Shown one piece after another: positions 1 through 64,000 of a stretch of DNA of 64,000 nt (positions are counted from its first letter, which is position 1; every line of letters begins with the position of its first letter). The stretch comes from an uncultured Glaciecola sp. (lineage in GTDB: Bacteria > Pseudomonadota > Gammaproteobacteria > Enterobacterales > Alteromonadaceae). The stretch spans positions 124,001-188,000 of the forward strand of contig NZ_CALJHY010000002.1 in assembly GCF_937770335.1 (NCBI RefSeq), given 5' to 3'. The notes beneath the pieces were generated by a model. The model worked only from the letters and a program-made list of their open reading frames with translations, searched no databases and was not told the origin of the DNA. A program made the translations under genes and the position numbers.

Positions 1-206
1 CGCAAAGAAACCATTGATATGACTATAGAGTGCTTGTTTTACCATCAATATTCTCGGTTGTGAATTATATTACTTAATTTGTATCACACTCTACCGCCCT
101 AATTTAGGCTAGGTACAGATAAAATGTTTTTATAGACTAGACAATGGCGACATTCCTGTTTATTTTTACAGGCTAACTGTAATCATTAAAATGGTAAAAA
201 AATAGA

Positions 207-1643
207 ATGCGACAGAAAATCGGAGTAGCTACGCTTTCACTTGGATTAGTCATGCTTTTAGCGAGTTGTGCAAAGACGCAACCAACTGCGACAGATGCAA
301 ATGTAAATATCGCTGGCACACAAGCTTTGAAACATGCTTTAAAGGTAAAAGAGAGCAGTCAAAAAAGTGCTTTATCTTACGATATTGTGAAGTCACTTAC
401 GGTTGAAGTTGGACCAAGAATACCTGGATCAGCAGGCGATAAAAGCGCGGTTGCTTGGGCAGAAGCTAAATTCAATGAATTAGGTTTTGACAAGGTCTAC
501 AAACAACCTGTTCGTGTTAGAAATTGGGAGCGTGGTTTTGCTGATGCGAGAGTTGTAGCCCCTTTTCCGCAAGAGTTAGTTATTTCGGCGTTGGGCGGTT
601 CTATTGCAACGCCAGAGGCCGGGCTTGAAGCAAAAGTAGTGATATTTGATTCACTTGATTCACTTGCCGCTGCAAACAGGGCGACGGTTGAAGGGAATAT
701 CGTTTTTCTAAACACAAAAATGCAGCGCGACAGAGCGGGTAGATTTTATGGTCAAGTTGTTCCAAATAGAGTAAACGGCGCGGTTGAAGCTGCAAAGCAA
801 GGCGCCCAAGCGGTTATTATTCGTTCTGTCGGCACTGACAACTCTCGCTTCGCTCATACCGGCGTAATGCGTTATGACGATAATATTGAAAAAATTCCAG
901 CGGGTGCCATCTCAACCGCAGATGCAGACAATTTGGAAGCGATGTTTAGCCTTCAACAAGACATTATTCTGAACATCAATATGCAAGCAAAAGATGCGGG
1001 TTGGCAGACTTCTTATAACGTTATTGGCGAATTTATCGGGTCGGAAAAACCGGATGAAGTTATTTTAATATCAGCTCATTTGGATTCGTGGGACGAGGGC
1101 ACTGGTGCACTTGACGATGGCGCTGGTGTTGGCATTGTAACTGCCGCCGCTAAATTAGTAAAAGAAGCTGTAGGTCAACCTAAGCGAACTATTCGGGTTA
1201 TTCTTTATGCGGCCGAAGAAATTGGATTAGTGGGTGCCAATCAATATGTACGTACTAACAAAGACACATTAGAGAATATTATTTTTGCTGCAGAATCAGA
1301 TTTTGGAGCAGGCCAAATATACCAACTCGATACACGTTTTGCTGAAGCCGTCAGAGATGAGCCTGCTGATTTGTATGCAGCGTTAAAAGCAATGGGAGTT
1401 GAGCTAGGCACCAATACCACAAATGGTGGCCCAGATGTTTCTATGTTGCCAAATTATGGCGTTCCTGTGATTGCGCTGAAACAAGATGGTACGTATTACT
1501 TCGACTATCATCATACTGCAAACGATACATTGGACAAAATTAAGCCTAAGGATATTCAGCAGAATCAAACCGTATGGGCCATGATAACTGCTTACATGGC
1601 GATGTCTGATTTTGATCCACGCCCAGCACCAAAAAATCAGTAA
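207..1643 (+). CDS. M28 family zinc metallopeptidase, lipoprotein (carboxypeptidase Q-like)
   Basis: Exported aminopeptidase/carboxypeptidase of the M28 family, predicted to be a lipoprotein: the first 21 residues form a signal peptide ending in a lipobox (LLASC). A PA-type insert (about 120-260) precedes the catalytic domain. Metal and catalytic residues are visible as SAHLDSW, LDDGAGVG, the AAEEIGLVG glutamate pair, ESDFGAG and a late HHTANDT histidine. At 478 aa it is normal for the family. It is monocistronic and converges on an Lrp-type regulator. The start ATG has no strong Shine-Dalgarno, but the lipoprotein signal begins there. The family is secure; the substrate is unknown. Confidence 0.9.
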   Translation: MRQKIGVATLSLGLVMLLASCAKTQPTATDANVNIAGTQALKHALKVKESSQKSALSYDIVKSLTVEVGPRIPGSAGDKSAVAWAEAKFNELGFDKVYKQPVRVRNWERGFADARVVAPFPQELVISALGGSIATPEAGLEAKVVIFDSLDSLAAANRATVEGNIVFLNTKMQRDRAGRFYGQVVPNRVNGAVEAAKQGAQAVIIRSVGTDNSRFAHTGVMRYDDNIEKIPAGAISTADADNLEAMFSLQQDIILNINMQAKDAGWQTSYNVIGEFIGSEKPDEVILISAHLDSWDEGTGALDDGAGVGIVTAAAKLVKEAVGQPKRTIRVILYAAEEIGLVGANQYVRTNKDTLENIIFAAESDFGAGQIYQLDTRFAEAVRDEPADLYAALKAMGVELGTNTTNGGPDVSMLPNYGVPVIALKQDGTYYFDYHHTANDTLDKIKPKDIQQNQTVWAMITAYMAMSDFDPRPAPKNQ

Positions 1644-1657
1644 CGGTCAGCAGAATG

Positions 1658-2122
1658 TTATAGATGATTGAGTGGAATAGCTGTTTGGTTTTTGATTTTT
1701 TCCATCGCAAAGCTCGAAGTTACCTCACGTAATTCGATGCCTGAAATAAAGCGTTTATAAAAATGATCATAGCCCTGCATATCAGAAACGAGGACGGTAA
1801 GCATATAATCATATTCACCGCTGAGTCGATAAAAGGCGACAACTTCTTCAAAAGCTTGAGTGTGGGCGGCAAATTTTTTGAGCCAGCTAGAGTCATGTCT
1901 AGCAACTTTGACATTCACAAAAACGGTCAATCCGAGATTTAGCTTTTCAGGTTGTAAAAGCGTGACCTTTTTTATAATGATCCCTGAGTCCTGCATACGC
2001 TGAATTCGTCGCCAACAAGGTGTTGTTGTCAACCCAACGTGTTCTGCCACCTCTGCGGTTGTGAGTGAAGCGTCCTGCTGAATAATTCGTAGAATTTCTT
2101 TATCAATTCGATCGATATTCAC
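1658..2122 (-). CDS. Lrp/AsnC family transcriptional regulator
   Basis: A 154-aa protein with an N-terminal AsnC-type helix-turn-helix (LTTAEVAEHVGLTTTPCWRRI, about 20-40) and a C-terminal RAM ligand-binding domain (GEYDYMLTVLVSD, about 100-115). It is the size of the Lrp-like regulators that sense amino acids. It converges on the M28 peptidase gene, which could supply amino acids, but nothing in the sequence proves a regulatory link. It is not Lrp itself, whose N-terminus differs. Confidence 0.88.
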   Translation of the reverse strand: MNIDRIDKEILRIIQQDASLTTAEVAEHVGLTTTPCWRRIQRMQDSGIIIKKVTLLQPEKLNLGLTVFVNVKVARHDSSWLKKFAAHTQAFEEVVAFYRLSGEYDYMLTVLVSDMQGYDHFYKRFISGIELREVTSSFAMEKIKNQTAIPLNHL

Positions 2123-2297
2123 GGTTCTGTTTCTCTATAAGAGGCAATTTTTAGAATGATATGCTAAAAATTGTTTTTTTCAAAGGGGCTCAGAAGTTTA
2201 TATCCAATTGACGATGCTATTGTACTATTTGAAACTACTTGCAGTTAACGCGAGCAGTATCTGCTAAACCCACTGAGGTTTGTTTTTCCCTAAAAAA

Positions 2298-2334
2298 AAG
2301 GCTACTGGTTGTTAGATAAATAACCAGTAGCCTT
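2298..2334 (-). terminator. Rho-independent terminator of the TonB receptor gene
   Basis: A 13-bp perfect stem (2298-2310 with 2322-2334) around an 11-nt loop. On the minus strand it is followed by a run of eight T. It lies 22 bp beyond the stop of the receptor gene. Confidence 0.88.
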
Positions 2335-2356
2335 GAGGACCTTCAATAAGGTGTTT

Positions 2357-4519
2357 TTAAAACTTGTATGAAACGCTTACTCTTGCGTTTAATGGTTCGC
2401 CAATACTGATGTTATTATCGTTATGGGCTGACGGGTAGTAGTCTTCATCGAGTAAATTTTCAATGTTTAACTGCACTTTTGTGTTGGCTGATATGTCGTA
2501 ATATAATGCAGCGTCAACACGTGTAAAGTCAGGTAGTTCGGTCGTGTTATTCAACGATGTATACTGCTCAGACTGATGAATTAAACCTAAGCCGAAAGCC
2601 CATTTTTCGTTCATTTGATAATGATTCCAAACGGTAAACATGTTCTCAGGTACTTGAGACAATATTCTATTTGCCAAATTACCACCCACTACACGACCTG
2701 TTTCATCCGCGTTTAAATGGCTGTAACCCGCATTAATCTGCCACTCTTCAGTTACATAACCAACTAATTGGATTTCGAGGCCTTTAGTTTTGGTTCCCGT
2801 AATAATCGAGTTTTCAGGATTGTTAGGGTCAGTAACGGTACCGTTTTCTCTGGTAACTTCGAAGACCGCGGTGGTAAAACTCAAATTATCCGATAAATTC
2901 CACTTAATACCGAACTCTTTGTTTTCGAACTCCTCGGGCGCAAGCGCTTGTGAACTCAATGATAAGGATAAAAACTGGTCGCCTGAACGAGGTAAGAAGG
3001 ACTTACTAAGGCTGAGGTAAAAAGATAGGTCATCATTAGGTTTGTAAATAGCACCTAAGCGAGGAGAGGTTTCGGTATCTTTGCGACCTAATAAACCATT
3101 GTTTCCATCTGCACTGCCATTTGTGGCTTCTATTACATCGGCGACATCTATATCAAAGCTGTCATAACGTACGCCAGCAATAATAATAAATTGCTCAGAC
3201 AGTTTTATTTCATCTTGAAGAAATAGTGAACTGAAGCTAACGTCAGATGCTCTATCACGAACGAAATCAGTAAAGCCAACCGTTGGGATAACTAATGGGT
3301 CAGAGAAAGGGAATGTGATTTGGTCATCGTTGCTATCAGCGAATAAAGTATCACGGCGACTATTGCTAGTATCTTGGTTGCCATGCTCAGCACCGACTAA
3401 TAAAGTGTGCTCTATACGCCCTGTATCAAATTGTCCAACCGCATTAAACTGCAGGATTAGGTTCTCACGTTCAGTGATGTCTTTGTATCCATCCAAGCTA
3501 ACATTGTTTTGCACAGCATCGAAATCAACGGGATACAGATTCTGATATAGCTTGTTGAAATCTGCGTATTGCAGCGTTGCATTAATAGACCAAGTTTCGC
3601 TTAGTTGGTGCGCAATTTGTCCCTTCAATACGTGTGCTTCAAGTGTTGTGAAGTTAAGGCTTGGTGAACCAAAAAAAGTCTTGTCTGCACCTTGCAGTGG
3701 TTCGTTATTAACTGAAGGAACGCCTCGGTCAACGACACGATCGTCGTTAATATATTCATACGATAATACTAATTGAGTTACATCACTCAGATCGGCTGAA
3801 TAAGTTGGGTTTATTGCAAAACGTTCACCATCATATTGGTCACGATTATTGTCTAAATGTTCGTAAAAAGCATTGATTCGGAACGCTTGGTCAGCATTTA
3901 ATACTACATTGTGATCGACACCAACGACCGTATTTGCAAATGTATCTATATTTGCATTGAGAGTCGTAAATGATTCTTTTGTTGATGCCGTTTTAGTGAC
4001 TCGGTTCACTATACCGCCACCGCCACCGCGACCAAATAAAAGCGCATTTGATCCCCGTAGAATCTCCACACGCTCTAAGTTGTATAAAGGGCGAAAATAT
4101 TGAACATCATCACGTAGGCCATCAATAAAAAAATCAGCAGTGGTGTTTTGACCACGTATTGTCATTTGATCTCTATGACCTTCACCTTGGCCGATGGAAG
4201 CTCCTGGAGTGTACTGCAGAATGTCCGCTAATGATTGGAAGCCTTGCTCTTCGATTTGTTCGTTGGTTATAACCGACAATGACTGAGGAACGTCTATCAA
4301 TAGCGTTGGCGTTTTAAGTGCATCAGCGTTTTGTTTGCCGAAATACGCGCCGCGCACAGTGATGCGCTCAATATCATTTGCAGTCACCGTTGCTAAAAGA
4401 AGAGGGCTCGATGTCACGGAAGAGGCTGAGGTCAGTTCTTCAGCTTGAATTTGAAATGGAGACAATGCAACAGCGAGAGTGACAAACAACGGTTTAAACA
4501 TAAGAAAATCAAAGCTCAT
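2357..4519 (-). CDS. TonB-dependent siderophore receptor
   Basis: A 720-aa outer-membrane receptor: signal peptide (first ~26 residues), a TonB-box-like ERITVRG, a plug domain with TPTLLIDVPQSLSVIT and the glycine-rich RGGGGGIVNRVTKTA, then a 22-strand-type barrel ending in the family signature NIENLLDEDYY and a terminal phenylalanine. The plug resembles catecholate-type receptors (Fiu/BfrD-like), so ferric siderophore uptake is likely; the exact ligand is not readable. A Fur-box-like palindrome lies just upstream and a strong terminator downstream, so it is a single-gene iron-regulated unit. Confidence 0.92.
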   Translation of the reverse strand: MSFDFLMFKPLFVTLAVALSPFQIQAEELTSASSVTSSPLLLATVTANDIERITVRGAYFGKQNADALKTPTLLIDVPQSLSVITNEQIEEQGFQSLADILQYTPGASIGQGEGHRDQMTIRGQNTTADFFIDGLRDDVQYFRPLYNLERVEILRGSNALLFGRGGGGGIVNRVTKTASTKESFTTLNANIDTFANTVVGVDHNVVLNADQAFRINAFYEHLDNNRDQYDGERFAINPTYSADLSDVTQLVLSYEYINDDRVVDRGVPSVNNEPLQGADKTFFGSPSLNFTTLEAHVLKGQIAHQLSETWSINATLQYADFNKLYQNLYPVDFDAVQNNVSLDGYKDITERENLILQFNAVGQFDTGRIEHTLLVGAEHGNQDTSNSRRDTLFADSNDDQITFPFSDPLVIPTVGFTDFVRDRASDVSFSSLFLQDEIKLSEQFIIIAGVRYDSFDIDVADVIEATNGSADGNNGLLGRKDTETSPRLGAIYKPNDDLSFYLSLSKSFLPRSGDQFLSLSLSSQALAPEEFENKEFGIKWNLSDNLSFTTAVFEVTRENGTVTDPNNPENSIITGTKTKGLEIQLVGYVTEEWQINAGYSHLNADETGRVVGGNLANRILSQVPENMFTVWNHYQMNEKWAFGLGLIHQSEQYTSLNNTTELPDFTRVDAALYYDISANTKVQLNIENLLDEDYYPSAHNDNNISIGEPLNARVSVSYKF

Positions 4520-4548
4520 TTAATTAAGAGGTGTACATGATAGTAAAC

Positions 4549-4577
4549 ATACAAATGAGAGTCAATCTCATTTGTAT
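4549..4577 (-). promoter_or_regulatory. Fur box
   Basis: Two perfect 12-bp inverted arms (4549-4560 and 4566-4577) flank GTCAA. The core AAATGAGA...TCTCATTT is the classical gammaproteobacterial Fur operator pattern. It sits 30 bp upstream of the receptor start codon, where Fur with Fe2+ would block transcription. Confidence 0.88.
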
Positions 4578-4750
4578 TTAGATTTACTTATAAAGCGGAA
4601 TTAAATTAATTATGTGGAAATAATTAAATACGTAAAGGTGGTTTGAGCACATATATAGTAATCCTGAGCAACAAGCAGGATGGTGAACTTAAGAGCCTGT
4701 GGTGCGCAACCACAAACTGTCTTTGCTGTTACTTGATTTATAATGGCAAT

Positions 4751-4789
4751 AAAAAAGGCTTAATACACAGCGTATATTAAGCCTTTTAA
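4751..4789. terminator. Bidirectional terminator downstream of asnS
   Basis: An AAAAGGCTTAATA arm and its reverse complement surround a short loop, with A/T tracts on both sides. It lies 22 bp past the asnS stop and serves the minus-strand asnS transcript. Confidence 0.82.
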
Positions 4790-4810
4790 CTACGTTATAT
4801 TTTCTAAAAC

Positions 4811-6208
4811 TTAGTATTGAGCATTTCCAGGGGTTCGTGGGAATGGAATCACATCGCGCACGTTTTGCATACCGGTAACGTAAGCAACCAAACGTTCAAA
4901 ACCGAGACCAAAGCCGGCATGTGGAACGGTGCCGTAGCGACGTAAATCACGATACCAAGAATAATCTTCTTGATTTAGGCCCATTTCCTCTAAGCGACGG
5001 TCAAATACGTCAAGTCGTTCTTCACGCTGCGAACCGCCAATGATTTCACCAATACCGGGCGCTAAAATGTCCATCGCAGCAACGGTTTTATTGTCATCAT
5101 TAATACGCATGTAAAATGCTTTAATATCTTTTGGATAGTTCTGCATGATAATAGGCGCGCCAACATGCTCTTCTGCTAAATAGCGCTCATGTTCAGAAGA
5201 CAAATCAACACCCCATTCAACCGGAAATTCGAATGTCTTACCGCTGTTTTTTAGAATTTCAATCGCATCGGTATAGTCCATGCGCACAAACTCAGAGTTC
5301 ACAACATTTTCTAATCGAGTGATAACTTCTTTATTTACACGTTGTGCAAAGAAAGTCATATCATCCAGACGTTCTTCTAATACTGCTTTGAAGACATATT
5401 TTAATAGGTCCTCTGCTAATTGTGCAACCGTCGCTAAGTCAGCAAAAGCGACTTCAGGTTCAATCATCCAAAATTCAGCTAAGTGACGACTCGTATTTGA
5501 GTTCTCAGCACGGAAAGTGGGGCCAAAGGTGTAAACCTTCGACATAGCGGTGCAATAAGTCTCAACGTTTAATTGGCCTGATACCGTCAAAAAGGTTTCT
5601 TTGCCAAAAAAGTCTTCTTTATAATCAACGTTACCTTGTTCATCGTGTGGAATGTTCATCATATCGAGAGTGGAAACTCGGAACATTTCACCGGCGCCTT
5701 CAGTATCTGATCCTGTGATAATAGGTGTACTGATCCAAAAATAACCTTGTTCATGGAAAAAGCGATGTACCGCTTGCGATAAACAGTTTCTAACACGCGT
5801 TACAGCACCCATGATATTAGTACGAGGACGCAAGTGGGCATGTTCTCTCAAATATTCAATGCTATGACGTTTAGCAGACATTGGATAGGTATCTGGATTT
5901 TCTACCCAACCTAATACTTCAATAGACTGGGCATCAATTTCAATGCTTTGGCCTTGTCCTTCAGACTTTTTCACTGTGCCAATGACTGACACTGAGCAAC
6001 TTGTTGTAAGACGTATAATCTCGTCATAGTTGTCTAGGGTATTCAGCGCAATCACCTGAATGGGATCAAAGCAGCTACCGTCGTGCACGTTGATAAAAGA
6101 AAGACCGGCTTTAGAATCACGACGGGTTCTTACCCAACCTTTAATTGTCACAGTGTCGTTGACACCATATTTGCCAGCCAAAACGTCGGCGACTGGTGCA
6201 TATGTCAT
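4811..6208 (-). CDS. asnS: Asparaginyl-tRNA synthetase
   Basis: Class IIb aminoacyl-tRNA synthetase that charges tRNA-Asn. An N-terminal OB-fold anticodon-binding domain ([13 protein letters not shown]) precedes the class II catalytic core with motif 2 ([16 protein letters not shown]) and motif 3 (GFGLGFERL). It is close to E. coli AsnRS along its whole length (about 465 aa). A longer frame opens with GTG at 6229, but the ATG at 6208 ([10 protein letters not shown]) aligns with the E. coli N-terminus and has a GGAG Shine-Dalgarno 8 nt upstream, so it is chosen. Confidence 0.97.
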
Positions 6209-6421
6209 ATTATTCTCCATGGGCATCACTAGATTTCACTAATTCGTTTTTGATTGCGTTATTAAACCGCTTTGCGTTAAAATTTGTATAAAAAAAAACA
6301 AATATCAATGTCAGCAAAGTTGTAAGCACAATACGCGGTATTAGAGACTTTTAATTTAGTTCTCAATATAGCCGGCAAGTATACTTAACTATGCGACGGA
6401 TAACAGTAGGCAAATTGGATT

Positions 6422-6841
6422 ATGCAGGATATTCATAAAAAAAATCAGACTGTAAGAGACGGTTCTGCAAAACCATTAGGGTTTGCAGAACGCCGGTTAA
6501 CGGCTGCACGTAAAGAACTGCTTTTTAGAATCATGGTTATTTTTAATGTTACCGCCTGGATCGCACTCCTAGTCGCGCTGATTCTTTTTCATTATGCGCG
6601 TCCTGAATTTATCAGTGGCGTGCAGAAGTTCTGGGGTGTTGAAGGACGACTATACTGGTCAAAAGGGCACATCGACGGTTTATTAGCCACATTACAAGTC
6701 TGTTTGAGTTTAAGTTTAATCTCAATGATTTTACGCGTGAGGAGAAAAAGGCGCAAAACCGATAGCTTCGGCGTAAACCTTTTTATATTAATAGGAATAA
6801 CTATTATCAGCTTAATTACTATTTACACCACGATAGACTGA
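6422..6841 (+). CDS. Small conserved membrane protein, function unknown
   Basis: A 139-aa protein with two predicted membrane helices (about 38-60 and 88-110, separated by a loop containing VQKFWGVEGRLYW), a charged basic N-terminus and a third hydrophobic stretch at the C-terminus (about 118-135). I recognise no named family. It is divergent from asnS and stands alone. It looks like a real gene by length and hydrophobic pattern. Confidence 0.65.
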   Translation: MQDIHKKNQTVRDGSAKPLGFAERRLTAARKELLFRIMVIFNVTAWIALLVALILFHYARPEFISGVQKFWGVEGRLYWSKGHIDGLLATLQVCLSLSLISMILRVRRKRRKTDSFGVNLFILIGITIISLITIYTTID

Positions 6842-6992
6842 GATGACAAGATAGTGGTTATCTAACTCAAGTTGCCAAACTCCGCAGCATGCGCAGCACT
6901 AAACCATACCCCCGTTATCCCGTGGAGCCTTTTTGAGCAGGCACTGTCGGAGATATCACAACATTAGCCAACACTTACCGAGGCATGAAAAA

Positions 6993-8273
6993 CTAGTTTG
7001 GGTATAGTCGATCGATCGCGAAACCAATTGCAGAAGTCAGTTTGCTCAATTGCTCAGGCTCAATTATGTAAGGTGGCATGATGTAAATGAGTTTACCGAA
7101 GGGCCTTATCCACACGCCTTGTTCTACAAATATCCTTTGAATGTCAGCGACATTGACTGGCTGTTTCATTTCGACCACACCGATAGCGCCTAGTACTCTA
7201 ACGTCGGCGACTGATTCGTAAGCATTCAGGGGCCCAAGTTCGTTGAGTAATTGTTTTTCTATACGAGGAATTTGTTGCTGCCATGCTCCTTCGAGAATTA
7301 AATCAATACTCGCATTAGCAACAGCGCATGCTAATGGGTTACCCATGTAAGTTGGCCCGTGCATAAAGACGCCAGGGTCACCAACACAGGTTCCTTCTGC
7401 AACTTCGTCCGTGCATAATGTTGCAGCCATCGTTAAGTAGCCACCGGTTAGTGCTTTTCCTAGGCATAAAATATCGGGACTAATTTGAGCATGCTCACAG
7501 GCGAACAATTTACCTGTTCTTCCGAAGCCAGTCGCAATTTCATCACAAATAAGTAGGACGTTAAATTCATCACAGAGTTTTCGACAAGCTTTAACATATT
7601 CCGGATGATACAAACGCATTCCACCTGCACCTTGCACTACCGGTTCAAGTATTAAGGCTGCTATTTCATGATGATTTTGTTCCAAGATTTCTCGCATCGG
7701 TAAGACGTCGTCGGCATTCCAAGTTTGATCAAATCGAGTTTGTGGTGCTGGAGCGAAGAAGTGCTCAATCAGACTTTTTTGAAACAAGCTGTGCATCCCA
7801 TTTATGGGGTCACATACTGACATAGCAGCAAAAGTGTCGCCATGATAGCCATTGCGTGGCGCGATGAGCTTGGTTTTTTGTGAACGGCCCTGACATGCCC
7901 AATATTGCAATGCCATTTTAATAGCCACTTCAACTGCAACAGAACCTGAGTCTGCTAGGAATACCCGGTTCAAACCGTCGGGCGTCATGTCTATTAATTT
8001 ACGACATAAATCTATTGCTGGCTGGTGGGTAAGACCACCAAACATCACATGTGAAAAAGCGTCGATTTGTGCATGTGCCGCTTTATTAAGGGCTGGATGA
8101 TTATACCCATGAACTGCAGCCCACCATGATGACATCCCATCAATAAGTTTTTCACCGCCAGCTAATGCTAGCTCTACACCTTGAGCCCCCACAACTTCAT
8201 AACAAGGAAGGGGGTTTATTGCTGACGTATATGGATGCCATATATGGCGTTTGTCAAATTCGGTATTGTTCAA
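6993..8273 (-). CDS. bioA: Adenosylmethionine-8-amino-7-oxononanoate aminotransferase
   Basis: Class III PLP aminotransferase that converts KAPA to DAPA in biotin synthesis with S-adenosylmethionine as amino donor. Signs are HIWHPYTS at the N-terminus, [15 protein letters not shown], the PLP-binding [13 protein letters not shown] and the Schiff-base lysine in LGKALTGG. Length (426 aa) matches E. coli BioA (429). It is divergent from bioB across a short operator region, the standard enterobacterial-type layout. Confidence 0.96.
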
Positions 8274-8274
8274 A

Positions 8275-8306
8275 TGTTAACCTGCTGTACAGTTTTTTGG
8301 TTTAGT
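8275..8306. promoter_or_regulatory. BirA biotin operator between bioA and bioB
   Basis: Half-sites TGTTAACC (8275-8282) and GGTTTAGT (8299-8306) with a 16-bp spacer match the BirA pattern (E. coli TTGTAAACC-N16-GGTTTACAA), with small departures in the outer bases. A TTGACA at 8311 with a weak -10 about 16 bp later (TAGACT) could be the bioB promoter. Biotinyl-AMP-bound BirA would repress both divergent transcripts. Confidence 0.75.
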
Positions 8307-8413
8307 AAAGTTGACAACTTTGTCGGGTCGCATAGACTAGTGGACATAATAAGATTAGTAAACCCTATAAGCACGATAAAACGTGATGGGACTAACAAGG
8401 ACAATAGGTATTC

Positions 8414-9568
8414 ATGAACACTTCCGCAACCTCAGCTACGCCACAAAATAATCAATTTGAACCAAGACATGATTGGACTATCCCAGAAGTAAATGCGCTA
8501 TATGCATTGCCGTTCAACGACTTGTTGTTTCAAGCACAATTGGTGCACAGAGCTCACTTTGATCCAAACTACGTTCAAGTAAGCACGCTATTGTCAATTA
8601 AAACAGGGGCGTGTCCTGAGGATTGTGCGTACTGCCCTCAAAGCGCTCGTTATGACACTGGTCTTGAAAAAGAACGTTTGATGGAAATAAGTAAAGTTAT
8701 TGAGCGTGCTAAAGAGGCGAAAGAAGCCGGCTCGACCCGTTTTTGCATGGGGGCTGCTTGGCGTAATCCAAAAGATCGTGACATGCCGTATGTTACCGAC
8801 ATGGTGCGAGAAGTGAAAAAGTTGGGGCTAGAAACGTGCATGACCTTAGGAATGTTAACTCGCGACCAAGCGTTAACTCTTAAACAAGCGGGTTTGGATT
8901 ATTATAATCATAATCTAGATACATCGCCCGAATTTTATGGCGACATTATTACCACTAGAACCTATCAAGACCGTTTAGATACCCTTAACAATGTCCGAGA
9001 TTCTGGCATGCATGTTTGTGCTGGTGGTATCGTTGGTATGGGCGAAACAGGTGATGACCGTTCTAGTTTATTAGTACAACTCGCGAACCTAGGCCAACAT
9101 CCAGAAAGTGTTCCTATTAATATGCTGGTCAAAGTAGAAGGTACGCCACTGGATTCTGTTGATGATTTAGAACCATTTGAATTCATTCGCACAATCGCGG
9201 TTGCGCGAATTATGATGCCACAATCGTTTGTGCGTTTGTCGGCTGGACGCGAATCAATGAATGAACAAATGCAGGCATTATGTTTTATGGGAGGGGCGAA
9301 CAGTATTTTTTACGGATGTAAACTGCTAACAACGTCAAACCCAGAAACTCAAGAGGATGTTATGTTGTTCAATAAATTGGGGATCAATTCAAAGCAAACC
9401 AAAGATTACTCGGATGAAGCATTCGAAGCGGCGCTAACAGACGAAATTTCGCACCAGCAAAACGCGTCGCTATATGTCGATGCAACCGCAAAAATAAGCA
9501 AGTCCAATGCAGATAGTAAATCTGCAAAAGAGAAAGCTAAAATTCAGACGGAGCGGTCCTTTAGCTAA
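8414..9568 (+). CDS. bioB: Biotin synthase
   Basis: Radical-SAM enzyme that inserts sulfur into dethiobiotin. The [4Fe-4S] motif CPEDCAYC is at about residue 68-75, and the [2Fe-2S] ligands and core ([16 protein letters not shown]) are present. At 384 aa it is about 35-40 residues longer than E. coli BioB; the extra sequence is a low-complexity lysine/serine-rich tail after residue ~345. It heads the bioB-bioF-bioC-bioD operon; its stop codon overlaps the bioF start. Confidence 0.96.
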
Positions 9569-10825
9569 TGGCCTTTGATTTTTTAAAAATAGAGCTTGAG
9601 AAAAGAGCGATTGATTCTTTGCTCAGAAAACGAGTAGAGATTGCTAATAATAGCCAAGCTATTATTGAAGTTGATGGTAAGCATTATATTAACTTTTCGA
9701 GCAACGACTATTTGGGACTGAGTCAACATCCAGACGTGTTGCAGAGTTTTGCCGAAGGCTTGAGTTTATATGGTGCGAGCAGCAGTGCGTCTTCGCTAGT
9801 TACTGGCTATTCTCGTGAGCATAAATTATTAGAAGAAGATATTTGCGAGCACACGCCGTTCAACAACGCCTTACTATTTTCAAGTGGCTTTGCAGCTAAC
9901 CAAGCACTCTGTCAGGCACTTTTTCAAAAATCTAATTTAGGTTCTCAAACGTTGCGCCGTGTCGTTGCGGACAAACTAATGCACGCGTCATTCATAGACA
10001 GCGCTATGCAACTTAATAGTGACCCAAAAAATCCAGTATTCTCAAGATTTAAGCACAACGACCTGCAGTGTTTACAATCTAAGTTAACACCAAATACTGA
10101 CACCTTAGTTGTCACCGAAGGTATTTTCAGCATGGATGGTGATAAGGGAGACATATCAGGCATTGCGACAACATTAGACAACATGAATTCAGATGCATGG
10201 TTAATGGTTGATGATGCTCATGCCATAGGTTGTATTGGCGAAAATGGGATGGGAAGCTCAGTGATATCAATGCAAGAATCAACACCGCATGTACCTAAAA
10301 TTGATGTATTAATGGGCACTTTTGGCAAGGCAATTGGTACTCAAGGTGCATTTATAGCAGGTTCAAATGAGCTTGTTGAATATATGGTTAACTTCTCCAA
10401 ACATTATATTTACAGCACTGCAATGCCGGCTGCTACAAGCGCGAGCAACAAGAACAAGCTTGCAAATAATGCGCAAGGGAATAGAGCGTGAAGCGTTGAA
10501 TCAGAATATTACTGTATTTAAAACGCTGGCAGCCCAAGCCGGTTTGCCAATTTTATCTGTTGATGGACCCATTCAACCTATTGTCATTGGTGATCCGGTG
10601 AGAGCGTTAGCATTGAGTCATCATCTAAAAAGCTTAGGGATATGGGTTAACGCCATTAGGAGTCCAACCGTACCCAAACATTCAGATAGACTACGAATTA
10701 CGCTTAGCGCGCTTCATCAAGCTCAAGATATTCAGGCTTTGGTGGATGCTTTGAGTATAGCTATGGGCACATTAACAGCAACAGGGCATCAAAACACGAG
10801 CGTAGGCGGCGGTGTTAGCAAATGA
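9568..10825 (+). pseudogene. bioF: 8-amino-7-oxononanoate synthase, interrupted by a +1 frameshift
   Basis: PLP enzyme making KAPA from pimeloyl-ACP and alanine. The first frame (9568 to about 10443) carries NFSSNDYLGLSQHP, the SGFAANQAL region, VDDAHAIGC and the PLP lysine in MGTFGKAIG. The C-terminal third, including AIRSPTVP and RLRITLSALHQ, continues only in the +1 frame to 10825. Alignment with E. coli BioF across the join is exact if one base (the A near 10444) is removed, giving about 418 aa. It overlaps bioC by ATGA, so the operon layout is intact. Either a real mutation or a sequencing error. Confidence 0.88.
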
Positions 10826-11823
10826 AATACGCGGTCGATGACGCGTATCTCACAGACAACCGGGTGCCTGATACACCAAATGAGTCAACGGTTCTAGTAA
10901 ATAAAAAGCGGGTTGCTGAGCATTTCTCTGCCGCGAGTTCTAGTTACGATCAATATGCACAAGTGCAAAAGAAAATTGCTGAAGTGAATCTTGAATTACT
11001 TGCTGACCTTGCTCGTGGACGCAGTAAATATTCAGTAGACTTGGGCTGTGGAACGGGAACGCATACTAGCTCGCTTGCAAAAATGACAGACAATTGTTTA
11101 GCCATCGATATCTCTTATGGCATGTTAAAAACAGCTCAGATGAATAACGTAGAAAAGTCGACGGCTGGCAATAATGCTATTCTTTATTGTAATGGCGATG
11201 CAGAAAGTTTGCCGCTGCAATCGCATTCTATTGATGTACTTCATTCCTCAATGGCATTGCAGTGGTGTTCTTCGCCGAGCAATACCGTTGCTGAAATTGC
11301 TCGAGTACTGTCAACTAGCGGCTCAGCACAACTCGCTATTATGCTCGACTCTTCACTATACGAACTTCGACAAGCATGGCAGAATATTGGTTTAGCCCCC
11401 AGAGTGAATGAGTTTTTTAGTCAAAAAAAATGGCTCGATGCAACTCAAAATTTGAAAACTGACATCAGCAGCAGCGCCGCTGCACAAATAAATATACAAC
11501 ACCAAGTACGCAGTTTTACAGAATGGCACCCGAGTAGTTTGCATATGTTAAGGGCATTGAAACGAATTGGTGCCGCAACAAAAAGTAACGACACACAAAC
11601 AGCGCAAACCAATCATTCACTAACATCATCGGCTATTAGTCGGCAAGAATTACTTGAACTTGACGAACAAATGCGTCAACAACGACAAACTGTGCATGAG
11701 CAATCACTCGCTATTCATGAACAATCTCCACAGCTAAAAATAGGTGGTAAAGATGAGAGCAACCTTGGCTTTCCACTAACTTATCAAATTTTATTTTTAT
11801 CTATACAAAAGACCCAGGGCTAA
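10822..11823 (+). CDS. bioC: Malonyl-ACP O-methyltransferase
   Basis: SAM-dependent methyltransferase that methylates malonyl-ACP to start pimelate synthesis. Motif I VDLGCGTGTHT (about 73-83) and the BioC-typical HSSMALQWC are present. At 333 aa it is well above the ~250 of E. coli BioC; the extra part is a C-terminal insert rich in Q/H/S with HEQS repeats (about 285-310) before the conserved end GFPLTYQILFLSIQK. Start overlaps the bioF stop by 4 nt and it ends 2 nt before bioD. Confidence 0.9.
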   Translation: MKYAVDDAYLTDNRVPDTPNESTVLVNKKRVAEHFSAASSSYDQYAQVQKKIAEVNLELLADLARGRSKYSVDLGCGTGTHTSSLAKMTDNCLAIDISYGMLKTAQMNNVEKSTAGNNAILYCNGDAESLPLQSHSIDVLHSSMALQWCSSPSNTVAEIARVLSTSGSAQLAIMLDSSLYELRQAWQNIGLAPRVNEFFSQKKWLDATQNLKTDISSSAAAQINIQHQVRSFTEWHPSSLHMLRALKRIGAATKSNDTQTAQTNHSLTSSAISRQELLELDEQMRQQRQTVHEQSLAIHEQSPQLKIGGKDESNLGFPLTYQILFLSIQKTQG

Positions 11824-11825
11824 CG

Positions 11826-12557
11826 ATGAAAAGTGTGTTTATAACCGGTACAGATACCGATGCAGGGAAAACGTATGTTAGCGTTTTATTGCTTCATGCA
11901 ATTAATCGTGGTGGTTTCAAAAGCATTGGGTTTAAACCGATTGCAGCGGGTTGTGAACAAACAAATCAAGGTCTGCGCAATGAAGATGCTTTGTATTTGC
12001 AGTCGGCGGCGAGTCACAAAGTCTCCTATGAGAAGGTTAACCCGATTGCCTTGTTTCCTCCGATTGCACCACATATTGCTGCCGCGCAAGCAGGCGAAAC
12101 GATTAACATGCAACACGTCGCTGATACATTAAAACAATTGCATAACGAAGACGCTGATTTTTTGCTAGTAGAAGGTGCTGGTGGTTGGCGATTGCCCACA
12201 TTAATACCCTCATTGTCGAATGGGGTAGGGGGAAGTAAATGTGCTGAAGTAAATGACACACAAAAAGTAGAATTTTTATCTGACTTTGTAGCCCAAGCAA
12301 AGCTACCAGTGATACTGGTAGTCGGAATGAAGCTAGGATGCTTGAATCATGCGATGCTGACTTTTGAACAAATTAAACGCGATAATTGTGACATTGTCGG
12401 TTGGTTTGCAAATCAGGTTGATCCCAGTATGAGTTGTTACTCTGAGAATCTTGCGTCGTTGCATGCGCTTCTGGATGCTCCATTTCTAGGTGAAGTTAAA
12501 CATAACCAACAACGTATAGACTTTACTGATAGTGTGCTAAAATATATTATTGGCTAA
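11826..12557 (+). CDS. bioD: Dethiobiotin synthetase
   Basis: ATP-dependent carboxylase that closes the ureido ring of dethiobiotin. The P-loop FITGTDTDAGKTYVS is at the N-terminus, followed by GFKPIAAGC and VEGAGGWRLP. 243 aa. Last gene of the biotin operon, starting 2 nt after bioC; it converges on pepE with no gap, and no clear terminator lies between them. Confidence 0.94.
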   Translation: MKSVFITGTDTDAGKTYVSVLLLHAINRGGFKSIGFKPIAAGCEQTNQGLRNEDALYLQSAASHKVSYEKVNPIALFPPIAPHIAAAQAGETINMQHVADTLKQLHNEDADFLLVEGAGGWRLPTLIPSLSNGVGGSKCAEVNDTQKVEFLSDFVAQAKLPVILVVGMKLGCLNHAMLTFEQIKRDNCDIVGWFANQVDPSMSCYSENLASLHALLDAPFLGEVKHNQQRIDFTDSVLKYIIG

Positions 12558-13262
12558 TTATAAGTAAATCGAAAGGTCACTACCTGTTGGGATAACTTTT
12601 CTTTGTTTTCCTGTAAATATAACAGCATCCAGTTGGCCTAGAAGTGTCAGTTTTTTACCTTCACGCAACAAGGCACTTCCTTCGCGAATTCCTATAACGG
12701 GTACTTCAGGATACAAAGTACAAAACTCTGCAATCCGCTGATCTCTTGTTTCACCGTTAAAATCAGGTGCAACGTAATCGGTATAGTGCGGGTTTAGTTG
12801 TGCATTAATGAAACCAAAGGTATCGAAACTAAGGGGCTGAATAATTGGCATATCATTTGATGTTTTGATGCTCAAACCACATAAATTTGAACCCGCACTC
12901 CAGCCAATGTAAGGCATTCCCGTAATAACTCTTTGCTTAATTGCTTGCATTAAACCTTGATTATATAATTCATTGAGGAGGTTAAATGTGTTGCCTCCAC
13001 CCACCAACACAGCTTGTGCACTTTCAATAGCGTCGCGTGAATTGGCATATTGATGAATACCCGTAACGTTGATAAAAGGTAGCGCTTTTTGTACTTTCGC
13101 AGTGTAATCATTCCATGACATGGTTACCCCCGCAAAAGGGATAAAGAGAACGTCGGTAACTCCGATTAAGTACTCTTGCATCATTGATTTAGCGTGATGT
13201 AGGTACGGCCCATCGTTTTGCCTGGAACTGCTCAGCATCAGTACTTTAGCCAAATCAAGCAT
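12558..13262 (-). CDS. pepE: Peptidase E (alpha-aspartyl dipeptidase)
   Basis: Cytoplasmic serine peptidase of family S51 that cleaves Asp-X dipeptides. The nucleophile sits in GWSAGSN (about 120), the histidine in LNPHYTDY (about 157), and the N-terminus MLSSSR is typical. 234 aa against 229 in E. coli. It is convergent with bioD. Confidence 0.92.
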   Translation of the reverse strand: MLDLAKVLMLSSSRQNDGPYLHHAKSMMQEYLIGVTDVLFIPFAGVTMSWNDYTAKVQKALPFINVTGIHQYANSRDAIESAQAVLVGGGNTFNLLNELYNQGLMQAIKQRVITGMPYIGWSAGSNLCGLSIKTSNDMPIIQPLSFDTFGFINAQLNPHYTDYVAPDFNGETRDQRIAEFCTLYPEVPVIGIREGSALLREGKKLTLLGQLDAVIFTGKQRKVIPTGSDLSIYL

Positions 13263-13393
13263 ATTAAATTATCATCCTACTAAATTGATATAAAAACTGA
13301 TGTTAACAAGAGAGTGAATTGTTATAAACTTGTATTCCCATTTTTATTTTAAAAAACAGGTCGTTTGGCCTAAAAAAAAGGTAAAGTTAATCC

Positions 13394-13867
13394 ATGTCGT
13401 CGCCAGCAATACTTTTTGTATGTTTAGGAAATATTTGTCGTTCACCCACAGCAGAGGGGGTGTTTAGGCTAAAAGCAAAAAGCGCAGGTCTCGATTTTAA
13501 AATTGATTCAGCAGGTACTGCAGGTTATCACCATGGGGCACGACCGGATAAGCGTTCTCAGGAAGTCGCGAACGCTCGAGGGTACGACTTGTCTCGCTTA
13601 AAGTGCAGAAAAGTAACAGAGGAAGACTTTGTTACTTTTGATTTAATCTTAGGTATGGACGAAGCGAACATGAGAGACTTAAAACGCAAATGCCCTGAAG
13701 AGTACCATTCCAAGCTCCACTTATTTTTAGATTACGCCGAGGCTGACTTTGATGAGGTTCCTGATCCTTATTATGGCGGTAAGCGCGGTTTCGAACTCGT
13801 ACTTGATTTACTTGAAGATGCATCTGATGGTTTATTGAAGCATTTGACAAAACAAAAGTCTCAATGA
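13394..13867 (+). CDS. Low molecular weight protein-tyrosine phosphatase
   Basis: 157-aa LMW-PTP. The C(X)5R active-site loop VCLGNICRSPTAEG is at about residues 9-22 and the general-acid aspartate in VPDPYYGG at about 127-133. Soluble and of normal family length; no sign of an exopolysaccharide (Wzb) context. Its stop codon overlaps the btuC start by 4 nt, so the two are probably co-transcribed. Confidence 0.93.
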   Translation: MSSPAILFVCLGNICRSPTAEGVFRLKAKSAGLDFKIDSAGTAGYHHGARPDKRSQEVANARGYDLSRLKCRKVTEEDFVTFDLILGMDEANMRDLKRKCPEEYHSKLHLFLDYAEADFDEVPDPYYGGKRGFELVLDLLEDASDGLLKHLTKQKSQ

Positions 13868-14856
13868 GCCAACGTAACGCTATTGTTTTATCCTTTGTTG
13901 TGTTTACTTTCGTCGTCATATTATTTGTTTTCGCCGATGGATTTGCTTGGCTAAATTCGGATATTGAGCAGCATATTTTTATTAATATTCGGTTACCCGT
14001 GTTACTAACTGCGATTGGAGTTGGTAGCGCTATTTCGATTAGCTCTGCCGCATTACAAATTCTATTGCGAAACCCGTTAGCTGACCCCGGTATTATCGGT
14101 ATTAGTGCCGGTGCAAGTTTAATGGCTGCAATTTTACTGCTAACTGGAAGTGTTGCCTTCTTACCCCGCGCTTTTGATTCTATCGCTTATTATGTCCTAC
14201 CAATTGCTTGTTTTGCAGGCGCCTTATTAAGCAGTTTTATTATTTATTCATTAGCTCGAAAACTACAGGCTTCAATTAGTGCGGTAATTTTAGCGGGTAT
14301 TGGTATTTCGACGATCGCTGGCGCAATCATAGGTTGGCTTTTTATATATGCTCCTCCGCAGTCACTTAAAAACCTAAGTTTTTGGTTAATGGGGAGTTTG
14401 CACAATACCAACTTTACTAGTCTCGCATTTGCCCTGCCTATCATATGTATTTCAGCAGCCTTGCTAATAATGCAGGGGAAGAAACTTAATTGGTTATATT
14501 TGGGCGCGGCTTCGGCACAGCTCAAGGGGGTTGAGCCTATTCAGTTTGAACGAAAAATACTTACCCTCGCAGCATTGTTAGTCGGAACGAGTGTTTCTAT
14601 TGCCGGAAGTATTGCCTTTATTGGGCTGCTTGTGCCGCACTTTGCCAGACAATTGGTGGGTCATGATAATAGAGTTGTGTTACCCGTATCAGCATTGATG
14701 GGGGCATCCTTACTTATAATGACAGCATTAATCAATGACTGGTTGTTCGACATGATTGTGCCAGTATCAATGCTAACCGCCACTATCGGCGGTCCATTGT
14801 TCATCTATAGTTTATTGAAGCAACCTAGTGCCCTGAGCAATGCTAACCGCGACTAA
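13864..14856 (+). CDS. btuC: FecCD-family ABC permease, probably vitamin B12 (BtuC)
   Basis: Inner-membrane permease with about nine to ten helices. Family signatures [17 protein letters not shown] and the C-terminal [17 protein letters not shown] cytoplasmic coupling region are present. 330 aa, like BtuC (326). The B12 assignment rests on closeness to BtuC and on the nearby BtuD-like ATPase at 18381. The periplasmic binding protein BtuF is not in the window. Its last 14 bases overlap the end of convergent glpK. Confidence 0.8.
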
Positions 14857-16333
14857 AGGCGAGAGTCGATTCGACCGCTTTATGCCACTGAATTAATAAT
14901 TTTTTTCGGACGTTCTTATCAATATTCGGTGTAAAGCGTTTCTCTATTTTCTTTTGCGCAGCAATGTCATCTAAGTTTTTATACAAGCCTAGTTTCAAAC
15001 CTGCTAAGTAAGCTGCACCGATTGCCGTTGTTTCCATATTTTGCGGACGTTCAATTTCAACCTGCAATATGTCCGACAAAAATTGACATAACCAATCATT
15101 CGCTACCATACCGCCATCAACCAATACTTTCGAAGAAGCTATGCCGTCACTTTCCATTGCGTGCTGCAAATCATAGGTTTGGTAACAGACCGCTTCAAGC
15201 GCAGCCCGCGCAAAGTGTGCTTGTGATGTGCCTCGTGTCATACCATATAAACTCGCCCTAGCATCAGGATCCCAGTGTGGCGCACCTAACCCAGCAAAGC
15301 CGGGAACTAAAAATACACCATGGTCATAGTCGAGTGACTCAGCCAGAGCTTGGCTTTCTTGAGCGTCGTTAATGACGCCTATACCGTCGCGTAACCATTG
15401 AATATTAGCGCCGGCGGTGAATATTGAACCTTCTAATGCATAAGTTGTTTTACCATTAAGGCTATAGCCTATGGTTGTCAGTAGTTTATGTTTTGATTTG
15501 AGAGCTTTGTCACCGGTATTTAATAATGCGAAACAACCTGTACCATAAGTCGATTTTAAATCACCTTGTGCAAAACAACACTGGCCGAATAATGCAGCTT
15601 GTTGATCACCCGCAACACCCGCAATCGGCAATGAGCGACCAAATAAGCTCGCTTCAGTGTGGCCAAAGTCATCTGAAGACTCTAATACTTTAGGTAAAAC
15701 AGATCGAGGTACATCAAACAAATTGAGTAATTCATCATCCCAGCACAAGCCGTGAATATTGAATAGATTGGTGCGCGATGCATTGGTTGTATCGGTTACA
15801 TGATTGGCACCACCGGTTAAGCGCCAAATTAAAAAGGAATCAATAGTACCAAAAGCAAGTTTACCTTCATTTGCAAGTTGTCTTGCACCTTCTACTTCGT
15901 CTAATAACCATTTTACTTTTGAAGCCGAAAAGTATGGGTCTAGTAATAACCCTGTTTTGGCAGCGACGGTATCCTCATGTTTTTTTATACTATTACAAAA
16001 AGTAGCGGTGCGACCGTCTTGCCAAACAATCGCATTATATATTGGTTTGCCCGTTTCCCGGTTCCATATTACGGTCGTTTCGCGCTGGTTGGTAATACCA
16101 ATACCAGCAACGGTAACGCCCTTTTGATGTGCGTCATGTAATACTGTCTTGCATGTTTCAACGGTAGTTTTCCATATCTCTTCAGGATCGTGCTCAACCC
16201 AACCGTTATTGGGATAAAACTGTGTGAATTCTTTTTGGGCTGTAGCTATTTTAGTGCCATCCAATGCAAATACGATAGCCCTAGTAGAAGTTGTCCCTTG
16301 ATCTATGGAAAGAATTCCTAATGCTGTAGACAT
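14843..16333 (-). CDS. glpK: Glycerol kinase
   Basis: FGGY-family kinase making sn-glycerol 3-phosphate. N-terminal phosphate loop [19 protein letters not shown], and the C-terminal [15 protein letters not shown] are clear. 496 aa, near E. coli GlpK (502). It is divergent from glpD, which oxidises its product, across a 296-bp shared control region. Confidence 0.96.
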
Positions 16334-16629
16334 GTTTTTCCGCCTTTATTATATGATATTGTGCGAGCTCGGGTTTTTTAGATTACTCAGTTTTTAACGA
16401 CCTCGCAATTTGATTGTGCTCGCAATACTAGATGTTCATAGAAGCAACACTAACCGTAGTTAAAACTAATTATGCAATACAATCAATATTTCAACATACG
16501 GGTTAACATTTAATCTTATCAAGTCTTGAAAGAATAATAAATCATATATATCATATTTGAGTGTATGATTTATCATGTAGAGTAATGAGACCAGTAATCC
16601 TTGGGGTTTAGAGTGAAGGGCATAGATTT
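16334..16629. promoter_or_regulatory. Shared glpK/glpD control region
   Basis: Non-coding, AT-rich divergent promoter region. It contains an inverted repeat AAATCATA (16539-16546) / TATGATTT (16564-16571) with a 17-bp spacer, inside a run of ATCATAT-type half-sites. A GlpR-type operator is the natural guess from context, but the match is not strong enough to name the regulator. Confidence 0.4.
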
Positions 16630-18279
16630 ATGATTTTGAGAGAAACTAATATAACGAAGCTATCGGCTGAGGTATTCGACGTGCTTGTCTTAGGCGCGGG
16701 TATTAACGGTGCAGTGTCAGCTGCTTCTTTATCAAGGAAGGGCGCAAGTGTCGCTATGATTGATAAAGGCGACTTTGCTTGCCATACCTCTTCTAATTCC
16801 TCTAATCTTGCTTGGGGCGGCATTAAGTACCTAGAAAATCACGAATATTTTCTGGTCAATAAATTGTGTAAAAGTCGCAACCATTTAATGCGAAGCTATC
16901 CTTCAACAGTGCAAGAAATCCGGTTCTTAACCACATTACAAAAAGGCTTTCGTTTTCCTGCTTGGTTTGTCTTTGTCGGTACTTGTTTGTATTGGTTAAT
17001 GGGGCGGTTTTTTACTCAAATGCCTACGTTTTTGTCCTCAAAAAAAATAAAAGAGACTGAACCCGCGATTAATATATCAAATGCACAAGGTGGGTTTGAA
17101 TATTCCGATGCATTTTTGCATGACAATGACGCTCGATTTGTTTTTAACTTTGTGCGCAATGCGATGGATAATGGCGCTGTTGTCACCAATTATGTGGGAG
17201 CTCATGGTAGCGAAAAAATAGACGGTATTTGGCATACAAAAGCGGTCGACGAGCAGTCAGGAAAAACATTCACCATACAATCTAAAGCAATTATTAATGC
17301 CTGTGGCCCTATGGTAGACAAGTATAACGACGAGACGAAGCAAGTGACTGAGCACAGCCATTTGTTTTCCAAGGGCGTACATTTAATTGTCAATAAGCTC
17401 ACGAAGGTAGACAAAGTATTGGCATTTTTTGCATCCGACGGACGTTTGTTCTTCGTTATTCCTATGGGGCAAAAAACCTGTATTGGCACGACTGATAATC
17501 AAGTCGAAAATCCAATGACATCTGTCACAGAGGAAGATCGAGACTTTATTCTTGATAACGTAAATGCACTATTAGATTTACCCAGCCCATTGACCAGAGA
17601 CGACATTATTTCTGAACGTTGTGGCGTTCGTCCATTAGCAGTCAAAGGTTCTGGTGGAAAAGCTGATTGGGTTCAGCTCTCTCGCAAGCATGCCGTGGAT
17701 GTGAACAAAGAAGACAAATATTTGAGTATTTTTGGCGGTAAACTAACCGACTGCATTAATGTTGGAGAAGAAATTGCGGATCTTGTTGAAGATTTAGGTA
17801 TTTCATTACCAAATAAAGAGGCCATTTGGTATGGCGAGTCTTCAAATGAAATTAAAAAAGAATTTGAATATAGAGCGGGACTTATTGGGTTAGATGAGAT
17901 GACGCCAAGTTATAGTTCAGAAAAGCTCACTGTTAGATTGTGGCGTAGGTATGATATTTATGCGTTACAAATTTTAGATGAAATTCAACGTGACCCCGCG
18001 CAAGCTGAGCAATTGATGCGCAATGCTGAATACTTGAGAGCGGAAGTGCACTATGCAGCAAGAAGAGAAATGATCACCAATCTTGAAGACTTTTTACGTC
18101 GTCGATCCAAAATTGAAATGGTGTTAAGAAGAACTGAAATTATAAATACACCAGGAATTATTGAGGCATGCCAAATTCTGTTTGGTGATCAAGCAGAACA
18201 AAAACGCCAAGAGTACGTTGATAAGGTACTAAAAGACTATCCTGATGCGCCAGTGGCGCAGCCAAAAATAGCACCATAG
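16630..18279 (+). CDS. glpD: Aerobic glycerol-3-phosphate dehydrogenase (FAD)
   Basis: Membrane-associated flavoenzyme oxidising glycerol 3-phosphate to DHAP and feeding the quinone pool. Rossmann FAD loop VLVLGAGINGAVSAASL (about 20-36), SSNSSNLAWGGIKYL, and the C-terminal GGKLTDC are typical. At 549 aa it is longer than E. coli GlpD (501), belonging to a longer branch with about 45 extra C-terminal residues. It pairs functionally with divergent glpK. Confidence 0.93.
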   Translation: MILRETNITKLSAEVFDVLVLGAGINGAVSAASLSRKGASVAMIDKGDFACHTSSNSSNLAWGGIKYLENHEYFLVNKLCKSRNHLMRSYPSTVQEIRFLTTLQKGFRFPAWFVFVGTCLYWLMGRFFTQMPTFLSSKKIKETEPAINISNAQGGFEYSDAFLHDNDARFVFNFVRNAMDNGAVVTNYVGAHGSEKIDGIWHTKAVDEQSGKTFTIQSKAIINACGPMVDKYNDETKQVTEHSHLFSKGVHLIVNKLTKVDKVLAFFASDGRLFFVIPMGQKTCIGTTDNQVENPMTSVTEEDRDFILDNVNALLDLPSPLTRDDIISERCGVRPLAVKGSGGKADWVQLSRKHAVDVNKEDKYLSIFGGKLTDCINVGEEIADLVEDLGISLPNKEAIWYGESSNEIKKEFEYRAGLIGLDEMTPSYSSEKLTVRLWRRYDIYALQILDEIQRDPAQAEQLMRNAEYLRAEVHYAARREMITNLEDFLRRRSKIEMVLRRTEIINTPGIIEACQILFGDQAEQKRQEYVDKVLKDYPDAPVAQPKIAP

Positions 18280-18323
18280 AAGACTCATATTGGCTTGCTT
18301 TACCGCTTTCAAATAGAGACACT

Positions 18324-18354
18324 AACGGCTTTGTGATATTCACATAAAGCCGTT
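18324..18354 (+). terminator. Terminator after glpD
   Basis: AACGGCTTT (18324-18332) pairs with AAAGCCGTT (18346-18354), extended inside by GTGA/TCAC, and is followed by a T-rich stretch. It separates glpD from the btuD-like gene. Confidence 0.75.
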
Positions 18355-18380
18355 TTCTATTTTAAGGTAACACTTTACTT

Positions 18381-19124
18381 ATGCTATCCGTTTCTCAAGT
18401 CGCTCTTGAACATCGCCTGAACAATATAAACGTCAGTATGGGTGCTGGCGAATGTTGGCATGTGCTTGGTCAAAACGGGGCAGGGAAAAGCTCACTTTTT
18501 GACGTTATAGCGGGGCTGGTAAAGCCGGATAGTGGTGCGGTTACATTAAATGATAAACAAATAAGTGAATTTCCAATTTCAGAATTGGCCACCAAGTTGG
18601 CTTATTTACAGCAGCATTATGCACTGTCATTTTCTCTCAACGTGTCGGAGGTTTTATCCTTTTACTCTGGTTCCACAGATATTCCACATGTCATTGAGAA
18701 AGCGCTATCAATCACGCCATTGTTAAAACATAAATTAAATAACCTTAGCGGCGGTGAGCAGCAACGTGTGCACATTGCACGATGCCTAATGCAAATTTGG
18801 CATCACATTAAAAATGGTGAAGCCTTGATTCTGTTAGACGAGCCTATCCAAAGTCTTGATGTTGTATTTCAAGAACAAACATTAACTATGCTCAGAGGGC
18901 TAGCACAAAAGGGCAATTTAGTTGTGCTTAGCATTCATGATGTAAACCTGTCTTTGCGTTATTGTGATCATGTATTGATGATAAAAAATAAAACGGACTT
19001 TTGTATTGGTGATGTAAAATCAGTCATGACAGCCGAGAATATAAGTGAACTTTATAATTATCCGTTTGATGAAATAATAAACCAGCATAACGCAGAAAAA
19101 TTCTTTATTAGAAGCCCACTTTAA
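18381..19124 (+). CDS. btuD: ABC transporter ATPase, probably vitamin B12 (BtuD)
   Basis: 247-aa ATPase of the FecE/BtuD class. Walker A QNGAGKSSL, signature LSGGEQQRVHIAR, Walker B LILLDEPIQSLD and the switch histidine in LSIHDVNLSL are intact. It is on the same strand as btuC but separated from it by glpK and glpD, about 3.5 kb away. In related bacteria btuC and btuD are adjacent, so an insertion or rearrangement is likely. Confidence 0.8.
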   Translation: MLSVSQVALEHRLNNINVSMGAGECWHVLGQNGAGKSSLFDVIAGLVKPDSGAVTLNDKQISEFPISELATKLAYLQQHYALSFSLNVSEVLSFYSGSTDIPHVIEKALSITPLLKHKLNNLSGGEQQRVHIARCLMQIWHHIKNGEALILLDEPIQSLDVVFQEQTLTMLRGLAQKGNLVVLSIHDVNLSLRYCDHVLMIKNKTDFCIGDVKSVMTAENISELYNYPFDEIINQHNAEKFFIRSPL

Positions 19125-19290
19125 ACCCCCTTATGCTATGCTAGAGGCACTGTTCTGCTTGAGTTGATCAATTGTTGGCTAGTGCGTAATTGCAGCCAAC
19201 AAAAACAACGATTGAAATACATTAACAAACATAAAATATAATAGTCACAAACACGAAAGTACAATACATAACAGATCAAAAGGATACACC

Positions 19291-20640
19291 GTGAGTCAAT
19301 GGAAACCCGATAGTTGGAGATCAAAGCCGATACTTCAACAACCCACATATCAAGACCAACAAGCACTTAAAGCCGTTGAGGCTAAACTCGCGGGTTATCC
19401 GCCATTGGTATTTGCTGAGGAGACGCGTCAACTTTATAAGCAACTTGGCGATGTGTGTTTAGGTAAAGGGTTTTTACTACAAGGTGGTGATTGCGCCGAA
19501 TCATTCGACGAATTTAATGCGCCTAAAATTAGAGATACTTTTAAAGTCATCCTGCAAATGGCGATAGTGTTGACGTTTGCGGGTCGTTGTCCGGTTACAA
19601 AAGTAGCTCGTATGGCAGGGCAATATGCGAAACCCCGTTCATCTGACTTTGAAACCGTTAACGGCATATCGTTACCTACCTATCGCGGTGACATTGTAAA
19701 CGGATTTGATTTTACCGAGGCTTCTCGTCAACCTGATCCTAATCGCTTGGTCGAGGCTTACAACAAGAGCGCTGCGACACTGAATTTATTGCGAGCGTTT
19801 GCACAAGGTGGGCTTGCGGACTTACATCAAGTTAATCGTTGGAACATGGCATTTTTGGAAAATAATCCATTAAAAGAGCGTTATCAAGATATCTCTGACC
19901 GCATTCAAGACACACTAGCGTTTATGGATGTGATTGGCATAAACTCACAAAACAACAGCTCATTGCATGAAACCTCATTGTATACCTCGCATGAAGCCTT
20001 GTTGCTGAATTATGAACAAGCACTAACTCGTATTGATACGTTAACTGGCAAGCCTTACAACTGTTCTGCTCATATGCTGTGGATTGGTGAGCGGACGCGT
20101 CAGTTAGATCACGCACACGTTGAATTTTTCAGTGGTATTAATAATCCTATCGGTGTGAAAATTGGCCCGAGCATGCAAGAAGATGAATTGATCCGTTTGA
20201 TTGATGCGTTAAATCCAAATAATACACCGGGAAGATTAACCCTAATTACGCGTATGGGAGCAAACAACCTAGGTGAAAATTTACCTCGATTACTGCGCCG
20301 GGTTAAAGCTGAAGGGCGCAATGTAGTTTGGAGTTCAGATCCAATGCATGGTAATACCATCACTTCTTCAAGTGGTTACAAAACGCGAAATTTTGATGCT
20401 ATTTTGACTGAAATTAGACAGTTTTTTGATGCACACAAAGCCGAAGGAACCCATGCCGGCGGCATTCATTTAGAAATGACAGGTCAACATGTAACTGAGT
20501 GCACCGGTGGTGCTTATAAAATCAGTGACGCAGATTTAGCTGAGGCATACCAAACCCAATGTGACCCTCGTTTAAATGCAGATCAAGTGTTAGAAATGGC
20601 CTTTTTAGTTGCTGATCATTTGAAGAGTGCGAAAGCATAA
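19291..20640 (+). CDS. Class II 3-deoxy-7-phosphoheptulonate synthase
   Basis: First enzyme of the shikimate pathway (PEP + erythrose 4-phosphate to DAHP). It belongs to the plant/Mycobacterium-like class II family, as shown by [34 protein letters not shown] and [15 protein letters not shown]. 449 aa, normal for the class. The start is GTG with AAAGGA upstream. It is not homologous in sequence to the E. coli AroF/G/H type I enzymes. Monocistronic, with its own terminator. Confidence 0.94.
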
Positions 20641-20647
20641 GATATTA

Positions 20648-20671
20648 TTAGGGCTCGGCAACGAGCCCTAA
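20648..20671 (+). terminator. Terminator after the DAHP synthase gene
   Basis: A 10-bp perfect stem TTAGGGCTCG/CGAGCCCTAA with a GCAA tetraloop, followed by a short T-containing run. It is 8 bp past the stop codon. Confidence 0.85.
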
Positions 20672-20717
20672 TTTCATCGATATTCAAATATAGTCTGATT
20701 AAATCGCAGAGATAAAA

Positions 20718-21182
20718 TTAATTAGAAGTACGAATTATAATTTTAGGGTCATAAACTTCATCGGGGCAGCTTTCCGCTATAACGTCATAATCATAGTCAC
20801 CATCGGGCGCATCAATTTTACATTGAATTTTTTTGTTATTTCCTGATTTGACATCGCAGTTCGATTTAAAAGGCATGTCGCCTATAAATTTGAGTTCAAA
20901 ACGAGTATCGGTATCAATCATCCAACTCACAAACTTGCTTGACTGCATGCACACACAGTCTTTACCATTTTTGCCACAATTATTCTCAAAATCACTGCCA
21001 GCACAATTATCGTCTGGAGACGCTAGTTCAACTGATGATACACAGCCTCGGGCATCAACGTTTATAGTGAGTTCTTGGTGATTATTCTTAATTCCTGCAG
21101 CGTTAGCTGCCGTAATAGTAAAAAAGCTAGCAAGGACAAAGATAATGTAGGTAATTATTTTGGTTTTACGTCGATGACTCAT
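20718..21182 (-). CDS. Secreted cysteine-rich protein, function unknown
   Basis: 154 aa with a clear cleavable signal peptide (basic MSHRRKTK, hydrophobic core, TAANAAG cleavage site near 28). The mature part has eight cysteines (including a CVC pair), so it is probably disulfide-bonded in the periplasm or outside. I recognise no family. It stands alone, convergent with the DAHP synthase gene and downstream of the CadC-like gene on the same strand (about 90 bp apart). Confidence 0.7.
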   Translation of the reverse strand: MSHRRKTKIITYIIFVLASFFTITAANAAGIKNNHQELTINVDARGCVSSVELASPDDNCAGSDFENNCGKNGKDCVCMQSSKFVSWMIDTDTRFELKFIGDMPFKSNCDVKSGNNKKIQCKIDAPDGDYDYDVIAESCPDEVYDPKIIIRTSN

Positions 21183-21269
21183 AAAAATTTCCTTTTTTAT
21201 ATCATAATCTAATTATAGTGTTGTTTGAATTTTAACCACTTCTAATTTGAGCTTTTTTGATCCTAATGT

Positions 21270-23699
21270 CTATTGTAGTTGCGATATTTGTTTACCATAT
21301 TTAGTAAACTGATGATCATTAAGTAAAAGTTTTGAAGGATAACCAGAAGATAATGCCTTTTGTAAAAACACAATGAGGTTGTCGGTCGATCCACAATTAT
21401 TCTCAACCAGAGCAAAATCATAGTAGATGTAGGGATCATTCACTTCAGTTTCTTGAATGAGTTGTATTTCTTTTTTAGCCTGCGTGCATAACCCCAGTTC
21501 TGAACGATATCTTGCAATACTGGCCTTAATGGTAATGTCTTTGGGATCAATCTCTTCACTTACAGAAGCTTGCTTAATCGCTTCTTGATAAAACTGCTTG
21601 GCTGTCATTTCCAAGTTCCCTGCATATTTAAATGCATCAGCCAAATTGCCCATAACAATGAAATCAGTCGGGTTTAAATTAACCGCCTCTTTATACATAT
21701 CTATTGCCTGAGTGAACCGTCGAGCATAAAACAATGAGGTACCTAAGTTACTGTAAGCATTAGCACTAGGATTAATATCCAATGCTTTACGCCAACTGTC
21801 AGTAGCTTTGTCAAATTCTGAATCCATATAATAGGCAGCACCTAAATTGTTAAAGGCTTCTTCACTAGCAGGCTGCAACAAACTCTGTTTATAATATTGA
21901 ACGCTAGCGTCAAAATAGCGCCCAGTACCAAATAAAAAATTACCGTACCCTTCGTAACTTTTCCAATATCCGGGCTCAACATTAATGGCTTTTAAAAAAA
22001 ACTGTTCAGCTTGGTTTATTTTATTAAGTTTGGTAAGTGTTTCAGCCATTCCCATTAATCCTAAGCCATTGTCGGGCTGAATAAGAAGGGCTTGGGAAAA
22101 GTATTGTTCAGCCAGCAAGTATTCTCCAGAGAATGAGTATAAAGAGCCCAATGCAATATGAGATTCTGCTTCATTGCCTTTTTCGTTATTACTTTGTTTG
22201 CAGCTTTGTTTTGCGAATTCAAATATTTGCGCTACTTTTGTTAGGTTGTAGTGCTGCAAATAAGTTTGGCAAAGTCCAGCTTGTGCCAATGTGAATTGAC
22301 TGTCGATGCTAAGGGCTTTAATGAATAAATCTTCGGTTTTTTTTAATTGTTCTTCATTGTATGCATCCTTATAAAGGGCTTTGGCTCTTACGTAATAATC
22401 ATAAGCGTTAATGTCATCTGTGGGCCTGAATTTTAAAAAGGATGATCCCTCGTCTGGTATTAGGAAGGTAAGTGCATTATAAACTTGCCGTGAAATACTG
22501 CCGACTAAATTCAATTTGTCGGTAGCGGGTGCGTTGTTTTGCTTGGACCACAATTGGTAACCACTTTCAGTGTCAACTAGGGTCATAATAATATGCAGAG
22601 TATTGTCTTGTTGATTGACTGCGCCTTCAAGAATGTACTTAGCGCCAGTCCAATCTCTAATCGTCTGTAACGATGTATTATTAGGTAAGGAAGAAATGAC
22701 TCGTTCAGAAACCACTTTAATATGCGTTGAACGGGCTAAAAATGCAGATACTTCCGACTGAAATACACCTTCACTAATATTCGAGGATACATTTCCTGAG
22801 TATTTAAATGGCATTACCGCCACTGCATTCTTAATAAGGTCAGCTTTAATACCGGGCAGTGCCGCAGCAATTGCTGGCGCTTTTGCTGCTTCGACCACTT
22901 GATTACCCAAAAAAAGACTTAACGTTAAACTACATACCGACACAATTGAGATATAGCACAAATCTCGATATGCATGGCTTGATACCTCTTTTGCTTGTGT
23001 GTGAGTGTTATTTTTTCGTAAAAAATACCGACGTAATCGATATTCTGTCCACCAGTTATAGCTTAGTACTAATGGTAATCCAATAATGATGGTTATCAAG
23101 GCAACTTTATCAAACCATTTAGCCGCATTTATGACGGGTAGTGCTACAGAAACTACCTGCATCAGCACCCATGACATAACAACATACGTTCCTGCAACCT
23201 TTAGCATTCGACTGTTGCGCCAGTATCTTGCGTTACCTAATAGCTCAAATGCTTTTCTATTTTGCTTTGTACCATCTAATTCTAACGTTGCGCGTAATGC
23301 ATCAGTTGATAATAAATTTTCATTTACGGGCAGTGCAGGGACTAGCAACCGATAACCCTTTCGGGGTAAGGTTTGGATAAATAGTGGGCATTCAGTGTGA
23401 TCATTAAGTAAACGTCTAAGCTCGGTTATCAACGATCCCAAACTGGAACTCGGTGTGCGACTGTCTCCCCAGATATAAGCTGATATTGCTTGCCGACTAA
23501 TAACTTGCCCAGAGTTACAACTCAGTATAAATAACAATTCCATGGCTTTGGGGCTTACATGGTGATGTTCTTGCTGGCGAACTATGACGCCTTTATTAGG
23601 GCAAACCAAGATTTCTTCCAACATGAAACCTTCTCTGAGGGAAGGCTCAGTTTTAATCTCTGAAAAACTATCAATAATTGACAGTGTATTTGCGCTCAT
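21270..23699 (-). CDS. CadC/ToxR-like membrane regulator with TPR domain
   Basis: 809 aa. An OmpR/PhoB-type winged helix (about 25-115, with SRQAISAYIWGD and LRRLLNDHTECPLFIQTLPRKGYRL) is followed by three membrane helices (about 165-270), a periplasmic TolB/FlgO-like segment (VAVMPFKYSG ... ILEGAVNQQ, about 295-400) and a long array of TPRs to the C-terminus. A membrane-bound one-component regulator binding DNA directly, common in Alteromonadales. Signal and target genes are unknown. Confidence 0.85.
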   Translation of the reverse strand: MSANTLSIIDSFSEIKTEPSLREGFMLEEILVCPNKGVIVRQQEHHHVSPKAMELLFILSCNSGQVISRQAISAYIWGDSRTPSSSLGSLITELRRLLNDHTECPLFIQTLPRKGYRLLVPALPVNENLLSTDALRATLELDGTKQNRKAFELLGNARYWRNSRMLKVAGTYVVMSWVLMQVVSVALPVINAAKWFDKVALITIIIGLPLVLSYNWWTEYRLRRYFLRKNNTHTQAKEVSSHAYRDLCYISIVSVCSLTLSLFLGNQVVEAAKAPAIAAALPGIKADLIKNAVAVMPFKYSGNVSSNISEGVFQSEVSAFLARSTHIKVVSERVISSLPNNTSLQTIRDWTGAKYILEGAVNQQDNTLHIIMTLVDTESGYQLWSKQNNAPATDKLNLVGSISRQVYNALTFLIPDEGSSFLKFRPTDDINAYDYYVRAKALYKDAYNEEQLKKTEDLFIKALSIDSQFTLAQAGLCQTYLQHYNLTKVAQIFEFAKQSCKQSNNEKGNEAESHIALGSLYSFSGEYLLAEQYFSQALLIQPDNGLGLMGMAETLTKLNKINQAEQFFLKAINVEPGYWKSYEGYGNFLFGTGRYFDASVQYYKQSLLQPASEEAFNNLGAAYYMDSEFDKATDSWRKALDINPSANAYSNLGTSLFYARRFTQAIDMYKEAVNLNPTDFIVMGNLADAFKYAGNLEMTAKQFYQEAIKQASVSEEIDPKDITIKASIARYRSELGLCTQAKKEIQLIQETEVNDPYIYYDFALVENNCGSTDNLIVFLQKALSSGYPSKLLLNDHQFTKYGKQISQLQ

Positions 23700-23877
23700 A
23701 ATTCAATGTGGTTAGTTTTTGTACGATTATTATTTAGAATAAACGCTAACTATCAACAAGTAAAGCATCAGGAGTAGATCTTTGTTATGGGGAGGTTAAG
23801 ACTTAGATTAATGCTGGAAATGATGGTTGCGGCAAAAATTCAAACAACGATTATCACTAATTGATTATTCTCAAACA

Positions 23878-24249
23878 TCACAAACTATTAATAACTGCAA
23901 CTCGCTCTTCTTCGGTCAACACCTGAGTGAACACAGTTGCCCGTCGCATATTGCGCATTTTGACTGATTTTTCGAAAAGAGCGGCCTTAAAATGTTCCGG
24001 CATGTCTTTTAATTCAAGAATGGAGAGCCAGGTTAAATAAGTGCCATAACTCATTTGCTTTGCGTTATAGCGCATTTCTATCCGAGCTTGGATATCAATG
24101 AATAAATCGGGGCGCGCTAAGCATTTCTCTGCCATTGCATGGTGTAAATAAAGAATTTGATGATCAATACCGATATCTTTTACCGGCACTTTTTCATATT
24201 GGGGTTTGCGTTTTAATTTCGTACGTCGTTGAGAATTAAATAAGCTCAT
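23878..24249 (-). CDS. Conserved hypothetical protein
   Basis: About 123 aa, soluble, basic N-terminus (SQRRTKLKRKPQYEKVP), mostly helical. No family recognised. I take the ATG at 24249, which follows the upstream stop by 2 nt; a longer frame from 24270 would overlap the upstream gene by 20 nt. It is probably translationally coupled to the DUF3820 gene. Confidence 0.65.
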   Translation of the reverse strand: MSLFNSQRRTKLKRKPQYEKVPVKDIGIDHQILYLHHAMAEKCLARPDLFIDIQARIEMRYNAKQMSYGTYLTWLSILELKDMPEHFKAALFEKSVKMRNMRRATVFTQVLTEEERVAVINSL

Positions 24250-24250
24250 T

Positions 24251-24562
24251 TTAATATCTGTTTTTATCACGATTTTTAAGCGCTTCTATATCTTGAGAGT
24301 TTGAAAAGGCGGTTCGGGTGGCGTTTCTATTTTCGTAAAGCAATGGCTGGAGTAGGGGCTCCAACCCATTGAGTTTTATTTCATACATCGACGCTAATTG
24401 ATCACCTAGTTGGCCAGTGGGGAAACCTTGTTTATGAAACCAAACCAAATATGGCTCTGGTAAGTTAAGTAGCTTGGTGCCCGCATATTTACCAAAGGGC
24501 ATTACGGTATTAACGAGTATCAATAAGGCCTCTTGCGGCTGACTGCCGAAATCGACATTCAT
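24251..24562 (-). CDS. DUF3820 family protein
   Basis: 103 aa. The MPFGKYAGTKLLNLPEPYL stretch and the following WFHKQGFPTGQLG are the hallmark of DUF3820, a small family named from a quorum-sensing-regulated virulence factor but of unknown biochemistry. First gene of a two-gene unit with the downstream hypothetical. Confidence 0.8.
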   Translation of the reverse strand: MNVDFGSQPQEALLILVNTVMPFGKYAGTKLLNLPEPYLVWFHKQGFPTGQLGDQLASMYEIKLNGLEPLLQPLLYENRNATRTAFSNSQDIEALKNRDKNRY

Positions 24563-24643
24563 AAAAAGCGTTTCATATTCATTATTGAAACCGTGAGCGT
24601 CAGCCGGCTCTGCGCCAATACACAGTGCCCGAATGGCTTCCTA

Positions 24644-26437
24644 TTAAGCGTCATCATCATTCTTCTGCTGCGCTTGCCATAGTGTTGTATACAGCCCATT
24701 AAGCTTAAGCAATTCGGTATGCGAGCCTTGTTCAACAATTTGTCCTTGATCCATCACAATAATCATATCAGCGTCAACAATGGTTGAAAGTCGATGTGCG
24801 ATCATAAAGCTTGTATGACCTTTGGCTATTTCTCGCAAAGCAGTCAGTATTGCTTGCTCCGACTGCGAGTCTAGTGACGATGTTGCTTCATCGAATACCA
24901 TAATAGGAGGGCGTTTTAATATTGTTCGAGCAATTGCTACGCGCTGTTTTTCGCCACCACTTAGCTTTAACCCGCGCTCGCCCACTTGAGTGTCTCCCTT
25001 ATCAGGCAGACGTCCTATAAATATGTCTAAATGCGCTAACTTTATTGCTTCTTCAATTTCTTCTTTTGATGCGTCAGGACGTCCGTAGCGAATATTTTCA
25101 TACAGGGTGTCATTAAATAAAACAGTATCTTGTGGAACAATACCTATTTGCTGTCTAACAGAGTGCTGGGTAAACTGCGCAATGTTTTGACCATCAATTT
25201 TGATACTTCCTATGGTAGGATCGTAAAACCGAAATAACAGTTTTACTAGGGTTGACTTACCCGCTCCACTTTTACCAACCACCGCAACTTTGCTCCCAGC
25301 TTTAACGACAAAGTTTACATTATCGAGAATTTGACGGTCTTTATGATACGAGAAACTCACGTTTTCAAAGGTAATCTCTCCCTTAGTAACGAGCAGTTCA
25401 GTCGCATTAGGTTGGTCAACAATAGCGGGTTCTCTTTCTAACAAGGTAAAAAGGTTTTCTATATTGGTTAATGAACCTCTAATCTCGCGATAAACAAAGC
25501 CTAAAAAATTTAAGGGCATAAATATCTGCATGGTAAAGGCATTCACCAAGACAAAGTCACCAATAGTCATATTGCCATTAGCCACGTTAATAGCGGCTAA
25601 AGCCATCATTGAGGTCATCGCACCTGCAATAATGAATGCTTGTCCGCCATTTAATGCAAATAAAGACAGACGATTCTTGCGTCTAGCCGTTTCCCATTGT
25701 GCGAGGCCAAGATCATAACGATTGGCTTCAAATTTCTCGGAATTACTGTATTTGACTTGCTCGAAGTTAAGCAAGCTATCAATAGCACGCGTTGTACTAT
25801 TGTTATCTGCTTGATTTACTTGTTTCACATACTTTGTGCGCCAATCGGTGGCTTTCATCGAAAAGAACACGTAAAGCACGACAGAAACAAAAATCACACC
25901 AGCGAAACTGGCACCGTAGTTGTAAAATAAGAGTCCGACAACCATGCCAATTTCCAGCAGAGTAGGTCCAATATTGAAAATTAAAAACCGCATTAAAAAG
26001 CTCACACCAGACGTTCCACGCTCTATGTCACGAGACAAGCCACCAGTTTGACGAGAAAGGTGAAAGTCGAGGTCTAATTTATGCAGATGATTAAATACGG
26101 TTAAACCTAAGCGCCGCATTGCGCGCTCAGTTACACGACCAAATAAGGTGTCTCTTATTTCACCAAACAAAACGTTAGCGAGTCGCAAAACACCGTAAGC
26201 GATAATAAGCCCTAAGGTGGCCGCCATTATAACTTCTTTAGTGGTGTTTAAATTTAGATTGTCTACAGTGTCTTTTAATATAAAGGGGAGTGCGACACTG
26301 GCTACTTTCGCTGCAACTAAGCAACCAATAGCAAGCCACACCCTGGTTTTAAATTCAGTAAGATAAGGCCATAGTTTGATAAGTACACGCCAGTTTACTG
26401 GAGCGTCTTCTGGATCGTTGAAGCGTGATGGGCGCAT
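24644..26437 (-). CDS. ABC exporter, Atm1/HMT (ABCB7-like) family
   Basis: 597-aa half-transporter with an N-terminal six-helix membrane domain and a C-terminal ATPase: Walker A GKSGAGKSTL, signature LSGGEKQRVAIAR, Walker B IMVFDEATSSLD and the switch histidine in AHRLST. The N-terminus (NWRVLIKLWPYLTEF) and the DTLFGRVTERAMRRLGL helix are typical of bacterial Atm1, which exports glutathione-linked metal or sulfur compounds. Substrate here is inferred from family only. Confidence 0.88.
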   Translation of the reverse strand: MRPSRFNDPEDAPVNWRVLIKLWPYLTEFKTRVWLAIGCLVAAKVASVALPFILKDTVDNLNLNTTKEVIMAATLGLIIAYGVLRLANVLFGEIRDTLFGRVTERAMRRLGLTVFNHLHKLDLDFHLSRQTGGLSRDIERGTSGVSFLMRFLIFNIGPTLLEIGMVVGLLFYNYGASFAGVIFVSVVLYVFFSMKATDWRTKYVKQVNQADNNSTTRAIDSLLNFEQVKYSNSEKFEANRYDLGLAQWETARRKNRLSLFALNGGQAFIIAGAMTSMMALAAINVANGNMTIGDFVLVNAFTMQIFMPLNFLGFVYREIRGSLTNIENLFTLLEREPAIVDQPNATELLVTKGEITFENVSFSYHKDRQILDNVNFVVKAGSKVAVVGKSGAGKSTLVKLLFRFYDPTIGSIKIDGQNIAQFTQHSVRQQIGIVPQDTVLFNDTLYENIRYGRPDASKEEIEEAIKLAHLDIFIGRLPDKGDTQVGERGLKLSGGEKQRVAIARTILKRPPIMVFDEATSSLDSQSEQAILTALREIAKGHTSFMIAHRLSTIVDADMIIVMDQGQIVEQGSHTELLKLNGLYTTLWQAQQKNDDDA

Positions 26438-26504
26438 TTTTTGCTTTTACTACCTTTGATACTGCAGAGATATTTTAATACCATGATAATACGCGAAATA
26501 TGTA

Positions 26505-28136
26505 TTAAACGTTTAAAAGATTCCGCAGTTTCCTATATCTTTGAGATTGTTCAAAATTGAGTTTTTTATGTTCTAGCACATTTACACTGTGGTTGACGTG
26601 TAAACCTAGCTCAGAAATAGCAGTGCTCATTTGCAGTTTTGAAATGACGTGCAAGAGATTAAGAGCAATAGAAGTGTTCTTTGGCATTAATGCTGAAGCT
26701 TGCGAAAATATTTCAAATGCCTTACCAAAATTGCCGGTATTAAATGCTTGTATTCCTTCTTTGTTTAATTGTCTTGGATTGAGTTGAATACTTTCTTTCT
26801 CTTTCTTTTCTTTACTCACTAGTTTCGAGAATAGCGAGGTATTGGAAAGAGGTTCATCAATTTGGCTTATGTGTTGTTGAGCGCGTTTCTCTAAAACATT
26901 ATAAAGTGCAATTGCATCGTCCTTTAATCCAATTTCATGTAAGGCTTTTGCCTTATCAACTAATGCTTCATCTGACATTAATGAATTGTCTCTATTAAGT
27001 TGTTCAACAATATCAAGCGCTTTTTTATTTTCGTTCTGTAAATATAAGATGCGTGCTTGCATCACTTTTACTTCTTCCGCGTGTTCATCTATCGCATATT
27101 GTTTTTTCAACTGCGTTAAAAATTGTTTTGTCGCACTAATAATATCCTGCAGTTGCTCTGGTTCAGCACTCATCGCAAAGTCGATACCTGCACGCACGGC
27201 ATTTTTATACAATTCAGGTGATTCTTTTACCGAATTTTTTGCACAAACTAGCATGCGCTTAGTGATATCAAATTCGGTTTCGTGATCATGTGATAATTTA
27301 GCTAATAATCGGGTTGTGTTTTGACGCTTAAAGCTTTTAGGGGAAACCTCGAGTGCCATCAATGCACATTCAAGCGCTTCATTAAACTTATTATGTTTAA
27401 CATACAAGATAGCTGAAAGTTCATAAGCCATTGTTTTGGTTTCTCTTTTACAAGCAAGGGTAATGATTTTCTTTTCAGCTTCATCATCTTGATCAAGTGC
27501 AATTAGGCACTTAATAAATCCAATTTGAGCCCAACTAAAGTCTTGTACTTTTAACATCGATGTAAAAAATACACCTGCATCGGCATACTGTTGGCTGAGT
27601 AATAACAGGTCGCCTTTTGTTTTAAGTGCGATAGGAAAAAATTCTCGATTATTTTGTGAGGAGAGAACTTTATCAACTTCAGTAAGGGCTGAGTTATATT
27701 TTTGTTGCCCCATAAATTCGCAGACAGCACTCATTCTCTGCTTTCGTTTGAGCACGCGGCTGATACGCTGCGCCAGCTTTTCTGAATTAACGGGTTTCAC
27801 GACGAAGTCGTCAGGCGGGAGATCGACAATGCTTTGAATAATGTCGAAGCTAGTAATGGTGCTTGTAAAAATAAATCCTGTTTTGCTATTTAATGATTTT
27901 AATTGCAATAGCTGCTCGTAAAAATATAAACCATCATGCTCAGTTTGAATACTGTAAGCACAAATAATTAAGTCAAACGGCAGTTTTTCAATAGCGAGCA
28001 GGGCACGACTAGTTGACTCAACATATTGAATGTCTCGAAAACCAATTTGCTCTAAAGGAGATGTAAAGTGTTCTTTCGCGCTGACTACATTATCAATAAT
28101 GAGGATGCGTATCTTCGCGATGACGTCCAAGTCCAT
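26505..28136 (-). CDS. TPR protein with degenerate receiver domain
   Basis: 543 aa. The N-terminal ~125 residues have a CheY-like fold (RILIIDNVV, VVKPVNSEKL with the conserved lysine), but the phospho-acceptor position reads LIICAYS where a working receiver has LIICDYN, and the acidic pair is reduced to one aspartate. The rest (about 130-540) is TPR-like helical repeats. Probably a phosphorylation-independent scaffold or adaptor. No output DNA-binding domain is present. Confidence 0.82.
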   Translation of the reverse strand: MDLDVIAKIRILIIDNVVSAKEHFTSPLEQIGFRDIQYVESTSRALLAIEKLPFDLIICAYSIQTEHDGLYFYEQLLQLKSLNSKTGFIFTSTITSFDIIQSIVDLPPDDFVVKPVNSEKLAQRISRVLKRKQRMSAVCEFMGQQKYNSALTEVDKVLSSQNNREFFPIALKTKGDLLLLSQQYADAGVFFTSMLKVQDFSWAQIGFIKCLIALDQDDEAEKKIITLACKRETKTMAYELSAILYVKHNKFNEALECALMALEVSPKSFKRQNTTRLLAKLSHDHETEFDITKRMLVCAKNSVKESPELYKNAVRAGIDFAMSAEPEQLQDIISATKQFLTQLKKQYAIDEHAEEVKVMQARILYLQNENKKALDIVEQLNRDNSLMSDEALVDKAKALHEIGLKDDAIALYNVLEKRAQQHISQIDEPLSNTSLFSKLVSKEKKEKESIQLNPRQLNKEGIQAFNTGNFGKAFEIFSQASALMPKNTSIALNLLHVISKLQMSTAISELGLHVNHSVNVLEHKKLNFEQSQRYRKLRNLLNV

Positions 28137-28974
28137 TCGTCTCTACCACTAATTCTTAGTACTGAATTTATTATCGTTATATATCTAATATACTTGAATT
28201 AAATCTCTTTAGTATGACTAAATCGAGGCACAAGACAAAATTAACTACTTTACGCAAAGAAAGATGGTGGTCGCTAATGTGCGCTAGTTAATCCGATGAC
28301 CATCTAGAAAAAGTAGTAGGTCGACAATGTTATTACCTCACCAATTATCATTTCAAAAGAAAAAATAAATTCTGTATTCAACCCTTAATGGTCTATTTGC
28401 AAGTCCAAAGCGGTCTTAACCTGTTGAAGTGTATTATTCAAATTATCTAAGATTGTCTATGGCAGTGTTACGGCAAAAGCCGACTGTCACTGCTTTTTAG
28501 CCAATTGGCGCTTTGTGCCAAAAGCGGACCTAGGAACATCAATCCTTGAACTGGTGCTTTGGGCAGATAACGGACGTAGCTTTTTTCTGTGATTTAGTCT
28601 CCTTTGATCGATTGCAGACGGTGGTGGGATTGAATTTCTAACCGTTTAAATACCGAGTACGCACTGAAAAAAAACATCTAACGGCGAAAATATAGTACCG
28701 CCTCAGATAAGTCTGTTTGAATAAAAGCAATATTCAAAACTGGTTTACACAACAGTGTGAGATGTTTTCTTTGAATTCTGAATACTTATAAATACTTGAT
28801 TAATCGTCGAAAAATAGCCAACTTTCACTCCCTCAAGGATATAAAAGAGAGATGAATTGGGAAAATATAAGGCATCATATAATTTGATTTTATGAAAAAT
28901 GACGTTTTATTTTATCTATACTCAGGTTTGATGTATGTTCTAATGTGTTCCTAAATTTTCATTTGCGTGTTTTT
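28137..28974. other. Long non-coding stretch with a terminator-like hairpin
   Basis: About 840 bp without a convincing gene on either strand. The main structure is a hairpin at 28462-28493 (GCAGTG ... CGGC-AAAA-GCCG ... CACTGC) followed by five T on the plus strand, which would end a plus-strand transcript that has no coding gene upstream of it. The remainder is AT-rich with no tRNA or repeat that I can identify. Confidence 0.45.
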
Positions 28975-30021
28975 ATGAAAAAGAAGTTTATTAACTTAGC
29001 TGTAACGGCCTGTCTATGTTTTTCCTTACTCTCATGTGCGAGTAATAACCCTAACTCAAAAATGGTGACTGCAGCACAGAATTTCCTCGAGTCTTTAGAC
29101 GCCAACCAAAAAGCCAAAGTTTATGCTGATTTTGGCAGTAAAGAACGCACTAGTTGGGTTTTTCTCCCCGACAAGTATATTAAACCCGAGAAGAAGCGTT
29201 TTGGCCTCACTCTTAAAGAAATGAACGAAACTCAACGTCAACTTGGCTTTAACCTTCTTAATTCTGCATTGAGTGAGCAAGGTCAAATGACCGTCAGTAA
29301 AGTTAGACTTCTTGAAGCGATTCTTTTGAAATTGACCCAGAATCCTATTCGCGATAAAGACCTCTACTATGTTTCTATCTTTGGTATACCTTCTACAGAG
29401 ACTACTTGGGGCTGGACATTTGAAGGGCATCACATGTCTGTAAATGTAACTTTTGTTGACGGACAACATCTATCTCTCACTCCAGCTTTTTACGGCAGTG
29501 TTCCTGGCGTCGTTACTATAGGTGAACATAAAGGTCTCCAAGTTCTCGCTGGTGAAGAAAATATCGCTCGTGAGTTAGCCCAATCGCTAAGCTCAGCGCA
29601 ACTCAGTAAAGCCGCTGTTTTTACCGAAGTCCCTAAGGATATTTTCTCTTTGGACCACACTAAAGTAGCTCGCAAAGAATTTGATATTTCAAAAGGTCTA
29701 CCTTACAAAGAGTTCAATGTCAGACAGCAAAATCTAGTGAAAGGCATTATCAATGTCTATATTGAAAAGTTTCGTCCTGAACTTCTCAATAATCTAGATA
29801 ACTCGCCATTAAGTGAAATCGATTCTCTCGTTTTTGTTTGGGTTGGCAGCACTGTTCAAGGAAAGCCTCATTACTACCGATTAGTCACCCCTAATCACCT
29901 TCTTGAGTACGACAATATCCAAAATGGGGCGATGCACCCACATGCCGCTTGGCGTGAGTTTGATGGCGACTTCGGCGAAGATTTATTGCTAAATCATCAC
30001 TCTAAGCATCACCACAAGTAA
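28975..30021 (+). CDS. DUF3500 family lipoprotein
   Basis: About 348 aa. A lipoprotein signal peptide (MKKKFINLAVTACL, lipobox LLSC) is followed by the DUF3500 domain (WVFLPDKYI, RLLEAILLKL, YYVSIFGIPS, WGWTFEGHHMSVNVT). It ends in a histidine-rich tail (HHSKHHHK) that may bind metal. A longer GTG start at 28945 would bury the signal peptide, so the ATG at 28975 is chosen. Function of DUF3500 is not known. Confidence 0.88.
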   Translation: MKKKFINLAVTACLCFSLLSCASNNPNSKMVTAAQNFLESLDANQKAKVYADFGSKERTSWVFLPDKYIKPEKKRFGLTLKEMNETQRQLGFNLLNSALSEQGQMTVSKVRLLEAILLKLTQNPIRDKDLYYVSIFGIPSTETTWGWTFEGHHMSVNVTFVDGQHLSLTPAFYGSVPGVVTIGEHKGLQVLAGEENIARELAQSLSSAQLSKAAVFTEVPKDIFSLDHTKVARKEFDISKGLPYKEFNVRQQNLVKGIINVYIEKFRPELLNNLDNSPLSEIDSLVFVWVGSTVQGKPHYYRLVTPNHLLEYDNIQNGAMHPHAAWREFDGDFGEDLLLNHHSKHHHK

Positions 30022-30120
30022 GGATTTTTCGGGATACTGCGTCCTGCAGTATCTCTAATGAATCCATGCCCTCAGCGGCACACCTCTTGATCGAGTATCA
30101 GCAGAGTCCATGAAGAAAAA

Positions 30121-30151
30121 GCCTCCGGCGGTCGGAGTAGCTTCCGAAGGC
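30121..30151 (-). terminator. Terminator-like hairpin without an obvious gene
   Basis: GCCTCCGG (30121-30128) pairs with CCGAAGGC (30144-30151) with one mismatch, and on the minus strand is followed by five T. No gene on that strand leads into it, so it may be a leftover from rearrangement or end a small RNA. It lies in the 360-bp gap between the DUF3500 gene and the esterase. Confidence 0.45.
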
Positions 30152-30162
30152 ATGGATTTATA

Positions 30163-30179
30163 ATTGAACGTTGTTCAAT
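30163..30179. promoter_or_regulatory. Perfect palindrome, TetR-type operator candidate
   Basis: ATTGAAC-GTT-GTTCAAT is a perfect 7-bp inverted repeat of the kind bound by TetR-family repressors. It lies about 200 bp upstream of the esterase gene. No TetR gene is present nearby, so any regulator must act from elsewhere or has been lost. Confidence 0.5.
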
Positions 30180-30381
30180 GATGCTCTGTGAGCTTAATTT
30201 GTCAGCCTCTTTTTCCTGAAATGGGCGCAAAACCCCTAATAGCGGAAAAAAATTAGCCATTTTGTGGCCCACCTCTATAATGGGCAACTAATGGTGCGAA
30301 ATCGCTCAACCATTATTACACGCAGCAAGTCGGCATACCCTGCCTTGTCGCATAAATAATCCACTAACGAGAGTCTTTACA

Positions 30382-31323
30382 ATGCCACGTTTTCTATCAC
30401 TAACGCTCATTATTCTATCTTTTAGTTCAAATATTAATGCCAGCCCACTATCGCTTGACGCGGTTGGTCAATACGAGGTCGAGGAAAAAGATTTTGTTTA
30501 CGCCATAGTTGACGGAATTGAGCTGCGTGCACGCAGTTATCGACCAATCAAATCAGGGATTTTACCGGCGGCGGTTGAGGTCCATGGCGGAGCCTGGAAT
30601 TTTTATGACCGCACCGCGGGTGAGCTGTATAACAAAGCCTTGGCCTCCTCTGGTTTGTATGTTTTGGCGGTAGATTTTCGCCAGGGGCCAGACCATCAAC
30701 ACCCACTGGGTAGCCGAGATGCCAGCGGTGGTGTTCGCTATCTAAAAACCCATGCCAGCCAACTTTCCGTTGACCCAAGTAATATTGGATTAATAGGCAG
30801 CTCTTCTGGCGGCCATCTTGCTTTACTCGCCGGCTTAAAACCCAATGCCAAAATGCACTTAGGTACACCTATTATTGACAGTGGCCAAAAAACCATAAAT
30901 GCGGATTCTGTAGATGCCAGTGTCGACTATATAATTGCCCTGTGGCCAGTGTCTGACCCCGAATACCGTTATCGCTATGCCAAAGAAATAAAACGAAATC
31001 AATTAGTGCAAGCACATGATAATTATTTTGACAGTGTCGCGGCCATGAAAGATGCCAGCGTGCAGCGAATTCTTAGCGATGAGATTGGTAGTGACAAGCA
31101 AGATCTTCCCGCTGTGCTGGTTGTTCAGCCAGGCGAAGATGGCAATATTCCTCGCCCGATGACTTTTTCTTTACTGACGGCGTTACAAAATAGCGGCATA
31201 GCGACTGACTACTTATTTTATCCTGATATGCCTCACGCTTTTGCCCACCGACCCTCAGAATCCACAGACGATTGCATCCGCGCAATGCGGGACTATATTA
31301 ATCGTCGCCTCGCGAGCCACTAG
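30382..31323 (+). CDS. Secreted alpha/beta hydrolase (esterase/lipase, HSL-like)
   Basis: 313 aa with a cleavable signal peptide (cleavage near NINAS, residue 21). HSL-type oxyanion motif VHGGAWNF (about 70-77), nucleophile elbow GSSSGGH (about 139-145) and the catalytic histidine in DMPHAFAH (near 292). It should hydrolyse small esters in the periplasm or outside. It stands alone beside an IS scar and another secreted hydrolase; the codon and base make-up is richer in GC than the flanking genes, which fits transfer. Confidence 0.86.
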   Translation: MPRFLSLTLIILSFSSNINASPLSLDAVGQYEVEEKDFVYAIVDGIELRARSYRPIKSGILPAAVEVHGGAWNFYDRTAGELYNKALASSGLYVLAVDFRQGPDHQHPLGSRDASGGVRYLKTHASQLSVDPSNIGLIGSSSGGHLALLAGLKPNAKMHLGTPIIDSGQKTINADSVDASVDYIIALWPVSDPEYRYRYAKEIKRNQLVQAHDNYFDSVAAMKDASVQRILSDEIGSDKQDLPAVLVVQPGEDGNIPRPMTFSLLTALQNSGIATDYLFYPDMPHAFAHRPSESTDDCIRAMRDYINRRLASH

Positions 31324-31699
31324 CCTTATTCCCCCGTGCAATGGCGGCCCAATCTAGCGAGGCGTTTAAAGTCTCGCCCTAACTTTTTAGTGATTAAGCG
31401 GCAGGCGCGGAAAAGACCTGCCCGCCGTGGCTTTGCCTATCTTCGGTTACTGGTATACTTCAATGATATTCCACTGCTCAGCGCTCAATTTAAAAGGAAT
31501 TAACTAGTCACCCATGTTAAAAGTAATTCCTCCACAGAGCTGGAAACATAACCCCTTGAACAAAATACCCTTGGATTGAACAGCGGCAAAGCAAAACGAA
31601 AAAAATTAACTTGGCTGTCCTGTTAATTGCGAGCAGTCACAGGCGGTCATTTGGATATGCTGGAGCATCCCGCCTTTAAAGAGGTGAACGATAGGAAAT

Positions 31700-31891
31700 G
31701 TGAAAAACTCACTACGGGGCAGTTGCCATATTATTGGTGCAAAGCATTTGTCACGGCACTTGGCAGAATATTGTTACCGGTTCAATAATCGATTCGATCT
31801 AATGGCTTTACTGCCAAGGCTAGCGAAGATCGTAGTACAAACACCGCCTATGCCATACCGACTATTGAGACTGGCTGGTGTTTATAGGTAA
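31700..31891 (+). mobile_element. IS1595-family (ISXO2-like) transposase remnant
   Basis: A 63-codon open stretch matches only the C-terminus of ISXO2-like transposases: KHLSRHLAEYCYRFNNRF then TPPMPYRLLRLAGVY. The DDE catalytic core is missing; the preceding sequence (31324-31699) holds no intact frame and only traces. The gap 31892-32018 contains no gene. It is a dead insertion-sequence fragment lying between two secreted hydrolase genes. Confidence 0.72.
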
Positions 31892-32018
31892 TCAGGTAAA
31901 CATATATGTCTTGGTAAAATACCCCACAGCGTAGCCGAACGCCAAGAGCGAATAGACTTTATGGGGCGGATCCTCTATCCTTCTGATTTTGCGTAAAATA
32001 AGAAGGATAATCAATTAA

Positions 32019-32939
32019 ATGAATATCACATCAACATTATTGTCTGGTTTTTTGCTCACGGTAGCTTCCGTCAGTTCAGTGGCAGAAACCTCGCTTTTAT
32101 TCATTGGCAACAGTTTTACTTATGGTCATGGCTCTGCCACCAACTTTTATCGCGCCGATACGGTAACAGACCTCAATAATCGAGGTATAGGGGGCGTGCC
32201 AGCCTTGTTTAAATCGTTCGCTGATCAGGCAGGTTTGGATTATAGCGTGTCTCTTGAGACATACCCGGGTAGCGATTTGTATTATCATTTACAGAACAAG
32301 CAGGGCCTGATTGGGCAAAAACCCTGGAACCAAGTCGTCATGCATGGCTATAGCACTTTGGACCTCGACAAACCGGGTGATCCCAATCTATTGATCAAAT
32401 CTGCAGCGGACATGTCGACATTTTTGCAGGGCTTGAATCGTGACGTCGAAATTTTTCTTACCGCAACATGGTCCCGAGCCGATTTGATTTACCTGGGTGA
32501 TAGCCTTTGGACTGATACTCCCATTAACAAAATGGCTCAAGATATCCGTGGCGGATATGACAAGGCCGCGAAGGCCCCTGGCGTTAAATCTGTTAACCCA
32601 GTAGGTGAAGCTTGGACACGAGCAATGGAGATGGGCCTCGCCGATACCAATCCCTACGATGGTATCGAGCAAGGGAAAATTAATTTATGGACTTACGATC
32701 ATTATCACGCCAGCAAGTATGGATACTACCTTGAGGCTTTAGTAGTTTTCGGCAATATAACGGGACTTGATCCCCGCTCTTTGGGTGAAAACGAATGTTC
32801 AGGCTATGAACTGGGCATGTCCCGCTCAGTAGTGAAAGGACTGCAACAAGCCGCTTACGATCAACTTGCTAGTGAGTCTAGGGTAAGCGCTGATCCGTTG
32901 ACGTTAACTAAGCCTGCTTATCCTCAGCGCTGTCATTGA
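32019..32939 (+). CDS. Secreted SGNH/GDSL-like hydrolase
   Basis: 306 aa with a signal peptide (cleavage near SSVAE, residue 23). Block I appears as LLFIGNSFTYGHG with the putative nucleophile serine, and the late DHYHASKYG supplies the D-x-x-H pair of SGNH hydrolases. The GNSFT form is like the DUF4886 branch. Probably removes acyl groups from a polysaccharide or small ester outside the membrane. Ends with two cysteines (NECSG, PQRCH) that may pair. Confidence 0.75.
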   Translation: MNITSTLLSGFLLTVASVSSVAETSLLFIGNSFTYGHGSATNFYRADTVTDLNNRGIGGVPALFKSFADQAGLDYSVSLETYPGSDLYYHLQNKQGLIGQKPWNQVVMHGYSTLDLDKPGDPNLLIKSAADMSTFLQGLNRDVEIFLTATWSRADLIYLGDSLWTDTPINKMAQDIRGGYDKAAKAPGVKSVNPVGEAWTRAMEMGLADTNPYDGIEQGKINLWTYDHYHASKYGYYLEALVVFGNITGLDPRSLGENECSGYELGMSRSVVKGLQQAAYDQLASESRVSADPLTLTKPAYPQRCH

Positions 32940-33631
32940 AAATCTGCACTCTTACCCTGTTAATTAATAGCTTTTCAGGCGAAAGTGACAGTTGCACACA
33001 GGAAAAAAAATTATAAAGCCACCCAGTGCACTGAGATAAATGAACTATCGGGGTCAGAACAAAGTTAAATTATTCGTGATGAAACCTGCGGGGTTCAGGT
33101 TTGCTGAAACGTATTATTTGTCACCAAGTTTACCGTTCAACCCGTTAAGTTATTTGGTCCGCTTTGGGTCGAAAACTAACCTTTAATCTAGACTATCAGA
33201 CAATTTCCAATATGTCTGCTTCACGCCCTGAGCCACTCAAAACAATAACTAAAAACAAAAAATCACCTTTTACTATTCAATTAAACCTTAGCTTGAATGT
33301 CTGTTAAGAAAGTATTTGAGGGAGATATTTCATTCAAAGAAAATGCTTACTAATTAGAGAAAACTGTTCACCAAATAGAGTGAGTAATTGCTCAAAACCG
33401 ATGAGTTCAACTATGTACTATTTATCTATATTCTTGAGTTCGCGTGCAAAATAGAAAGTCATACAGCCCTCGAGAATAAAAAGCTTCGGGCGAGTTGATG
33501 TACAGATTCGCCACACTTTAGGCACAGATTCGGCACGGATTCGCCACACTTTTGGAAGAATGACACGTAAGTTAGCGATTCAAAAAGATTTAGAAATTTA
33601 AAAATATGTTTAAAAACAAAAGGGTAGGGGG
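32940..33631. other. Non-coding gap with remnant sequence
   Basis: No gene found. Around 33050-33075 the phrase ATCGGGGTCAGAACAAAGTT resembles conserved terminal sequence seen beside REP-type Y1 transposases, but no transposase is present. The last 150 bp before the tRNA hold short direct repeats (listed separately). Confidence 0.4.
33505..33552. repeat. Short direct repeats GATTCGCCACACTTT
   Basis: GATTCGCCACACTTT occurs at 33505-33519 and again at 33538-33552, with a partial third copy GATTCGGCAC at 33527-33536. They lie about 80 bp from the 3' end of tRNA-Val, on the far side from the recombinase operon. Confidence 0.7.
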
Positions 33632-33707
33632 TGGTGGTCGCTACTGGGCTTGAACCAGTGACCCTCGCCTTGTAAGGGCGATGCTCTCCCAACTGAGCTA
33701 AGCGACC
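33632..33707 (-). tRNA. tRNA-Val (UAC anticodon)
   Basis: Full 76-nt cloverleaf on the minus strand: acceptor GGTCGCT/AGCGACC, D stem GCTC/GAGC, anticodon stem TCGCC/GGCGA around CTTACAA (anticodon UAC), T stem ACTGG/CCAGT with TTCAAGC, and an encoded CCA end. Confidence 0.97.
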
Positions 33708-33734
33708 ATAATATTGATTTTGCTAGAGAAGAAG

Positions 33735-33779
33735 TGGTGGTCGCTACTGGGCTTGAACCAGTGACCCTCGCCTTGTAAG
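33735..33779 (-). repeat. Partial tRNA-Val copy: attachment site (att) of an integrated element
   Basis: 45 bp identical to 33632-33676, i.e. the tRNA-Val sequence from the anticodon loop to the CCA end. Beyond 33779 similarity stops abruptly and the 5' half is absent. This is the footprint of tyrosine-recombinase insertion into a tRNA gene with crossover near the anticodon. Because the truncated copy lies on the 5' side of the intact gene, the simplest reading is a former tandem pair of tRNA-Val genes, the second of which was the target. Confidence 0.8.
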
Positions 33780-33832
33780 AGCGCTGTCTATATTCTTACC
33801 TATAATAACCCAATATCATATAAAGTCAAAAA

Positions 33833-33977
33833 AGTATCATAATCCCCGATTAAGACACTCATTTTTATCCGTTGAATCGAAGGTTTGATACTAAGCCGGA
33901 TAGCAACTACTATAATCATCCTGTAAGATAAAATATCATCTATAAAAAGACTATTTTAAGTTAGGTTGTAAACAACC
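33833..33977. promoter_or_regulatory. Inverted repeats between att site and recombinase operon
   Basis: Two structures. AGTATCA (33833-33839) pairs with TGATACT (33886-33892), with nested CGATT/AATCG inside. GGTTGT-AA-ACAACC (33964-33977) is a perfect palindrome about 55 bp before the first gene of the trio. The first could be recombinase binding sites or a hairpin; the second is placed like an operator for the operon. Confidence 0.5.
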
Positions 33978-34029
33978 ACTATTTAAATATTATTACTGTC
34001 ATTTTATAGTGTGGGAAAGAGTTTGAACT

Positions 34030-34611
34030 ATGAAAAACAGACGAAGTTTAAAAACATTTGAAATAGATAAGTTTAAAGTGTCATGTCATCCAGATGCACG
34101 TGACGCATATATTTATTCAAAGGGTATCAACACTTACATAGATGTTATTCAGAAACGTTCTACGATTCAATCTGTTGACTTGTTGAGAGAGAATCAACAA
34201 TTTAATCCTCTTATTGCAATCGAAGCTGCTAAGCAGGAGCTGCAATATTTTTCTGGTTGGCGCTGGTATGAGAAGTGCTTAGCCGCAGAAGTTAATGAAG
34301 TAGAAGTGATAGTATACGAAGATTTCGAAAACCTGAATCTAAGAAAAGTTTCGTGGCAATACTTGTTAAGTGAACATTTATACGGTATGCAAAGAGGCTC
34401 GTCGCTTTTACAGTTAGTTAATTTAATTAAGGCAATTCCCAAGCACTTAAAGACGGAACTATTAGCATCAAATAATGCAAGGTCTGCAATTACGGTAGTT
34501 CAGAATATAACGGGGGAAACCCGTGAAGCCGTTCGTTGGTCGGTTAACAATGCGCCAGCAACAAATAAAGAAAGTATTGCCATTCTCGATGAGCTTCTTA
34601 AAGGAAAATAG
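34030..34611 (+). CDS. Unknown protein, first gene of the recombinase trio
   Basis: 193 aa, soluble, no signal peptide or membrane segment, mixed alpha/beta with no recognised domain. The C-terminal part (GETREAVRWSVNNAPATNKESI) could be a small helix-turn-helix. It is 5 nt upstream of the 736-aa recombinase and clearly in the same operon. Position and size fit the small accessory protein of three-gene recombinase modules such as Gamma-Mobile-Trio (GmtX), but this is inference from layout only. Confidence 0.7.
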   Translation: MKNRRSLKTFEIDKFKVSCHPDARDAYIYSKGINTYIDVIQKRSTIQSVDLLRENQQFNPLIAIEAAKQELQYFSGWRWYEKCLAAEVNEVEVIVYEDFENLNLRKVSWQYLLSEHLYGMQRGSSLLQLVNLIKAIPKHLKTELLASNNARSAITVVQNITGETREAVRWSVNNAPATNKESIAILDELLKGK

Positions 34612-34616
34612 ATTTT

Positions 34617-36827
34617 ATGAGTTTAAAGATGTCCACGCTTTTTGATAAAGGATACGACAACCACCAACATAATATCGTTGAAAAGCAATGTGCGATGCTT
34701 GCTCATTTAGTTCGCCCTGCTGATGTTTTTAGCTCTCGATTTAACAACGAAGCTGTTAAAGAATTACGGCAAAATATCAAAGATAGCGAAGCCAAATCTG
34801 TAGTTATTCAAGGTTTATATTCTCTCGTAAAAGCGAATAAACAGATAGGAATATTTCCATTCTATTCCTTTGTTGTTTCGATCGCTAAAGTTGAAGATAA
34901 AAATATTGTTGTTGCCACACTGCTACAATTTAATACGCTTGTTGCAGCATATGAACTCAGTAAGTTAGGAGGTTACGAAGATTATATTGTCCGTGCTTTT
35001 GATGCTGTGCGCATATTATTTACAACGCCAAAGTATGCCCCTATCCTTGATCTACTCAAAGTTCGCCGTAGCTATACTGGTAAGTACTTTCGTTTGCTTA
35101 AACTAAAATCTAAAGAAGGGACATACTTATTAACATCACTTGCCTCATTCTTTGACAAGCACTCTGCTGGTCTGCCTCGCATCACCAAGCGCATACAAAA
35201 AGCAACGTCAACTATTGAAAAACAACAAACTCAGCGGAATTTTTCGATTGCAGAGAGCTCGATTTCTTTTGAAAGTGGAGAAACTACATATTCTGAATTA
35301 TTGAGCTCTAATACAAATATTGATCCAAGTATGAGTAGCTTTTTAGAAATAAACGCAGATGAAAAGACCGCTACACGTCACTTTGAGTTCGACATTATTG
35401 CACCTGAGGAGGTTCAAAAGTCGGTGCGGTCACAAGCTCAAATTGCTAATGCTGTCGCAGCAAACATTGAGCGAAGAGAGAAAGCTCTTAGCACTGATAG
35501 TCGTTATCTTACCCAGCATGAGTTAAGTGTACTAATTGACGAATGTATGCAAAATATACAGGAAATTGATTACGGATTACTTTTTTTATCGTTAGCAACC
35601 GGACGCACTGTCGTTGAACTTCTCATAAATAAAAAGAAGTTGGTACTATCCAATAAACCTCCATTCAAAGGTTATGTTGTTATTCATCATAAACCTAGTC
35701 TACCGTCATACCCAATTGATAAAAGAATTAAGAAGCTTATTAGCACCTCCAATGGAGACGTTGTATTGGTGCTCCCGCGAGTCCTTACCGATGTTGTGCG
35801 CAAAATAGTTGTATCTGATTTACGACCAAATGAAGCACTAGTGATGGTTTCTGAATGCTTAACTAAACTCAATCGTGTCAATAATACCAGATTTTCGTTA
35901 GCAAAAATCAATAACGTATTATCCTTTTATCTTAGCAATATTGGAGCAGATACGGCTGAAATTGCGTTTATGCGAAACAAGGGGATTACTCAACAAGCCG
36001 GATGTTATTATTATCAAGTACCAGTCCAAAAATTAATAGACCATCATCAGTGCTTTTTATCCAGCTTAGACGAAGATGAAAAATATAACTTAAATGATTT
36101 TGCGGAAGATACGAAGTTAAAAGTTGGCAGCTCACTACAGGTTCAGAGAAGCTGTGTGATTAGCCTATTTTCGCTGCTTCACCAATCGATGACAAATTTC
36201 AAACAACAAGGTTGGCCGTGCATTGAGGATTTACACAATTATTTGACCATGTACACTTTGTTTTTGCTTAACTTATCAACTGGTCATAGGCCTGTGATTA
36301 ATCCCTACCACACACTATCCTCTTTTGACTTGATTGCGCGAACTGTATTTATTTCAGATAAAGAAGCTCGAGGTTCTCAGTCTGCGAGAGTATTAAAAAT
36401 TCCTGCAATAGCACTTGAACAGCTAAATAACTACATTAGCCACCTAAAAAGTATCCAACGCTATTTTTCTCAGTTAAGTGTGAAAAATGGTGAATTTTTG
36501 ATGGGAGTTATAAAAGGGGAAAATCCATTATTTCATATGATAGAGAATGGTAAATTTTTGGCTGTAACACCAAGGATACTAGATAGGTTTTGTCTTGATA
36601 TACTGCCTCTACCCCAAAATTGGCATCGTCATTTCATTCGAACCTGGTTAAGAAATAATGGTGCCAAGCCATATTCGGTTGACGCTTGGATGGGACATAT
36701 CGGTGCCGACGGAGATCCGTTTTCCCGATACAGTGGTGCCTCTATGAACGATCTTGAGAGTATTTCGACGCTACTTAATAAGTTGTTGACTCAAGATTTA
36801 AATATAAAGCCTTTCAAAAGTATGTAG
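34617..36827 (+). CDS. Large tyrosine recombinase/integrase, second gene of the trio
   Basis: 736 aa, about twice the size of a phage integrase. The C-terminal quarter carries a full tyrosine-recombinase active site: arginine in LSTGHRPVINP (near 557), HRHFIRTWL (near 670), MGHIG (near 694) and the nucleophile tyrosine in FSRYSG (near 705). The N-terminal ~500 residues have no domain I can name. Middle gene of a tight operon (5 nt and 8 nt gaps) directly beside a tRNA-Val att scar. Layout recalls GmtY of Gamma-Mobile-Trio elements; not verified. Confidence 0.85.
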   Translation: MSLKMSTLFDKGYDNHQHNIVEKQCAMLAHLVRPADVFSSRFNNEAVKELRQNIKDSEAKSVVIQGLYSLVKANKQIGIFPFYSFVVSIAKVEDKNIVVATLLQFNTLVAAYELSKLGGYEDYIVRAFDAVRILFTTPKYAPILDLLKVRRSYTGKYFRLLKLKSKEGTYLLTSLASFFDKHSAGLPRITKRIQKATSTIEKQQTQRNFSIAESSISFESGETTYSELLSSNTNIDPSMSSFLEINADEKTATRHFEFDIIAPEEVQKSVRSQAQIANAVAANIERREKALSTDSRYLTQHELSVLIDECMQNIQEIDYGLLFLSLATGRTVVELLINKKKLVLSNKPPFKGYVVIHHKPSLPSYPIDKRIKKLISTSNGDVVLVLPRVLTDVVRKIVVSDLRPNEALVMVSECLTKLNRVNNTRFSLAKINNVLSFYLSNIGADTAEIAFMRNKGITQQAGCYYYQVPVQKLIDHHQCFLSSLDEDEKYNLNDFAEDTKLKVGSSLQVQRSCVISLFSLLHQSMTNFKQQGWPCIEDLHNYLTMYTLFLLNLSTGHRPVINPYHTLSSFDLIARTVFISDKEARGSQSARVLKIPAIALEQLNNYISHLKSIQRYFSQLSVKNGEFLMGVIKGENPLFHMIENGKFLAVTPRILDRFCLDILPLPQNWHRHFIRTWLRNNGAKPYSVDAWMGHIGADGDPFSRYSGASMNDLESISTLLNKLLTQDLNIKPFKSM

Positions 36828-36835
36828 AGGGTAAC

Positions 36836-39800
36836 GTGTCAAACAAGCAAAAACAATTATTTGGATATGAGAAGCGTGCTGACATTAGAAAACGTCGGCA
36901 ATCAGATATTCGCAACTACGCGCAGTTCTTAGTGGACCAAAAAATTGCGCCTTATGGCATTGTTAGTAATTCAAATGGTGCACCTTCAAATATTAAGGAG
37001 CTATATTCTGAGGTCATCGCTGATCTTCATGCTAAGTATTCTAAGTTTGACCAATATCGTTTTGCCCGCAATCACTTTGCGAAATTAATAAATACCGGTA
37101 ACAAAGACAGCAAGTGGGATCTTCCTGTTCCACCATATATACATCGATACCGCAGGGAAGCAGTTTTAAGAAACGATAAATGGTTTGAGAGTAGCAGAAA
37201 ATTGAACTTATGGACTCAAAGGTGGCTAGATGAACTAAGCGTTAGTTCATATGCCTCGAGTGATGAAAACCTTGGAAATTGCCTTATGTCTGCCTGTATA
37301 TTTGGTGGGCTCTGTATTCCTGAAACAATTAAGAGCTTGAGAGATTTGCTTGTAAAAGGGCAAAATTCCCTCGTTCAAGATAACTTTGGATTCTATTTTG
37401 AGCTGTTATTCACCAATACACGTGAATCCTTTAATGTTCTTATAAATGAACAAGGAATGACCCTTAGACGATGGTATCCAGACCCATTTACTCTTGGTTT
37501 AATAAATACATTTCTAAAATTCGCCAACGGGGCGCCGGAAAAAAGTAGGCGTAGTATATGGCATCTGCTTAGTGGAACGCTTACTAGCATTGATGATTCA
37601 ATTTTAGAGTCAATAAAATCTACAGAGCATCTATGTAGCGTTAGCGCTGGTGTCCTTGAAAATCTACCTAGTTCAAAAATTAACCAGGCGTCTATTGGTT
37701 ATTTAACTGGTAGGGTAAGCAGTGCTTCCTTGCCTACCAAAGTTCATCAAATGCTAATGCAGCAACATAATGCAAATATTAGTTTGGAAATTCAAAAAAT
37801 AGTAAAAGACAATCAAGATATAACATCACTTAAGAAAAAGTCTGTAGAGTTTTTGAATATTGAAAAAGCAATATCTGATGTAAGGTTTGCCTTAAAAGTA
37901 AAAGATATCAAAGGCCTCAAAAGAAGTAATAAAAACGCTATTGCTGAATTGGAAAAAATTGTTAATTCACAAACAAATTTGAACTTTAAAGCACTAGTTT
38001 TTTGGATACTAGAGTTGCTTATAAAAGAACGGTTAAAGCTCTCTAGTGCCAACCGATATTGGTCGGCAATTGGCACGCCTTGGCTTGCTAACACAAGTGG
38101 GGTTGATATAAATGATCTTGAGTTCAACGACTTTGAATCTCTATACAAGCAAATGTTGGAGGGGAGCGGTAGCGACAAAAACAGACGGTACATGGCCGGA
38201 CGACTTGATCAGTTTCATTCGTTTTTGCAACGACAGTATCAGGTACCACCGCTAACTGAGGCTTTGAGTAAGACGGAAGGGAGGTCGCATGACTTTGTTT
38301 CGGCCTACTATATTCCGCAATCAGCATTCTCTAAAGTACTACTTTATATCGAAGAATCTATACCAGATAAGTCTTTAAAACTGACATTAAAAGCATCGCT
38401 AATAATTGCAGTTCGAACCGGTATTAGATTGGGTGAACTGCTCAAATTGAGAGTGAATGATATTGAAACATCGGCCGAAAGTTGGCTTTTTATAAGGGAC
38501 AATAAATTCGGGGACGGCAAGTCCAATTCATCTACTCGTAAGTTACCATTAAATGCTCTACTGCTAAATGATGAAAAGCAGTTTATTCAGGGGTATATAG
38601 AGACCCGACGTAAAATTTCAAAAAATAGTAATATGTTGCTCTTTTCTGGAACAAACACTCCACAATTACCAGTTAATAGTAAATTAATAAGTGATATCTT
38701 CGCTAGAATTGCCACAGGAATCACTGGGGTAAAATCAACCTTTCATGGGTTGCGTCATACGGCTTTATCAAATTTACACCTTGTCCTTGAAGAAGAGTTT
38801 GAAAAGCTACGTTGGCTGGTGGGGTATTCACTTAGTGATGTTGAGGCTATACGAAATCTGCTCGGTTACAAAGATAACAATAACTTTGAGCGCGACAAAT
38901 ACTGGTTATTGGCTAGTTTTGCAGGCCACTCAACTCCTGCAACTACGTTTAATAATTATTTACATTTTACGGATTACATCGTCTCCAAAAAACTTCGTAC
39001 CGCATTTTCTTCTATTCCTCAAGCAAGTATTGAAGCAACTGTTGGTCTTTCAAAAAATGCTATCACTCGAGTAACAAAAAGGTCTCTAACCACTGAAGAT
39101 TGGCATCACAATATTACTGCGCAACTTGAAAGAGAGCTAAGTCAATACGCAGTCGATCGGTATAGTGTCGCAATAGAAAATACGGAACACGACAAAGCAA
39201 CGGGTTACGATACACTTCTATTTAAGCCAACAGAGCCGAGTATTGATATTTGTTATTCAGTATTGAAATGTATTGAAGAAGGCGAACCTATGGATGATAT
39301 TGTTATCCAGCATAATTTAGGAAACTCTGATTTAATCGAAAAGTGGGCCCGAAATGCTGCGGCACTTCAATATGAATATACGAAAAAAGGGCGCCGTCGA
39401 CTACATGCGCGTTTAATTAAAAATACACTTCAACAACCATTACTTGCACCGCAAAAACCAAAAACTATTGAGGAGCTTCAAGAAGCCAACGAGGCAATAG
39501 TTAAATTAAGAGAAATTTTTGCAAGCAAAAAACAAGATTTAATATGGGCTGTCGATTATTTTATCTATAATTCAAACCGGAGCGACCCGCTTATTCGGTT
39601 TGTAAAACGTGAATATTTAGACCGTTATTTAGCAATTATGCTTGAGATATTTCCTGAAAAAAGGTGGGAAATAGTGCTTCGAGTTCCAATATCAGGTACA
39701 AATAGTGAGTTACAAAATTGGAAGTCGTTACGCGAAAAGGAAGGAATTAATTTTCGAGAAATAGAAAAGGATTACCAACGGAATGTTCGCATTAGCTATG

Positions 39801-39913
39801 GGTTGCGTTTGCGGCATCCTGAAGAGGTAAAAAGGATAAAAAACGGTGAACTTAAGCGATTTAGTGCACGCACATTGGGTTATCTTTTTCATATGCTTAA
39901 GATCATGTTGTGA
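36836..39913 (+). CDS. Very large tyrosine recombinase/integrase, third gene of the trio
   Basis: 1025 aa. The catalytic domain is in the middle (about 500-715): arginine in VRTGIRLGELLKLRV (near 527), lysine in STRKLPLN, HGLRHTAL (near 637-640), AGHSTP (near 698) and tyrosine in FNNYLHF (near 708). About 500 residues precede it and 310 follow it, an unusual layout for an integrase; the extensions have no recognised domain. Start is GTG with GAGGGT upstream. Probably acts with the 736-aa recombinase. Could correspond to GmtZ. Confidence 0.85.
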   Translation: MSNKQKQLFGYEKRADIRKRRQSDIRNYAQFLVDQKIAPYGIVSNSNGAPSNIKELYSEVIADLHAKYSKFDQYRFARNHFAKLINTGNKDSKWDLPVPPYIHRYRREAVLRNDKWFESSRKLNLWTQRWLDELSVSSYASSDENLGNCLMSACIFGGLCIPETIKSLRDLLVKGQNSLVQDNFGFYFELLFTNTRESFNVLINEQGMTLRRWYPDPFTLGLINTFLKFANGAPEKSRRSIWHLLSGTLTSIDDSILESIKSTEHLCSVSAGVLENLPSSKINQASIGYLTGRVSSASLPTKVHQMLMQQHNANISLEIQKIVKDNQDITSLKKKSVEFLNIEKAISDVRFALKVKDIKGLKRSNKNAIAELEKIVNSQTNLNFKALVFWILELLIKERLKLSSANRYWSAIGTPWLANTSGVDINDLEFNDFESLYKQMLEGSGSDKNRRYMAGRLDQFHSFLQRQYQVPPLTEALSKTEGRSHDFVSAYYIPQSAFSKVLLYIEESIPDKSLKLTLKASLIIAVRTGIRLGELLKLRVNDIETSAESWLFIRDNKFGDGKSNSSTRKLPLNALLLNDEKQFIQGYIETRRKISKNSNMLLFSGTNTPQLPVNSKLISDIFARIATGITGVKSTFHGLRHTALSNLHLVLEEEFEKLRWLVGYSLSDVEAIRNLLGYKDNNNFERDKYWLLASFAGHSTPATTFNNYLHFTDYIVSKKLRTAFSSIPQASIEATVGLSKNAITRVTKRSLTTEDWHHNITAQLERELSQYAVDRYSVAIENTEHDKATGYDTLLFKPTEPSIDICYSVLKCIEEGEPMDDIVIQHNLGNSDLIEKWARNAAALQYEYTKKGRRRLHARLIKNTLQQPLLAPQKPKTIEELQEANEAIVKLREIFASKKQDLIWAVDYFIYNSNRSDPLIRFVKREYLDRYLAIMLEIFPEKRWEIVLRVPISGTNSELQNWKSLREKEGINFREIEKDYQRNVRISYGLRLRHPEEVKRIKNGELKRFSARTLGYLFHMLKIML

Positions 39914-40100
39914 ATCCCATAGTTGTGGTTCAGTTAACGTTCGTCTAAAGAGTGCTATTATTACGAGTTGTCATTTCAGAAGCTCCACCTTTAATATATT
40001 GAACCAATATTAAAACCAAATTCGAATACCTAAAACGATTTCAGTAAGTTCGGATTAGTGCATTGTTGTTTAGAGTATTTCGCAGTGGAGACGCAATAAA

Positions 40101-42341
40101 TCAAAAAGCTAACCTTGTTTTAAAAAATACACCATGGTTATCTTTACCTTCAATCGCTCTGGTAAACAAAGCCCGTTTTGAATTACCAATTATTTCATCC
40201 TCAAATTCTCCACCAAAGGTGTAACTGAAATACACCGCAGACAACTTAGTTAAGGTATATTTATATCTAAACTGAAAAGCAGCTTCAGAAAAGGTGAAAT
40301 CATCAGGATGTTCTTGTTCAAGCCTATCACCATCCACATTGATAGAGTTGCCGCTGAGCCCAACTGCTGTGCCGGCAATCAGCTCGACTCTTATTCTAAA
40401 TTCATGCGCTTCAGATAATCTATAATTTAATTTTAGGTCAATTGCCGTTTCCGTAAAGTCGAACTCATCAACGTTATTTTCACCCCCCCAATTTAACCAA
40501 CTAGCAGATTCATAATAGCTAATTTCAAGTTCGGTAAACAGGCCATTGAATAGTTCTGTATTTAAGCCAGCCGTGGCTTCGTAAAAACGGCCAGACCAGT
40601 TTTCTGTGCCATAAATAGCCTCTGTTTCTATTTGTCCAAACGGGTACTCAGGCGATTCATATACAATTTCTATAGACCAACTATCATCAAGATTTGTTGA
40701 GTTAAAGTCACGCGTTAAGTTGTCATCTTTACCCGCACTTAACCACTCAATGCCTACTTCAAAGGCTGCGCCGTCAGTGCTTGTAAATTCTGTTCCTATG
40801 CCTACTTGTAATGGTAATTCCTCATTATCAAAGTTTGTTTTGGCCTCAATTTCAACCTTAATGGTAAGCTCTTCGATGAACTCAGAATCGAGATCTGGGA
40901 ACAGCATGGCATATTCATATTCTAATTGTTTTCGGTCAACTCTTTGTACAAAGCCAGCGTCATTAAGTTCGAGCTGTTTTCCGTATGCAAATAATGTGAA
41001 TTCATGCAAATGGATATCGTTCTTTTGATAATTCCCATTTAACCAAAACCCAAGGTCATTCGTACTATCAACTTCATCGATTGATGAAAGGACAGCGGCA
41101 CCGCTAAGCTCAAAGTTTTCAGATAATAATTGATAATAGTCAATGCCAAGCACGCTTGATTTACGTTTTAAGCTGGGTGTATTGACAAAGTTCGCGCTTA
41201 TACCTATCGCGCCGTCAGTAGTATTGATTTTGGCACGCGTGGCAAAGAAGTCTCTTCCCAGTATATCTTTTTGGTCGCTTTCGCTTGCAATTAATAGTGA
41301 ATAAGAAGCGTTGCCGCTAGCAAAGTTGTACCTTCCCGCTCCTATAATATCTCTAGCGTCCACATCTTCATAAAATGAGCTGCCGCCAATTCTTGGAGTG
41401 TGGAGCAACCTAAGGTTTTCTGGTCCATTGACATCAAATATACCTTGGTTGCGCGTAAAAAAGGGGCGCTGCTCGCTAAAAAAATCTTCAATTGCAGAGA
41501 AGTTAACAATAAGGTCGTTAGACTCTACTTGACCAAAGTCAGGGTTAAAAGTGATGTCTATGTGTTCGTTTTGGCTGCGTTGCCAAAATATTTCACCGCC
41601 GATGTTGTGTTGAGTGTTATCACCAGCGATAGAATGATTGAAGGAATAGTAGGGGAAAAATTCAAGCGTAGATGTTTGACTTGTTTCAATATCAATCTTT
41701 GTAAAATTGTCGAAAAAGCCCGTGTAGTCTATGTAACTTGGCTGGCTAGATAAAATACGCAGGCCGTTATTACCGTGTTTACTTACCAATAATTGAATAC
41801 TTTGCTCAATATTTATGCTTTGAAAGGCTAAATTAGTCCAAGGAATGCTCCCTGTCGCTATCCAGTGCGTAGGGCTAACCTCAACTGAATAGTCCCATTG
41901 TCCATTCCAGTCTAAACTCAGTTCGCTATTTTCATCATAGATGCCGTCAAAATAAGCACTTTGATGATTGATACCAAATACATAGGAGCTACGCTCATTA
42001 TTGCCAGACACAATATACAAACGCACGTGTTCGTTATCGAACTGATTATCGTTTTCTTGCGCTCGATACACATAACTTTCGGGCTTGAGCACCTTGAGTT
42101 GAAAGTGAATGGCGCTTTTGTCGATTGTATAGGTAAATTCAAGCTCGTTATTGACTTGTTGAAGCGTTCTTGGTTTAACCACATGGAAGACATTGGTTTG
42201 ATTTTGATATAAAGCATGGTCTTGTGCTTTTACATATCCTGACGTCGAAACAGCAGTCATTCCTAACAACAGAAATACTGACAATATTTTCTTAAATAAC
42301 TGTAATAGGAACGAAATGTTCAATACAAAACCCACATGCAT
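40101..42341 (-). CDS. DUF5916-like outer-membrane beta-barrel protein with CBM9-like N-terminus
   Basis: 746 aa with a signal peptide (cleavage near YVKAQ, ~40). The N-terminal part (about 65-200: FTYTIDKSAIHF, NEHVRLYIVSGN, SIPWTNLAF) resembles the CBM9-like sugar-binding fold, and the rest (PDFGQVESND, FFSEQRPFFTRNQGIFDV) is the DUF5916 barrel ending in phenylalanine. Role unknown; the family is thought to sit in the outer membrane. An array of PmrA-box-like repeats is located 54-92 bp upstream, placing it in the local regulon. Confidence 0.8.
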   Translation of the reverse strand: MHVGFVLNISFLLQLFKKILSVFLLLGMTAVSTSGYVKAQDHALYQNQTNVFHVVKPRTLQQVNNELEFTYTIDKSAIHFQLKVLKPESYVYRAQENDNQFDNEHVRLYIVSGNNERSSYVFGINHQSAYFDGIYDENSELSLDWNGQWDYSVEVSPTHWIATGSIPWTNLAFQSINIEQSIQLLVSKHGNNGLRILSSQPSYIDYTGFFDNFTKIDIETSQTSTLEFFPYYSFNHSIAGDNTQHNIGGEIFWQRSQNEHIDITFNPDFGQVESNDLIVNFSAIEDFFSEQRPFFTRNQGIFDVNGPENLRLLHTPRIGGSSFYEDVDARDIIGAGRYNFASGNASYSLLIASESDQKDILGRDFFATRAKINTTDGAIGISANFVNTPSLKRKSSVLGIDYYQLLSENFELSGAAVLSSIDEVDSTNDLGFWLNGNYQKNDIHLHEFTLFAYGKQLELNDAGFVQRVDRKQLEYEYAMLFPDLDSEFIEELTIKVEIEAKTNFDNEELPLQVGIGTEFTSTDGAAFEVGIEWLSAGKDDNLTRDFNSTNLDDSWSIEIVYESPEYPFGQIETEAIYGTENWSGRFYEATAGLNTELFNGLFTELEISYYESASWLNWGGENNVDEFDFTETAIDLKLNYRLSEAHEFRIRVELIAGTAVGLSGNSINVDGDRLEQEHPDDFTFSEAAFQFRYKYTLTKLSAVYFSYTFGGEFEDEIIGNSKRALFTRAIEGKDNHGVFFKTRLAF

Positions 42342-42394
42342 CGCTATTATTTAGCCAATAATTGTTATATATAACGAAATACTACCACTCTTAT

Positions 42395-42433
42395 CTTAAG
42401 ATTGGCTGAATTATTGCTGAATAAAAACTTATG
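42395..42433 (-). promoter_or_regulatory. PmrA-box-like array A (before the DUF5916 gene)
   Basis: On the plus strand: CTTAAG, CTGAAT, CTGAAT and a weaker CTTATG, each separated by exactly 5 bp (11-bp period). Read toward the gene these are CTTMAG-class direct repeats like E. coli PmrA/BasR boxes (CTTAAG-N5-CTTAAG). Confidence 0.72.
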
Positions 42434-42474
42434 CAGATGAACGCTACCGTAGCCGCATATGTGCACCTACCTGC

Positions 42475-42870
42475 CTATAAGAAGCAAATGCCAATCCATG
42501 TTAACGCTGCTAAAACGAGGCTGATTGAAACGGCGGCGGAGCCTAAATCCTTTGCTAAACCAGACAGCGGATTTAGTTCTACGCCAATCCTGTCTACAAC
42601 TACCTCGATTGCGGTATTAATTATTTCTACTAACATGACGAAAAGTACAGTCGCTATTAAAATCAACTGCTCTGTGGGTGAAGCGTCAATGACAAAGGTA
42701 ACGGGTATAGCAATGAGTAATGCAAGGGCTTCTTGCCTAAATGCGGATTCATTTTTTATTAGCCATTTAATGGCTCTGGCTGAGTTTTTTACGGCCAGAT
42801 AAAGCCGTAGTAAACCTTTTGGTTTCGCGTTCACATTAAACGTTGAGTTTGTTGATGTTTCATTCTGCAT
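42475..42870 (-). CDS. dgkA: Diacylglycerol kinase
   Basis: Small trimeric membrane kinase (about 131 aa, three helices). Signatures AIKWLIKNESAFRQE, VEIINTAIEVVVDRIG and AKDLGSAAVSIS match DgkA. I choose the ATG at 42870, overlapping the eptA stop by 11 nt; a TTG at 42888 is the alternative. EptA uses phosphatidylethanolamine and releases diacylglycerol, which DgkA recycles to phosphatidate, so the operon pairing makes biochemical sense. Confidence 0.95.
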   Translation of the reverse strand: MQNETSTNSTFNVNAKPKGLLRLYLAVKNSARAIKWLIKNESAFRQEALALLIAIPVTFVIDASPTEQLILIATVLFVMLVEIINTAIEVVVDRIGVELNPLSGLAKDLGSAAVSISLVLAALTWIGICFL

Positions 42871-44524
42871 AGGTGTCTCTATTTGCAAGGTTATGAGTCT
42901 GTCGGCAAAGGCTTAAGACATCTTGTTTAGCGTTATAAGCGCTTGTATCAACAGACTGCATACCAAGCAGGATGTCAAAGAAGTTATCATGCGATATCGC
43001 TTGAGCGGAAATGGTATCAAGGCACTCTTGACTAACGATTTCATTTTGCTTGTTTTGCCAAAACAGCATCGGCACATGCGTTTGCTCTTTCGGTGCAAAC
43101 GCATAGGGCAAGCCATGCAAATATATGCCATTTTCACCCAATGATTCACCATGGTCAGAAATATAAAGCATCGCGGTATTCACTTGCTTACTATCAGACA
43201 AAGTTTGCAATCGTTGCGTAATTTTCGCTAATACAAAGTCAGTATATAAAATCGTATTGTCATAAGTGTTTATTAATTCTTCGGTAGTACAATGCTGTAT
43301 ATCACTGCGCTGACAATCGGGCGTAAAGGCTCGGTGTTCTAGTGGATAGCGCCGGAAATAGGTAGGGCCATGTGAGCCCATCATGTGCAAAACGATGAGC
43401 GTATTTTTATCTGACTGTACTAAAAGTTGTTCATCTAGATATTCAAGTAAAATTTCATCTATACAATATTCTCCATCACACAATGGACTTGACATATTTT
43501 CATCAATGACGATTGACTCGACTCTTGCACATACGCCTTTGCAGCCTCCGTTATTGTTATCAATCCAAGTTACGTTAGTACCTGATAATTGTATGATATC
43601 CAGCACATTTTGCTGAGAGCTCGCAACATATTTATCATAGTTTTGTTTATTCAAACGAGAGAACATACACGGTACTGAAACCGCAGTAGCGGTGCCGCAT
43701 GAAGAAACATTGGAGAATGAAACAACATTTGCGCCTTGAGTGTATTTATTGGTGGTTTTATCGTAGCCATTTAGCGAGAAGTTTTTGGCTCTTGCTGTTT
43801 CTCCGAGCACGACGACAGTGATGCTTCTTTTTGCTTGTTTATTAACTAAGATTGGCTTTGCGTCAAGCAAGTGAAATTCCCGAGGCGAATTATTTAGGGC
43901 ATGTTTGACGTATTTATAAGAAGATTCATATAATTTAAAGGGAGTTATGTACGATGATAGTTCTCGATTATTTCTGCCAACAGCCGCGTAGTTTACGTAA
44001 AATAAACCCACTAATATAGATAGAAATAGTGTGACAATAACGACCATTTTCAACCACCCAAAAGCACCTCTAACAATTGAATGCTCTGCTATTTGAGCGT
44101 AGTAAATTAAGCTAGAGGGCAAAAGTCCAAAGAATACAAAAAATAGGACTGCATACAAATTGAAATAAGACATTGCCTCTGCATGGTCAGTGTCTATGGT
44201 ATTTTGGATCATGCCATAATCAAAAATTATACCGTAATGATAAGTGCCATAAAACAAAAGCGATGAGAGACATACAGACGCAATCAACATCGGTTTAAGC
44301 AACCGTTTAAAGGCAAAAAGGCTATGAAAGAGAACGGTCAATAGAAATAGAATCACTGGTACTGACACTAAAAACCAAATATTATAGTTACCATTTTCAG
44401 TTACTGCCTTCCACACTTTAGTGAAAAATGGCAGATTAAGTACTAGTGCTATGTACGCTGATGTAAAAAGTATCAGTTGATTTGTGCTAAATGAACGGTT
44501 TCGGATAGTGTTGAGTAATTTCAT
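42860..44524 (-). CDS. eptA: Lipid A phosphoethanolamine transferase
   Basis: 554 aa: five N-terminal membrane helices, then a periplasmic alkaline-phosphatase-fold domain. The zinc/catalytic set is complete: E in GETARAKNFS (near 241), nucleophile T in SCGTATAVSVPCMFS (near 279), GSHGP, SDHGES (near 457) and YLHG, plus the paired cysteines. It transfers phosphoethanolamine to lipid A, giving polymyxin resistance. It lies 12 nt behind the Omp85 gene and overlaps dgkA. Confidence 0.94.
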   Translation of the reverse strand: MKLLNTIRNRSFSTNQLILFTSAYIALVLNLPFFTKVWKAVTENGNYNIWFLVSVPVILFLLTVLFHSLFAFKRLLKPMLIASVCLSSLLFYGTYHYGIIFDYGMIQNTIDTDHAEAMSYFNLYAVLFFVFFGLLPSSLIYYAQIAEHSIVRGAFGWLKMVVIVTLFLSILVGLFYVNYAAVGRNNRELSSYITPFKLYESSYKYVKHALNNSPREFHLLDAKPILVNKQAKRSITVVVLGETARAKNFSLNGYDKTTNKYTQGANVVSFSNVSSCGTATAVSVPCMFSRLNKQNYDKYVASSQQNVLDIIQLSGTNVTWIDNNNGGCKGVCARVESIVIDENMSSPLCDGEYCIDEILLEYLDEQLLVQSDKNTLIVLHMMGSHGPTYFRRYPLEHRAFTPDCQRSDIQHCTTEELINTYDNTILYTDFVLAKITQRLQTLSDSKQVNTAMLYISDHGESLGENGIYLHGLPYAFAPKEQTHVPMLFWQNKQNEIVSQECLDTISAQAISHDNFFDILLGMQSVDTSAYNAKQDVLSLCRQTHNLANRDTYAE

Positions 44525-44536
44525 TATTTTAGTAAC

Positions 44537-46150
44537 TTAGAACGAATGTTTTGTGGTGATGCGAAACTCAATACCGTTTACGTTGGTGTCAGTAGAGAGC
44601 GGTTTGACTAAATCAAGGTGAATAACCTGAGCATCACTGGAGTGAGTTGAGTAAAAACGAGCGCCAATACCTACTGATGCCAAAACCGAGGTGTTAACGT
44701 TGGCCACGGGACTATTACCAAATGCCTTCCCTGCATCGATAAAAGCAGCGCCTCCCAGTTCAAACAGTTTGTAAATATTTATGTGAGGGTAGTAACGAGC
44801 CTCCAAAGTAAATTGCGTTGTTCTTTCTCCATGCTGATAATTCAATGGATACCCGCGCACACCAGAGTCATCGCCCAAGGCGACAGGTGAGTCTAAAAAG
44901 GGATGTTTACTTATCGTATTGACATTTTTAAAGTAGCCTCCCCAATTGTCATTAAACTTGTGAAAGTATTCGGTAGAAAAAGATAATTGCGTTCTGTCTT
45001 TACTGTCCGAATTTGAAATACGCTCGCCTTCAAAATGACCGTCAAAAAACAAAAAACCGTTGTCCGATGTTTGCAGACCCTTTGAGAAAGACATTTGCCA
45101 TATAACAGCGGGGGATTGCATGGTATTTGCAAAGTCTCTGCCGATTAATCCAGATACATGCCACCCTAAGTTAAAATCTTCAATTTGGTTAATGAGATTG
45201 AAGTTAGTTAGCTTTCGATAGTTTTTTTGTAGGTAGTCGATGCTGACGAAAGGGTATTGATAGTCTCTGTCTTCAGGTAAAAAACCAGATGACGCGATTG
45301 TAGGCAAAAGTATTTTTGAGAATTGGTGTTTTTCTCTTATATAACCTATACCGTATCGTAAGGTTTCGTTGTCTGAATCGCTAAACAACCATTGCCATTG
45401 CGCAGTAGAATAAGATTTATCATGCTTATACTCCGCTACCGTCAACCCGTTTTGAAATTGACTATCAATTTGATTGAAGTTATCAAAACCCACTTTATAA
45501 GCTTGGCTAGTATCAAAACTAACAAAGTCTTTCTTTAAGAAAAATGCTTGAGAGCTACCATCATCATTACTGCTAAGTTTAATACTCGCAGTCATATTTT
45601 CGTTCAGGAAAAGCGGGAATTGTGTGTCGAATTTGTAGCCAGTTCGTTGGTTATTACTAAAATATTCAAGTTCAGCGTCAATGCCTAAGCCTAGCAAGTT
45701 GCGGTCTTTTATCCCTATCGCGTATTTGTTTATCCCTCCCTTTCTTCCAAAGTCCACCGTTGGCATGAGCGACCAATTATCCCATGTTTCAACGTCTATT
45801 TTTTCGTCTTCACCTAGGGTTACCTTTGCTTCGCGGATGTATTTTTGATTGCGTAAATGGCGCTCTAGTTCGTCAATGTCGGGCTGAGTGATGTTGCACT
45901 TTTTAATAAAGAATGCACTTTCATTGGCTAACGTTATGTCTTTTGTTTTTATATGAAAAAAATTCGCCCAATAATGCAGAAATATTGCGTCGGAGTCGTC
46001 TAAATCAAAAATATCATTAGTCTTAAAACGCACGTTGGGCGTTTGATCACATTCATTATCATTTGCATCGTTGCCAGCTAATGCAATTTGGGGAACGCAA
46101 ATACATGACGCTAATAAAATAATAGGGAAAATTTTAGGATTCATATACAT
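44537..46150 (-). CDS. Omp85/BamA-like outer-membrane protein with a POTRA-like domain
   Basis: 537 aa with a signal peptide (cleavage near IALAG, 26). One POTRA-like segment (about 90-140: TQPDIDELERHLRNQKYIREAKV) precedes a 16-strand-type barrel; the Omp85 loop-6 motif is GVRGYPLNY (near 430). Surface-antigen (bacterial D15) family, shorter than BamA or TamA. First gene of the operon with eptA and dgkA, so a role in the modified envelope is likely but unknown. PmrA-like repeats lie 35-73 bp upstream. Confidence 0.82.
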   Translation of the reverse strand: MYMNPKIFPIILLASCICVPQIALAGNDANDNECDQTPNVRFKTNDIFDLDDSDAIFLHYWANFFHIKTKDITLANESAFFIKKCNITQPDIDELERHLRNQKYIREAKVTLGEDEKIDVETWDNWSLMPTVDFGRKGGINKYAIGIKDRNLLGLGIDAELEYFSNNQRTGYKFDTQFPLFLNENMTASIKLSSNDDGSSQAFFLKKDFVSFDTSQAYKVGFDNFNQIDSQFQNGLTVAEYKHDKSYSTAQWQWLFSDSDNETLRYGIGYIREKHQFSKILLPTIASSGFLPEDRDYQYPFVSIDYLQKNYRKLTNFNLINQIEDFNLGWHVSGLIGRDFANTMQSPAVIWQMSFSKGLQTSDNGFLFFDGHFEGERISNSDSKDRTQLSFSTEYFHKFNDNWGGYFKNVNTISKHPFLDSPVALGDDSGVRGYPLNYQHGERTTQFTLEARYYPHINIYKLFELGGAAFIDAGKAFGNSPVANVNTSVLASVGIGARFYSTHSSDAQVIHLDLVKPLSTDTNVNGIEFRITTKHSF

Positions 46151-46184
46151 ACCTTGTTAAGTGCATGTATAGTAGTAAATGAAC

Positions 46185-46223
46185 CTTAAGAACAGCTTAC
46201 TGTGTACTGATTGTTTACTTAAT
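46185..46223 (-). promoter_or_regulatory. PmrA-box-like array B (before the Omp85-eptA-dgkA operon)
   Basis: Plus-strand hexamers CTTAAG, CTTACT, CTGATT, CTTAAT at exact 11-bp steps. One perfect and three degenerate half-sites, ending about 35 bp from the Omp85 start codon. Confidence 0.62.
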
Positions 46224-46263
46224 ATTGGCTATAGATTTACCAAAAGAGGGGAGTTGTTTAGCA

Positions 46264-47016
46264 CTATTCAATATCTTGTTTGTGATAACGTCGATATTCA
46301 AAAATTAAGGCCAACGTTAACACGACGAAAAAGAAAATTGATGCCCCAATAGTCCCGATGTCAATGCCGCCTTGCTGATGTGTTTTAGTTAAAAAGTCAC
46401 CAAAGGTTGCGCCAAATGGCCGCGTCAGCACAAATGCAATCCAAAATATTAATAAGCCTGTTACTCGAGTGAAATAATGCAGAAGCACACACATGATAAG
46501 TAAACTGGCAATAATTGTTGCACTAATTGCAAATCCCATTTGCAAGTCGTCGGCAACATAGTCACCTAATGCGGTCCCTAATGTATTAGCAACCAAAAAT
46601 GCGATCCAATAATATAATTCCACAGAAGGCTTAGTGATCACTTCTACCGACAAGGTTTTTTCTTTCCAATACCAAAACCCTAATATTAGTAGCAGCAAAC
46701 TTGTTAACAGTAATGAGCCAAATAGATATCCGAATCCTAGCGTGCGATCAATATAGTCCGATATGGCAGTACCTGCGATAGCGCTTGATGTGAACGTCAG
46801 CCAATACAGGCCAGGTGTATATCGGGCTTGTTTCAATTTACATATTAATGCTACAGCGAAAATTGAAAGAAAAAGAATGATGGTCAAGTCGTACCCGATA
46901 TTTAGCGTCATTGAGAAAAGATCTGCACCGGTTTCACCAAGCGTTGTTGCCGCTATTTTGATTATCCAGTACAACGCGATAATTTGAGGCACTGTATTAT
47001 TCAGCTTTGTCTGCAT
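46264..47016 (-). CDS. COG4705-type multi-pass membrane protein
   Basis: 250 aa, about eight membrane helices arranged as four copies of a two-helix unit. Each unit carries a related motif: TTLGETGADL, GTAISDYIDRTLGFGY, LGTALGDYVADDLQMGF and FGATFGDFL. The repeated G-D pairs in membranes suggest ion binding. Function of COG4705 is not established. It has its own PmrA-like repeat array upstream. Confidence 0.78.
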   Translation of the reverse strand: MQTKLNNTVPQIIALYWIIKIAATTLGETGADLFSMTLNIGYDLTIILFLSIFAVALICKLKQARYTPGLYWLTFTSSAIAGTAISDYIDRTLGFGYLFGSLLLTSLLLLILGFWYWKEKTLSVEVITKPSVELYYWIAFLVANTLGTALGDYVADDLQMGFAISATIIASLLIMCVLLHYFTRVTGLLIFWIAFVLTRPFGATFGDFLTKTHQQGGIDIGTIGASIFFFVVLTLALIFEYRRYHKQDIE

Positions 47017-47097
47017 TTTTTGCTCTCCAACAAAAGTAGGCTAATTTAAATCGAGGGCTTTAGTCGATTCTCTTTGTAGTTAGTATAAGAACTTGGT

Positions 47098-47136
47098 CTT
47101 AAGAAATGCTGGAGAGAGACTTAATGAGTGCTGAAG
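47098..47136 (-). promoter_or_regulatory. PmrA-box-like array C (before the COG4705 gene)
   Basis: Plus-strand hexamers CTTAAG, CTGGAG, CTTAAT, CTGAAG, each separated by 5 bp. Four half-sites in perfect 11-bp phase, 82 bp upstream of the start codon. Confidence 0.68.
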
Positions 47137-47170
47137 GTGGTAACGTTTTTATTAATAAAGCATAGTTGAG

Positions 47171-47554
47171 TTAAGCGTTATATAAATCAAAAAGCCATCC
47201 CATGAAAATCCATACGACAAAAAACCATATAATTATAAAAATTGATGCGGCTATATAACTTACTGGTTTATTAGTAGCTTGACCTGCTTTTAGTCGAGCA
47301 GACTCTATTACTTTCGGCGGGGTAAAACGGATAACAAGCGCCAATCCGAGAGGAATAATAACTAGGTCATCAAGATATCCGATAACTGGAATAAAGTCAG
47401 GTATCAGATCGATAGGACTAAATGCATACGCCGCCACTGTAATCGCCAATAATCGCACAAACATGGGCATATCTGGATCACGTGCAGCAAAATATACAGT
47501 CAGTGTATGAAGCTTTAACTTTCTTATCTGTTCTTTTAATGAATTGATATTCAT
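47171..47554 (-). CDS. DUF1232 (YkvA-like) membrane protein
   Basis: 127 aa. The hallmark AYAFSPIDLIPDFIPVIGYLDDLVIIPLGL is at about residues 41-71 and a second membrane helix at about 100-122. Family of small inner-membrane proteins of unknown role. Same strand as the two-component genes upstream, with 136 bp in between and no clear PmrA-like array of its own. Confidence 0.88.
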   Translation of the reverse strand: MNINSLKEQIRKLKLHTLTVYFAARDPDMPMFVRLLAITVAAYAFSPIDLIPDFIPVIGYLDDLVIIPLGLALVIRFTPPKVIESARLKAGQATNKPVSYIAASIFIIIWFFVVWIFMGWLFDLYNA

Positions 47555-47690
47555 ACAAACTTTACCGTTTATCTGTTCGACCTTACATTGTCGAAAAACT
47601 GGCCTCCTACATCAACATAGCAGTGTTTAGTTAGACTAACACCTTCTACAATCAGGCTAATTCTTAGAACTTATCCAAAATAAGTGGACG

Positions 47691-49109
47691 CTATTGAGGA
47701 AGTGATAGGCGAAAATGGATTATATCATCTTCCATTTCAGCTCTTATTTCTCCTCCAAGTGCTTTGGTAAAAGACTTGACAATTGATAGTCCTAAGCCAA
47801 AATTTTGGGTGCTGGTTCGCGAGCAATCTTTTTGCCAAAGGGGGTCAAACATAAGCTGAAGATCCTCATTGCATAAAAGTGAGGCGCAAACGTTGCTAAT
47901 AGATAGTTGAATAACTTTATCAGCTAAAGCGGCTATATCAACCTTGATGGGTGAGTTTTCAGGGCTATACGTCACGGCATTTTTCAATAAATTAGATGCG
48001 ATAGTTTCAAATGCAAAGAGATTGCTAGTAATTAACATATCGGCTTGGCTTTTCAATTGAATCTGCGGCATTTTTTCGCCCAGACGCGCTATTACTTGCG
48101 AAAGATCGAATACATCATTCCTTTCGAAAGTCTTGTTAGTGTAGCGATGAAAAAGCATGATGTTTGACACAACGTTTTCAAGTCGTTTGCCAATGGCTAA
48201 CACGTCAGGCGTAAACGTTTTGCTCAATGTTGGGTCGTTTGGAAATTTGAGTGTTACCTCGGCTAAACTAATTAGCTCTGCAACCGGCGTTTTAAGCTCG
48301 TGAGCCATATCCGATGTCATTCTCTGCTCTTTGAGATAAAGCTTTCGGTTATCAGAAATAAATAGATTAATACTGTCTTGTATGGGCAAAAGCTCTACCA
48401 CCTTGTTCTTAAGTGTCACTTCTGCTGTTTTGTCGGCCAGACTAATATGTATTAAGCTTTCCGAAAATTCTTCCAGGGGTCTTAATCCAGAGGAAACTGC
48501 GCGTTTAACCACAAAACGAACAATGATAACAACCGTGATGGCAGCGACTATAAAACTAATATCAATTAGCCATGTTAAAAAGTTAAGTTTCTCAAGTGAT
48601 AAGGCATAAGCCAGTAGCATGGGTTTTTGTTCGTTTCCGGTGCGCTCAGTAAGCCTTTGAAAATCAGCTCTGTCATCAGAATCAACTTGAGGAAAAAAAC
48701 TATAGTAGAGAATTTGTCCACTGCGCCCATCGGGAAGGATGATTTCCTTAATGAGTTTAGTACCTACTATAAGCTTCTGATGTTCAAAGGTTGTTGTTGA
48801 AAACAAATCCATGGTGTCGGAACGCTCAAACACCTCTCCACTGCGCCAGAGTTGATAATATTCGGGGTCGGCTTTTCCTTTGCCCTCAAACTCAGGCATA
48901 AATTCGCCCGCAAAATCGAATTCTACTCCTCCGGCATCTTCGTCAACTAATGTCGTCAGCAAACTAGCCTTATTGTACATCGCTCTTTCAAACTCGCCAT
49001 GCACCCAAGTATCTATAGCAACATCTGTTATTAGCAATATGACAATCATTACAGTCGTAATAGTAAATGACAGGGAGCGCTCGAGTTTTTTATAAATTGA
49101 TGTTGTCAT
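47691..49109 (-). CDS. Sensor histidine kinase (PmrB/QseC-like)
   Basis: 472 aa: N-terminal membrane helix, a periplasmic sensor domain (about 35-185), a second helix (about 187-207), then HisKA with DMAHELKTPVAELISL (histidine near 270) and an HATPase domain (NLLKNAVTYSPENS, FGLGLSIVKSFTKALGG). The sensor has acidic clusters (DEDAGGVEFDFAGEF, DSDDRADF) that could bind Fe3+, Al3+ or cationic peptides as in PmrB. It overlaps the response regulator gene by 4 nt. Confidence 0.92.
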   Translation of the reverse strand: MTTSIYKKLERSLSFTITTVMIVILLITDVAIDTWVHGEFERAMYNKASLLTTLVDEDAGGVEFDFAGEFMPEFEGKGKADPEYYQLWRSGEVFERSDTMDLFSTTTFEHQKLIVGTKLIKEIILPDGRSGQILYYSFFPQVDSDDRADFQRLTERTGNEQKPMLLAYALSLEKLNFLTWLIDISFIVAAITVVIIVRFVVKRAVSSGLRPLEEFSESLIHISLADKTAEVTLKNKVVELLPIQDSINLFISDNRKLYLKEQRMTSDMAHELKTPVAELISLAEVTLKFPNDPTLSKTFTPDVLAIGKRLENVVSNIMLFHRYTNKTFERNDVFDLSQVIARLGEKMPQIQLKSQADMLITSNLFAFETIASNLLKNAVTYSPENSPIKVDIAALADKVIQLSISNVCASLLCNEDLQLMFDPLWQKDCSRTSTQNFGLGLSIVKSFTKALGGEIRAEMEDDIIHFRLSLPQ

Positions 49110-49777
49110 GGGGTTATCATATAGCCAAAACCGCGTTTAGTTTGAATAGGAAGTTCTACGCCTGCCAATTTCGCCTTCTTTCTAGCCGACGACAGATGCG
49201 CTTCGATAGAGTTCTTTGAAACTGCATCATACTGTCCAGCTAAGTGTTCACTCAACTTTTCAGGTGTGACGATTGTGTTTTGGTTAGTGAATAAGCATTC
49301 TACTATTTTGTATTCATTGGGTGTTAGGTCGATAAATTTGTTACCGAATCGCAATGTTTTAAGTTGCATATCTAATATTAATCCAGCCAGTTCTACTTTA
49401 TCAATATCTTTACGCAATGTACCTCTGCGCAATAACGACAATAAGCGTGCATGCAGTTCGTCAAAGGAAAACGGCTTGGTAAGATAATCATCAGCGCCTG
49501 TTAGTAAGCCTTTCACTTTATCTTCAGCCTGGCTTTTAGCTGATAGCAAAAGCACTCGTGTATCTTTGTGACTACTCCTAAGGGTTTTTAATACCGTAAG
49601 CCCATCAATGCTTGGAAGCATAATGTCCAATATAACAACATCATAATCGCCTGTAAGCGCCATGCTGAGCCCTTCTGATCCATCTGAAGTCTGATCTACC
49701 GTAAACCCAAGGTTTTGCAAGCCAATAGAGATACTTCTTCTTAATGATGATGAATCTTCAACTAGTAAAACTTTCAT
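49106..49777 (-). CDS. OmpR-family response regulator (PmrA/QseB-like)
   Basis: 223 aa: receiver domain with the acidic pocket at LLVEDSS, phospho-acceptor in YDVVILDIMLPSIDG (near 51), lysine in YLTKPFSFDE; C-terminal winged helix with IDLTPNEYKIVECL and RGFGYMI. First gene of the two-component operon. Its promoter carries a perfect CTTAAG-N5-CTTAAG, so it probably regulates itself and the seven similar promoters around it. Confidence 0.94.
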   Translation of the reverse strand: MKVLLVEDSSSLRRSISIGLQNLGFTVDQTSDGSEGLSMALTGDYDVVILDIMLPSIDGLTVLKTLRSSHKDTRVLLLSAKSQAEDKVKGLLTGADDYLTKPFSFDELHARLLSLLRRGTLRKDIDKVELAGLILDMQLKTLRFGNKFIDLTPNEYKIVECLFTNQNTIVTPEKLSEHLAGQYDAVSKNSIEAHLSSARKKAKLAGVELPIQTKRGFGYMITP

Positions 49778-49821
49778 AATTACCTGATGCTGTTAAATTT
49801 TCAATAGTATGAATGAGCTAA

Positions 49822-49849
49822 CTTAAGAACTGCTTAAGAAATACTGAAT
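49822..49849 (-). promoter_or_regulatory. PmrA-box-like array D (before the two-component operon)
   Basis: CTTAAG (49822-49827), CTTAAG (49833-49838) and CTGAAT (49844-49849) with 5-bp spacers. The first pair is an exact match to the published enterobacterial PmrA box. It ends 45 bp before the response-regulator start. Confidence 0.85.
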
Positions 49850-49983
49850 TTTTTCCAAGTTTGACAATATTACCCTTATATCAAGTTTACGTCATAATGA
49901 CTAAGGAAATACGATTTAACAGGGAAGTCACTCAAACTATTTTGTCGACATTAATTTACTTTTCTTCCATTTAGGGGATTTAC

Positions 49984-50751
49984 TTATTTATCCACTTTTA
50001 CGCTAGATGCGACTAAAGTAGCTTGCGCATCACCATCGTTTTTTTGCTCTATTTTAATCGGTAAAAACTGTCTATTCATATCAAACCATATTGACGTTTC
50101 TCTCGAATTTGTTTTTCGAGTTCGCACCATCAGTATGGCGTCCGCACTGCCTATTGGTAATTGCAGTGATTCTTGGCCTTTGAATGAAAATTGAAAATTT
50201 TCTGTGTTTTGACCGTCCTGTACTTTTAGCTCAACATCTTCTCGAAGGCCCAAGCAAACCAGCTCTCTCAAATGATCATATACAGTTAGTGGGTCGAAAA
50301 TCGGACTTGAAAGATCATCGTCAACGCTGTTGGTTTGCAAAATTGAAAAGCTAGTCGTCTTTACCTTCTTAAACGGTTTTTTCTTTACTTGTGTGTATTC
50401 CTCTGGGACTAAGCCTTTTAATTGATAGTTGGGTAGGATACTTTTTTCACTTTGTGAAAACTGGAGAAAAGCGATTGAGGCGTCAATGCGCGAATATAGA
50501 CTAGTTACACCATCAATAGAACTTAACACTCGCTTTGCATCGCCTGCTTTTCTTTCCCCATCTTTAACCTCATATTCAACATCGTAATGACCTAATCTGC
50601 AATCTGAAAGGGTATGCATGTTTGAAATAGATCCTTGCGCAAAGCTAGTCTGCTCTGCCTGAACGTAATTTGCTATAGTTTTGTTAGTCAAAATGAACAA
50701 CAAAAAGAAACATAATAGTACCAGTTTGCAATGGGCTAAGGTTATCTTCAT
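49984..50751 (-). CDS. DUF3108-like periplasmic protein
   Basis: 255 aa with a signal peptide (cleavage near TIANY, 28). The layout of a beta-rich protein with YDVEYEVKDGERKAG, SPIFDPLTVYDHLREL and IWFDMNRQFLPIKIE resembles DUF3108 family proteins of unknown function. It follows the EptA-like paralogue with a 26-nt gap, so the two are one operon under array E. Confidence 0.72.
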   Translation of the reverse strand: MKITLAHCKLVLLCFFLLFILTNKTIANYVQAEQTSFAQGSISNMHTLSDCRLGHYDVEYEVKDGERKAGDAKRVLSSIDGVTSLYSRIDASIAFLQFSQSEKSILPNYQLKGLVPEEYTQVKKKPFKKVKTTSFSILQTNSVDDDLSSPIFDPLTVYDHLRELVCLGLREDVELKVQDGQNTENFQFSFKGQESLQLPIGSADAILMVRTRKTNSRETSIWFDMNRQFLPIKIEQKNDGDAQATLVASSVKVDK

Positions 50752-50777
50752 ATAATGTACTCAGTTATTAAAATAAA

Positions 50778-52400
50778 CTAATACAGCATGGCTTTTTCAA
50801 TCGCCTGTGATTTGCATAAATAGCCTATATCAAACTCCGGTGAATAGGTCTTTGAACGTATATGAAAATACCCCAGCAAGGTATGAGAAACGAAATCATG
50901 GCTAAGCTTCCCGTTGAGCATCGATAAACAGTCGCCTGGTAAGTTATCATCAACAATGAGTAGTGGTACTAGTAATTGCTCTGATGGTGCCACTGCTTTA
51001 GGTGAACCATGAAAATAAAGCCCTTTTTCACCAAGCGATTCACCATATTTTGCAGTAAAAATTAGAGAGGTATTGGTGTTAGGATAGGTAGCATGAAACT
51101 GATCAATTCGCGAATTAGCTTGCGCCAATACAAATTTCATATAATCAACGGCATTTTGGTAACTGTTCACTAACTCAACGTTATTACAATTAGCCACAAG
51201 TAGGGTTTTGCATTCAGGAATGTGAGTAGAAAATTCATTTGGGTAGAACCGTGAATACAAGGGGGAGCCTATATTTTGGGTCTGAATAACAATTAATTTA
51301 GGTGCTTTGGGGGCAATTGCGTTGTGCAAAACATCAACGAGTAAGGTATTGATCAATTCGTGATCGTAACACTGTTTATTTTTGCATTGTAAGCGACGTT
51401 CATAAACATTCGCTCTTTTACAGAGTTCGCCACAGGACTCATGGTGTGAAAGCCAAAAGATATTTACCCCAGACAGCGCCAGTATATCCAATACATTTTG
51501 TTGATGACTAGCTTGTTGGTCGGTAAATTCAGCGAGAGACAGAAATGAGAACATACATTGAATCGACGATTGAGCATAGGTGTCGCAAGCAGATAAGGAA
51601 CTTTTTTGTCCAGTATGTTGCTCAAACGAAAGTAAATTATCTTTTGTAAACGCGTCAGCGCGAATAGATTGTCCAACAATTAGTACTACTGTCGTGTGTT
51701 CATTTTTATCAATGAGAGATGGGGCGTTATCGAGGATCGCAAAACTATGCACAGGTTCAAAGTATTGATGCTGGACATACTTAATTGAGCTGTCAATGAA
51801 ATGCATTGGGATAACGTCAACCAGTGCGCTTCGCATAGAATGATAATACGGCTTGATTTTATCTTGCGTTAATTGATGTATCGAGAACAGTGAAAAACAT
51901 ACTAAACCAATAGCAGCCAATGTTTTTATAATATGACGTTTAGTGGTGTCGTATTGAATATTTATCACCGATAAAAGAATGGATGGTAATAAAAATAGAA
52001 AAATAAATTGTAAAGCAAAAGTCAGAGTTAAAAAGCGACCAATGCCGTCTAACCACTGACTCAGTTCAAAGGCCCATGGATTGTACTGCTTTCCGGTACT
52101 ATTGCTATACAGCAAAATGGTGGAAATAAAAAACGTCAACATAAGTGCGGGTTTAAAGATGGGTTTGATGTTTATGCACAATACTAGCAATAGATTTAAC
52201 AACAGCAAGTATATTGCTACCCCTGTGAGTAATGCAATAACCTCCATACTTTTATTACCCGTTCCATGCCAAATCGTATTTAAAAATGGCAGGTTATAGG
52301 CAAGCAATAGCCAAAGCGCAAGCAAGGCATTTAGTTTGTATATCGAAAATGTTTGGCTTCTAAACGTAACAACATCGCCAAGACGCATTTGTTTTAGCAT
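50778..52400 (-). CDS. EptA-like protein lacking the zinc-site residues (probable pseudoenzyme)
   Basis: About 540 aa with the EptA layout of five membrane helices and a periplasmic domain. The active-site positions are changed: GETAR is GQSIR (near 243), CGTAT is CDTYA, GSHGP is IGSPL and SDHGES is AKYGES (near 450). All ten cysteines and the EKGLYFHG stretch remain, so the fold is kept. It cannot be a normal zinc phosphoethanolamine transferase. A TTG at 52445 would start inside the promoter array, so the ATG at 52400 is used, which also aligns with EptA. Confidence 0.85.
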   Translation of the reverse strand: MLKQMRLGDVVTFRSQTFSIYKLNALLALWLLLAYNLPFLNTIWHGTGNKSMEVIALLTGVAIYLLLLNLLLVLCINIKPIFKPALMLTFFISTILLYSNSTGKQYNPWAFELSQWLDGIGRFLTLTFALQFIFLFLLPSILLSVINIQYDTTKRHIIKTLAAIGLVCFSLFSIHQLTQDKIKPYYHSMRSALVDVIPMHFIDSSIKYVQHQYFEPVHSFAILDNAPSLIDKNEHTTVVLIVGQSIRADAFTKDNLLSFEQHTGQKSSLSACDTYAQSSIQCMFSFLSLAEFTDQQASHQQNVLDILALSGVNIFWLSHHESCGELCKRANVYERRLQCKNKQCYDHELINTLLVDVLHNAIAPKAPKLIVIQTQNIGSPLYSRFYPNEFSTHIPECKTLLVANCNNVELVNSYQNAVDYMKFVLAQANSRIDQFHATYPNTNTSLIFTAKYGESLGEKGLYFHGSPKAVAPSEQLLVPLLIVDDNLPGDCLSMLNGKLSHDFVSHTLLGYFHIRSKTYSPEFDIGYLCKSQAIEKAMLY

Positions 52401-52446
52401 AAATAAATTAATTGAATGTGTTAGTTGAGGATTATAGGCTTTCAAA

Positions 52447-52474
52447 CTTAAGGTTTATTGAAGACAGTCTTAAG
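52447..52474 (-). promoter_or_regulatory. PmrA-box-like array E (before the EptA-like pseudoenzyme)
   Basis: CTTAAG, TTGAAG, CTTAAG on the plus strand at exact 11-bp steps; the outer two are perfect. It ends 47 bp from the start codon at 52400. Confidence 0.78.
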
Positions 52475-52522
52475 TATTGGCTTGGTATATCTGAAATTTA
52501 ATTGAATAAAATTACAGCTAAA

Positions 52523-52550
52523 CTTCAATATTACTTCAGCGATTCTTAAG
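52523..52550 (+). promoter_or_regulatory. PmrA-box-like array F (before the glycosyltransferase operon)
   Basis: CTTCAA, CTTCAG, CTTAAG with 5-bp spacers, in the plus orientation facing the GtrB-like gene, 52 bp upstream of its ATG. It is the divergent partner of array E in the same intergenic region. Confidence 0.78.
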
Positions 52551-52602
52551 TCTATTGCTAGAAGATGACCAACGTCCGAACTCAACATAAATATTGGTAT
52601 CT

Positions 52603-53625
52603 ATGATCAGTTACAAAAATGCAATGAACCTGCGAAATAAAACGCTTTCGGTGTTGGTGCCGGTATACAATGAAAGCTGCGTGATTGAGGAATTCATGTC
52701 GCGCTTGCAACAGACTTTTAAAAGCCTTCAGTGCAAGACTGAAATAGTTTTTGTGGATGATGGCAGTACTGATAACACTATTGATAAAATTTATGCTGGT
52801 CCACCAATCGCCGACACAAAGAAGTTGATAAAACTGAGTCGTAATTTTGGTAAAGAGGCGGCTTTGTGCGCCGGACTTAAATCGGTATCCGGTGATGCAG
52901 TGATTATATTGGACGCTGATTTGCAGGATCCACCAGAGCTCATTCCTGGCATGTTAGTAACATGGCAGCAGGGTATTGACGTGGTCAACATGTGCAGAGC
53001 CAAGCGAGACGGTGAGTCATGGTTTAAAAAATTAAGTGCAAAGTGTTTTTATCGACTTTTAAATTGGTTGTCTGACACGCCTATTCCTGAAAATGTAGGT
53101 GACTTTAGATTAATTAGTCGAAATGTTATTGATGTTATCAACTCAATGCCTGAAAAAAACGTTTATATGAAAGGAATATTATCTTGGCCTGGCTTCACTA
53201 CTAAAACGCTATTTTTTGACCGTGACGCAAGGGTAAGTGGCGAATCTAAATGGCCGTTTATCAAGTTAGTTAAACTTGCAATTGACGGTATTACCGCATT
53301 TAGCACCAAACCTTTGCAAATTGCTACTTGGATGGGCGCTATAATTGCCAGTAGCGCTTTAATTTATAGTCTTTACATTGTCGTTAGAACGCTATTACTG
53401 GGCAACACTGTCGCTGGATTCCCGACGCTAATTGTGACAATTTTAGCACTAGGGGGCTTTCAGTTATTAACGGTTGGTATTATGGGCGCCTATATTGGGC
53501 GTATCTATATAGAAGTTAAAAATCGCCCTCGATACGTCGTGCAAGAAGAAATTTCACAAAGCAAGAGTGCAGCTTCTGTGCAAGGCATTAGCACCTCTAA
53601 AGTTGCGGTTATCAATGCTAAATAG
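52603..53625 (+). CDS. GT2 polyprenyl-phosphate glycosyltransferase (GtrB/ArnC-like)
   Basis: About 340 aa. Catalytic domain with SVLVPVYNE, FVDDGSTDNT and LDADLQDPPELI (DXD), then two C-terminal membrane helices (about 240-305). It transfers a sugar from a nucleotide donor to undecaprenyl phosphate on the inner face. The ATG at 52603 is preferred over an upstream TTG at 52594. It overlaps the next gene by 11 nt; with GT39 and GtrA it forms a complete sugar-flipping set, as in Arn or Gtr systems. Confidence 0.9.
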   Translation: MISYKNAMNLRNKTLSVLVPVYNESCVIEEFMSRLQQTFKSLQCKTEIVFVDDGSTDNTIDKIYAGPPIADTKKLIKLSRNFGKEAALCAGLKSVSGDAVIILDADLQDPPELIPGMLVTWQQGIDVVNMCRAKRDGESWFKKLSAKCFYRLLNWLSDTPIPENVGDFRLISRNVIDVINSMPEKNVYMKGILSWPGFTTKTLFFDRDARVSGESKWPFIKLVKLAIDGITAFSTKPLQIATWMGAIIASSALIYSLYIVVRTLLLGNTVAGFPTLIVTILALGGFQLLTVGIMGAYIGRIYIEVKNRPRYVVQEEISQSKSAASVQGISTSKVAVINAK

Positions 53626-55000
53626 AATTCATCCCATTTGGTTTTTGATTGCGGGCATTCTGTTATTTCGCTTAGTATCACTTTCCTTATACCCCCTTAT
53701 CGACACAACGGAGGCTCGCTATGGCGAAATGGCCCGTATAATGTGGGAAACACAAAATTGGATCACGCCACAATTTGATTACAATGTTCCATTTTGGGGT
53801 AAGCCTCCCTTACATACCTGGGCGAGTGCCGCATTTGGCGGTATCTTAGGCATTTCTGAGTTTTCATTACGCTTACCTCATCTCTTGGTAGGAATGATTA
53901 CTTTGTTTGTTATGGGTGTTTTTGCGAAACGCTTCTCCATATCCCCATCCCTGGTTACTCTAGTGCTTGTATCGACCCTAGGGTTTTTCGTTGCCAGTGG
54001 TATGATTATGACGGATGCATTTTTGTTACTAGGCATGACAATGGCAATGGCTGGCTTTGCAGTTGCTTGGCGAGATAATTCGAACAGTTATGCCTATTTA
54101 GGCTTCGTTGGAATAGGAATTGGATTACTCGCAAAAGGACCTATCATTCTAGTGCTGATTGGCCTAGCGATAGCGCCATGGTTAGTATTAAATTATGGTT
54201 TGATTACTGGTATTAAAACCTTCTATCGGAAAATCCCACTATTCAAAGGTAGCCTGCTTACCTTAGCTATTTCGCTACCGTGGTATCTACTTGCAGAAAA
54301 TAAAACTCCGGGATTCCTTAACTACTTTATTATTGGCGAGCACTTTCTGCGTTTTGTTCAAAGTGGTTGGGAAGGGGATTTATATGGTACAGCGCACAGT
54401 GAACCAAGGGGTATTATTTGGATTTACTGGCTAGTCGTCGCATTTCCTTGGTCGATTTACTTTGCGGTTTTGGTTGTTGTTAAGAAATATAGAACAGCCT
54501 TAAGCCAGCATCAATTTAATTTCTATCTTCCCAGTTATTTAATGTGTTGGCTTATTAGTCCGATGTTGTTATTCACTATGTCGGGTAATATTCTTCCTAT
54601 CTATGTATTGCCTGGCATTCCTGCATTATCACTTCTCATTGCCATTATGATTAAACATATACGGTTTAGTGTGGTGATCACAAGTTTACTCACGCCAATA
54701 TTGATGGTGGTTTTCATGGTAGTGCAACTTCCTAACCTAGCAAATGAAAAAAGCGACAAAGCATTACTAGCAAATATTGAAAGTGACTTTGGTTTGTACT
54801 ACTTAGGCAAAAGAAGTTTTTCAGGCCGATTTTATACTTCAGGAAAGGCTATCAACATAGCGTCAATTGAAGAGTTGCGAACGGTAGAATCACCGTTTTA
54901 TCTCGTGGTTGAACAAAGCGAAATTTCTTCATTAGTGGATTCGAGAGATTGTGAGACGCTTTCTCACAATAAACGCAAGAGACTGCTACTATGCAAATAA
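53615..55000 (+). CDS. GT39 family membrane glycosyltransferase (ArnT-like)
   Basis: About 461 aa with around 11 membrane helices. The ArnT/PMT signature DTTEARYGEMARIM (about 25-38) and WGKPPLHTW are present in the first periplasmic loop. It would move a sugar from undecaprenyl phosphate onto lipid A or another periplasmic acceptor. ATG at 53615 overlaps the GtrB-like stop; a longer frame exists but has no support. It overlaps the gtrA-like gene by 10 nt. Confidence 0.88.
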   Translation: MLNRIHPIWFLIAGILLFRLVSLSLYPLIDTTEARYGEMARIMWETQNWITPQFDYNVPFWGKPPLHTWASAAFGGILGISEFSLRLPHLLVGMITLFVMGVFAKRFSISPSLVTLVLVSTLGFFVASGMIMTDAFLLLGMTMAMAGFAVAWRDNSNSYAYLGFVGIGIGLLAKGPIILVLIGLAIAPWLVLNYGLITGIKTFYRKIPLFKGSLLTLAISLPWYLLAENKTPGFLNYFIIGEHFLRFVQSGWEGDLYGTAHSEPRGIIWIYWLVVAFPWSIYFAVLVVVKKYRTALSQHQFNFYLPSYLMCWLISPMLLFTMSGNILPIYVLPGIPALSLLIAIMIKHIRFSVVITSLLTPILMVVFMVVQLPNLANEKSDKALLANIESDFGLYYLGKRSFSGRFYTSGKAINIASIEELRTVESPFYLVVEQSEISSLVDSRDCETLSHNKRKRLLLCK

Positions 55001-55386
55001 AGATGAAGATAAAATTTCTATTTGTCGGGGGGGTAGCATTTCTAGTTGATGCATCGTTTTACTTATTATTAACAAACGTTTTGTCTCTATCACCTTTGAG
55101 TGCCAGAGTAGTAGCTTTTGCCATCGCAGTGTTTGTTACATGCACAGGGAATAGGCTTCTGACCTTCTCAATGCGAAATCACGCTGCGTTTTATAAACAG
55201 TTCGGATTAGCTTTAGTAGCCGGCTTGATATCGTTAATACCTAATCTAGCCGTGTTTTTAGGTTTACTCTTTGTTTTACCTACTACTATTGGTTTTGAGT
55301 TAATAGCCTTTATGAGCGGCACAATAGCAGGGATTGTCTCAAATTACATTTTGAGTGATCGGTTTGTGTTTTCAGAATGCGGGTAA
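54991..55386 (+). CDS. GtrA-like flippase
   Basis: 131 aa, four membrane helices, with the GtrA N-terminal pattern FLFVGGVAFLVDASFYLLL and the central GNRLLTF. It probably flips the undecaprenyl-phosphate-linked sugar made by the GtrB-like enzyme. Last gene of the three-gene operon. Confidence 0.86.
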   Translation: MQIKMKIKFLFVGGVAFLVDASFYLLLTNVLSLSPLSARVVAFAIAVFVTCTGNRLLTFSMRNHAAFYKQFGLALVAGLISLIPNLAVFLGLLFVLPTTIGFELIAFMSGTIAGIVSNYILSDRFVFSECG

Positions 55387-55443
55387 CTTTAGTTGAGTTA
55401 CATCGTTGCGCCAAAAACGTCTTACCACTGCCGTTATTGCCAT

Positions 55444-55473
55444 TGTAAGCGACCTCAAGAAGGTCACTTTACA
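55444..55473. terminator. Imperfect hairpin between convergent operons
   Basis: TGTAAGCGACCT (55444-55455) pairs with AGGTCACTTTACA, with small mismatches. It lies between the GtrA-like stop and the end of the LTA-synthase-like gene and could end transcripts from both sides; the T tract is weak. Confidence 0.4.
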
Positions 55474-55543
55474 TGCCCTATAAAGCGATGCGTTGCCGGT
55501 AGTCTACCAATCACTGCTTAAAACACAAAAAATGTTTGTGCCT

Positions 55544-57517
55544 CTATTTCTCGTTCTCAAGTCTAAACCATTCATTGTCATAAGCTAAGCTCCCAAAAAG
55601 TGCATGAGCTAACGCTATTTCACCAAGTTGGCCATTTTCAACTCCAACTTCCAATAGTTTGCTCTTTCGATTAAACGTGTAATATTTAGGAGGTTTGCTA
55701 GGTTGTAAAATAGCGACTTCTTCATTTGTCATGTAAGCAAAGTTTTTATCAAACTGCATCATTGCGCGTTCAGGCACATTACTCTGTGTTAAGTCATGGC
55801 CTAGCATTGGGTAATAGTCGTCAATACCCATCAATGATAATAGTGTAGGTGCAAGGTCTATTTGACTAACAAGCCTGTCATCTTGTCTAGGCACGATGTC
55901 TTTACCTAAAATAACACCTGGAATATGGAATGATTTAATGGGCACCAATTCAGGGCCATAAACACGCGCGTCATGATCGGCTACTACCAAAAAAATTGTA
56001 TCATCCCAATAGTCTGATTGTTTAGCCTTTTTAATAAAGTTCCCTAATGCGTAGTCAGCATAGCGGATGGCTCTATCTCTATCGTCTTCTGAGTCAATTA
56101 CGGGCACAATACCTTGTGGGATATCAAATGGGTCATGGTTGCTAGAGGTGAACACCAAACTGAAAAAAGGTTTTCCTGTTTTGTGCATAGCCGATAATTC
56201 AGTGTGCGCTTGATTAAAGAGGCTTTGATCACACGCCCCCCAAGACCCGACATAAGCAGGGTCTTTTATTTGATCGCCATCGACAATATCTTTGAAGCCA
56301 TTACCAAGGAAAAAGCTTTTCATATTATCGAAATGACTTTCGCCACCATAAATAAATTGAGTTTCATAGTTGTGGCGAGACAAGAGGCTAGCAATCGTGA
56401 AAAAATCTCGTTGCGACTTATCTAATTTGACAACAGATCGAGCAGGCGTTGGCGTAAAGCCAGTAATAACCGCTTCTATGCCTCTCACGGAGCGGGTACC
56501 TGTTGCATACAATCGGTCGAATGACCAACCAGAAGCTATAATTTCATCAAGGTTAGGCGTAATTCCACTGCCTCCTAAACTCCCAACAAATCGAGCTCCC
56601 AAGCTTTCTTGAAGCACAATTACTAAATTCTTCGGTTTTCCTTTAAAACTGGGGAATTGCTTTCTTAGGGTCGGGATCTGGTCTGAATTAAAGCGATCAA
56701 TAGATACTCCAGTCGATTCACGCACTAATTGTATTACTCTCTCATCACTTAGTTTCCCATATACTTTAGAAGCATGAATTTCACCACCTAATTGTTTCCA
56801 AGCAAAAGCAACACTGTACATTGAATTTAGTGTCAGTGAATTGATTAGCGGATCGGTTGTGAAGTAAACAACCGAAGGGTTAATAGGGCGGTGGCCGAGT
56901 GTGCCGCGGGCACCAACAAACAAGATTAGAACCATCAACACAAAAGAGGCAAGCAAAGTCAGTCGAGGCTTCTCATTTCTCTTTTGTTGTTGTGATAAGA
57001 CAAGCAAGCACTCTTCGTTATTGACGATACGCTTCATTAGTTTCCATATAAACAATGAACTAATGAGAAGCAAAACTATGGTAATTAACACCGGCAATAA
57101 ATGACCTTCCATTAACATGCCAAATACTTCTTTTGGATAAACTAAATATTCAATGAATAGGCGATTAGGGCGAAGGTCGTATTCGTTGATGAATGTGGGC
57201 GTTGCTAGTTCAAAAAACAATACTGATACGGAACAAACGAAAAACCAAAGCCGTAAGACTGACAGCCAAATTTTCGCGAAGGTGGAGTAGAGCATTGCAG
57301 AATGAAGTAGAGCGGGTATGAACAGCAAATATGACAGCGTACTGATATCGATGCGCAAGCCATTGAGCAGCACTAATATAAACGTTGATAAATTATCGAC
57401 TCTTTCATATTGCCAAACTAAGATACCAGCACGAAACAATGAGAGCATTGTGACTATAAAAATAAATAAAAGTAAAAATGGTCTAAATACTCTATATAAG
57501 GCGGTAGCGTTTGACAT
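55544..57517 (-). CDS. LTA synthase/OpgB-like phosphoglycerol or phosphoethanolamine transferase
   Basis: About 657 aa: five N-terminal membrane helices and a C-terminal sulfatase-fold domain with NLVIVLQESLGARFVGSLG, YATGTRSVRGIEAV (nucleophile threonine region), SSNHDPFDIP and VVADHDARVYG. LTA synthase family; in Gram-negative bacteria these decorate periplasmic glucans or lipid A. The ATG at 57517 (MSNATALYRV) is chosen over 57559, which would extend into the promoter. An array of four PmrA-like repeats sits 50-88 bp upstream. Confidence 0.86.
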   Translation of the reverse strand: MSNATALYRVFRPFLLLFIFIVTMLSLFRAGILVWQYERVDNLSTFILVLLNGLRIDISTLSYLLFIPALLHSAMLYSTFAKIWLSVLRLWFFVCSVSVLFFELATPTFINEYDLRPNRLFIEYLVYPKEVFGMLMEGHLLPVLITIVLLLISSLFIWKLMKRIVNNEECLLVLSQQQKRNEKPRLTLLASFVLMVLILFVGARGTLGHRPINPSVVYFTTDPLINSLTLNSMYSVAFAWKQLGGEIHASKVYGKLSDERVIQLVRESTGVSIDRFNSDQIPTLRKQFPSFKGKPKNLVIVLQESLGARFVGSLGGSGITPNLDEIIASGWSFDRLYATGTRSVRGIEAVITGFTPTPARSVVKLDKSQRDFFTIASLLSRHNYETQFIYGGESHFDNMKSFFLGNGFKDIVDGDQIKDPAYVGSWGACDQSLFNQAHTELSAMHKTGKPFFSLVFTSSNHDPFDIPQGIVPVIDSEDDRDRAIRYADYALGNFIKKAKQSDYWDDTIFLVVADHDARVYGPELVPIKSFHIPGVILGKDIVPRQDDRLVSQIDLAPTLLSLMGIDDYYPMLGHDLTQSNVPERAMMQFDKNFAYMTNEEVAILQPSKPPKYYTFNRKSKLLEVGVENGQLGEIALAHALFGSLAYDNEWFRLENEK

Positions 57518-57566
57518 GCATGTTCTATTTGTACAGTTAAATGAACACAGATAATACAAAAGTGAA

Positions 57567-57605
57567 CTTAAGAGCAGCTGAAGAAAGCTTTAAGATAGGC
57601 TGAAC
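57567..57605 (-). promoter_or_regulatory. PmrA-box-like array G (before the LTA-synthase-like gene)
   Basis: Plus-strand hexamers CTTAAG, CTGAAG, TTTAAG and CTGAAC, all separated by 5 bp, giving four half-sites at exact 11-bp phase. Confidence 0.76.
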
Positions 57606-57622
57606 TACCGTATGGATGACTA

Positions 57623-58024
57623 TTATAGAAGAATAATATCATCAAAATTAACAGTAAATAACGCGACGCCAAATTGATGTCTTCTGTGACGACCACTTGT
57701 CATTATTCTTCTGTATTCAACACGTTTCTGAACAATAATAATATCATTATCAGAAATTATTGAGACGATGACATGGCCCACTGGCGGGCCAAAAATATTT
57801 GGAGATTTTCACCGACCTGACACCTGCCAAGCATCTTCATGCTTGGATACTACTACGCTGCTGATCCGCCATTTTTCGTTTGGAATATTTACAATTTCTG
57901 TCTTAATAGGGTTTGAACTGCATCCGCTTAAGACAATTAGAATACTAAAAAGTGTGACTGCCCTTATGAGTTTGGTCATCAACAATAACTCCATATTTGC
58001 AAAAATCAGCCTAAACTGATTCAT
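57623..58024 (-). pseudogene. Small lipoprotein gene interrupted by an in-frame TGA
   Basis: Reading from 58024 (or the internal ATG near 57979) gives a lipoprotein signal (lipobox VLSGC) and ISSVVVSKHEDAWQVSGR, then TGA at 57809-57811. The same frame stays open for 61 more codons (KSPNIFGPPVGHVIVSII ...) to a TAA at 57623. The continuation after the stop reads like the same domain, so a single-base change (for example TTA to TGA) is the simplest explanation. Its start overlaps the DUF3147 stop as ATGA. Confidence 0.7.
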
Positions 58025-58389
58025 TTTACTTGAGAAAAAGACAACAAATAGATATCAAACCGTTTTAAGATAAACGCCAGCACGTAAAGACAAAAAATCG
58101 ACACTATCGATCCAGCAAAAAGCGCGATCCAAAAACCTACTCGGTCTATCAATAAAGGAAAAATCAAAAACAAAGGGAGCGAAGGCAGCACATACCAAAA
58201 TGTGTATCGCATGTGACTAGCAATCTTTGCATTGGGTTGATTCTCTAGATAGAGCCAAATTATTGCCAAGATCGTGACAGTTGGCAGTGCGACAAGCAAT
58301 GCGCCGAACTTATCATTGCGCTTAGCAACTTCAGACACCGCTACAATTATTCCCGCTGTAACAAGATACTTTGTAATTAACCAACCCAT
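58021..58389 (-). CDS. DUF3147 family membrane protein
   Basis: 122 aa, four membrane helices, with KYLVTAGIIVAVSEVAKRN and LVALPTVTILAIIWLY typical of DUF3147. Often found beside CzcCBA-type efflux operons. It is divergent from the BlaI-like gene across a short operator region and overlaps the downstream lipoprotein gene by 4 nt. Confidence 0.82.
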   Translation of the reverse strand: MGWLITKYLVTAGIIVAVSEVAKRNDKFGALLVALPTVTILAIIWLYLENQPNAKIASHMRYTFWYVLPSLPLFLIFPLLIDRVGFWIALFAGSIVSIFCLYVLAFILKRFDIYLLSFSQVK

Positions 58390-58407
58390 ATATTGACCTT
58401 TTAGATT

Positions 58408-58430
58408 AAAACCGATTGCCTATCGGTTTT
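58408..58430. promoter_or_regulatory. Perfect inverted repeat, likely BlaI-type operator O1
   Basis: AAAACCGAT (58408-58416) and ATCGGTTTT (58422-58430) flank TGCCT. It sits between the divergent DUF3147 and BlaI-like genes, where a BlaI dimer could control both directions. Confidence 0.72.
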
Positions 58431-58477
58431 TTTTCTGGCAGTATATCGACATCGTGAAAAATAGGGAAGAGCATTCT

Positions 58478-58876
58478 ATGTTCCTAGGTGAATTAGAAAA
58501 ACAGGTGTTGCAATATTTGTGGACATCGCCTGGTGTTGACGTTAAACGCGTGCATGCTGAACTATCTAAACAACGTGATAGTTCACTTAATACAGTACAG
58601 AGCGCGCTGGAGCGCCTTTTTAAAAAGGGACTATTGAGGCGCGAAAAGCAAGGGCACGCCTACTTGTATTTTGCACAGATTGAAAGAGGTGATTTGATTG
58701 CTAAGTTAATCGACAGTGTCGCCAGTGATTTTGTCAGCAAAGGTGAAAGCAGTTTGGTCGCGGCTTTTTCATCCGTATCTAGTGAAATGGATGAGGCACA
58801 ATTGGACAAGCTAGAGATATTAATCGAGCGTCAACGAAAGCAATTACAAAAGGGAATTACCAGTGCTGATAAGTGA
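58478..58876 (+). CDS. BlaI/MecI/CopY-family repressor
   Basis: About 132 aa. The winged helix ELEKQVLQYLWTSPGVDVKRVHAEL and NTVQSALERLFKKGLLRREKQG are typical, with a C-terminal dimerisation helix region. I prefer the ATG at 58478 with GGGAAGAG ahead of it; a GTG at 58454 also opens the frame. It precedes and overlaps a BlaR1-type M56 peptidase, and the efflux genes follow, so it likely represses the czc operon through the duplicated inverted repeat. Confidence 0.9.
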   Translation: MFLGELEKQVLQYLWTSPGVDVKRVHAELSKQRDSSLNTVQSALERLFKKGLLRREKQGHAYLYFAQIERGDLIAKLIDSVASDFVSKGESSLVAAFSSVSSEMDEAQLDKLEILIERQRKQLQKGITSADK

Positions 58877-59837
58877 TGCTGCTGTCATCATGAACCTTAT
58901 TACGATTGCATTACTTGGATTTTTGGTGAGTGCACTTTTGTTGTCTGTAGCGTGGCGGCTAATAGGCAAATATGTCGATTCTTACTCTATTCAATCACAA
59001 AAGCTGTTAATTTTGACGTGGGTGCTAAGTCCATGGATTTTGGGTTTAATGACGATGCTTTTTTTTAGTCCACTTTTTGAGAACACAGCTATTTATAGGT
59101 GGGTTGATAGCGTAGCTCATTGGCATCACTTGTACGTTTTTCAGTTAGACAGTTGGCATGGAGTCACCATTATTCTGTTTTCGCTATTCAGCCTGGCACT
59201 GATAGTGATTAGAGGAGCGGGGCTATATAGACAAGGTAATGCGCTGTTAACGTTGAACCATTTTTCAAACAACGTGCATGGCTCAAAGAGCTATCCAGGC
59301 GTCCAAATCATTGATAGCAATATCCCTACTGCTTTTACATCAGGCTTCTTCCGCCCCATTTGCTATGTATCAAAAGGGCTGATAGACAATCTCACCGATA
59401 GCGAATTTAATATTGTCGTCAAGCATGAACTTGCCCACGCCCGCAATAAAGATCCGTTGTCAAAACTCTTGATTGCTTTTCTTTCAGCCTATTACCCAAG
59501 AAAATTGGCACAACATTTTAATGCAAAGTTTGCACTAGTGACCGAATATATTGCAGACCAATCGACGGCAACGGCTCACGCAGCCGAGGATGTAGCCGCT
59601 GCATTGGTAAAAGTTGCTCGGTTACAGAAAGCTTTTCCACAACGTCAATCAAACACGTCACGGAGTTATTTCGGGTCGCATGATATAACTCATCGAGTAC
59701 AGCAGTTATTGACACCCACAAAAAAATCGATGCCCGTCATAGTGCCAATCGCATTTATGTCGGTAATGCTATGTTTGACCATCTTCGCTGTGGATGCAAC
59801 TCACCATCTAGTCGAATCTATCTTTACTCATTCATAA
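58863..59837 (+). CDS. M56 family membrane metallopeptidase (BlaR1/MecR1-like)
   Basis: 324 aa with about four membrane helices and the zinc-protease motif HELAHARNKDP (HExxH, near 189) plus the third ligand in TEYIADQST. It lacks the C-terminal beta-lactam-binding domain of BlaR1, so it must sense something else, here presumably metal or envelope stress, and cleave the BlaI-type repressor. The GTG at 58863 has a GGGA Shine-Dalgarno and overlaps the repressor gene by 14 nt; an ATG at 58890 is the alternative. Confidence 0.86.
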   Translation: MLISDAAVIMNLITIALLGFLVSALLLSVAWRLIGKYVDSYSIQSQKLLILTWVLSPWILGLMTMLFFSPLFENTAIYRWVDSVAHWHHLYVFQLDSWHGVTIILFSLFSLALIVIRGAGLYRQGNALLTLNHFSNNVHGSKSYPGVQIIDSNIPTAFTSGFFRPICYVSKGLIDNLTDSEFNIVVKHELAHARNKDPLSKLLIAFLSAYYPRKLAQHFNAKFALVTEYIADQSTATAHAAEDVAAALVKVARLQKAFPQRQSNTSRSYFGSHDITHRVQQLLTPTKKSMPVIVPIAFMSVMLCLTIFAVDATHHLVESIFTHS

Positions 59838-59846
59838 GGACTCCCC

Positions 59847-61160
59847 ATGCAACGCTCGATCACTTTTTTCACGACATTAAAACCGATTGTAGGTCGGTTT
59901 TTAAGCCGGGATGTTAGGCAGTTTGGACTATATATTATTGCTGGACTAACCATGTTCCCACTTTTCGTTAATGCACAAGAGGTACAAGCAAAAGAAGCGT
60001 TGAATTTGTCTCAAGCTATCAGCTTTGCTTTAGCAGAACACCCTGAAATGAGTGTATTTGGACATCAGCGCAAGGCGCTTGATGCACGAGTAAAACAAGC
60101 AGGTGTGTTACCAAGGCCGACTATCGGCTTTACTGTTGAGGATGCAATGGGTACAGGTACTCACAGTAATTTTGGTGCAGCACAAAGTACGTTGAGTATC
60201 GCATGGGTGCTTGAACAACGTGCAATTGAGAAACGTGTAGATGCGGCAACGAATGCCGTTACGCAAGTCGATTTTGACATTGAGATAAAGGCACTTGATA
60301 TCTCTGCATATACGGCGAAGTTATTTATTGAATCATTGATATTAGAACAGCGCTTACAACTTGCGGAACTGGCAGAACAACAGGCTGATAGTGCGTTATT
60401 TGCCATAACACGCAGGGTCGAAGCAGGGAAAAGTTTATCGATTGACCAATTGCAATCAAAAGCAGAGCTAGTGCGACGAAGTCTGGAGGTTGAAGACTTA
60501 GAGCATGAGCTAGAAGCGAGTCGTTATCAGTTGGTCGCTCAGTGGGGCGGTGAGGTTAGTGATTATGTGCCTCAAGGTGAATTGCTCAATGTCCCTGTCG
60601 TTAAAGACTTGTCTTTTCAGTTAGCAAAATTGCAAGCTCATCCTGCGCTTTTAGCTTTTGCTAACAAACAACGTATTGCCCAATCACAGATTGAGCTAGC
60701 ACGTATTGAAGCGCGCCCGAAATGGCAAGTGTCAGCAGGCATAAGACGCTACGAATCTACCGATGATTTCGGATTAGTCGCAGGTATCTCTATTCCGTTT
60801 GGCAATGACTCACGAAGCTTAGGTGAAGTACAAGTCATTCAAGCTCAACAAGCCGAATATCAAAGCCAAGCTGATGTTTTGGCCAGAAAGCTCAACACGC
60901 AGCTGTTTGTGTTGCTGCAAAACATGAAACACAGCAAGCATGTTATTGATACGCTCACCGAGCAAGTGATCCCCTTACTCGAGAAAGCATCTGAGGAGGC
61001 CAGTAAAGCATACAATATTGGTCGCCTCGGTTATTTAGAGTGGACGTCAATTCGACAAGAGTTACTCAGTACACAAGCACAGTTACTGGATGCGTATCAG
61101 GCGATACATCTTCAACATATCGAAATTCAGCGCCTTACCGGTGCAAGCCTTTCTAATTAA
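59847..61160 (+). CDS. czcC: TolC-family outer-membrane protein of an RND metal efflux system (CzcC-like)
   Basis: 437 aa. Signal-like segment ending near LFVNAQEV (about 47), then the long coiled-coil helices of outer-membrane efflux proteins. The start ATG has AAGGA six bases upstream. The N-terminus is longer than usual because about 17 residues encode the inverted repeat; the next in-frame ATG would be within the signal sequence. It follows the BlaR1-like gene by 9 nt and precedes czcB. Confidence 0.85.
   Translation: MQRSITFFTTLKPIVGRFLSRDVRQFGLYIIAGLTMFPLFVNAQEVQAKEALNLSQAISFALAEHPEMSVFGHQRKALDARVKQAGVLPRPTIGFTVEDAMGTGTHSNFGAAQSTLSIAWVLEQRAIEKRVDAATNAVTQVDFDIEIKALDISAYTAKLFIESLILEQRLQLAELAEQQADSALFAITRRVEAGKSLSIDQLQSKAELVRRSLEVEDLEHELEASRYQLVAQWGGEVSDYVPQGELLNVPVVKDLSFQLAKLQAHPALLAFANKQRIAQSQIELARIEARPKWQVSAGIRRYESTDDFGLVAGISIPFGNDSRSLGEVQVIQAQQAEYQSQADVLARKLNTQLFVLLQNMKHSKHVIDTLTEQVIPLLEKASEEASKAYNIGRLGYLEWTSIRQELLSTQAQLLDAYQAIHLQHIEIQRLTGASLSN
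59879..59901. promoter_or_regulatory. Second copy of the inverted repeat, inside the start of czcC (O2)
   Basis: AAAACCGAT (59879-59887), 5-bp spacer TGTAG, GTCGGTTTT (59893-59901). Same half-sites and spacing as the repeat at 58408 with one mismatch, and located 33 bp into the reading frame of the TolC-like gene. Confidence 0.7.
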
Positions 61161-61171
61161 GTGAGAAACGA

Positions 61172-62407
61172 ATGAATAACCGACTCTTTATTTTATTATT
61201 TTTATGTCAGCTTGGAGTAGCAAGTGCATTAGTGCCTAGCAGCGCTCTAGCTGAATCGACTGCGACAACGGTAGAGGTCGAGCCTGAGAAAGGGCCACAT
61301 CGCGGAAGGATGTTGCGAGATGGTGACTTTGCTATAGAGCTATCCATCTTTGAAACAGGCGTTCCACCAGAGTTTAGGGTTTGGGTAACTAATCAAGAAA
61401 AACCCGTGCCTCCTCAGCAAGTCGAATTAAGCGTCAAATTAATTCGCTTAGGTGAGCAAATAGACGACATTAACTTCAAAGCGGAAGGTGATTATTTACG
61501 CGGAGATACTGTTATCTATGAACCTCATTCTTTTGTGGTTTCCGTGGCCGCGCGTTATCGGGGAAAAACCTATACGTGGGAATATGACAATTTTGAAGGC
61601 CGCACGTTGATTGAAGAAAAAGTAGCAGAGGCGATGGAGATAGATACAGAATTTGTCGGTGCAGCCACTTTGCGTAAGACTATTAAAGTATATGGGAAGC
61701 TTGTGTTACCCGCGAATGCGAAGCGTCAAATTAAAGCCCGCTTCGAGGGGGAAATCAAACAAGTGCATGTTGGCTTGGGGGATTTGGTCAAAAAAGGACA
61801 GTTATTAATTACCATCGAAAGTAACGAGAGCTTACAATCTAATCAAATTAAAGCGCCAATCGCAGGGGTAATCACCGAGCAAAAAGCGAATACCGGCGAA
61901 CAGTCGGGTCAGCGAGTGCTGCTTGAAATCACCCAGTCTAATAAATTGCTTGCAGAGCTTGCTGTGTTCCCAATGGACGTTATGTCGGTTAAAAAATCAG
62001 CTCCGGTTACCTTGATGGTAAATGGCCAGACCACTTCGATCCCTTCAATTGTAAGCGGAAATCGCCTTGTTATGCGAGATGATCAAGCGCGTTTATTTCT
62101 TGCGGAAGTCGATAATACCGAGGGACGACTAAGTGAAGGTGCGTTTATATCTGCATTAATAGAAGTAGAAACCTTTTATGTGCCATTAGCAGTCAAACGC
62201 GTTGGGTTACAGGCTTTCAGGGATTTTACTGTTGTGTATGCCAAAGTTGGCGAGCAATACGAAGTCAGAATGCTGGAACTGGGGCGTGAGGCAGGTGAAT
62301 GGATTGAGGTGCTTGGCGGCATTGATGTAGGAACAGAGTACGTCACTAATAATAGCTACATCATTAAAGCCGATATTGAAAAATCTGGCGCATCACACGA
62401 TCATTAG
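61172..62407 (+). CDS. czcB: RND periplasmic adaptor (CzcB-like)
   Basis: 411 aa. Signal peptide, then the N-terminal GPHRGRMLRDGDFAIEL domain of metal RND adaptors, a barrel-sandwich hybrid domain (RFEGEIKQVHVGLGDLVKKGQLL, APIAGVITEQKANTG), a beta-barrel domain and the C-terminal region ending with SHDH, a possible metal-binding tail. It links czcA to czcC across the periplasm. 11 nt after czcC and 8 nt before czcA. Confidence 0.92.
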   Translation: MNNRLFILLFLCQLGVASALVPSSALAESTATTVEVEPEKGPHRGRMLRDGDFAIELSIFETGVPPEFRVWVTNQEKPVPPQQVELSVKLIRLGEQIDDINFKAEGDYLRGDTVIYEPHSFVVSVAARYRGKTYTWEYDNFEGRTLIEEKVAEAMEIDTEFVGAATLRKTIKVYGKLVLPANAKRQIKARFEGEIKQVHVGLGDLVKKGQLLITIESNESLQSNQIKAPIAGVITEQKANTGEQSGQRVLLEITQSNKLLAELAVFPMDVMSVKKSAPVTLMVNGQTTSIPSIVSGNRLVMRDDQARLFLAEVDNTEGRLSEGAFISALIEVETFYVPLAVKRVGLQAFRDFTVVYAKVGEQYEVRMLELGREAGEWIEVLGGIDVGTEYVTNNSYIIKADIEKSGASHDH

Positions 62408-62415
62408 GAGTAGCA

Positions 62416-64000
62416 CATGCTAGATTTTATTTTACGCTTTGCGATAAAACGCAACATAGTTGTCATGGTGCTAGTGTTGGGTGTTTCAGCGCTAGGCTTG
62501 TGGAATTTTACCAAATTACCCATTGATGCTGTGCCAGATATTACTAATGTTCAGGTAATGATTAATACTGACGCACCAGGTTATACACCGCTGGAAGTGG
62601 AGCAGCGTATTTCATATCCGCTTGAAACGGCATTGGCGGGCTTGCCAAATTTAGAAGGCACACGGTCAGTTTCGCGCTATGGTTTATCACAAGTTATTGC
62701 TATTTTCGGTGACGACACTGATATTTATTTTGCCCGGCAGTTGGTAAATGAACGACTATCATCAGCAAAGTCTTCACTGCCCGTTGGACTTGAGCCTCAG
62801 TTAGGCCCAATAGCCACAGGGCTTGGTGAGATATTTATGTTTACGGTCGATGCATTACCCGATGCAACTGATAAAGACGGGGAGTTAATTACCCCTATGG
62901 ACTTACGTTCAGTCCACGACTGGGTTATTCGCCCACAATTAATGCGCGTGCCTGGTGTGGTTGAAGTCAATCCTATTGGTGGCTTTGAACGAGAACTGGT
63001 AGTCGCATTTGACCCTGAAAAATTGCTCTCATTTGGTCTTACTCAGGCTGATATCGTTCGCGCTATTGAAAATAACAATACCAACCAAGGAGCCGGTTTT
63101 ATAGAAAAAAACGGTGCTCAGTGGTTAATTCGCATCCCCGGGCAAATTGAAGATATAGACGCACTGAAACATATTGTGATTGAAACCACAGACGGCGCTA
63201 GCGTCAGAGTCAGTGACGTTGCCAATGTTAGCGAAGGGCATGGATTACGCACCGGTGCTGCAACACAAGGTGGGCGAGAGGTCGTCATGAGCACCGTGTT
63301 TATGTTAATTGGTGAAAACAGTCGTACGGTAGCTTCTGCTGTGGGAGAAAAGCTAAAAGAAATAAACAAATCACTACCCAAAGGAATAATCGCCACCGCA
63401 GTGTATGACCGAACTAAGCTTGTCGATCAAACACTTAACACCGTGAGGACCAATCTGATGGAAGGTGCGTTGTTAGTTATCGTTGTGTTATTTCTATTAC
63501 TGGGTAACTTTCGCGCCGCGTTTTTGACCGCACTGGTTATTCCTATCACGATGTTAATGTTAATCTCTGGTATGGTGCAAACTAAGGTAAGTGCCAATTT
63601 AATGAGCCTAGGTGCATTGGACTTTGGTTTGCTGGTTGATGGTGCCATTATTATTGTGGAAAACTGTTTACGTAGGCTAGGGCAAGCTACTCCCGACGGC
63701 CAGCAGCTAGCGTTAAAGCAGCGTTTGGAAGTGGTATTTACGGCCACAAAAGAAGTAATACGCCCCGCCTTGTTTGGCATGTTTATTATCACTGTTGTGT
63801 ATATCCCTATCTTCGCACTTGAAGGCGTTGAGGGTAAGATGTTCCATCCCATGGCAACGACCGTTGTTATCGCATTGTTATGTGCAACTATTTTGTCCGT
63901 CACGTTTGTGCCAGCCGCAACGGCATTATTGTTCAAAAAGCCGGTCAAAGAACGCCACAATTATATTATGAGTGGCGCTACTTTCTTGTATCGACCTGCA
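62416..64000 (+). CDS. czcA: Heavy-metal RND efflux pump (CzcA-like), partial at window end
   Basis: The first 528 codons of an RND pump that should be about 1030 aa. The N-terminal helix ILRFAIKRNIVVMVLVLG, the porter-domain PGVVEVNPIGGFER, and the proton-relay motif DFGLLVDGAIIIVEN (near 410) identify the heavy-metal efflux (HME) family of Co/Zn/Cd or Cu/Ag exporters. The frame is open to the last base. The DFG-V-D form is typical of Zn2+/Co2+/Cd2+ types. Confidence 0.95.

Follow-up and report, generated by a model that had tools for sequence, protein, structure and literature searches.

CTTAAG-type arrays in 11-bp register as predicted operators of a non-PmrA response regulator beside eptA-type genes in an uncultured Glaciecola sp.

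The window, a 64,000-nucleotide stretch of DNA from an uncultured Glaciecola sp., carries seven arrays of CTTAAG-type hexamers. They are predicted to be the operators of the response regulator (RR) encoded among them (49106-49777), a putative non-PmrA activator of cell-surface remodelling from the OmpR/PhoB family, and we give this reading a probability of about three in four. The sites, their geometry, their conservation and their association with the local RR are established here, and the sequence comparisons give good support to a local, presumably autoregulated regulon whose operators consist of several head-to-tail sites. The genes of the region are the following.

40101-42341, minus strand: DUF5916 protein (profile match)
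42475-42888, minus strand: DgkA diacylglycerol kinase (PF01219)
42860-44524, minus strand: EptA-type lipid A phosphoethanolamine transferase (NF028537, 584 bits, cut-off 500)
44537-46150, minus strand: 537-aa protein without Pfam match
46264-47016, minus strand: DUF347 protein (profile match)
47171-47554, minus strand: DUF1232 protein (profile match), no array seen upstream
47691-49109, minus strand: sensor histidine kinase (profile match)
49106-49777, minus strand: RR of the OmpR/PhoB family, own clade, presumed array binder (Pfam Response_reg and Trans_reg_C; tree; recognition helix)
49984-50751, minus strand: DUF3108 protein (profile match), no array seen upstream
50778-52445, minus strand: second EptA-like transferase of sulfatase fold (257 bits, under the cut-off of 500)
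52594-53625, plus strand: GT2, ArnC/PgfS-like glycosyltransferase (under the NCBIfam model cut-offs)
53567-55000, plus strand: PMT-type (ArnT-like) glycosyltransferase (ArnT model under cut-off)
54991-55386, plus strand: GtrA-like membrane protein (profile match)
55544-57559, minus strand: LtaS/MdoB-like phosphoglycerol transferase of sulfatase fold (under the model cut-offs)

The gene of the 537-aa protein adjoins EptA in many relatives. The kinase has about 140 residues between two hydrophobic stretches, as judged by eye, and its acidic GEFMPEF-type motif is retained in most of 13 aligned homologues. The arrays, read toward the gene that each precedes, are given below.

42395-42433, minus strand: array A, CATAAG, ATTCAG, ATTCAG, CTTAAG; -10 TAGTAT at 42379-42384; precedes the DUF5916 gene (40101-42341)
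46185-46223, minus strand: array B (weak), ATTAAG, AATCAG, AGTAAG, CTTAAG; -10 TACTAT at 46169-46174; precedes the 537-aa gene/EptA/DgkA unit
47098-47136, minus strand: array C, CTTCAG, ATTAAG, CTCCAG, CTTAAG; -10 TATACT at 47082-47087; precedes the DUF347 gene
49822-49849, minus strand: array D, ATTCAG, CTTAAG, CTTAAG; -10-like CATACT at gap 10 or TACTAT at gap 12; precedes the RR-kinase genes
52447-52474, minus strand: array E, CTTAAG, CTTCAA, CTTAAG; -10 TATAAT at 52431-52436; precedes the second EptA-like gene
52523-52550, plus strand: array F, CTTCAA, CTTCAG, CTTAAG; weak -10 (GAAGAT at gap 10); precedes GT2-GT39-GtrA
57567-57605, minus strand: array G, GTTCAG, CTTAAA, CTTCAG, CTTAAG; -10 TATTAT at 57551-57556; precedes the LtaS-like gene

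An earlier note had claimed seven arrays in 11-bp phase oriented to their genes, and all seven were found at these places in the window, each with its hexamers in 11-bp register and pointing toward the downstream gene. Between the last CTTAAG and the first in-frame ATG there are 53 bases in A, 34 in B, 81 in C, 44 in D, 46 in E, 52 in F and 49 in G, in agreement with the spacing announced there (mostly 35-55 bp, 82 bp for array C). Six of the seven fit the three-site pattern with at most two mismatches; array B is weak, with four mismatches in the three-site pattern, and is supported by its own -10 and by an identical layout in the same-genus genome G008, in which the three sites of array A also recur identically. 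Array D is conserved upstream of RR orthologues, E has a counterpart in L067, F has counterparts in L067 and L202, and G has counterparts upstream of LtaS-like genes in relatives. Arrays A, B, C and G have a fourth hexamer that matches at 5 or more of its 6 positions; in D, E and F the fourth site scores 2, 2 and 4.

The genome-wide scan for three CTTMAG hexamers with N5 spacers, proposed in the same note, gave matches with up to two mismatches at eight places (15 strand matches), namely window arrays A, C, D, E, F and G and two loci outside, C2:342868 and C2:357685, with no match for the reversed control of the pattern. At up to three mismatches, 13 further places appeared in the genome, similar to the control (8 strand matches). 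Exact pairs occur at 8 places of the genome: five are D, F, G and the two outside loci, and the other three fall within open reading frames. A further EptA gene of this genome, at C1:40159-41790, showed no array in the three-site scan.

The description of these genes as a PmrA-like regulon fits their way of working (11-bp repeats, 10 bp to the -10, EptA and DgkA as targets) but not their membership. The RR carries Response_reg and Trans_reg_C domains and a phospho-acceptor Asp aligned with BasR D51, as expected of the OmpR/PhoB family. With the NCBIfam PmrA model NF007928 it scores 152.7 bits for a cut-off of 330, and this model ranks sixth, cztR, CtrA, PhoB, RppA and TctD models giving the same score or higher, all under their own cut-offs; the kinase reaches 54.7 bits with the PmrB model NF008025 (cut-off 314). 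In the tree, the RR lies in its own 24-row clade (support 100/99), and BasR and QseB group with a second regulator, RR2 (C2:356976-357638, L032). The base-reading residues of PmrA are N188, N196 and R210 (PMC4660055) and H193 and H195 (PMC3973317). In the alignment, the RR keeps N188, H193 and R210, with serines in place of H195 and N196, and the recognition helix of its clade is near-invariant and different from that of PmrA. Assignment as a PmrA equivalog was dropped on model score, tree placement and recognition helix: judged by sequence, the RR is not PmrA by descent but a member of a separate clade whose recognition helix differs.

Across relatives, the arrays accompany this clade. Among the matches listed, an array was present anywhere in the locus at 13 of 15 eptA loci with the RR clade versus 3 of 45 without it (Fisher p 1e-8, kinship ignored), a count that takes in arrays of neighbouring units (L208, L209, L211, L213, L217), holds L226 (4 mismatches) as an array without RR and does not include the two-site box of G019, outside locus L216, which would make it 4/45. 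These loci are two sets of 30, from 53 and 48 matches, with RR status assigned by genome, then by neighbourhood. Because the RR search scored the top 25 candidates per genome at most, absence of the RR in relatives is no proof. For that reason two separate searches were made, for the kinase sensor in 22 genomes and for the DNA-binding domain in 8, a recheck that covered the genomes of ten of the 19 RR-negative loci in the first eptA set. The sensor was detected in 11 of the 12 genomes with the RR or an RR remnant and in none of the 10 without. In an island of another genus (L202) the gene set is repeated: the LtaS-like, GT2, 537-aa/EptA and RR units each have an array upstream, and a further array lies between the DUF5916 gene and a second EptA-like gene. 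Within the family, strand matches per genome average 6.0 in the 10 genomes with the RR (own genome and remnant G008 included) and 1.5 in 61 others, the reversed control giving 0.6 and 0.5, respectively; of 38 sampled match loci, mostly from RR-less genomes, a simple ORF rule places 28 within open reading frames, and the array count per genome is a noisy measure.

The association has exceptions on both sides. By the rule applied, L311 has no array though an RR (49%) is present; no good array precedes the RR of L076; and strict arrays are lacking in L048, L083 and L084, which stand at the base of the RR clade. Three genomes with neither RR nor kinase detected carry boxes in the eptA gene cluster: a three-site box before the LtaS-like gene in G017, a three-site box before eptA in G047, and a two-site box before the 537-aa gene, with GATAAT at gap 10, in G019. 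Together with G008, which has an operon remnant, these genomes hold an RR2 homologue (52-57% identity), which would suit a reading in which RR2, the nearest PmrA kin found in this genome, is the protein that occupies the window arrays, either by itself or competing with the local RR. RR2 retains the PmrA contacts N188, H193, H195, N196 and R210, and upstream of its own gene stands CTTCAT-CTTAAG-CTTAAG, followed after 10 bp by TAGTAT. We nevertheless consider it unlikely, as the third site gives only 0-3 of 6 matches at 13 other RR2-type loci, of which five show a clear pair (CTTAAG, CTTAAT, CTTAAC or ATTAAG, then CTTAAG or TTTAAG) and eight, those of G047 and G019 included, show no pair; moreover, the eptA arrays follow the local RR clade in the proportions given above for the matches listed, and 183 kb separate RR2 from the local RR. 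No EptA island was seen in the 9 kb of sequence surrounding RR2.

The position of the arrays relative to the promoter is conserved. A TANNNT -10 is found exactly 10 bp past the last CTTAAG in 28 of 38 strict arrays (window and relatives), and at gap 9 or 11 in none of the 38; arrays D and F have no clean -10 at gap 10. The strict arrays (at most two mismatches) are a subset of 51 hand-picked ones, several of which were chosen by a rule involving the -10, and the counts are not independent since near relatives (e.g. L069, L070, L075) are in the set. With the operator over the predicted -35 and at a fixed step from the -10, the arrays fit the layout of class II activator promoters.

Over the 51 arrays, chosen on all three sites, mean matches of 6 are 5.92 for site 3, 5.24 for site 2 and 4.94 for site 1. 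This ranking, the two-site boxes of E. coli PmrA and the two-site version in G019 are compatible with the idea that only the last two hexamers are functional, as an ordinary PmrA/PhoB-type box, and that the upstream ones are inherited and functionless. Such a restriction appears quite improbable, because site 1 stays above background even when left out of the selection and recurs across several families and, within one genome, at promoters that are not homologous. When 23 regions upstream of RR orthologues were anchored on two sites only, the third site was kept at 3.83 of 6 against a background of 1.74 (highest 2.74). The last pair scored at least 10 of 12 in 17 of these regions and less in six (L076, L077, L078, L045, L046, L047); at L077 and L045-L047 the array precedes eptA, one gene upstream, rather than the RR, and the L078 contig is too short to show whether one lies there. 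A general fourth site was rejected: it is outside the eight best offsets when anchored on the last two sites, and its mean of 2.69 of 6 in the 51 arrays (background 1.74) is under the highest control (2.88), so that a fourth site is a property of some promoters only.

An origin by chance or by 11-bp tandem duplication of an AT-rich spacer, evoked by the ease with which the palindrome CTTAAG arises in AT-rich DNA and by the 11-bp repeats of genome G088 (spacers repeated in L200), is refuted by the 15 CTTMAG-type pairs with at most one mismatch in the window versus 0.70 expected (maximum of 100 shuffles, 4), by the fixed -10 gap, by spacers no more alike within an array than chance (0.33 vs 0.33), which excludes a minisatellite, and by the non-palindromic sites with C in the fourth position, of which each window array has one or more and all of which point to the gene.

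For the local RR we infer binding, activation, cooperativity and the signal from these sequence data. The adjacent kinase would sense the signal and phosphorylate the RR, which would then occupy three half-sites head to tail in 11-bp steps, and four at some promoters. The promoter-proximal pair, at about -39 to -23, would replace the -35 element and thereby allow the bound RR to contact sigma-70, a mechanism proposed for PmrA and PhoB. One more DNA-binding domain would sit on the third site (about -50 to -45), which should make the response sharper. The RR would activate its own operon and switch on EptA, DgkA, the second EptA-like enzyme, the LtaS/MdoB-like transferase and the GT2-PMT-GtrA glycosylation operon, a regulon whose role may be surface remodelling against polymyxin-like peptides. 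The EptA-type enzymes found in marine bacteria are related to mobile colistin-resistance genes. We lean, by a small step, towards a distinct, unnamed two-component clade of marine Gammaproteobacteria that would control lipid A and the envelope through a three-half-site operator (odd 11-bp repeats, a near-invariant proximal CTTAAG 10 bp from the -10, looser [AC]TT[AC]AG upstream) reached independently of PmrA. If so, polymyxin-type defence was solved separately from the two-site PmrA system, and the question arises of how dimeric regulators fill three sites. The arrays supply a sequence rule predicting the regulon in genomes with this RR. They also offer a clean setting in which to ask what use a dimeric activator of the OmpR family would have for three sites. 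The literature searchable here says little on how eptA-type genes are switched on in bacteria other than enterobacteria and vibrios, and the titles and abstract openings among the matches listed gave no account of this RR or of a three-site PmrA-type box.

Among known systems, PmrA (BasR)/PmrB of Salmonella, E. coli and Klebsiella likewise uses 11-bp head-to-tail CTTAAG-type hexamers, and its regulator genes adjoin eptA, as here. The window arrays share the hexamer type, 5-bp spacer and direct repeat of the PmrA box, but that box has two sites whereas three or four are present here, the third conserved and the upstream ones tolerating TTCAG. The regulators fall in different clades with partly different contact residues, and the kinase does not reach the PmrB model. 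The Salmonella box is CTTAAG-N5-XTTAAT (PMC3973317), and those of E. coli K-12 are CTTAAG-N5-CTTAAT (eptA) and CTTAAG-N5-GTTAAT (arnB). In arnB, TAAAAT likewise follows after 10 bp, and a third site is absent. The perfect enterobacterial PmrA box claimed before the RR is thus a close match, CTTAAG-N5-CTTAAG, but only near-perfect, the second site in Salmonella and E. coli ending in TTAAT. QseBC and RR2 also have CTTAA-type pairs near the promoter; they form a separate clade from the local RR, and the third site is not conserved among RR2 kin. In Vibrio vulnificus the two-component system CarRS, and in the Harveyi clade RstAB, control dgkA-eptA (PMC10433830 and PMC12064563; the latter calls the two systems homologues), and CarRS also controls mdoB and carRS itself (PMC10433830); the published footprint consensus of CarR is GACAN6TACA, versus CTTMAG here. 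Multi-site operators as such are known from ArcA, for which PMC3798270 describes three to five direct repeats at a centre-to-centre distance of 11 bp and suggests cooperative occupancy at some of these operators. The novelty claimed beyond the two-site box therefore holds for PmrA but not for the family, and the three-site operator is new only as a variant. ArcA is another regulator with another motif and regulon, and its sites are called plastic in that text, whereas here the last site stands 10 bp from the -10.

Seven transcription units between 42395 and 57605 were each found to be preceded by hexamers repeated every 11 bp (arrays A to G). CTTAAG has no direction because it is its own reverse complement; direction is given by hexamers with C at position 4, at least one of which is present in every array and aimed at the gene, as expected from the earlier note, which had described seven gene-oriented arrays in an 11-bp register. 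The last CTTAAG lies 34 to 53 bases before the first in-frame ATG (81 for array C).

Hexamers of the seven arrays, read towards the gene
Array A: cataag-ATTCAG-ATTCAG-CTTAAG
Array B: attaag-AATCAG-AGTAAG-CTTAAG
Array C: cttcag-ATTAAG-CTCCAG-CTTAAG
Array D: ATTCAG-CTTAAG-CTTAAG
Array E: CTTAAG-CTTCAA-CTTAAG
Array F: CTTCAA-CTTCAG-CTTAAG
Array G: gttcag-CTTAAA-CTTCAG-CTTAAG

Hexamer pairs with at most one mismatch numbered 15 in the window versus 0.70 expected and a maximum of 4 in 100 shuffles. The genome-wide scan with the three-site CTTMAG-N5 pattern, proposed as a check of a local regulon, supported that proposal: at up to two mismatches (strict pattern), the 3.85 Mb genome gave 15 strand hits at only eight places and the reversed control gave none. 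These places are six window arrays, array B being excluded as it needs 4 mismatches, and two outside. At up to three mismatches, 13 further places appeared and the control gave 8 strand hits. One outside place, C2:357685, is upstream of a second response regulator, RR2; the other, C2:342868, adjoins a redoxin-DUF3570-ApbE gene run, and its likelier reading is two sites followed by TATACT 10 bp on. Kinase and cupredoxin genes lie downstream of RR2 (L032 3474-4139). CTTAAG-type boxes are common to RR2 and to the redoxin run (L031 4869-4896), 15 kb apart, and possibly form a second regulon. A further EptA homologue of this genome (G000:C1:40159-41790; 54%) showed no array match at up to two mismatches. 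Genome G088 has two sets of four perfect sites of the CTTAAG type, 11 bp apart, at L199 5346-5384 and L200 5127-5176, and the L200 spacers are themselves repeated; this looks like a minisatellite, a trap for motif scans.

The arrays also have a fixed promoter geometry. TANNNT stands exactly 10 bases past the last CTTAAG (gap 10) in 5/7 window arrays (TAGTAT, TACTAT, TATACT, TATAAT, TATTAT); array D has CATACT there, with TACTAT two bases further, and array F only GAAGAT. Counting window and relatives together, TANNNT lies at gap 10 in 28 of 38 strict arrays and at gap 9 or 11 in none. If TANNNT is the -10 element, site 3 (the last CTTAAG) would cover about -28 to -23, site 2 -39 to -34 and site 1 -50 to -45. 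Site order matters: in 51 arrays, whose selection leans on site 3, site 3 is nearly always CTTAAG and sites 1 and 2 mostly [AC]TT[AC]AG. The gap is shared by E. coli K-12 arnB, which we take to be pbgP of the PmrA papers (CTTAAG-N5-GTTAAT-N10-TAAAAT), although the third site is missing there (2/6); E. coli K-12 eptA reads CTTAAG-N5-CTTAAT-N10-GAGCAT.

Relatives of the window's response regulator (RR, 49106-49777, minus strand) were collected by name and from further genomes, and the sites proved to be conserved. The strict pattern gave 56 strand hits in 32 loci with closer RRs (328,638 bases, redundant and including the window's own locus, L036) and a single hit where the RRs are distant (61 loci, 940,217 bases, not matched in base composition). 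In 23 upstream regions anchored on the best pair alone, the site at offset -22 matched at 3.83/6, against a background of 1.74 (standard deviation 0.49 over other offsets, at most 2.74), and the TATAAT match peaked at gap 10. Units preceded by arrays in relatives include RR, LtaS-like, EptA, 537-aa/EptA/DgkA (the 537-aa gene has no Pfam match) and GT2; G044 has a second island of like make-up (L202). The same-genus genome G008 (L175, L203) keeps arrays A and B and the RR promoter array; its RR-to-DUF347 stretch holds only fragments of the sensor kinase (HK), DUF1232 and DUF347, an apparent loss of these genes. Back-to-back divergent arrays, 47 bp start to start, were observed in L066 (4518/4565), L068 and L069 (both 9881/9928), L070 (9872/9919), L075 (4254/4301), L039 (2219/2266), L043 (2215/2262) and L175 (8092/8139), and 48 bp apart in L038 (1374/1422); the divergent gene is LtaS-like at some and weakly GT2-like at others. 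This offset is not general, because the EptA2/GT2 pairs are offset by 76 and 77 bp (window 52447-52550; L067 7298-7402) and the RR pair of L044 by about 67 bp.

A tree of 48 regulators placed the window RR inside a 24-member clade (100/99) separate from BasR, QseB and PhoP; RR2 clustered with BasR and QseB. Arrays go with an inner set of 21 regulators (100/99), and no strict array was found in the loci of outer members L048, L083 and L084. The clade has a near-invariant recognition helix: 18/20 rows read KN[STAC][IL]E[AS]H[LI]S[SA] (RN in L048 and L083), unlike TNTLEVHIHN of E. coli BasR. Among the PmrA contact residues, taken from PMC4660055 and PMC3973317, N188, H193 and R210 are retained and H195 and N196 changed. 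At RR2-type loci the third site matches at 5/6 in this genome and at 0 to 3 of 6 in 13 others, where the pair is clear in five and absent in eight.

Two sets of 30 eptA-homologue loci (30 of 53 and 30 of 48 matches) were compared. With the RR clade present, the eptA locus carried an array in 10/11 and 3/4 cases, the sole miss of the first set, L210, ending inside the operon with its promoter beyond the end, and L209 (G008) being scored positive though its RR-HK operon is a remnant; with the clade absent, in 3/19 and 0/26. The RR/HK system was not detected in G017 and G047, which have three-site arrays at the eptA gene cluster, nor in G019, whose box there has two sites and GATAAT at gap 10. 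A search for the kinase sensor domain was positive in 11/12 genomes with RR or a remnant (exception G055) and in 0/10 without. This domain spans about 140 residues (by eye) with a conserved acidic GEFMPEF-type motif, and could bind cations. Array binding by RR, activation and all later steps are predicted from sequence. At the eptA loci L220 and L221, the neighbour is an RstA-like or CusR-like regulator (37% and 34% to E. coli proteins); eptA may have been placed under several regulator clades. Three adjacent ORFs (34030-39913), of which the final one encodes 1025 aa including a phage-integrase domain, lie beside the island, and EptA matches occur in only 3/13 same-genus genomes; because of both, horizontal gain of the island is hinted at.

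The claim that the arrays go beyond the known two-site box held in part: neither the window RR clade nor a PmrA-type box extended to three sites was found among the literature matches listed, but PMC3798270 describes ArcA sites made of three to five repeats at 11 bp, some of them suggested to fill cooperatively, and multiple repeats at some OmpR and PhoB promoters. EptA transfers phosphoethanolamine onto lipid A and DgkA recycles the diacylglycerol. According to PMC12064563 and PMC10433830, the joint action of dgkA and eptA in colistin resistance is controlled by RstAB in the Harveyi clade of Vibrio and by CarRS in V. vulnificus, where the CarR regulon comprises dgkA-eptA-mdoB, tolCV2 and carRS. 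In its targets that regulon partly resembles the window set of EptA, DgkA, LtaS-like and RR, but the published CarR consensus, GACAN6TACA, is unlike the window hexamers. On this comparison of targets and consensus, lineages appear to differ in the regulator that they use for similar sets of targets.
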